DNA of 25,353 nt from a virus: positions 1 to 25,353 of IMG/VR virus record IMGVR_UViG_3300020477_000118, one strand, 5' to 3'. Of the stretch, positions 1 through 25,353 are shown piece by piece (position 1 is the first letter of the stretch; every line of letters starts with the position of its first letter). The notes below the pieces were generated by a model, which was not told the DNA's origin, did no database searches, and saw only the letters and a program-made list of their open reading frames with translations. A program made the translations under genes and the position numbers.

Positions 1-1194
1 CTTGTCTGCCGAAGTGTCCCACAGGAGATACGCAGAAGCTGTATCCCCGAAGAACTTTACGTCATACCCCTGATCATTGACGCCCACACTGACAGTAGCA
101 TCAATTTGGACAGCCCCATCTATATCTACCGCATCCAGATTCGTCGTTCCGTCAATGTCAGCATTGCCTGATATGTCAAGGGTAGCCGCATCAAGCTCAC
201 CAGTAAGGGTGATGTTCCTGAAGCTGGCAGCATCCTTGTTGCTATCTACGACCACAGCCTTCGAAGCTGCCACAGTCCCAGCAGTAATACCGTCTATGGT
301 TTCTAACTCGGCCTCAGAAATTACAGCATTGCCGATGTTGACATCGCCATCGACCGTCAGGTCGCCGTCTAACTTGACGTTACCAGCATCGACCCACAGG
401 GCGTAATTATTCGACCCCTCTGAGGGAGCATTCTTGATATAGACAGTGGCAGCGTTCGTTACCGTGCCGGTCGCCGTTATGTTCGGCTCCTCAACGGCCA
501 CAGACGCCACCAGAGTCGTTGTGCCGCTGGGGATGGTCTGTGCCCCCCCTGCGGTCACATGGAGCGCGTACGTGTCTGTGTCGGCTGTGTGTGTGGCTGC
601 AGGAGGAGAGATCGTCACGAACTTGTCGTCGGCAGCGGCAGCGCCAAAGGAGAAGACATCGAGGCCGCCATCCACAACAAAAGCGTTCGCGATGTTATTA
701 GTCTCAATCCGAAAGTCGAGGTCAGAACCTGGCTCGTTAAACACCGTCCCGGCGCCTGAACCCAGTGTCAGCACCTCGGTCATCGTGCCAGCCAACGCGA
801 CCGAGAAGATGAACTCACCCTCCTCGCCCGAGCTGGCGGTATCATCGACACAGACGACATCGAGGTTGGCAAACTCGGTCTGATTGTCCGAGGCATCGGG
901 CATCTTCCAGACCATGCCCAGGCCCGAGCTGTTGTCGGTCATCTGCCCGCCGTCAGCCGGGTCCCACTCGTAGACCCACTGGTTCTGTATCGAGCCCGCC
1001 GCATTGGCGTCCTGGAAGATGTCGATGGCCTCGAAACTGACAGATGCCGCCTGGCCCAGCACCGTCGTTGAGGTGCCGTCCAAAAGGTCGGCCAGGGTAT
1101 TGCCGTTCTCGTCTACTTCGGATCCATTGATCGCATCACCGGTACCATCGAGGGCGGAGTGATCGACCAGACTACTTTTAATCGGCGTTGCCAT
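1..1194 (-). CDS. Fibre-like structural protein, C-terminus cut by window edge
   Basis: The frame is open for 398 codons from an ATG at 1194 down to base 1, so the protein continues beyond the window. AGGAATG upstream serves as ribosome binding site. The N-terminal 60 residues are polar, followed by a beta-rich, Gly/Asp/Thr/Ala-rich body. From about residue 285 the text becomes a string of short strands (LDGDLTVDGDVNIGNAVIS, then LDAATLDISGNADIDGTTNL), ending at the edge in a GYDVKFFGDTASAYLLWDTS motif. From memory, this combination of repeated Leu-Asp-Gly strands and a G-x-D-V-x-F-G-D-T motif is common in tail-fibre or virion appendage proteins of marine phages. Fibre is an inference from composition and from its place as last structural gene; a receptor-binding or other surface appendage is equally possible. 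Long plus-strand ORFs here are shadows. Confidence 0.7.
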   Translation of the reverse strand, partial: MATPIKSSLVDHSALDGTGDAINGSEVDENGNTLADLLDGTSTTVLGQAASVSFEAIDIFQDANAAGSIQNQWVYEWDPADGGQMTDNSSGLGMVWKMPDASDNQTEFANLDVVCVDDTASSGEEGEFIFSVALAGTMTEVLTLGSGAGTVFNEPGSDLDFRIETNNIANAFVVDGGLDVFSFGAAAADDKFVTISPPAATHTADTDTYALHVTAGGAQTIPSGTTTLVASVAVEEPNITATGTVTNAATVYIKNAPSEGSNNYALWVDAGNVKLDGDLTVDGDVNIGNAVISEAELETIDGITAGTVAASKAVVVDSNKDAASFRNITLTGELDAATLDISGNADIDGTTNLDAVDIDGAVQIDATVSVGVNDQGYDVKFFGDTASAYLLWDTSADK

Positions 1195-1214
1195 GATTCA
1201 TTCCTGTACGCGAA

Positions 1215-1266
1215 AAGGGGCAGACGTTGCCTGGAACACAGTCCAGGTCAAGAAGGCCTGCCCCTT
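1215..1266 (-). terminator. Nested hairpin between terminase ATPase and fibre gene
   Basis: AAGGGGCAG (1215-1223) pairs perfectly with CTGCCCCTT (1258-1266). Inside the loop a second hairpin, CCTGGA (1230-1235) with TCCAGG (1242-1247), can form. On the minus strand the outer stem is followed by TTTTC, a short U tract, so a Rho-independent terminator or attenuator ahead of the fibre gene is plausible. The weak tail and long loop make it less than certain; an RNA-processing site is the alternative. Confidence 0.5.
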
Positions 1267-1278
1267 CTTTGGAAGGTA

Positions 1279-1300
1279 TCGTTAAGCGCGTGTAACGATC
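1279..1300. promoter_or_regulatory. Quasi-palindrome, copy 1 of a four-copy motif
   Basis: ATCGTTA (1279-1285) and TAACGAT (1293-1299) are perfect inverted arms around a GC-rich centre. Read on the minus strand the 16-bp core is GTTACACGCGCTTAAC. It lies just after the terminase ATPase stop codon and before the nested hairpin. Three close relatives occur at 11567, 20640 and 25291. The dyad suggests a protein-binding operator; no direct functional evidence is visible. Confidence 0.45.
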
Positions 1301-1307
1301 TATACGT

Positions 1308-2276
1308 CTACCAATTGGCCATGTGGTTGACTAGTCCCGCCTCTTTACCACGTTGTATTGCAGAGTCTACCACGTCCATGGGCAAGAACGCTTCCTCCCC
1401 CGTCGTCCACTCGTTGCGCCAGATGCGGCGATACTCGGACTCGCGCCCCTTCAACGACGGGTCTTTCTGCGCTTCTGCCATGAACTCAGGGGTGTGCCAG
1501 GGCATCCTCGCCTCATGGTCCCAGTAGCAAAAGTACTGGCCATCCTGGTAGCAAGGCAGGTCTTCCAAACCGGGCACCAGCGTACCATGCTTCCGCAGAG
1601 GATCGTAGGAATCCGGCTTTACTACACTCTCATAGATGTTCCACAGCAAATGACTCTCGCCATACCAGCCAGCGTAGGTAGTCACCAGCCGCACCGAATA
1701 CGGTAGGTTGGGTATCGGCTGCATCTCGACCCACAACCTCTCCGCGGCATCAGTCCTATAGGCCCACAGCTCATCAAACACCGTCAGCGCCGGCATACCA
1801 CCCGCCTCGCCAGCATAGTCTGAGGCGATAAAGCGCAGCCAGTGCGGGCCAGGGTTGCGCTGGCCATTGTCAGCGAAGTCGATCTGTTGACCCCGCTTGA
1901 CGAACTTATCCTTGCCCAGCACCTCCTCTAAGAGCTCGGGCGCCTGATGCTGCATCAGCAGGAAGTTCTCCTGCACCCGGTCGAACATACGCGTGCGTGA
2001 CTGCTCGATGTCGTTGGCTATAGAGTAACAGTTGCCGCCGAAGGTGCGGGCGAAGCCGTAGGTGATCATCGCCGCCAGCTCGGTCTTCGCAGACTTTTTC
2101 GGCATCGACAGGACGATATTTCGATACGGCAGCTCGCCATCCTCGTTAACGGTAAAGACGTGGTTGAGGATGCGACGATGATGGTCCACCAGCTCCACTA
2201 CCGTGCCGCTTTCCTTCAGGTAGTATTCGCTCTGTATACACCGCACCAGCGGACAATCGATGACAGGCTCGGTCAC
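1308..2276 (-). CDS. Terminase large subunit, ATPase domain only
   Basis: This 322-residue protein would power DNA packaging at the portal. A Walker A-type segment lies at residues 57-66 (SMPKKSAKTE) and Walker B at 163-169 (ALTVFDE), with the catalytic Glu after the Asp. A TTYAG coupling-type motif is at 199-203. Residues 280-305 carry the EWTTGEEAFLP text that in Terminase_1-type proteins lies just before the nuclease domain. The protein stops about 20 residues later, whereas a complete large terminase usually has 450-600 residues. No nuclease remnant follows: after the stop comes the palindrome, the hairpin and the fibre gene. The missing domain matches the gene at 22746-23309. The start is GTG in a GTGA overlap with the preceding gene, with GGGAGAG upstream; the next in-frame Met is at Walker A itself. 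The Walker A glycine before the Lys is Ala here. Confidence 0.87.
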   Translation of the reverse strand: MTEPVIDCPLVRCIQSEYYLKESGTVVELVDHHRRILNHVFTVNEDGELPYRNIVLSMPKKSAKTELAAMITYGFARTFGGNCYSIANDIEQSRTRMFDRVQENFLLMQHQAPELLEEVLGKDKFVKRGQQIDFADNGQRNPGPHWLRFIASDYAGEAGGMPALTVFDELWAYRTDAAERLWVEMQPIPNLPYSVRLVTTYAGWYGESHLLWNIYESVVKPDSYDPLRKHGTLVPGLEDLPCYQDGQYFCYWDHEARMPWHTPEFMAEAQKDPSLKGRESEYRRIWRNEWTTGEEAFLPMDVVDSAIQRGKEAGLVNHMANW

Positions 2277-4840
2277 TGTTGCCGCTCTCCCGTCCCAACC
2301 AGGCGCGAGGCCACGTCCGCCGGCCCTGCCATTGCCCAGTCAGGAAGCTCAGTTGCCATCGTGCCGCGTCTGAGGGCGGTCAGCGCATTCATCGGCAGGT
2401 TGCCCTCCCAACCCGGTCTAAGCTCGCCCTTCAACGGATCGGCCTCGGTTGGATCCACATGCATTTTGGCTAGCTTCTTCGAGCTGGCAAAGTGCATGAG
2501 AAAACGAATTATCTTGCCAGGATCCTCCGCAATCGTAACCGGCGACTGCACCTCCTGGCCGGCGCCCACCTGCTCATAACGCGGGTTCAGCCGCTGCACG
2601 CCCGGCTTGACAGTCAGCATCGTGTCACGCAGACGATACAGGGCTTCTTTAATTTCGGGATCCTGCCTCAACAGATCATCGAAATAGGCATCCTGAGTGT
2701 TCTGGCCCTTGCCACCGATCTTGTCCATCTGCGCGATCAACTTATCACTCTTAATTGCCCGCTTTCCGCCACCCACGTCCTCGGTTGCCTCGTATAGCAT
2801 TGCAGATAGACGATTCTGCGCCAGCTTCCGCATGAACTCATCGCCCATCTCGGCACGCACCTCGCGCAGGCGCGAGATATCCTTGGTCATAGCGCGGATC
2901 AGCTCATCGTCGCTCTGCACCCGCTCCACCAGGCGCCCCATGGTAGACTTCTGCAGGTTGCGATAGCGGGCCCACCTTGCATCGGCCAGGTCCCACAGGG
3001 TCTCGTACTCTTCAGGCAGCCCCTTGGGCTTCATCAGCAGCGGGTGCAGTACTTCGACCTCACTCTTGACGAAATCCTTGATGTCAAAAAACGCGTCTTG
3101 AGCCAAACGCCGGCCGTCTGTGGTGATTCCCGTCTTCGGAAAGATCGTGTCCGAAGCATAGCGCCATATGTCATCAATGGACATGGCATTGTCAGGCAGC
3201 TCAACCGGCAGAAAGTTGTCGGGGAAATCCATCTGCATGAGGAGCTGTTCCTGGTAGTCTGGACCAGGAATATCGATCGCCTCCTCGCTAGCCTCGCGGG
3301 TCACAGTCGGAAGGCGCCGCATCTCCGTAAACGGTATCTGGGCGCTCAAGGCCTGGTCTGCCTGGGTAGGCGTTAGCCCTTCGAATAGCGGTATCTGCTC
3401 CTCGTACCCAGGCTGCCGGAAACCTAGGGCCTCACCCGGCGTGCGCTCCTCTGGAAATACCCTACGAAGGCCTGGAAGGGGAAGCTGCGCCCCCATGCCC
3501 CGCTCCAGATCGATCGGAGCTACCTCGGGAAATGGCAGATTTCGCAGCTTTGGATCCGGCCCTGTGTTCTTCTCCTCCAACAGCTTGATGAGCGTCCGAA
3601 CCTTGTTCACCGCCGGGTCAGAGATATCATCAAACCCCGACTGCGAAATCAACCGTTGTAGCTTTTTCACCAGCGGCCGTGCGTCGGGCGTTGCCTTGCC
3701 CAGGCCAGTGGCGAAGATGTTATCGTATATCTGCGAGGCCGAGTCACGCTTATCGTTCAGGTGGGCCACCCACTCCCCGCGCACCGCCGCCCCGGCTTCG
3801 TTGGTATTGGGCACAATGCGGTCTGGTGCCATCTTCCGCACCAACCGCTGCCCCATGATACGGAAGCCCTTCTCAAAATCTTTCAGCAGGTCCTCCAATA
3901 GGGGAACGGCGGCAGTAGCCTGCGATGTCTTCATCGCCATCCACGACGAGAGCGGGCGGTCGGGGTTAAGGATTGAGGTGACATCGTGATACTTGAAGCC
4001 GTTGCGCTGCAGCTCCTGCTGCAGACCATGGTTGATATGCTCCCATTGATCCCACCGTGGCGCATCCAGGGGACGGTCAAGCGTAATATCTTTTTCCCCT
4101 TTCGGAATTTTCTTAGGCCCGAAACCCAACTTAAGGCCGCGAGACGTAAGCCAGCCGGCACCGCTGATGCCCCCCGTCAACGCCGCAGCAAAAGCGGCAT
4201 CCGCCGTCATCGGTCCAGCGATCTCGCCCGTCTCCGCATAACCCCGCGTGCCGCCATAGAGCGCACTCTCACCAACACCACTTAGCACCCGCTTGCTGCG
4301 CTCAAACGCCCCCTGCCGCGGACCAATAGAAGACGGGTTTCGAAACAAGCCTCCAATGCGAGATCGCGTAGCATCCAACCCTGCATCAAGCGCCTGTCCT
4401 GCTCGCTGCGCCAGCCGCGGCGCCAGGCCCATAAGGCGACTAGCGCCCGCTCGAATGCCCGCACCCGCGACCCCACCCCCAGCCATCTCTGCCGGCAGGT
4501 CACCCAGCGACGGCTCTACAGGGCGGTAGCCTCCTTCCCCTGTCAGTCTCCCAACCCCCTCAAGCCCACCCATTGTGAGGCTGTTGAGCAGTACCCGAGA
4601 CTGCCGGGAGATCTGGTTGTTAGTCCAGTCATCCAGCTGCCGCATTAGAGGGTTGTAGCCGGGATGACCGGGAGGCACGTCCCAGTAGTTGGCTTGATCG
4701 CGATACCGTCGCGACAGCTTCAGCTCGGCGTGCTCGTAGTTATTAATCGCCTTGCGCTCTTCAGGCGTTAAGGCATACGACCCTCCCGACTCTTCTCGAG
4801 CCGCTATGTTAGCTCTTGCTTGATCATAAATTCTGCCCAT
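2273..4840 (-). CDS. Large putative internal virion (ejection) protein, 855 aa
   Basis: I do not recognise a named family. The N-terminal 100 residues are charged and helical. Two Gly/Ala-rich, membrane-like stretches follow: residues about 112-150 (AEMAGGGVAGAGIRAGAS onwards) and about 205-235 (MTADAAFAAALTGGISGAGW). The rest, from about 250, is long, charged and largely helical, with a Pro-rich insert around 430-545. Large helical proteins with amphipathic Gly/Ala segments just downstream of the neck genes are typical of podovirus internal core proteins that leave the capsid with the DNA and build a channel through the envelope. That role is inferred from size, composition and place. No lysozyme or transglycosylase motif is visible. 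AGGTG precedes the ATG, and the end overlaps the terminase ATPase start by four bases. Confidence 0.75.
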   Translation of the reverse strand: MGRIYDQARANIAAREESGGSYALTPEERKAINNYEHAELKLSRRYRDQANYWDVPPGHPGYNPLMRQLDDWTNNQISRQSRVLLNSLTMGGLEGVGRLTGEGGYRPVEPSLGDLPAEMAGGGVAGAGIRAGASRLMGLAPRLAQRAGQALDAGLDATRSRIGGLFRNPSSIGPRQGAFERSKRVLSGVGESALYGGTRGYAETGEIAGPMTADAAFAAALTGGISGAGWLTSRGLKLGFGPKKIPKGEKDITLDRPLDAPRWDQWEHINHGLQQELQRNGFKYHDVTSILNPDRPLSSWMAMKTSQATAAVPLLEDLLKDFEKGFRIMGQRLVRKMAPDRIVPNTNEAGAAVRGEWVAHLNDKRDSASQIYDNIFATGLGKATPDARPLVKKLQRLISQSGFDDISDPAVNKVRTLIKLLEEKNTGPDPKLRNLPFPEVAPIDLERGMGAQLPLPGLRRVFPEERTPGEALGFRQPGYEEQIPLFEGLTPTQADQALSAQIPFTEMRRLPTVTREASEEAIDIPGPDYQEQLLMQMDFPDNFLPVELPDNAMSIDDIWRYASDTIFPKTGITTDGRRLAQDAFFDIKDFVKSEVEVLHPLLMKPKGLPEEYETLWDLADARWARYRNLQKSTMGRLVERVQSDDELIRAMTKDISRLREVRAEMGDEFMRKLAQNRLSAMLYEATEDVGGGKRAIKSDKLIAQMDKIGGKGQNTQDAYFDDLLRQDPEIKEALYRLRDTMLTVKPGVQRLNPRYEQVGAGQEVQSPVTIAEDPGKIIRFLMHFASSKKLAKMHVDPTEADPLKGELRPGWEGNLPMNALTALRRGTMATELPDWAMAGPADVASRLVGTGERQQ

Positions 4841-4848
4841 TATGACAC

Positions 4849-6582
4849 CTATTCAACTATCGGAAAGGGCGACAGAACACCGTGCATGTACACAGGATTG
4901 GGATGGGCATAATCGAACCATCTATTCCTAATATTGGTCGCCGCGGCGGTATTACCGATCTCCCTGCGACCGCTCGTTAATATCGTTGCCGCGGTATTGC
5001 CACCAACGGAAGAATCCCCATTCACGCCTTCGGCCTGGGGTTTTCCGCCGCCGAACTTTAATCTTTTGACTTCCTTGGCAACATCACAGCTCGACCCAGG
5101 CACAAACGGACCCTTACAGACGTTCTCAATGACCTGATTTAGTTGAGAGATGTCTAGATACTCGTAGGTCTCCTCCATCGACAGGAGCATACTCTGCACC
5201 GCCTCCTTATTTTCAGGCGTCATGCCCCCCTTCTTAATCAGAGCTTGCTCGTAGGCGGCCTCTCGCATGTCATTGGCGAACGTGATCATCCCTGCCGCCC
5301 GTGCTATCACAGCACTCGGCTCAAACTTCAGGGCACCGACCAGCAGAGCAAAACGCTCTTCTTCCGTATTAGTAATAGCCGCACCCGTCTGCCGGCGAGC
5401 AAAGGTTTCCAACAACAGCCCCAGCTCGACGACCACCGCGTCGATGGCAGGCGAATCGTATTCGCCCTTCAACACGAAACCGGCTTCCGTGACACGCCCC
5501 TCAAGGGTGCCAAACTTTTCCTTGTCCTCCGGCGAGAGCGCATCCACCAACTCCATCACACGCAGTGCCTTTTTCTGGACCGTCCGGTCATCGATCAGCT
5601 TATCCTCAGTGCCAGCACGGAATACGAGGTCGCCCAGGCGCGTGGTTTCAAACTCCTGTTGTATCACCGCCTCTTGTTTGTCAGTAAGTGTAATATTCTC
5701 AAGCGCCAGGTTACTCTTGAGATTGGTCATAAGCTGTTCCGGCGAAGTATACTTCGCCTTCTTCAGCTGTATCTCCTTGTACTTGTTAATCTTCTCCCCG
5801 TTTTTCGATGCCAGCACGTCGGGTATACGCTTATACTCCAGCTTGCCTGTCACCCGATTCCTGCGCCAAAACATCCCCGTACTACTATCGAACGTGTAGC
5901 CTTCCGCTCTCCATTGCTCCAGTTCCCATTTGGCATTCTCCAGCTTGCGCCTATGCTTTTGATTAAGAATGCGCTGTTCAGCCTCCTCTACCGCCCTCTC
6001 CTCCGCGTTCTCAGCCCATATAAACCTCTTCTCGTCACGCTCACGCTGTAGCTCTTCAGCGGCACGGTCGATTTCATTTCGCGCCAGGATACCTCTCAGG
6101 AGCGGATTTTTAACTTCAGGAAACAATCGCTCTGTTTCCTCAGTCTCAATCTCCTCCGTCGGCACCTCGATCGTAAAACCGGGATCAAAGTCAAGCTCAT
6201 CCTCCGGCACCTCGATCGTAAAACCGGGATCAAAGTCAAGCTCATCCTCCGGCACCTCGATTATAAAACCGGGATCAGTGTCAAACTCAGACCTTGGCGG
6301 AGGCATTCCTGGGGCCTCGACAGTGGGGATTTCAGGCGCTTGGGGAATTGCGCCCATGTCCTCGGCGGCAGTCCACGCCGCCGTAATCGCTGCAGGATCC
6401 CTTGAGGCCATAGCCATCTCCAGGGCACGCATCGCCTGACCGCGCTCAGTCTCCTGCTGTTGCATCATAAGCCGCTGCCGCGCCGCCATAGCCTGCGGCA
6501 GCTGGTTGGACGCCTCCGACAAGCCCCGCGTAACGTCAGTGCCGAAGCGACCTAGTGCTCTTAGTGCTCCACCTATTGGCAT
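4849..6582 (-). CDS. Putative internal virion protein with 15-residue repeats, 577 aa
   Basis: This is an unrecognised protein. Residues 1-80 are Gln/Ala/Met-rich and helical. Residues about 98-140 hold three near-identical acidic 15-residue repeats (FDPGFTIEVPEDELD). Residues 150-215 are a highly charged, Glu/Arg-rich stretch with coiled-coil character (for example ILNQKHRRKLENAKWELEQW). A long helical body follows to about 490, and the C-terminus is Gly/Asn/Ser-rich. The position between two other large helical proteins and the neck module suggests an ejected or core virion protein, but there is no catalytic motif to test this. The start overlaps nothing: the upstream gene's TAG is three bases away, and the ribosome binding site is weak, so translation is probably coupled to the upstream gene. 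Confidence 0.75.
   Translation of the reverse strand: MPIGGALRALGRFGTDVTRGLSEASNQLPQAMAARQRLMMQQQETERGQAMRALEMAMASRDPAAITAAWTAAEDMGAIPQAPEIPTVEAPGMPPPRSEFDTDPGFIIEVPEDELDFDPGFTIEVPEDELDFDPGFTIEVPTEEIETEETERLFPEVKNPLLRGILARNEIDRAAEELQRERDEKRFIWAENAEERAVEEAEQRILNQKHRRKLENAKWELEQWRAEGYTFDSSTGMFWRRNRVTGKLEYKRIPDVLASKNGEKINKYKEIQLKKAKYTSPEQLMTNLKSNLALENITLTDKQEAVIQQEFETTRLGDLVFRAGTEDKLIDDRTVQKKALRVMELVDALSPEDKEKFGTLEGRVTEAGFVLKGEYDSPAIDAVVVELGLLLETFARRQTGAAITNTEEERFALLVGALKFEPSAVIARAAGMITFANDMREAAYEQALIKKGGMTPENKEAVQSMLLSMEETYEYLDISQLNQVIENVCKGPFVPGSSCDVAKEVKRLKFGGGKPQAEGVNGDSSVGGNTAATILTSGRREIGNTAAATNIRNRWFDYAHPNPVYMHGVLSPFPIVE
6161..6289. repeat. Three 45-bp tandem repeats inside the 577-aa gene
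   Basis: Units start with GGCACCTCGAT at 6161, 6206 and 6251. The first two are almost identical, and the third diverges after about 35 bases. They encode the acidic DPGF(T/I)IEVPEDELD repeat. The near-identity at DNA level points to recent duplication. Confidence 0.9.
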
Positions 6583-6585
6583 GGC

Positions 6586-7365
6586 CTAATTCCCTGGCAT
6601 CCAACTCGGTTTGAAGTTCGGGTTTTGAACCAACGACGTGAGGATATTACCGCCTAAATTCCCGAGGCTTTGGCCAAACCCCGGCTGGGGATCATTGAAC
6701 CTGAAGTCGGGCATCGACGGCTGGATCGTGTTCTGACCGACCGCATTGAGCATCAACGCCAGCGCCTGCATCTGCCGATTCTTCTGGGCCTGATCGAGCT
6801 GCTGGAACCTGTCGTAGAAGTTGAAGTAGTTGGACAGATCCTGCTGCTCACGCTGCAGGCCCTGAGTCCAGTCTGCCCCCTGCATCGTGTTGTAGGTAGA
6901 GGCAAAGGCAGGGGCAACCGAGGTCATGGCACCGACCAGGCGATTTGACATAGCGTCCTGCTGCTGCTGCTGCAGGTCCGCTCGAGCCTGATCACCGACA
7001 GTAGACGCTCCCATGCCACGCAGCTGTAGCGCCTGCGCCAGGTCCTGACGCTGGCGCTCGTTCTGCCGCTGCATCTCCCGAGCCATAGGCTGCAGGAAAC
7101 CGGTCATGGTGTCCGGCTGCGGCGTTCCCCCCATAGCGCCCACCATAGCCCCCACCAGACCCTGCCTTAAGCCCTGGTCGTCCATAGCCGGGCCATAATC
7201 AGGCTGGTTGAACTCGAATACGTCGCCGCCGGTATTCAGGGGCGCGTCCTGAACGACAGGACCTGCCGTGGTATCCGGTCCCTGCGGAATTGTCGGATAT
7301 AGGACGTCATCCTGCGGAACTGTCGGATATAGGACGTTATCCTGCACCCCATTGTAATCTGCCAT
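6586..7365 (-). CDS. Gln-rich putative virion protein, 259 aa
   Basis: No family is recognised. The chosen start is the ATG at 7365 (MADYNGVQ), because GGGAG lies eight bases upstream; a longer reading from a TTG at 7392 has no ribosome binding site. Residues 11-28 contain a tandem pair, VLYPTVPQDD then VLYPTIPQ. The middle (about 75-200) is Gln/Arg/Met-rich and helical, with QQQQQ at about 134-138. The C-terminus is Gly/Asn/Phe/Pro-rich and ends in WMPGN. It lies between two large repeat-bearing genes and is probably co-packaged with them. A 75-base gap upstream (7366-7440) shows no clear hairpin with a U tract and no strong promoter. Confidence 0.72.
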   Translation of the reverse strand: MADYNGVQDNVLYPTVPQDDVLYPTIPQGPDTTAGPVVQDAPLNTGGDVFEFNQPDYGPAMDDQGLRQGLVGAMVGAMGGTPQPDTMTGFLQPMAREMQRQNERQRQDLAQALQLRGMGASTVGDQARADLQQQQQDAMSNRLVGAMTSVAPAFASTYNTMQGADWTQGLQREQQDLSNYFNFYDRFQQLDQAQKNRQMQALALMLNAVGQNTIQPSMPDFRFNDPQPGFGQSLGNLGGNILTSLVQNPNFKPSWMPGN

Positions 7366-7440
7366 AATTAGTGCTCCCGTTCTCTGACTCAAAAACTACA
7401 TAGTTCCAAGCCGTAGAGCCGTTGCTACAGCCCTTGCCAC

Positions 7441-10029
7441 TTAATCCTTAGAGTAGTCAGGACCACCGTAGACTTGATCGTCTTCCGGCATATCAGGCGG
7501 AACATGACCAGCTGGAACAGCTGTCTTGCCGAACATCTCGGTATTGGCAAGTTCGGGCGGCATTCGATCTTCCGGCCAGAACGCTGGTGGTGGCCTGTAC
7601 TCATACCCAGGAACAAACATGCCGAGGCGATCCTCGATAAAGGCTTGCAGCGTCGCCTCTTCAGCATCATCAAGCTCAAATCCAGTCTCTCCAAAACCCT
7701 GGGCCTTATACCGCTGATCCATATGCTTACGCCACATCAACTCAGTGGCCGCATCATCCAACTCATGTTCCCAAAGGGGATCTGGATAAATATCGCCACC
7801 ACGGCCACGACTAATTGCACGCGCCATATTCAAACGGTTATACCGTTCCCAATCAAAGTCCGGATCAAGTAACTGTTGCACGGGGAAGGCCCCATACATC
7901 GCCGCCTGGGCCTTGTGCAACGGATTCTCCTCGAGCCAGCTTTCGAGTACTTGAGCGTCCATGTCGGTGAGGGGCTCACCCTGGCCCAACATGCCGTGAA
8001 GCCTCTGCTGCCGGTGCCAATCCAACGCCTGCGCGACAGTCGGATTCGCTTGCGCCACATAGTTACGGATCATGTCCCGCCGAAGATCGCGGAAGGTGTA
8101 ACGGCCACCACTGCCAGTGCCGCCACCTGCCCCTCCACCCCCTCCAGAACCACCACCCGCGTGCGCTGTGCCCGCAGTCATGCCCGGTGCTAGAGCGCCA
8201 CCAGCTATACCACCGCCGCCACCGCCTATACTGGGCAGAAAGGCCAGCTGTTCGGGGGTCAAGTTTTCGGGACGCATTTCGCTGAAATAGGGCTGATCAG
8301 CAAGGCCTGAGAAGTCACCGGCAGCCAACGCCGCGAACAGGTCCGGTGCCGCCATCGGCATAGTTGAAGCATACTCATCAGCCAAAGCTGCCCCCTGTGC
8401 CGCCAGATCCACTTCTCCCCCTGCCACAGTAGGCGGCGGCATAGTTGAAGCATACTCATCCGCTAATGCCGCACCCTGACCAGCTAGGTCTGCTTCCGCT
8501 ATAGACGGTGCCGTGCCTCTATCTGCTACATTCCTCATCATAAGGAGAGCATCTATGGCCGCCGCCTGTTCATTTTCGGGCAGAGAAGCTACAAATTCCG
8601 CTTGCTCCGATGTCATCCATTCTGGCACAGACACGCCCACAGGGGCGACCACCGGGTCCGCCATAGCAAAAGCCGGATGAGCGAAGTCCGGAGTACCGGA
8701 GACCGCATCGCCTACCGGGTCCCCCATAGCAAAAGCCGGATGAGCGAAGTCAGGAGTACCGAAGACCGTATCGTCTACCGGGTCCGCCACAGCAAAGGCT
8801 GGATGAGCGAAGCCAGGAGTGCCGGCCACCGCATCGTCTACCAACTGGTCTCCCAAAGAAGGAGTAGGCATTACGGATATATTGCCGCCGACTTGAACTA
8901 CATCCTGGTCAGGAATAACCATGTCCAACGGATCCGTCACCACATCAACAAATGGCACCTCGCCCGTACTCAGGTCCGCTGTTAAAACCGGGTTGAAGGC
9001 ATATTCCGGCGCGTCATAGACAGGAGCCTGATAGTCAGGCGCATCATAAACAGGAGCCTGGTAGTCCGGCGCATCGTAAACAGGGGCCTGGTAGTCCGGC
9101 GCGTCATACACAGGAGCCTGGTAGTCCGGCGCATTATAGACAGGAGCCTGGGGCGCTTCAAAAACCGGCGCCTGGTACGAGGGTGCCTGGTACGTAGGAG
9201 CTGCAAATGCGCCCGACGCGATATTCAGATCTGGCGCCGCAAATGCGCCCGACGCAATATTCAGATCTGGAGCCGCATACTGCGGACCAGCAAACGCGCC
9301 TTCCGCATACTGCGGACCAGCGAACGCCCCCTCGCCAAAGGTCATGCTCGGCGCTGTAATTGCCCCCTCGGCAATATTCAGGTTAGGTGCAGCTATCGCT
9401 CCTTCAGCGATATTCGCTGCGCCACCTTGCACCGCCCCCTCGCCAAACGTAACCAGGGGGTTTTGGAACATATTGCCGGCAGCACCGAGGACATCCACCG
9501 GATTCGCCATGTTACCGGCAATAGCCTGGGTCAGCGGACTGAAGATCGTGCTCAACCCCTGATAGGGGTCAACCGTCATCGCATCGATGACCGGCTGCCA
9601 GGAGGGATCGAAGGCGGGCATCTTCGGCGTGAAGGACCCAAACGTTTCGGGATCGTACGCAGTCGCAGTATCATCCAGAGGACTGAAGCTGAAAGCAGTG
9701 CCCCCACTAGGCGCGAAAGACCGATCGCGCAACGTCGGCTCGAATATCCCCGGCGCCCTCAGTTGTGCCCGTGGCTCGGTGAGGATATGGTCGCCATAGC
9801 CAAAGACATTCTCCATGGAGCGACCGAGATACGGCATTTCTACTTTGTTGTAGCGGTTGAGCATCTGCCGACGCATGAGGTCGGCTATGTCCGCCTGAGC
9901 CGAGTACAACCGCTCCTGCATAGGCGAGTACCCACCGCCGCCGCCGCCGCCACCGCCGCCGAACATATAACCGAGCAAGGTAGGGGCTAGCGTTTTTGCT
10001 ACGTTACCCAGAGTCAGCCATTCAGCCAT
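7441..10029 (-). CDS. Giant repeat-rich virion protein, 862 aa
   Basis: Family unknown. The protein starts with a hydrophobic helix (LGNVAKTLAPTLLGYMF) followed by ten consecutive Gly at about 24-33. Residues about 205-280 have FGEGAFAGPQY and APDLNIASGAFA repeats. Residues 294-343 are five decapeptides of the APVYDAPDYQ type, with degenerate copies before them. Residues about 398-460 are three 21-residue repeats containing GTPDFAHPAFA. ALADEYASTMP occurs twice at about 510-560, and a Gly-rich linker lies at about 599-640. The last 200 residues are ordinary, charged and aromatic, and probably form a folded domain. The alternation of Ala-Pro-Tyr repeats and Gly linkers suggests an extended or elastic polypeptide. 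An internal core protein or an appendage are both possible. The ribosome binding site is weak; the gene begins four bases after the beta-propeller gene. Confidence 0.78.
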   Translation of the reverse strand: MAEWLTLGNVAKTLAPTLLGYMFGGGGGGGGGGYSPMQERLYSAQADIADLMRRQMLNRYNKVEMPYLGRSMENVFGYGDHILTEPRAQLRAPGIFEPTLRDRSFAPSGGTAFSFSPLDDTATAYDPETFGSFTPKMPAFDPSWQPVIDAMTVDPYQGLSTIFSPLTQAIAGNMANPVDVLGAAGNMFQNPLVTFGEGAVQGGAANIAEGAIAAPNLNIAEGAITAPSMTFGEGAFAGPQYAEGAFAGPQYAAPDLNIASGAFAAPDLNIASGAFAAPTYQAPSYQAPVFEAPQAPVYNAPDYQAPVYDAPDYQAPVYDAPDYQAPVYDAPDYQAPVYDAPEYAFNPVLTADLSTGEVPFVDVVTDPLDMVIPDQDVVQVGGNISVMPTPSLGDQLVDDAVAGTPGFAHPAFAVADPVDDTVFGTPDFAHPAFAMGDPVGDAVSGTPDFAHPAFAMADPVVAPVGVSVPEWMTSEQAEFVASLPENEQAAAIDALLMMRNVADRGTAPSIAEADLAGQGAALADEYASTMPPPTVAGGEVDLAAQGAALADEYASTMPMAAPDLFAALAAGDFSGLADQPYFSEMRPENLTPEQLAFLPSIGGGGGGIAGGALAPGMTAGTAHAGGGSGGGGGAGGGTGSGGRYTFRDLRRDMIRNYVAQANPTVAQALDWHRQQRLHGMLGQGEPLTDMDAQVLESWLEENPLHKAQAAMYGAFPVQQLLDPDFDWERYNRLNMARAISRGRGGDIYPDPLWEHELDDAATELMWRKHMDQRYKAQGFGETGFELDDAEEATLQAFIEDRLGMFVPGYEYRPPPAFWPEDRMPPELANTEMFGKTAVPAGHVPPDMPEDDQVYGGPDYSKD
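8355..8500. repeat. Two copies of an 81-bp repeat
   Basis: TAGTTGAAGCATACTCATC occurs at 8361 and again at 8442, giving an 81-bp (27-residue) period. The copies encode ALADEYASTMP preceded by (L/A)A(A/G)QGAA. Confidence 0.8.
8651..8839. repeat. Three 63-bp tandem repeats
   Basis: Units begin with ACCGGGTC at 8651, 8714 and 8777, a strict 63-bp period. Each encodes 21 residues including TPDFAHPAFA and a DPV motif. The high nucleotide identity suggests recent expansion. Confidence 0.85.
9001..9195. repeat. Five 30-bp tandem repeats plus degenerate copies
   Basis: From 9001 to 9150 an exact 30-bp period is visible; each unit has TAGTCCGGCGC or a close form and ends near CAGGAGCCTG. The units encode APVYDAPDYQ on the minus strand. 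Less regular copies continue to about 9195. The repeats are in frame and in a gene, so this is protein repetition, not a CRISPR array. Confidence 0.9.
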
Positions 10030-10032
10030 GAT

Positions 10033-11562
10033 CTATGCCGCTATCGTGTTGCCCCGTAAGGCATATTGCATTACGAGCCCGTTAACCTGAAACCACTGAT
10101 CGACACCCGTCGTTTCGACTATCACCTGCAGATGCGTTCCACGCGACACCTTGAAAGGCCGCGCATAGCGCCCCCGTGACACCTGACCGCCCCACAACGC
10201 CACACCATAAGTCCCCTCGCCCCAACCATCCGACGAGCCGCCTTCGACCGAGGTCTGCGTGCCTGCCGGCGTCGGCATCTTATACCGTCCAAGATTGAGC
10301 CTGACCGTCAGATCGTACGTGCCATTGGTCAAAAAGTTGACCCACACGGGCCCGTACTTCTTCATTCTATTTGGTGCCCCCTGACCATACCCCGGCGTTA
10401 TCAATCGGCCCGAGTACGCCAGGTCGTCGCGGTCATCGCCAGAATGCATCTGGAAGATCTGTCCGGCACTATTGCCGACTACCTGCAGCTCCTGTCCCGA
10501 AGAGCGGTACACAGCGCCCGCTGTCAGCCCCGAATGGTCATGGCGCGTCCAGCGCAGCTGGCGACGGCCCCTGGCGTCGTTGGCTATGATCCCTCGTGTG
10601 GGTGCCACACCCGAAGTAGAGTACTGCAGGTAGTACTCGCCGCGGTCCTCGTTATAAAGCCCCCAGGAGGTGGCCTGGTTGCTCATATCACGAAGATCTA
10701 AGATAGGCTTGACCCTACCGGAGATATTCGACACGTAAAAGCCGCCAGTGGCATTGGTGGGCACCGCACCGGCAACGCCGTTATCCGACTGGAAGTAGAG
10801 TGTTGAGTCCTTGCCCTCGGCAATGGTATGATGTGAAACACAACCGATGCCGGATGACAGCTCCCTAACCGATGTCTGAGATATCGTTGACACCGGCAGT
10901 ATGCGATACACCTTACGCCGCTTGAAAATCAGAAGGTTGCCAGCGAAGACGTGCAGGCCCGTGATATCGCCGGATCCGCGATCGATCTGTATCGAGCCGC
11001 CGCCATTGCCCGTAGTCCAATCCTCGGCATCGTTGACGACCGAATAACTCAGCGTGTCACCCGCAGCCAGCCACCAGCGGCCCAGGAAAGACACTCCGAA
11101 CTTGCCGGTAGACGGCGGACTGCCGCCGAGGGCTGAGACGCCGGCGCCGGAGGTGTATTTCTTGGGCGTGTCTATACCATTAGATATGATCAGTAGGTTG
11201 GCGCTGGTGGTGGCACCGTAGAACATCCCACCGGACCAGCGCGTAGTCGCGGTGGTGTTGAAACCGGTGCCATTGGTGCTCTGCGAGAAGTCGCCTGACG
11301 CACGCTCGTAGACCTTCCCATCGGTAGCACAGGCTATCAGGCGCGTACCCTCGTCATAGTCGAAGAGTCCTGAAACGCCCCCGCCCAGATTTGTGGAGCC
11401 TATACGGCTGGTGCCACGCATCTTCTCCGGTTCCTCCGCGTCGCGGGTATAGACCATATTGAGCAGGTCCCAGAGCGCACCAGGAGGATACTCGGGGTTA
11501 TTGAGCGCCATCCGGCGGTCGATGCCCTCGCTTAAGCGATGTATGTGATTGTCAGACCACAT
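10033..11562 (-). CDS. Beta-propeller tail/stabilisation protein (P22 gp10-like)
   Basis: The 509-residue protein is strand-rich with recurring blades such as GLFDYDEGTRLIACATDGKV, LLIISNGIDTPKKY, LHVFAGNLLIFKRRKVYRI and LQVVGNSAGQIFQ. This pattern resembles the packaged-DNA stabilisation or tail-hub proteins of short-tailed phages (P22 gp10 and relatives), which close the neck after packaging. It lies directly after the adaptor gene, as expected for a neck module. The C-terminal 100 residues form a Gly-rich beta domain. The start ATG at 11562 has no Shine-Dalgarno sequence: the place where it should be is taken by the 11565-11582 palindrome. Assignment to gp10 rather than to another propeller family is by pattern only. 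Confidence 0.72.
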   Translation of the reverse strand: MWSDNHIHRLSEGIDRRMALNNPEYPPGALWDLLNMVYTRDAEEPEKMRGTSRIGSTNLGGGVSGLFDYDEGTRLIACATDGKVYERASGDFSQSTNGTGFNTTATTRWSGGMFYGATTSANLLIISNGIDTPKKYTSGAGVSALGGSPPSTGKFGVSFLGRWWLAAGDTLSYSVVNDAEDWTTGNGGGSIQIDRGSGDITGLHVFAGNLLIFKRRKVYRILPVSTISQTSVRELSSGIGCVSHHTIAEGKDSTLYFQSDNGVAGAVPTNATGGFYVSNISGRVKPILDLRDMSNQATSWGLYNEDRGEYYLQYSTSGVAPTRGIIANDARGRRQLRWTRHDHSGLTAGAVYRSSGQELQVVGNSAGQIFQMHSGDDRDDLAYSGRLITPGYGQGAPNRMKKYGPVWVNFLTNGTYDLTVRLNLGRYKMPTPAGTQTSVEGGSSDGWGEGTYGVALWGGQVSRGRYARPFKVSRGTHLQVIVETTGVDQWFQVNGLVMQYALRGNTIAA

Positions 11563-11564
11563 AA

Positions 11565-11582
11565 CGTTAATCGCGTTTAACG
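11565..11582. promoter_or_regulatory. Quasi-palindrome, copy 2, at a start codon
   Basis: CGTTAATCGCGTTTAACG is a near-perfect dyad (8 of 9 positions pair). Its minus-strand core is GTTAAACGCGATTAAC. It starts two bases upstream of the beta-propeller ATG, spans the intergenic bases and runs into the upstream gene's stop codon, so a bound protein or an RNA fold here could affect translation as well as transcription. Confidence 0.5.
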
Positions 11583-12626
11583 AGCTGCCGATTTATTGTC
11601 GAAGGCGATACCAGAGCGCACCGGGAACGTTTGGTTGTAGTTGCGCTGGTATGTCTCCACCGACAAGCTGGCATCACGCTCCGGCTTGTTTTCGCGCATC
11701 AGCAGGACAGATCGCGCCTCCTGATACCGCTGCTCCCAGAAGCCAGCTGCCGCTTGATCCTCATCGAACAGATGGGCCACCGACTTGGCCCGATGGGATA
11801 TCATCGTATAGGCCACAGACGGTGCATCCCCCCCGAAGAGGTTGGTCCCAAACGTGGTATTCTCGCTGACATGGACCTGGTACCAGACATCCACCAGATA
11901 GGCTTCGGTCGGGAACGGCCACAGCACCAGCCGGGGGTTGTCATCGCTGTCTACGGCGATCTCTGCCGCCAGCCGCGGCTTGCCGCCGGTACTCCGGTGC
12001 AGGTCGCCACCCGCTATGCTCATGAGGGTGGCAAACGGCACCAGCTGGATCTCGTTGCTGCGTAGTTGATGCGACAAGGCATCGGTCCAACTGGCAGCCT
12101 CGCCATAGGAGACGTGCTTGATCTCTGACAGGTCAGTAGTAGACAGAGCGTAGGTGTCCTGGAAGAGGCGGTAGGCCCCAGCCGTGGCCGTACTCCCGAC
12201 GTAGGTGCGTGCCGAGGTAGAGTCAGCGGCAACACCCAGTGTCAGCGTATGCGGGGTGCCTGACGTGGTCACCGTAGCCACCGGGTAGGAGACAGTGTCC
12301 GCTGTCATCCTAAACCACATATCCGCCGACGCAGAGGACCAGTTGGTGGCGCTGGTGCCGGAGCTGTCTACCGAGTTGACGGTAGAGCTACCATTGGTCA
12401 CTGCAGCATTGCCAGCGGTGATATCTGCAGTGGTCAGAAAGTTGACATGGTGCAGACCCCACTCGAAATCCACCAGCTCGAGGATCTGCGTCACATCGTC
12501 GTTGATCGTCTCGATCAGCCGCTGCTGCAGGATGTTAGTCGAGGTGAACTCAGTTATCTCAGGCTCACCAATCGACTTCAGCGCCTCATTGACTACCGCC
12601 CCGAGGCTTTTGGCATTACGAGCCAT
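11577..12626 (-). CDS. Head-to-tail adaptor (T7 gp11 / P22 gp4-type)
   Basis: The 349-residue protein opens with a helical segment (KSLGAVVNEALKSIGEPEI), then a second helix with LIETINDDVTQILELVDFEW. A Thr/Ser/Ala-rich beta region follows (about 60-180), and a helical C-terminal third contains YTMISHRAKSVAHLFDEDQ. Helix, beta insertion, helix with a short loop motif (SIGEP) near residue 20 is the arrangement of podovirus tail adaptor proteins (T7 gp11, often annotated tail tubular protein A; P22 gp4 has the same role). It would sit under the portal ring and hold the nozzle or propeller protein encoded next. The start overlaps the preceding stop as TAATG, with no clear ribosome binding site, so it is probably translationally coupled. 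Confidence 0.7.
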   Translation of the reverse strand: MARNAKSLGAVVNEALKSIGEPEITEFTSTNILQQRLIETINDDVTQILELVDFEWGLHHVNFLTTADITAGNAAVTNGSSTVNSVDSSGTSATNWSSASADMWFRMTADTVSYPVATVTTSGTPHTLTLGVAADSTSARTYVGSTATAGAYRLFQDTYALSTTDLSEIKHVSYGEAASWTDALSHQLRSNEIQLVPFATLMSIAGGDLHRSTGGKPRLAAEIAVDSDDNPRLVLWPFPTEAYLVDVWYQVHVSENTTFGTNLFGGDAPSVAYTMISHRAKSVAHLFDEDQAAAGFWEQRYQEARSVLLMRENKPERDASLSVETYQRNYNQTFPVRSGIAFDNKSAAR

Positions 12627-13027
12627 TACCGCACAGCGTAGTGTATTACGAGCGTGATCTCATCCGCCGAGGCTGCCGATGTCGTGGTAATCACCAGGTC
12701 CCCGGTGCCTCCCGCAGCCGTCTTGACGAGCCCCTCTCGCCCACCCCAGGTGAAATCTATCGCCGTGTCGCCGGTATCCCCGAGGATCGACGTATAAAGG
12801 AACTCGTCCGAGGTCGCATCAAACTCGAGGGTAAACTCGATGCCCGCCGTCGCCTTGTAGGCAATCCTTTCGATGATCAGCGCGTTAGTGTGATCGTCGG
12901 CCTGGGCCGAAAGATCGATCACTGCCACGTCGGACATATTGTCCGTATTCGCCCAAACCGCATTCCAGACAAGCAGGCCCTTGCGGCCTATCTGCCGGCT
13001 GTAGGTACTGGGGGTAGGTGCCGCCAT
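12626..13027 (-). CDS. Small beta-rich structural protein, 133 aa
   Basis: Family not recognised. The protein is Ala/Thr/Asp-rich and strand-rich, starting MAAPTPSTYSRQIGRKG and ending in VIHYAVR. GAGGAG lies eight bases before the ATG, inside the end of the preceding gene, and start and stop overlap as TAATG. Its size and place between the capsid genes and the adaptor suggest a head-completion, decoration or minor neck protein, but nothing in the sequence decides between these. Confidence 0.7.
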   Translation of the reverse strand: MAAPTPSTYSRQIGRKGLLVWNAVWANTDNMSDVAVIDLSAQADDHTNALIIERIAYKATAGIEFTLEFDATSDEFLYTSILGDTGDTAIDFTWGGREGLVKTAAGGTGDLVITTTSAASADEITLVIHYAVR

Positions 13028-13218
13028 TATTTACTCCTCTTGCGCGGTGCAGCCTTCTTCTTGGGTGCAACGCTCTTAGCCCTCTGCAGCTCACGGTAGA
13101 GCTGGCGAAACTCGTTTTTGGTCACGTCGATGTCGCTGGCTTCGATAAGGGCCCACGCCTCGGCACGCTCAACACCAGCATCGACCGCCTTCTGCACTTC
13201 GCTTTTTAAGTTTTCCAT
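13027..13218 (-). CDS. Small helical protein with Lys/Arg tail, 63 aa
   Basis: The first 45 residues are amphipathic and helical (LKSEVQKAVDAGVERAEAW, then FRQLYRELQRAK). The last 15 residues are Lys/Arg/Pro/Ala-rich (APKKKAAPRKRSK), a typical nucleic-acid-binding tail. The start has no Shine-Dalgarno sequence but is preceded by eight A bases. In the middle of the head-neck cluster it may bind DNA inside the head or a partner protein. The function is unknown. Confidence 0.65.
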   Translation of the reverse strand: MENLKSEVQKAVDAGVERAEAWALIEASDIDVTKNEFRQLYRELQRAKSVAPKKKAAPRKRSK

Positions 13219-13265
13219 TTTTTTTTAAGCAGGAGGAGGCTTGCGCCCCCTCCTACCCCCCCCCT
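13219..13265 (-). promoter_or_regulatory. GC hairpin, G tract and A-rich leader before the 63-aa gene
   Basis: On the minus strand nine G bases (13257-13265) lead into AGGAGGGGGCG, a CAAG-type loop and CCTCCTCCT, then GCTT and eight A bases before the ATG. The only Shine-Dalgarno-like sequence (AGGAGG) is paired within the hairpin and too far from the start. The A-rich leader may recruit ribosomes directly (S1-type initiation). Read on the plus strand it is not followed by a U tract, so a plus-strand terminator is unlikely. Confidence 0.45.
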
Positions 13266-14153
13266 CTAAGACGCTGCCGTCGTCGGGAATAACCGCCCTG
13301 TCTGATCAATAGCATCTGCCTCGTAGTTCTCGAAACACATGCAAGACCCAGGATCAAGCATCGACCCGATAGTGCCACCGCCCAGGAAATTATTGGCGAT
13401 GATCCCTGTCGCCGCGCCTGAAAACAAAATACCGGCAACAGACTCGAAACTCCGATTGCCCTCGATCACACAGTTAGTGTGCGCGACAGTGGACCTGATC
13501 GACGCTAAATCCCAAGCATTGGTATTCGTCCCACCATTAAAAACGCAATTGCGGACAGTCAGCCGATTTACGCCTGCCGCTTCGATCTCGATAGCAGCAT
13601 CGGGACCGTTAGCGGTGACGTAAAACCGACAGTCCTCAATGGTGGCCTCATCACCACCAGCTGCGATCGTGATGGTCTCCAAGTCATTGGCGCCACATTC
13701 GAAGGTGCAATTGCGTACGACCGTACCTTCGGCGCCTATGTTAATTCTTGAGACAATGTCGGCTCCAGAAGCCGGGAAGTGCAGGTTTTCAATAGTGATA
13801 TTGGTACCTGTGGGATCAAGGACATCAAAAGTTCCTGTGCCCGTGATCGAGCTAGCATGAACAGCGGAACTGTCTCCGACACCCGTGATCGTAATGTCAG
13901 CTTTTGAGATCGTGGTCACGGCGGTTGTTGCCACGTTGCCAGGCAACAAAGCAATGGTATCCCCACGGCCCGCAGTAGCAAGAGTCACAGCTTGCGAGAT
14001 CGTAGACAGAGGCTGCTCGGGGCTGGTGCCAGGATTACTATCCGAAGCACCCTTGCCGCGATAGGCCACTGTGCCACCACCGACAAAAAAGACCTGACCG
14101 CCCGGTTTCTCAAGATTAACCCAGCGACCGTGTACGTTTAGTAGATTTGCCAT
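13266..14153 (-). CDS. Right-handed beta-helix (pectate-lyase-fold) virion protein
   Basis: The start is placed at the ATG at 14153 (MANLLNVHG), which has AAGGAA seven bases upstream; an upstream in-frame extension lacks support. It is 295 residues long. Residues about 30-60 (GKGASDSNPGTSPEQPLSTI) are the usual entry to phage beta-helix domains. They are followed by helix-ladder rungs such as ITITGVGDSSAV, ITIENLHFPASG, TVVRNCTFECG, ATIEDCRFYV, LTVRNCVFNGG and CVIEGNRSFES. No lyase active site is apparent. Directly after the major capsid protein, a decoration or head fibre protein is more likely than a tail spike, though a spike cannot be excluded. The 82-base gap upstream (14154-14235) holds a GCCA/TGGC mini-hairpin beside six A bases (minus strand) and nothing else I can name. 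Confidence 0.75.
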   Translation of the reverse strand: MANLLNVHGRWVNLEKPGGQVFFVGGGTVAYRGKGASDSNPGTSPEQPLSTISQAVTLATAGRGDTIALLPGNVATTAVTTISKADITITGVGDSSAVHASSITGTGTFDVLDPTGTNITIENLHFPASGADIVSRINIGAEGTVVRNCTFECGANDLETITIAAGGDEATIEDCRFYVTANGPDAAIEIEAAGVNRLTVRNCVFNGGTNTNAWDLASIRSTVAHTNCVIEGNRSFESVAGILFSGAATGIIANNFLGGGTIGSMLDPGSCMCFENYEADAIDQTGRLFPTTAAS

Positions 14154-14235
14154 TACTATTCCTTTATAACCCTTTTTTGCCACCATCCCTGGCAGCTCTT
14201 TTCGCCCATCCTAGGCGTCGGGTTTCGGTTGTTAT

Positions 14236-15141
14236 TTATACCCCTGGCGAGCCGAAGACGCCGCGAGGATCGCCCCAGCCGGACGACTGAGCGTACATGC
14301 CGCTGATCTTGTAATCCTTCGTATCGAAGTCATACTCGTAATCGGTCCAGAAATTTTCCCGATCATAGAGCAGCATGTAATGGTCGGATTTCTCCGCAAG
14401 AAGGAACCACGCGTCGGTGTCAGTGAGGTAGTTCCACACCGTGACATCGAGCAGGCCATTCAGCGGATTGGCCGCGTTGCTGTCGTCCTCGGGCTGCTGG
14501 CTCGAGTTCGTATAGCGATAGGCCTCAAACCGCAGCTCCTTGGGCACCAGCAGGTGCTTGGGCTCGATGACCACCCGCTTGCCGCCACCATCGCGGAAGT
14601 CAGAGAAGTCAATCAGCGCCTGTTCCAGCGAGGTCTGCGACAGATCTGCCGCCGACGACAGCTCGTTGGCGTAGGTCGATCCATCTTCCCGCACATGCGC
14701 GGTGGAGAACAGCTCCAACCCATCGGGGCCGGTGTAGCTGGAATCGAATCCGTTGTTGAAGTGATTCGCCAGCGTCGTTTCCTCCGTAGCCCGAGCCGAG
14801 CGGCCCAGCTCCGCGCCCCATTTCTCCATAGAGGCGTACAGATCGTCACGCAGCATTTCGCGGGTGATACGGATACCGTAGCCCGAGTCAGTGTGCGTAA
14901 AGGTCTGCCGGAAACCTTCGTTCCCCGACGCGTAGTCCAGCGGCGACCCTTCGGTCTTCGTCGGCATGACGCCGATGCCGCCAGCGGTAAGGGTGTCTTC
15001 CTGGTACTGGGACGAATTGCGGACGTTGAAGACAGAGCGCCCAACGCCCTCTCGTTCCGTAAAGTCGTGAAAGATCACCATGTCGATGTCTCTCAAGACG
15101 GTGTGGAACGGCCACGTCGATGTCGTGTGTATACTGGCCAT
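14236..15141 (-). CDS. Major capsid protein (HK97-fold, Mu gpT-like)
   Basis: The 301-residue protein has the hallmarks of a phage head subunit. There is an N-terminal arm, then the E-loop region about 35-85 (VGRSVFNVRNSSQYQEDTL onward). Next comes a spine helix about 90-125 (GYGIRITREMLRDDLY, EKWGAELGRSARATEETTL), and NNGFDSS followed by DGLELFSTAH, which recalls the Mu-like gpT head subunit group. The P-domain and C-terminal strands end in FGSPGV. AGGAGT precedes the ATG. It lies next to the decoration-like gene and behind the scaffold-like gene, as expected for a head operon. The fold is inferred from pattern, not from a structural comparison. Confidence 0.85.
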   Translation of the reverse strand: MASIHTTSTWPFHTVLRDIDMVIFHDFTEREGVGRSVFNVRNSSQYQEDTLTAGGIGVMPTKTEGSPLDYASGNEGFRQTFTHTDSGYGIRITREMLRDDLYASMEKWGAELGRSARATEETTLANHFNNGFDSSYTGPDGLELFSTAHVREDGSTYANELSSAADLSQTSLEQALIDFSDFRDGGGKRVVIEPKHLLVPKELRFEAYRYTNSSQQPEDDSNAANPLNGLLDVTVWNYLTDTDAWFLLAEKSDHYMLLYDRENFWTDYEYDFDTKDYKISGMYAQSSGWGDPRGVFGSPGV

Positions 15142-15143
15142 GA

Positions 15144-15674
15144 TTAGACTCCTGACGTGGTCTTGAGGAAGTGTTCGTTGATCACACAGACGAAGTCGGC
15201 ATTGGCGCCAAAGGCATTATCCGGTGCTCGAAGGAGATCAAGCAAACGGATCTGCGCCGCACCGTTGGTCGCTGTGTCGATGTCAATCTCATGTCCCGAC
15301 AGCCCGGTGGTAGTACTTCCGGCGCCGGCAATCACCTCGGCGTTGTTACCGATGTCGGTCTGCGCCGAGGTGTCCGTGACACCATCGTCCTGGGCGATAT
15401 ACTTCTGATCTGGGTTGTCGGCGATCAGAAGCGTAGCCGCCGTAGAAGCCGCGACAAGCGCCTTCTGTGCGGTGGTAGCCGCGGTGGTGCCCTGGATCGA
15501 CCCCACCAGCTGCGTGTTGGCAGCCTCGGCAATGCGGACCATGCCATCATCCTCCATTTCCATCAGATCATTGCGAAAGATCGCGGTGCCTAACCCCGCA
15601 TCGCACTGATAGCGACCCAGTCCATACATAACGCCAGTAGGATCAAATCCTTTGGCAGTGTCAGTGTTAGCCAT
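15144..15674 (-). CDS. Capsid decoration-like protein, 176 aa
   Basis: It starts MANTDTAKGFDPTGVMYGLGRYQ and continues with GTAIFRNDLMEMEDDGMVRIAEA. This Ala/Thr/Asp-rich beta text is typical of small head-decoration or accessory proteins encoded just before major capsid genes in environmental phages. It would bind the outside of the capsid and stabilise it. AAGGAAAGGA is a strong ribosome binding site, and the stop lies three bases before the capsid gene start, so the two are probably co-expressed. The exact family is not identified. Confidence 0.65.
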   Translation of the reverse strand: MANTDTAKGFDPTGVMYGLGRYQCDAGLGTAIFRNDLMEMEDDGMVRIAEAANTQLVGSIQGTTAATTAQKALVAASTAATLLIADNPDQKYIAQDDGVTDTSAQTDIGNNAEVIAGAGSTTTGLSGHEIDIDTATNGAAQIRLLDLLRAPDNAFGANADFVCVINEHFLKTTSGV

Positions 15675-15687
15675 AATCCTTTCCTTT

Positions 15688-16502
15688 TCAGGCTAGTTCG
15701 TGAGTGCCCCGCTGATCTCTGATCGTGAGGCCCTCATGGGCATTTGGATCGCCCGCCCGCCAGTCGGCGCCGCCACCCGCCTTCTTGGCGAGTGCCCTGG
15801 CCACCTGGCCGGCAACGGTCGAGTCATAGCCCTCTTGTTTTAACTTGTTGTAGATCTCTCGCTCGGCGCCGTCCTTTGCGTTGCGAAGTTCCTCCTTGCG
15901 CGAGATCAGGTTCTTTTCAATAGAAGCCTTTGCCTGCCGCTCACGACGTTTCCAGACTTCCTCGGACATCTTCATCAACGCCATCTCGTTGGAACGGGCA
16001 TTCCCGTCCACCGTATGGCCTGACTGCCCAGGCATACCCTCGGATTCGTCCTTCGGCAGCGGCACGAGCTCCGCCCCCTGGTTTCGCATACGGTTGATGT
16101 TGCGCTCGGCCACCCAGCGGTACTTCGCGCCTTCACTATCCGCACGCTTGCGTTGATTGGGAGGGATGTAGAGCGCATCAAAACGGTCGTAGGAGTCCTG
16201 CATGGTGACCCCCGCAATGTCTGCGGGGCCACGCTCGGACGGCTCCACCTTGTGATGCAACTTTACATCTAGTGTGTTCTCACTGTAGGCTTGGGCACAG
16301 CGCAAATTGTGCTGCTTTTTCAAGTGCTCAGTGATGTTCTTCTCAGGGTTGCTTTGATCGACGGTCATGCGAGCCCCGCAGAAGTAGCAGCTTTCGACGT
16401 TTGAATTGGACACCACCCACGCGACCGCCTTCTTAGCGAATTCGGCCTCGTCCTGGGTGTCACCTGCAATCACTTCCTTGGCAATTTTCGAAGGATTATC
16501 GC

Positions 16503-16506
<4 letters not shown>
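15688..16506 (-). CDS. C2H2-type zinc-finger protein in the head operon, 272 aa
   Basis: Residues 40-70 form a plausible zinc finger: C40-x2-C43, then H61-x4-H66, with an extra Cys at 70. The rest is charged and helical. Residues about 115-140 (YIPPNQRKRADSEGAKYRW) and 165-235 (Lys/Glu/Arg-rich, coiled-coil-like) stand out, and the C-terminal tail is Gly-rich. The start overlaps the scaffold-like gene's stop as ATGA. A zinc finger between scaffold and decoration genes is unusual: it may be a minor head protein, a DNA- or RNA-binding packaging factor, or a second assembly helper. The function is not assigned. Confidence 0.7.
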
Positions 16507-17387
<881 letters not shown>

Positions 17388-17404
17388 TTTTTCTCCAGAA
17401 CTAG

Positions 17405-17480
17405 AAAACGCCGACGGAGGCACGGAGCTAAAGGAGGGGACAGGCCCCCTTCGCCCCGCCGACCCTGCCGTCGGCGTTTT
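17405..17480 (-). terminator. Long hairpin with U tracts before the scaffold-like gene
   Basis: AAAACGCCGACGG (17405-17417) and CCGTCGGCGTTTT (17468-17480) are perfect 13-bp inverted arms, with T runs at the outside in both directions. A GGGG/CCCC pair can form inside the 50-base loop. On the minus strand this gives a GC stem followed by TTTT just 17 bases before the scaffold-like ATG, so termination, attenuation or RNA stabilisation are all possible. Confidence 0.55.
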
Positions 17481-17491
17481 GCTGCGTTTAT

Positions 17492-17507
17492 GCGGCCGTC
17501 AGGCCGC
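17492..17507 (-). other. Short GC hairpin after the 43-aa gene
   Basis: GCGGCC and GGCCGC pair perfectly around GTCA. It lies eight bases after the stop codon of the 43-residue gene. There is no U tract, so it is more likely a transcript-stabilising stem or part of the larger fold with 17405-17480 than a terminator. Confidence 0.4.
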
Positions 17508-17514
17508 TCGGTCT

Positions 17515-17646
17515 CTAGTACTGCCTTGCTGGATTCTTCCGCACCGGCGACTTGCCCTTGCCGGACGTGGCTTTCTTGCCGCCCGTGTTACCTTTCGAGC
17601 TGGCCTTACGCGGCTTGTTAGAACCGTACTTCTTGTTGCCTTCCAT
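17515..17646 (-). CDS. Tiny Lys/Gly-rich basic protein, 43 aa
   Basis: ATG at 17646, TAG at 17515-17517. AGGGGAG lies seven bases upstream and begins in the previous gene's TAA, a strong signal for translation. The sequence, MEGNKKYGSNKPRKASSKG followed by further Gly-Lys-Ser repeats and ending KNPARQY, has about one Lys or Arg in every three residues and no acidic residue after position 2. It is probably disordered. A role in binding or neutralising DNA inside the head, or in assembly, is a guess from charge and position. Confidence 0.7.
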   Translation of the reverse strand: MEGNKKYGSNKPRKASSKGNTGGKKATSGKGKSPVRKNPARQY

Positions 17647-17658
17647 GATATGCTCCCC

Positions 17659-17907
17659 TTATGCGAGCTGGTTAATAGACCTGTCGAGACGACCGCGAAT
17701 GTCACCTCGCACACGATCACTGACCGTTAAGCCGCACGCATTGTACGCCTCGACAATCAGCGTTTCCATATCCCCGGTTTCCATGTCATCAACCATGAAG
17801 GTCAACGGCACGGCATCGGCCAGGGAGATAAAGAGATACTTGCCCTGGTTGGCGACGTTGCGCGTCACCGTTTTAGCTACGTCAGCTGGCAGGTTGCGCC
17901 TGGGCAT
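17659..17907 (-). CDS. Hypothetical protein, 82 aa
   Basis: No family is recognised. The basic N-terminus (MPRRNLPADVAKTVTRNVAN) is followed by a strand-like part (YLFISLADAVPLTFMVDD), an acidic turn and a helical C-terminus (VRGDIRGRLDRSINQLA). The first 26 bases overlap the end of the preceding 98-residue gene in another frame, and a GGCGAG stretch upstream could serve as ribosome binding site. It lies between portal and scaffold genes. Confidence 0.65.
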   Translation of the reverse strand: MPRRNLPADVAKTVTRNVANQGKYLFISLADAVPLTFMVDDMETGDMETLIVEAYNACGLTVSDRVRGDIRGRLDRSINQLA

Positions 17908-18178
17908 ACTCGCCAGTCACGTAAGTCGGATCCTCTCCCCCGTCATCGGGAGATAAGGCCGACTTTCTTTCCTCTTGCAACCGGCGCATGGCCAGCTCAA
18001 TGCCATCGACAACCCCAGCAGCCCTGTTGATGCTGGTCACGTCGGACCCGCGCATGGCCGTACGCATCTTCGTCGTCTCAGCGTCGATCATCTGCTCGAG
18101 CATCTGCAGGGTGGCGCCGAAGTTAGGATTGGTGTAGAAATCCTTTTGGCTCCGCGATGTTGAAGTAAAATCAGCCAT
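17882..18178 (-). CDS. Hypothetical helical protein, 98 aa
   Basis: Not recognised. It starts MADFTSTSRSQKDFYTNPNF. Residues 20-75 are helical with regular hydrophobic spacing (LQMLEQMIDAETTKMRTAM, IELAMRRLQEERKSAL). The C-terminus is acidic and Gly-rich. Its ATG follows directly on the TAG of the 11-codon mini-ORF, without a clear Shine-Dalgarno sequence, so its translation probably depends on that mini-ORF. Placed right after the portal gene, it may be a minor head protein. Confidence 0.65.
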   Translation of the reverse strand: MADFTSTSRSQKDFYTNPNFGATLQMLEQMIDAETTKMRTAMRGSDVTSINRAAGVVDGIELAMRRLQEERKSALSPDDGGEDPTYVTGEYAQAQPAS

Positions 18179-18214
18179 CTACCGTCCGCGCCTGGTCGGT
18201 TTATACAATGGCAT
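18179..18214 (-). CDS. 11-residue mini-ORF coupling portal to the next gene
   Basis: After the portal TAA the sequence reads GGAGTCCAGAAATG, a good ribosome binding site at normal spacing, and opens MPLYKPTRRGR followed by TAG. The next gene's ATG starts at the very next base. The peptide has four Arg/Lys in eleven residues. It could be a translated leader that feeds ribosomes into the 98-residue gene, or a real micro-peptide. The evidence is spacing only. Confidence 0.4.
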   Translation of the reverse strand: MPLYKPTRRGR

Positions 18215-18225
18215 TTCTGGACTCC

Positions 18226-20532
18226 TTATAGCGGCTGTCCGATTGTCGGCGGTGCCATGCCGTTGCCATTGGGCGACTGGTTCACATCGCCCATCGCGCC
18301 CATGTTCCCTACCCCCTGCAGCTGCGGCTCTATGCGCTCCTGACCCAGCGCCGGTCCCTGCTGCCCCTGTTGCCCCTGTGGGCCTTGTGCCTGCTGCTGG
18401 GCCGCCATCTGGGCCTGCTGCTGCTGCATCGCCTGCTTCTGCATGATGGCCGCCTGGTGCTCGGCATAGTGGGCCATGTGGCCGGTTTGATTAGGACGGC
18501 CCATAGAGACATATGCCGGGTCATTGAGGTGTTCCATGACCTTCTGCATATGCTGCTGGTCGTTGTCGTTGGGATGTACCGGCGCCGGCTGGTTGATGCC
18601 GTGCACCTGCTGGTCCATCTCGCCATTCTCTTCTTCCTGGGATTTTGGAACCCCAACGGAGATGGCTTCTTTCGGACCAATGAACTGAGCAGGATTGGGA
18701 AAGCCTGCCGCGTGCAGGTAGTAGTTGAGGATCTCCCACTGCTTGCCCATGTCCTGGGCGACAATGGCATTCTGCAGCAGCGGCATCAGCGCCTGACCCT
18801 GCTGCTGTCGGATCATTGACGAGAACATCCCCTCGTTGGCGCCGAGCTTGAAGTCATACTGGCCCCGCATCCACAACTCGTCGCGGGTCAGCTGCTGTGT
18901 CAGCGGTCCCTCACGGCCCTGGAGACGTAAAACGCGCTCTTCGGGCCCGTACTGCATTTCCATGTTGTAGAGGGTGTGGCAGAGGAACGAGAAGGCGTCC
19001 GCATCGGAGGCGACAATCTCGGAGGTTCGCGCCAGCGCCTCTTGCTGGGTACCGACAAAGCCGGTGGCATGACGCGCCGCCGCACCGGTCTGAGGAGAGA
19101 TGCCGAGGAACAGGTCGGTGACCCCCATCACCCGTTCGATGAGGGTATAGAGGAGCTGTTCCTCCTGATGATAAAACGAGGTGACGTTCTGCAGTTGCGG
19201 AAAGCGCACCGCGTTAACATCATCGACCGGCACGCCCTTTAAGGGGCGCAATTTTATCTTTTCAGGATTGAAGATTGAAGAGGCCTGATAGAAGAAGAAG
19301 GGCATGTTGGTCGCGAAGCCGACATCGATACGCATATTGTGTATCGTGTCCAGTTCGGCGGAGAGATGCTTGACAATCTCCATGACGCCCATCGACTGGA
19401 GCCGGGTGCCGACACGCTGGTAGTGCAGCTCGAGCAGGGGGCGGCGGTTCTGCCAGTAGACATCACTGAGCCGGAAGGCGCCCAACAGCTTCAGCGGGCG
19501 CAGACTAACGTAGAAGAGACATTCTTCCTCGACTTTGCCGTTGGGGCCATCGACCTCCCACGGCATGAACCACATGACCGTCTCAAACTCAGGATTGGCC
19601 CGCTGCTTTGGAGTGCGGCGCCCCTCCAGGGACCGGGTGCGGCCCTCATAGCGATCCTGTGTCCGCGCTCGGGTGTTCTCACCGCCATGGGCATCGGAGC
19701 GATCCTGGGACGGGGCTGCGTCCAGCCACCAGTCGCGATCGTTCATATCCTTGTCGGTCTCGATGTAGCCGTAGGCCGACTCTTTGAGCTTCCACATCAG
19801 CGACAGCGGCTGCCACTGGCGGATGCCGACATAGTCGGTGCCGCCGCGGTTGGCCTCCGACACCGGCTGCAGGTTCATGCCCTCCGGCGGGTGGATCAGG
19901 TCATCCCACTCAACCGGGTGCAAGGTGAAACCATCGTAGCGCGTGCGCTCAATGGTCTCATGCTCCTGCGCCACCGTCTCAACGACGATCTCGTCGTCGG
20001 TGATCAGTGGACGCCCATCGGGCAGAAGCTGGATAGTGGGATCGGAAGAGGCGGTGACGCGACGGAAGGAGAAGGTGTCTTTGGCGGGGAGGATAAGTCC
20101 TACACCAAGACCATGGATGCAGCGCATCCGCGAAACGATGTTCCATTGGGCGCGGGCATTCATGCGCCGCAGGTGCCAGCTTACCAGGGCAGTTGAATGC
20201 CGGAAGATCTCCTCGTCGTCGTCCTCGTAGGCTTCGCCGGCGACTAAGGGCGTCTGTCCCCAGATGGCCGAGGTAAGCCGCGTGCCGATAGAATCCACCA
20301 GCCAGAAGGGCATCTGCACATGCAGGTTGGCGCTGCCCTCCCACGGCCCCGAGCGATGGGTGTCGAGGGAGCCGCGAAACATCTGGTCGTAGAGATCGTG
20401 CTGTTCAGAGAAGGCCGTGCGCTCCTGCACCTGGGACTGGTACAGGTCGTGGATCGTCTGTGCTAGCTGCTCTTTGTCCCCTTTGGAGAGGTTGAGCAGT
20501 TCCGGCTCGGCAAAGTCCGGCCGCCTATCCAT
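18226..20532 (-). CDS. Portal protein, 768 aa
   Basis: The dodecameric portal would sit at one capsid vertex, pass DNA and bind the terminase and adaptor. The N-terminal wing has SKGDKEQLAQTIHDLYQSQ and GPWEGSANLHVQMPFWLVD, a usual portal opening. Around 385-425 lies LSAELDTIHNMRIDVGFATN, then a stem/crown region (QLLYTLIERVMGVTDLFLG) and TGFVGTQQEALARTSEIV. These fit portal proteins of podovirus-like environmental phages. The C-terminal 110 residues are Gln/Met/Gly-rich and low in complexity (MQQQQAQMAAQQQAQGPQG), an unusual tail perhaps protruding into the capsid. The ATG at 20532 has no good ribosome binding site; a candidate promoter lies upstream at 20600-20629. Confidence 0.85.
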   Translation of the reverse strand: MDRRPDFAEPELLNLSKGDKEQLAQTIHDLYQSQVQERTAFSEQHDLYDQMFRGSLDTHRSGPWEGSANLHVQMPFWLVDSIGTRLTSAIWGQTPLVAGEAYEDDDEEIFRHSTALVSWHLRRMNARAQWNIVSRMRCIHGLGVGLILPAKDTFSFRRVTASSDPTIQLLPDGRPLITDDEIVVETVAQEHETIERTRYDGFTLHPVEWDDLIHPPEGMNLQPVSEANRGGTDYVGIRQWQPLSLMWKLKESAYGYIETDKDMNDRDWWLDAAPSQDRSDAHGGENTRARTQDRYEGRTRSLEGRRTPKQRANPEFETVMWFMPWEVDGPNGKVEEECLFYVSLRPLKLLGAFRLSDVYWQNRRPLLELHYQRVGTRLQSMGVMEIVKHLSAELDTIHNMRIDVGFATNMPFFFYQASSIFNPEKIKLRPLKGVPVDDVNAVRFPQLQNVTSFYHQEEQLLYTLIERVMGVTDLFLGISPQTGAAARHATGFVGTQQEALARTSEIVASDADAFSFLCHTLYNMEMQYGPEERVLRLQGREGPLTQQLTRDELWMRGQYDFKLGANEGMFSSMIRQQQGQALMPLLQNAIVAQDMGKQWEILNYYLHAAGFPNPAQFIGPKEAISVGVPKSQEEENGEMDQQVHGINQPAPVHPNDNDQQHMQKVMEHLNDPAYVSMGRPNQTGHMAHYAEHQAAIMQKQAMQQQQAQMAAQQQAQGPQGQQGQQGPALGQERIEPQLQGVGNMGAMGDVNQSPNGNGMAPPTIGQPL

Positions 20533-20599
20533 AGGACACGCCCGCCAATGGGCCTGCCCCCAATGGACATAATCATAGCTATAAAACTTCTCGATTAAG

Positions 20600-20629
20600 A
20601 ATATCGGACATTGCTTTACACCGTGTCAA
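20600..20629 (-). promoter_or_regulatory. Candidate sigma-70-type promoter before the portal gene
   Basis: On the minus strand a perfect TTGACA (-35, 20624-20629) is followed after 18 bases by GATATT (-10, 20600-20605; four of six consensus bases). It overlaps the end of the GroES-like gene and would start a transcript of the head operon within the 83-base gap before the portal. The -10 box is weak. Confidence 0.35.
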
Positions 20630-20936
20630 GTGCATCTTTGTTAATCGCGTGTAACTGATCTCTGGAGATCAAGGTCAGCCATTCACCATCGACACAGATC
20701 TCCGTACCGACGAACTGTTCAAGCACCACCTCGTCGCCGACTTCTACGTCTACGTGCGGCTGCTTTCTTCGCTTTTTCCCGATAGCGAGCACGGTCCCGT
20801 TCTCCGCTGGCCTTACTGCGTTGTCGGGAATCAACAGCCCCTGTCTGGTGAAGATGTCCGGCGCATGTCTCCGCACCAGAATCCGCCCCCCCACCGGGGT
20901 CACCGTCGTCGTCTGCACCTTGTGCGACTGTGACAT
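20616..20936 (-). CDS. GroES-like co-chaperonin, 106 aa
   Basis: The protein would cap a chaperonin ring during folding of the capsid protein, as gp31 of T4 does with host GroEL. Residues about 15-25 (VGGRILVRRHAP) are the first Cpn10 strand. IFTRQGLLIPDNA matches the mobile-loop region with a hydrophobic GLLIP tip. GTVLAIGKKRRKQ is the dome/roof region, and VEVGDEVVLEQFVGTEI plus GEWLTLISRDQLHAI are the last conserved strands. The start is the ATG at 20936 with GAGGAGA upstream; the longer open frame to 21170 is not coding in style. The preceding gene's frame overlaps two thirds of it. No GroEL is in the window. Confidence 0.85.
   Translation of the reverse strand: MSQSHKVQTTTVTPVGGRILVRRHAPDIFTRQGLLIPDNAVRPAENGTVLAIGKKRRKQPHVDVEVGDEVVLEQFVGTEICVDGEWLTLISRDQLHAINKDALDTV
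20640..20655. promoter_or_regulatory. Quasi-palindrome, copy 3, inside the GroES-like gene
   Basis: The plus strand reads GTTAATCGCGTGTAAC, the minus strand GTTACACGCGATTAAC, identical to the consensus of the four copies. It lies in the last codons of the GroES-like gene, just upstream of the candidate TTGACA box. Being coding sequence it may be coincidental, but the position ahead of the head operon fits an operator. Confidence 0.4.
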
Positions 20937-21183
20937 TAATCTCCTCACGGTTTTTATTGAGATAGGCGACCAGGCCATCCCAGACGCCGGCCCTGTGGAG
21001 CATCTGCACGGCAAACTCCCGCGCCTGGGCATCGGTGCCCCACAGCGCCTGCTCCAACAAGCTGTAGCGAAAGCCCTCCTTCCACTGCGGGGAGGTAGGC
21101 TCCTTCGACTCTTCCCACTGCGCCAATGCCGCATCAGCCCTGGACCAGTCCAAAGCCTCATACAGATCATTAAGGCGTTTCAA
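20719..21183 (-). CDS. Hypothetical protein overlapping the GroES-like gene
   Basis: The frame opens with TTG (MKRLNDLYEALDW), overlapping the previous stop as TTGA. The first 85 residues look like a real helical protein (FRYSLLEQALWGTDAQAREF, VQMLHRAGVWDGLVAYLNKN). The remaining 70 residues lie over the GroES-like gene in another frame and are Gly/Asp-rich, then very Arg/Lys-rich, like out-of-frame translation. Either a real 218-base overlap exists or an indel hides the true end: in one alternative frame a stop lies right at the GroES start. The place between the nuclease-domain cluster and the portal would suit a small terminase subunit, but no motif supports that. Confidence 0.55.
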   Translation of the reverse strand: MKRLNDLYEALDWSRADAALAQWEESKEPTSPQWKEGFRYSLLEQALWGTDAQAREFAVQMLHRAGVWDGLVAYLNKNREEINVTVAQGADDDGDPGGGADSGAETCAGHLHQTGAVDSRQRSKASGERDRARYREKAKKAAARRRRSRRRGGA

Positions 21184-21875
21184 TAGCCCGTCACCGCGTG
21201 CCCCTGGTGCTCATGCTCCTCCTCCACCGGCAGCACGATACGACGGTCCAACCCCCTTAAGACCAGGGCCAGGGCATAGCAAGGCGCTTCGTCAGCACCC
21301 CGTATCCCTGCCTGGGTCCTCTGATTATCAAACTCGACGGGAAAGTGGAGCTGCTGCACCGGCTGCCCGTCCTTGCCCACCATCGGCATCTGAGTACGAG
21401 GATCCCACACCTGGGTAGCGAGCTTGCGCTCGATGAGGTGGTGGGCCGCCTCCTCCTCGAGCTGCTGAGTGGTAACGCGGGCGACAAGGTCTACCGACGA
21501 AAAGGAGGGATAGAGCGAGCGCAGGGCCGTAGGCGAGCCCTCGGGGTAGTGGGTTAACCCTTCCTGATGGCGCACCAGATCAACGTGCTCGGTGTCACCT
21601 ATATATATAGAATAGGCGCGGTAGCGATCTTTGAACCCTACCAGCTCGTTTAAGAAGTGGTGGATGTCGGTGTCCTCATACTCAGCCAGGACCACATAGA
21701 GGCGCTCTTCTCCGTACACCCGCTGGCCGACGACGACGAGAAAAGGGTCCGGCTCCAGCCACACCCCGATAGCAGTACAGGCAAAGTCGAGTTCGAGCAG
21801 CTGGTCGATCTCCCCCGGTGGTTGCCACATCAGCGTCAGCGTGTCCGCAATCTCCATGGCGCCGACGTATTTCAC
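21180..21875 (-). CDS. Unassigned protein, possible degenerate RNase H-like fold, 231 aa
   Basis: No family is recognised with confidence. The chosen start is GTG at 21875, in a GTGA overlap with the previous gene and with AAGGTG upstream; an ATG at 21857 is an alternative. Residues 30-75 read as three strands (CTAIGVWLEPDPFLVVVGQ, RLYVVLAEYEDTD), then a helix (HHFLNELVGFKDRY) and a strand with Asp (AYSIYIGDTEHVD). The C-terminal helix has GADEAPCYALALVLRGL. This order resembles the terminase-nuclease RNase H-like fold, but the first catalytic Asp is not evident. It is near the true nuclease gene and may be a paralogue or an accessory packaging protein. That is a hypothesis. Confidence 0.6.
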   Translation of the reverse strand: MKYVGAMEIADTLTLMWQPPGEIDQLLELDFACTAIGVWLEPDPFLVVVGQRVYGEERLYVVLAEYEDTDIHHFLNELVGFKDRYRAYSIYIGDTEHVDLVRHQEGLTHYPEGSPTALRSLYPSFSSVDLVARVTTQQLEEEAAHHLIERKLATQVWDPRTQMPMVGKDGQPVQQLHFPVEFDNQRTQAGIRGADEAPCYALALVLRGLDRRIVLPVEEEHEHQGHAVTGY

Positions 21876-22084
21876 CAGGACACCTTCACATCGACAGCCT
21901 CCAGCTCACGGCGCATACGAGCCCAGTCAGTAGCCTTGCTGCGACGGTGGGGCGAACCAGGGTTTATATACGAGTTACGTTTAGGGCCGGGGACCGCCTT
22001 GGGCGGCACCGCCCGCACCATCCACCAGGGGCGACGGCGACGCATGTCATCATCGCACTCCCACTGTCCATAGAAAGGATTCAT
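21872..22084 (-). CDS. Hypothetical basic protein, 70 aa
   Basis: It starts at an ATGA overlap with the upstream gene, with GGAGG seven bases before. The sequence is Arg/Pro/Trp-rich: MNPFYGQWECDDDMRRRRPW, then VPPKAVPGPKRNSYINPGS, and it ends with a short helix (ARMRRELEAVDVKVSW). Probably largely extended and nucleic-acid-binding by charge. No known family is apparent. Confidence 0.6.
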   Translation of the reverse strand: MNPFYGQWECDDDMRRRRPWWMVRAVPPKAVPGPKRNSYINPGSPHRRSKATDWARMRRELEAVDVKVSW

Positions 22085-22749
22085 CCTGCAACCTCCGGCG
22101 GGTCCACCGGACCCTGCTCCTTGAGCAGGTCGTTCTGCACTGCGTAGGCACCCAGGTTGGCCATCATAGTCCTTTCCACCTCGGGGCTAACGTCGATCGA
22201 CTGGACATGCTGACAGGTGCAGTCCCTGACGACGTGGACACCACCGACCTTACGACTAAACGCCATGTCCACGTTGTCGTGGGGGTAGTCAGAGGAACCA
22301 TAATGGAACCAGGGAGGCTCCATCGACTCGAGCACCTCCCGCTCGATGACCACGCACCCCAACCCGGCGCCATCGACCTTGAACACCTTATGCTCCGGCC
22401 ATTGATTGACCGGCAGCGTGTCCCAGTAGGCGTTATTCATCTTATAGAGCGAAGGCAGGGCGCCCGGCTGCCCCAGGTGGATACCGTAGACGCCGCAGAG
22501 GACGGGAAAGTCATGCTTGACAATGGCATTCGAGCGCGGCGGAGTGATCGCTGAATCAATCAACCACAACCGGTCCCCATCCCCCTGGAGGAAGTCAGAG
22601 ACCATATAATTACGCGCCGCCACCACCCCCTCTGCCGAAAAAAACGGTTCGATGTCCCAGAGGTGGTACTTTTTCGCAGCCCACATCATCCAGCGCGTGA
22701 GCAGGGGGTCGATGGTTCCTGAATGAAGAATGCGAACGACAACCTTCAT
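22081..22749 (-). CDS. GT-A-like glycosyltransferase family protein, 222 aa
   Basis: The text follows the small GT-A-fold proteins often found near phage terminase genes. ARNYMVSDFLQGDGDRLWLI precedes the place of the DxD motif. VLCGVYGIH and GLGCVVIEREVLESM follow, and DNVDMAFSRKVGG recalls the usual late acidic motif. The metal-binding DxD, normally D-S-D-M-x-P-P, reads D-S-A-I-T-P-P here, so the second Asp is missing. The protein might modify DNA, virion or host surface sugars, or have lost catalysis. It overlaps the nuclease gene's stop as ATGA and is followed by another ATGA overlap, so it is translated with the packaging cluster. Substrate and activity cannot be told. Confidence 0.68.
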   Translation of the reverse strand: MKVVVRILHSGTIDPLLTRWMMWAAKKYHLWDIEPFFSAEGVVAARNYMVSDFLQGDGDRLWLIDSAITPPRSNAIVKHDFPVLCGVYGIHLGQPGALPSLYKMNNAYWDTLPVNQWPEHKVFKVDGAGLGCVVIEREVLESMEPPWFHYGSSDYPHDNVDMAFSRKVGGVHVVRDCTCQHVQSIDVSPEVERTMMANLGAYAVQNDLLKEQGPVDPPEVAG

Positions 22750-23309
22750 GGGAGCGCCTCTATGGACCGACCATGCATCGACGGCAGGTAAGAGGGGTGG
22801 CGGTTGTAGTTCTCGTCTCCAGTTGCCGCCATCAAGGCCATGGCGGTGGCTACCACCCCGTCCACCGGCCGCGACTGCGAGGCCTTGACAATGCGCCAGC
22901 CGCGCTCGGTCTGCTTGGCGTTGCAGTGAGAAAAGTGGGCCCGCAGCTCCTGGTCATCGACCAGGGCCAGGGTGTCCTCGACCATGTGCGAGTGGAGCGT
23001 GTTGGAGGCCAGGATCATCTCAGTGCCCTGGTTGACCTCGTTGAGCTTCGAACCGAAGCCCTCCTCCACCAGTCTTTGCTTGGTAGTCGCCATCATGTAG
23101 GGATCGTAATTAATCATGGCCACCTGCTGCGTCTTGAGGAGGCGGAGCAGGCAGGGCTCCACCTGGGTGACCATGTTGACCGGGGGCCTGTAGATGCGAC
23201 AGCCCCACAACCGGAAGTACTGCTCTTCGTAATCGTGGTAGACGGCGACGATGGCCGAGGTATCCTTCTTAATACCTATATCCACGCCGACGAACAGAAT
23301 CGGGTCCAT
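22746..23309 (-). CDS. Terminase large subunit, nuclease domain only
   Basis: The 187-residue protein is the C-terminal RNase H-like nuclease of a large terminase as a free-standing gene; it would cut concatemeric DNA at packaging. The first strand with catalytic Asp10 is VGVDIGIKKDTSA. The second acidic site, Asp69, lies in INYDPYMMATTKQRL. SHMVEDTLALVDDQELRAHF is the helical stretch before the last site, and Asp150 sits in SRPVDGVVATAMAL. All three acidic residues are present, so it looks active. There is no Walker motif. The protein begins six residues before the first nuclease strand, exactly where the ATPase protein at 1308-2276 leaves off. The ATG at 23309 lacks a Shine-Dalgarno sequence and follows a hairpin nine bases upstream; the stop overlaps the next start. 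Confidence 0.85.
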   Translation of the reverse strand: MDPILFVGVDIGIKKDTSAIVAVYHDYEEQYFRLWGCRIYRPPVNMVTQVEPCLLRLLKTQQVAMINYDPYMMATTKQRLVEEGFGSKLNEVNQGTEMILASNTLHSHMVEDTLALVDDQELRAHFSHCNAKQTERGWRIVKASQSRPVDGVVATAMALMAATGDENYNRHPSYLPSMHGRSIEALP

Positions 23310-23318
23310 AAGAAAGGA

Positions 23319-23336
23319 CCGTCGCCTGTCCGACGG
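23319..23336 (-). promoter_or_regulatory. Hairpin immediately before the nuclease-domain gene
   Basis: CCGTCG (23319-23324) and CGACGG (23331-23336) pair perfectly around CCTGTC. On the minus strand the stem is followed by TCCTTTCTT and then the ATG at 23309. A stem with a pyrimidine tract where the ribosome binding site should be suggests termination of the upstream transcript or control of initiation. Confidence 0.45.
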
Positions 23337-23353
23337 GCTTTAAGGTTAATGGT

Positions 23354-23413
23354 GGGGCGGCCGGCGGAGAGCGGAGGCAAACCACCGTTCGGGGAGCGAC
23401 CCCCTACCGCCCC
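23354..23413 (-). terminator. Nested hairpin after the 117-aa gene
   Basis: GGGGCGG (23354-23360) pairs with CCGCCCC (23407-23413). Within the loop GGGG (23391-23394) pairs with CCCC (23401-23404) around a short loop. It begins right after the TAG of the 117-residue gene and marks the border between the small-gene block and the packaging/head genes. No U tract follows on the minus strand, so Rho-independent termination is not proven. Confidence 0.4.
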
Positions 23414-23415
23414 GT

Positions 23416-23769
23416 CTATCGGTAACCGTACAACACCCGATGCTGAAACATCTCATGCTCGCCATCGGGCTTCTGCATCAAAGCTCTTGCCTGGTTGATG
23501 TCGCGCTTCTCCAGCCGCACATCCGTATCATCCTTCATCAACTGCAGCTCGTTAGGATACATCACGTAATTCTCGAAGATGAAGATCTGATTCCACATCC
23601 TGGTATACAAACACCCCTTGAGCACGGGATTGCCAGTGGCGGTGCGCGGCGTCTTCTCCTCGAGATAAAAAACCTGCGCCGGCAAGGGCAGGCCCGACGG
23701 GGTAACACCCACCACCTCGTAGTAGGCGTCCACCTCCAGATTATTTATCGACCTGGCGAAAACGTTCAT
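23416..23769 (-). CDS. Hypothetical beta-rich protein, 117 aa
   Basis: Not recognised. The sequence is strand-rich in the first half (VDAYYEVVGVTPSGLPLPAQ, then IFIFENYVMYPNELQL). A charged helical end (VRLEKRDINQARALMQKPDG) closes with VLYGYR. AGGGAG lies six bases before the ATG, and the start overlaps the preceding zinc-ribbon gene. It is the last gene of the small-gene operon, before a hairpin-rich gap of 106 bases that holds no other gene. Confidence 0.65.
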   Translation of the reverse strand: MNVFARSINNLEVDAYYEVVGVTPSGLPLPAQVFYLEEKTPRTATGNPVLKGCLYTRMWNQIFIFENYVMYPNELQLMKDDTDVRLEKRDINQARALMQKPDGEHEMFQHRVLYGYR

Positions 23770-23956
23770 ACCACTCCCTGGCCCTGTTCCGCCCCCTCAC
23801 CGTCTTCCACAGCTTCTTACCGCACCGGCCACAGCGCGGGTCCTCCCAGTCAATGTCCTGAAACCAATTAACCCAGGCACAGGGACACCACTTGCGAGGA
23901 CGATAACGGACATCACTCAACTCTGCGGCTTGTACGCCCCCGTAAGACGACCACAA
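23741..23956 (-). CDS. Small zinc-ribbon protein, up to 71 aa
   Basis: Two Cys pairs, C24-P-C26 and C42-x2-C45 (RCGRCGKKLWK), could bind zinc. The protein is Trp- and Arg-rich (YRPRKWCPCAWVNWFQDID, then WKTVRGRNRAREWYERF). No in-frame ATG exists: TTG at 23956 gives 71 residues and TTG at 23920 gives 59; the second lies closer to the upstream gene's stop and may be the true start. Another frame opened by the ATG at 23913 gives a 38-residue product without any motif. It is probably a nucleic-acid-binding accessory protein. Confidence 0.5.
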   Translation of the reverse strand: MWSSYGGVQAAELSDVRYRPRKWCPCAWVNWFQDIDWEDPRCGRCGKKLWKTVRGRNRAREWYERFRQVDK

Positions 23957-24032
23957 TCAGCAACAGCACAAAGAGCAGAGAGAATACCCCCATCAAAGCA
24001 AAGACAGCGATAATCCACTCTACGGCTCCCAT
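23913..24032 (-). CDS. Single-pass membrane peptide, 39 aa
   Basis: ATG at 24032, TGA at 23913-23915. After MGAVEW comes an uninterrupted hydrophobic stretch of about 23 residues (IIAVFALMGVFSLLFVLLL and on) ending in the basic tail LRGRTSRRVE, so an N-out, C-in orientation is expected. GGAG lies about 11 bases upstream. The start overlaps the HTH gene's end by 13 bases. Tiny membrane proteins in phage small-gene blocks can be spanin-like, holin-like or host-takeover peptides; a single helix with a basic tail is compatible with these but does not decide between them. Confidence 0.6.
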   Translation of the reverse strand: MGAVEWIIAVFALMGVFSLLFVLLLIVVVLRGRTSRRVE

Positions 24033-24277
24033 CGACGATACTTCTCCAAACGCCGGTTATACATACCGGGGACATTGGCCTTCTGCCAGGACAGCGTCCG
24101 CTCATAGCAGTCACAGACGCGGGTAACATCCGCCGGACGAAAACGCCAGTAGTGGCGATCGCCCTTCATCCGGTAAGACGGCACCACCTCTCCCCGCTCG
24201 ATATAGTTGTAGATAGTTGTCTTATCAATACCCAAGAGCCGGGAGACAGCCTGCAGCGAAAGCGGCCAGGCAATCAT
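24020..24277 (-). CDS. MerR/excisionase-type helix-turn-helix protein, 85 aa
   Basis: Residues 6-35 (LSLQAVSRLLGIDKTTIYNYIERGEV) form the winged helix-turn-helix of the HTH_17 or excisionase type, and HYWRFRPADVTRV is the expected wing and following helix. The rest is a short helical, basic tail. GGAG stands six bases before the ATG, and the start overlaps the 26-residue gene's stop as ATGA. It is the only recognisable sequence-specific DNA-binding protein in the window, so it is the first candidate for a repressor or activator of the repeated palindromes, although no direct link is shown. An excisionase role would require an integrase, which is not seen. Confidence 0.78.
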   Translation of the reverse strand: MIAWPLSLQAVSRLLGIDKTTIYNYIERGEVVPSYRMKGDRHYWRFRPADVTRVCDCYERTLSWQKANVPGMYNRRLEKYRRWEP

Positions 24278-24354
24278 TCACGCTCCACTATCCACAGCCC
24301 CAGCCGATATAGCCCGTAAAACAGCGGCACCGCCGCAAGCAGACTCAATACCAT
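24274..24354 (-). CDS. Mini membrane peptide, 26 aa
   Basis: ATG at 24354 and TGA at 24274-24276. GGAGG lies four bases before the ATG. Its ATG overlaps the Ref-like gene's TGA, and its TGA overlaps the HTH gene's ATG. The peptide is MVLSLLAAVPLFYGLYRLG followed by LWIVERE, a single hydrophobic helix. Overlaps on both sides and a good ribosome binding site argue that it is translated, although its length forbids any family assignment. Confidence 0.5.
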   Translation of the reverse strand: MVLSLLAAVPLFYGLYRLGLWIVERE

Positions 24355-24602
24355 CACGCCTCCAAAAGTCCTTGTACCTGCTGCCACAGATCCTCCTCCG
24401 TTCCAAACCGAGCCTCAAAACGCGAACGCGACGCATGAAAAGCGTCAGGCCCATACTGATGATGTAGGCCACACAGCGGGATATAACGCTTCGACCGCTG
24501 ACCCATACCCACATCACAGCGCAGGTGATGGATAGCAGCAGGCGTAGCCCGATACCCCAGGTTGTAGCAGACAATGCACCCGAGAGCGGCCACCTCAGAC
24601 AT
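24354..24602 (-). CDS. Ref-like HNH nuclease, 82 aa
   Basis: The start is the ATG at 24602 (MSEVAALGC), overlapping the previous stop; the longer frame up to 24788 is a shadow of the upstream gene. It contains C9-x2-C12, then H25-H26 (AAIHHLR), GMGQRS, C44-x2-H47-H48 (IPLCGLHHQYG) and H56, ending in RFEARFGTEEDLWQQV. This is the order of metal- and DNA-contact residues in the P1 Ref group of HNH nucleases, where Ref cuts DNA paired by RecA. A role in recombination or in end processing of replicating DNA is expected by homology of pattern. Activity on RecA filaments is not shown by the sequence. Confidence 0.8.
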   Translation of the reverse strand: MSEVAALGCIVCYNLGYRATPAAIHHLRCDVGMGQRSKRYIPLCGLHHQYGPDAFHASRSRFEARFGTEEDLWQQVQGLLEA

Positions 24603-24819
24603 CGACGGCATACAAAAAGAAGGGCGAGCCCGCACCCGCGTAAGCACCCTGGACATTGAAATCAAAAAACTCCCACGCCTCCTCCTCCTCCATCCCCATG
24701 CCCTCAAGCACGCCAACCACCTTCTGAGCATCGTAGCAGAAAGCCTCCTCCTGCCCACAACGCCTAACCACCCCCACGATACAATCATCGTAGGCCAGGC
24801 GCGGCTCGAGCATCATCAT
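24595..24819 (-). CDS. Conserved small acidic phage protein, 74 aa
   Basis: It begins with three Met codons (MMMLEPRLAYDDCIVGVVRRC). The text then reads EEAFCYDAQKVVGVLEGMGM and FFDFNVQGAYAGAGSPFFL. The pattern Tyr-Asp near the start, YD-x-x-K, and the C-terminal FN-x-x-G-A-Y-x-G motif is one I recall from many phage genomes as an uncharacterised small protein. No catalytic residues can be named. The start overlaps the preceding gene as ATGA, and the end overlaps the Ref-like gene by eight bases. Confidence 0.75.
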   Translation of the reverse strand: MMMLEPRLAYDDCIVGVVRRCGQEEAFCYDAQKVVGVLEGMGMEEEEAWEFFDFNVQGAYAGAGSPFFLYAVDV

Positions 24820-25049
24820 TTTCCCAGCTCTTCCAAAAAACGCCCCACCAGGCGCCGGAAAGACTCCACCTTCTCCCGATTCACCACCGTCCCATTCTCA
24901 TAGCACCGATACTGCCCCGCACGCTCACAAACGCTACAACGACGCAGATGTAAGTCCTGGTCCCCCTGCAACGCCTCCACCATCACCATCACCCCATCAC
25001 AGCTCCCAGGCTTACCCACATTACGCTTACCACAAACGACCTCACTCAT
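24816..25049 (-). CDS. Cys-rich hypothetical protein, 77 aa
   Basis: Five cysteines stand at residues 6, 17, 38, 41 and 49, with CSVC at 38-41 as a likely metal-binding knuckle; C6 or C17 and C49 could complete a site. The middle is hydrophobic (VMVMVEALQG), and the end is a charged helix (VESFRRLVGRFLEELGK). The family is not recognised. Start and end overlap the neighbours by eight and four bases, so translation is tightly coupled. Confidence 0.65.
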   Translation of the reverse strand: MSEVVCGKRNVGKPGSCDGVMVMVEALQGDQDLHLRRCSVCERAGQYRCYENGTVVNREKVESFRRLVGRFLEELGK

Positions 25050-25215
25050 CCAGCAATTCCCGCAACCGCCGCTTCGACACTACCTCGTCCCGCACCACCT
25101 CCCACGTCGTAAAACGCTCCCCACAGCGCACACACAAACGCCGACGGTGAACATACCGTGAATGGACTTTGGTGTATGGAACCCGTGTCTGACCACCGCA
25201 AAACACACATTTCAT
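25042..25215 (-). CDS. NrdR-type zinc-ribbon protein without ATP-cone, 57 aa
   Basis: Start taken at the ATG at 25215 (MKCVFCGG). The longer frame to 25335 runs through the palindromes of the leader and has non-protein-like sequence. Residues 3-31 match the N-terminal zinc ribbon of NrdR: C3-x2-C6 and then RRRLCVRCGERFTTWE with C28 and C31. The ATP-cone that follows in bacterial NrdR (about 150 residues in full) is absent. NrdR binds operators of ribonucleotide reductase genes; here the ribbon could bind host or phage operators or RNA polymerase. No Shine-Dalgarno sequence is present, and an AT-rich inverted repeat abuts the start. Confidence 0.75.
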   Translation of the reverse strand: MKCVFCGGQTRVPYTKVHSRYVHRRRLCVRCGERFTTWEVVRDEVVSKRRLRELLDE

Positions 25216-25257
25216 GCTTATATATATAAAAACACCTATACATGCATATATATAAGC
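25216..25257. repeat. AT-rich inverted repeat at the first gene's start
   Basis: GCTTATATATAT (25216-25227) and ATATATATAAGC (25246-25257) are perfect 12-bp inverted arms, 18 bases apart. The left arm touches the ATG of the zinc-ribbon gene. The T-A alternation and lack of a U tract speak for a promoter, melting site or protein-binding site rather than a terminator. Confidence 0.7.
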
Positions 25258-25290
25258 TAACCGATGCCTCGTACTTAACCATAGAAATCG

Positions 25291-25306
25291 TGTTACACGC
25301 ATGTAA
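25291..25306. promoter_or_regulatory. Quasi-palindrome, copy 4, in the leader
   Basis: GTTACACGCATGTAAC on the plus strand has perfect GTTACA/TGTAAC arms around CGCA. It shares GTTACACGC with copies 1 and 3 and lies 75 bases upstream of the first gene. This is the only copy fully clear of coding sequence and far from a stop codon, which favours a promoter-linked operator. Confidence 0.5.
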
Positions 25307-25353
25307 CGATAGGGGCGATAGAGAGCGACATTCAAAGAGGGGCCCCAATTTTA

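What the first reader, a model, noticed from the sequence alone, without database searches (positions are those of the whole stretch)
1308..23309. Large terminase split at the domain border into two genes about 20 kb apart
The ATPase protein (1308-2276) has Walker A, Walker B with catalytic Glu and a coupling motif, then ends about 20 residues after the EEAFLP text that normally precedes the nuclease. The protein at 22746-23309 has no ATPase part and begins at the first nuclease strand (Asp10, Asp69, Asp150 all in place). The two together add up to one normal enzyme of about 509 residues. Large terminases are nearly always one polypeptide, because ATP-driven translocation and cutting are coupled. 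The ATPase also stands at the far downstream end of the structural genes instead of beside the portal.
Basis: partly seen in the sequence, partly recalled or inferred. Interest (0 to 1): 0.85.

Follow-up and report, generated by a model that had tools for sequence, protein, structure and literature searches.

The report
Two-gene large terminase in uncultured phages
In a group of uncultured phages, the enzyme that pumps DNA into the virus head and cuts it is encoded as two separate proteins, a motor and a cutter, by genes up to about 22 kb apart, although in well-studied tailed phages the two are one chain and cutting that chain in phage T4 stopped the motor.

Summary
The 322-aa protein (1308-2276) is a complete TerL ATPase domain. 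The 187-aa protein (22746-23309) is a complete TerL RNase H-like nuclease domain. HK97 TerL is the best solved-structure match of both (VIA Z 23.2 and 18.0); nuclease residue 1 aligns to HK97 residue 293, so Asp10 falls on catalytic Asp302. The break lies in the inter-domain linker.

It is not a misassembly or decay. Thirteen IMG/VR contigs carry both genes separately, including one with a 123-bp exact terminal repeat (46.2 kb). In eight contigs no other TerL was found. Thirty split nucleases form one clade (100/99) against 27 fused relatives. Both genes are under strong purifying selection (dN/dS 0.02-0.15) and their divergences match (r = 0.93). The gene gap ranges from 0.8 to about 22 kb and changed at least twice on the tree. 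No intron, intein or frameshift explains it.

Best reading: a fission of TerL in an ancestor, now a stable two-protein packaging motor whose halves assemble without a peptide bond. Whether they rejoin on the portal is inferred. It bears on an open question, because splitting T4 gp17 at the linker abolished translocation (PMC3012670). Literature searches found no earlier report.

The parts
1308..2276 (-). TerL ATPase half (322 aa): Walker A K64-T65, Walker B D168-E169, coupling motif T200-G203, lid, then a C-terminal helix (300-312) and conserved tail GLVNHM
   Evidence: PHROG 9; AlphaFold pLDDT 86; VIA Z 23.2 to HK97 TerL 6z6d
22746..23309 (-). TerL nuclease half (187 aa): D10, D69, D150, K142; auxiliary hairpin strands 129-133 and 138-142; conserved C-terminal tail
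   Evidence: PF20441 and PHROG 9; AlphaFold pLDDT 88; VIA Z 18.0 to HK97 TerL 293-483
2273..4840 (-). 855-aa gene just upstream of the ATPase gene (4-bp overlap); a long ORF overlaps or adjoins the ATPase start in the same way in several other far-type contigs
23416..23769 (-). 117-aa protein of unknown function, conserved upstream neighbour of the nuclease in both near-type and far-type members
22081..22749 (-). 222-aa glycosyltransferase-like protein (weak match), 4-bp overlap with the nuclease gene
18226..20532 (-). portal protein
   Evidence: PHROG 332/1216, weak PF16510; tblastn to annotated portals
14236..15141 (-). major capsid protein, used to fetch the relatives

Best explanation
[quoted passage not shown] The two genes then drifted apart: ordinary genes lie between them in some members, and in others the ATPase gene sits at the end of the virion operon. 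The two proteins are the only terminase large-subunit parts found in these phages. Shown: both domains are complete, keep their catalytic residues, are co-inherited and under purifying selection, and no fused copy was found. Inferred: the two proteins assemble in trans on the portal into the usual ring motor, the conserved C-terminal tail of the ATPase (GLxN) and/or the nuclease tail replacing the lost peptide linker, and the nuclease makes the initiation and termination cuts.
For: PHROG 9 covers the two proteins at successive profile stretches. HK97 TerL is the top solved structure for both (Z 23.2 over 243 residues; Z 18.0 over 159), and nuclease residue 1 aligns to HK97 293, so D10 falls on catalytic D302 (PMC9410871). 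No fused or second TerL in eight contigs, one with a 123-bp exact terminal repeat. Split nucleases are one clade, 100/99; split ATPases too, 70/70. Distance matrices of the two genes correlate, r = 0.93, p = 1e-4, n = 13. dN/dS 0.02-0.15 for both. Gap 0.8 kb to about 22 kb, at least two changes on the tree. No Rfam intron.
Against: No biochemical data. In T4, gp17 split at the linker kept ATPase and nuclease activity but lost translocation completely (PMC3012670). No joint structure prediction could be run, so the interface is untested. ATPase monophyly is only moderately supported (70/70). No cultured member was found. No TerS was identified.
Confidence: 0.75

Rival explanations
1. The ATPase alone forms the translocating ring; the nuclease is a free enzyme recruited only to make the initiation and headful/cos cuts, and is not a structural ring of the motor.
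For: The genes are far apart and their distance varies; each half folds as a complete domain alone. Nuclease-dead T4 gp17 still packages linear DNA (PMC3012670).
Against: In HK97 and T4 the nuclease domain is itself part of the motor ring and contacts DNA (PMC10359639; PMC3012670). Nuclease fold, auxiliary hairpin and C-terminal tail are all conserved, and the two proteins diverge in step.
Confidence: 0.2
2. The two ORFs are exons or extein halves joined later by RNA (trans-)splicing or by a split intein.
For: TerL interrupted by introns or inteins is known (Jug phages; Mic1); two fused relatives here carry LAGLIDADG insertions inside TerL.
Against: No intron family in or near the genes. The ATPase ends at a homologous stop after a conserved tail that fused forms lack; most of the nucleases have their own start codon a few residues before the first strand. 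No intein-sized extensions. Ordinary genes (C5 methylase, 131-aa and 153-aa genes) lie between the halves in near-type members.
Confidence: 0.03
3. Assembly artefact or decayed terminase; the real TerL lies in the missing part of the genome.
For: The window itself is a 25-kb linear fragment.
Against: Same arrangement in contigs from many datasets, strong purifying selection, no other TerL in eight contigs including a terminally redundant 46-kb one.
Confidence: 0.02

Closest known systems
HK97 large terminase (TerL, PDB 6z6d; Pfam TerL_nuclease PF20441)
   Same: Best solved match for both halves; nuclease catalytic Asp10 aligns to D302, with D69 and D150 corresponding to D388 and D471, and the active-site lysine K463 ~ K142, eight residues before the last Asp
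   Different: One polypeptide with a short linker and a linker strand packed on the nuclease hairpin (PMC9410871); here two proteins from separate genes
Artificially split T4 gp17 (Kanamaru 2004, as cited in PMC3012670)
   Same: Break in the same inter-domain linker; each half a complete domain
   Different: The laboratory split abolished DNA translocation; here the split is natural and conserved
Intron- or intein-interrupted terL (Jug phages PMC12363816; cyanophage Mic1 PMC7156551; N4-like Vibrio phages PMC3670811)
   Same: TerL coding sequence in pieces or interrupted
   Different: Those are rejoined by RNA or protein splicing; here no splicing element, independent genes, break always in the linker
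Other natural gene fissions in phages, such as the split minimal PolIII alpha and RNAP subunits of jumbo phages (PMC7824862)
   Same: Two-piece enzyme from separate genes, expected to reconstitute in trans
   Different: Different enzyme; that paper describes two-domain TerL as universal in jumbo phages
P2 gpP/gpM and HCMV pUL56/pUL89 (called ATPase and endonuclease or nuclease subunits)
   Same: Named as separate ATPase and nuclease subunits of a terminase
   Different: From general knowledge, not tested here: gpP and pUL89 each still hold both TerL domains; their partner is not a bare TerL half

Membership tests
TerL (large terminase), ATPase domain | Walker A lysine, Walker B Asp-Glu, coupling motif | tested here: met
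   K64/T65, D168-E169, T200-G203 invariant in six split ATPases
TerL (large terminase), ATPase domain | TerL ASCE ATPase fold with lid | tested here: met
   Top 21 VIA rows are all terminases, Z 15.0-23.2; next kind Z 13.1. Pfam has no hit; PHROG 9 E = 2e-12
TerL (large terminase), nuclease domain | RNase H-like fold with three catalytic Asp and auxiliary hairpin | tested here: met
   PF20441 above cut-off; triad invariant in 34; Z 18.0 to HK97 and 37 terminase rows first
TerL (large terminase) | ATPase and nuclease on one polypeptide | tested here: not met
   Separate ORFs in all 13 contigs that carry both; hence filed as a split variant, not as an ordinary TerL
TerL (large terminase) | Gene next to the portal gene (usual, not strictly defining) | tested here: not met
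   The nuclease is a few genes upstream of the portal; the ATPase is not near the portal in far-type members. Annotated MCP relatives have a single TerL at or near the portal
Intron-split or intein-split terL | Group I/II intron or intein at the break | tested here: not met
   No Rfam match; no intein-sized extension on either protein
TerL motor | Assembles on the portal and translocates DNA | not testable with these tools
   Needs biochemistry

The most novel reading that the evidence does not exclude
A genome-packaging motor with a detachable nuclease: the ATPase ring translocates without a covalently attached nuclease, and the cutter can be loaded, removed or present in another copy number, so that cutting and pumping are regulated as separate proteins.
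Probability: 0.25. Interest if true: 0.88.

Novelty: new variant of a known kind. Interest (0 to 1): 0.76.

Why it matters
TerL is the hallmark enzyme of tailed phages and is described as a two-domain protein; models of packaging treat ATPase-nuclease coupling through the linker as essential, and an artificial split in T4 lost translocation. A lineage that has kept the two halves apart through deep divergence is a natural test of whether the covalent link is needed, and offers separately expressible motor and cutter subunits. It also warns that TerL-based phage classification and completeness checks can miss such genomes.

Tried and rejected
Single-protein scans of viral contigs for either half found nothing; relatives came through the capsid protein and profile alignments. 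tblastn of both halves in 50,697 phage records: no match; more distant members hit only ordinary annotated TerLs weakly, so no cultured or annotated member was found. Pfam and PDB sequence profiles did not recognise the ATPase; PHROG and structure did. Intron explanation: no Rfam hit; intein explanation: no extension on either protein. Literature searches for split or two-gene TerL found only intron, intein and unrelated cases (papers checked). A coevolution analysis was not tried, as 13 pairs are too few.

Full report
What is there. The window is a whole IMG/VR record of 25,353 bases, linear, so probably a genome fragment. Nearly all its likely genes run on the minus strand. In transcription order: a RecA-dependent-nuclease-like gene, a small HTH gene, a 117-aa gene, the nuclease (22746-23309), a glycosyltransferase-like gene, a 231-aa gene, a GroES-like gene, the portal, several head genes, the capsid protein, tail and virion genes, an 855-aa gene, the ATPase (1308-2276) and a fibre-like protein cut by the contig end.

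Identity of the two halves. The ATPase hits PHROG 9 (terminase large subunit, E 2e-12, profile 201-335) and the nuclease hits the same family further along (E 5e-15, profile 483-671) plus Pfam TerL_nuclease above its cut-off. AlphaFold models built with relatives are good (pLDDT 86 and 88). Structure comparison puts HK97 TerL first for both: Z 23.2 over 243 residues and Z 18.0 over 159 residues, the nuclease aligned to HK97 293-483. Nuclease D10 therefore falls on HK97 D302; D69 and D150 are taken to match the further catalytic residues D388 and D471, and the invariant K142 lies eight residues before the last Asp, as K463 does in HK97 (PMC9410871). For the nuclease all 37 best structural rows are terminases; RuvC, Cas9 and MutS follow at Z 10.3 or less.

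The same split elsewhere. Relatives were fetched through the capsid protein (47 loci) and through profiles of each half. Thirteen contigs carry both genes as separate ORFs: the window, G003 (nuclease cut by the contig end), G010, G016, G026, G031, G032, G035, G036, G040-G043; several shorter contigs carry one half plus part of the other. Identity to the window goes down to 36% for the nuclease. Fused relatives exist too: in L098, L099 and L101-L104 one ORF holds both domains, and L146-L170 mostly carry the nuclease at the C-terminal end of TerL-sized ORFs. In fused forms the linker runs from EAFIP..WD.A to the first nuclease strand. In the split forms the ATPase continues about 23 residues beyond EAFLP and stops, and the nuclease starts a few residues before that strand, so the break lies in the linker and no domain is lost.

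One origin, both halves kept. In a maximum-likelihood tree 30 split nucleases are one side of a branch (100/99) against 27 fused ones; 17 split ATPases likewise, with weaker support (70/70). Distances between the ATPases and between the nucleases of the same 13 contigs correlate (r 0.93, p 0.0001; the contigs are related, so this is not an independent-samples test). dN/dS is 0.02-0.15 for both genes among pairs where it could be computed.

No other terminase. PHROG 9 finds just the ATPase and the nuclease in contigs that hold both. PHROG 2 rings only on the same ATPase in two contigs; PF03237 and PF04466 give nothing in eight contigs, while their control genomes ring. G032 (46,239 bases) has an exact 123-base terminal repeat, the usual sign of a complete genome. 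G010 (45,352) breaks between the capsid gene and the next gene, so it too should be nearly complete.

Position. In far-type members (window, G003, G010, G016, G026, G032, G035) the ATPase gene follows the last large virion gene. Where the contig allows a count (G010, G016, G032, G035), 16-22 kb of other genes separate its end from the nuclease start. In near-type members (G036, G040-G043 and others) it lies 0.8-2.5 kb upstream of the nuclease, with ordinary genes between, in some a C5 cytosine methylase. On the nuclease tree the near/far state changes at least twice (G031 was scored as near on the assumption that its contig is circular, and leaving it out gives the same count). Independent movement argues that the products meet as proteins. 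Annotated capsid relatives have a single TerL directly beside the portal (MW202601, vir526) or close to it (HTVC023P), so the nuclease probably marks the ancestral terL place.

How it probably works. The phage makes an ATPase and a nuclease that would join without a peptide bond at the portal to form the motor; the nuclease makes the start and end cuts. The join itself is inferred. Two features could do it. All but the most divergent split ATPases end in a short tail with a GLxN-like motif that fused enzymes lack, and split nucleases have a C-terminal tail (HP...H.RS) not seen in the fused relatives here. In HK97 a linker strand packs on the nuclease hairpin, and in D6E TerL a C-terminal arm of the nuclease contacts the ATPase site (PMC9410871; PMC5727402). 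Against an easy answer: T4 gp17 split at the linker kept both activities but lost translocation (PMC3012670). So either this lineage has evolved a non-covalent joint, or its nuclease is a free cutter.

Novelty. The nearest reports are intron- or intein-interrupted terL genes and TerL described as universally two-domain in jumbo phages. No report of a TerL encoded by two independent genes was found in the open-access library; subscription papers and unpublished annotations were not searched. PHROGs contains short families labelled TerL (2699, 4914, 7331), which may include other fragments and were not examined.

Noticed in passing
L148:172-2880 and L104:1021-3756: Two fused TerL relatives carry large LAGLIDADG/homing-endonuclease insertions within the ATPase domain, probably inteins; not at the split site.
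   Followed up: partly
window 20616-21170: GroES/Cpn10-like protein between nuclease and portal; a cpn10-like gene is also near the terminase or portal in several relatives and annotated in HTVC023P, vir526 and MW202601.
   Followed up: no
window 1308-2276, residues 60-65: Walker A reads KKSAKT instead of KKSGKT/KKEGKT of relatives, so the P-loop glycine is replaced by alanine.
   Followed up: no
window 7441-10029: 862-aa virion-type protein with tandem YQAPVYDAPD-like and LNIASGAFAAP-like peptide repeats.
   Followed up: no
L091:3963-5090, L092, L093: A C5 cytosine methylase gene directly follows the ATPase gene in some near-type members and is absent in others (L089, L090, L108).
   Followed up: partly
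L108:1258-2310, L161:1282-2349: 350-aa protein with a cysteine-rich stretch (CIRNCPWC), possibly a radical-SAM enzyme, between ATPase and nuclease genes; not checked against any library.
   Followed up: no
window 24354-24788: Ref-like RecA-dependent nuclease (PF16786), about 1 kb upstream of the terminase nuclease; no homologue among the selected ORFs of the relatives examined.
   Followed up: partly
window 23416-23769: 117-aa protein of unknown function stays next to the nuclease in near-type and far-type members; could be a packaging partner.
   Followed up: no
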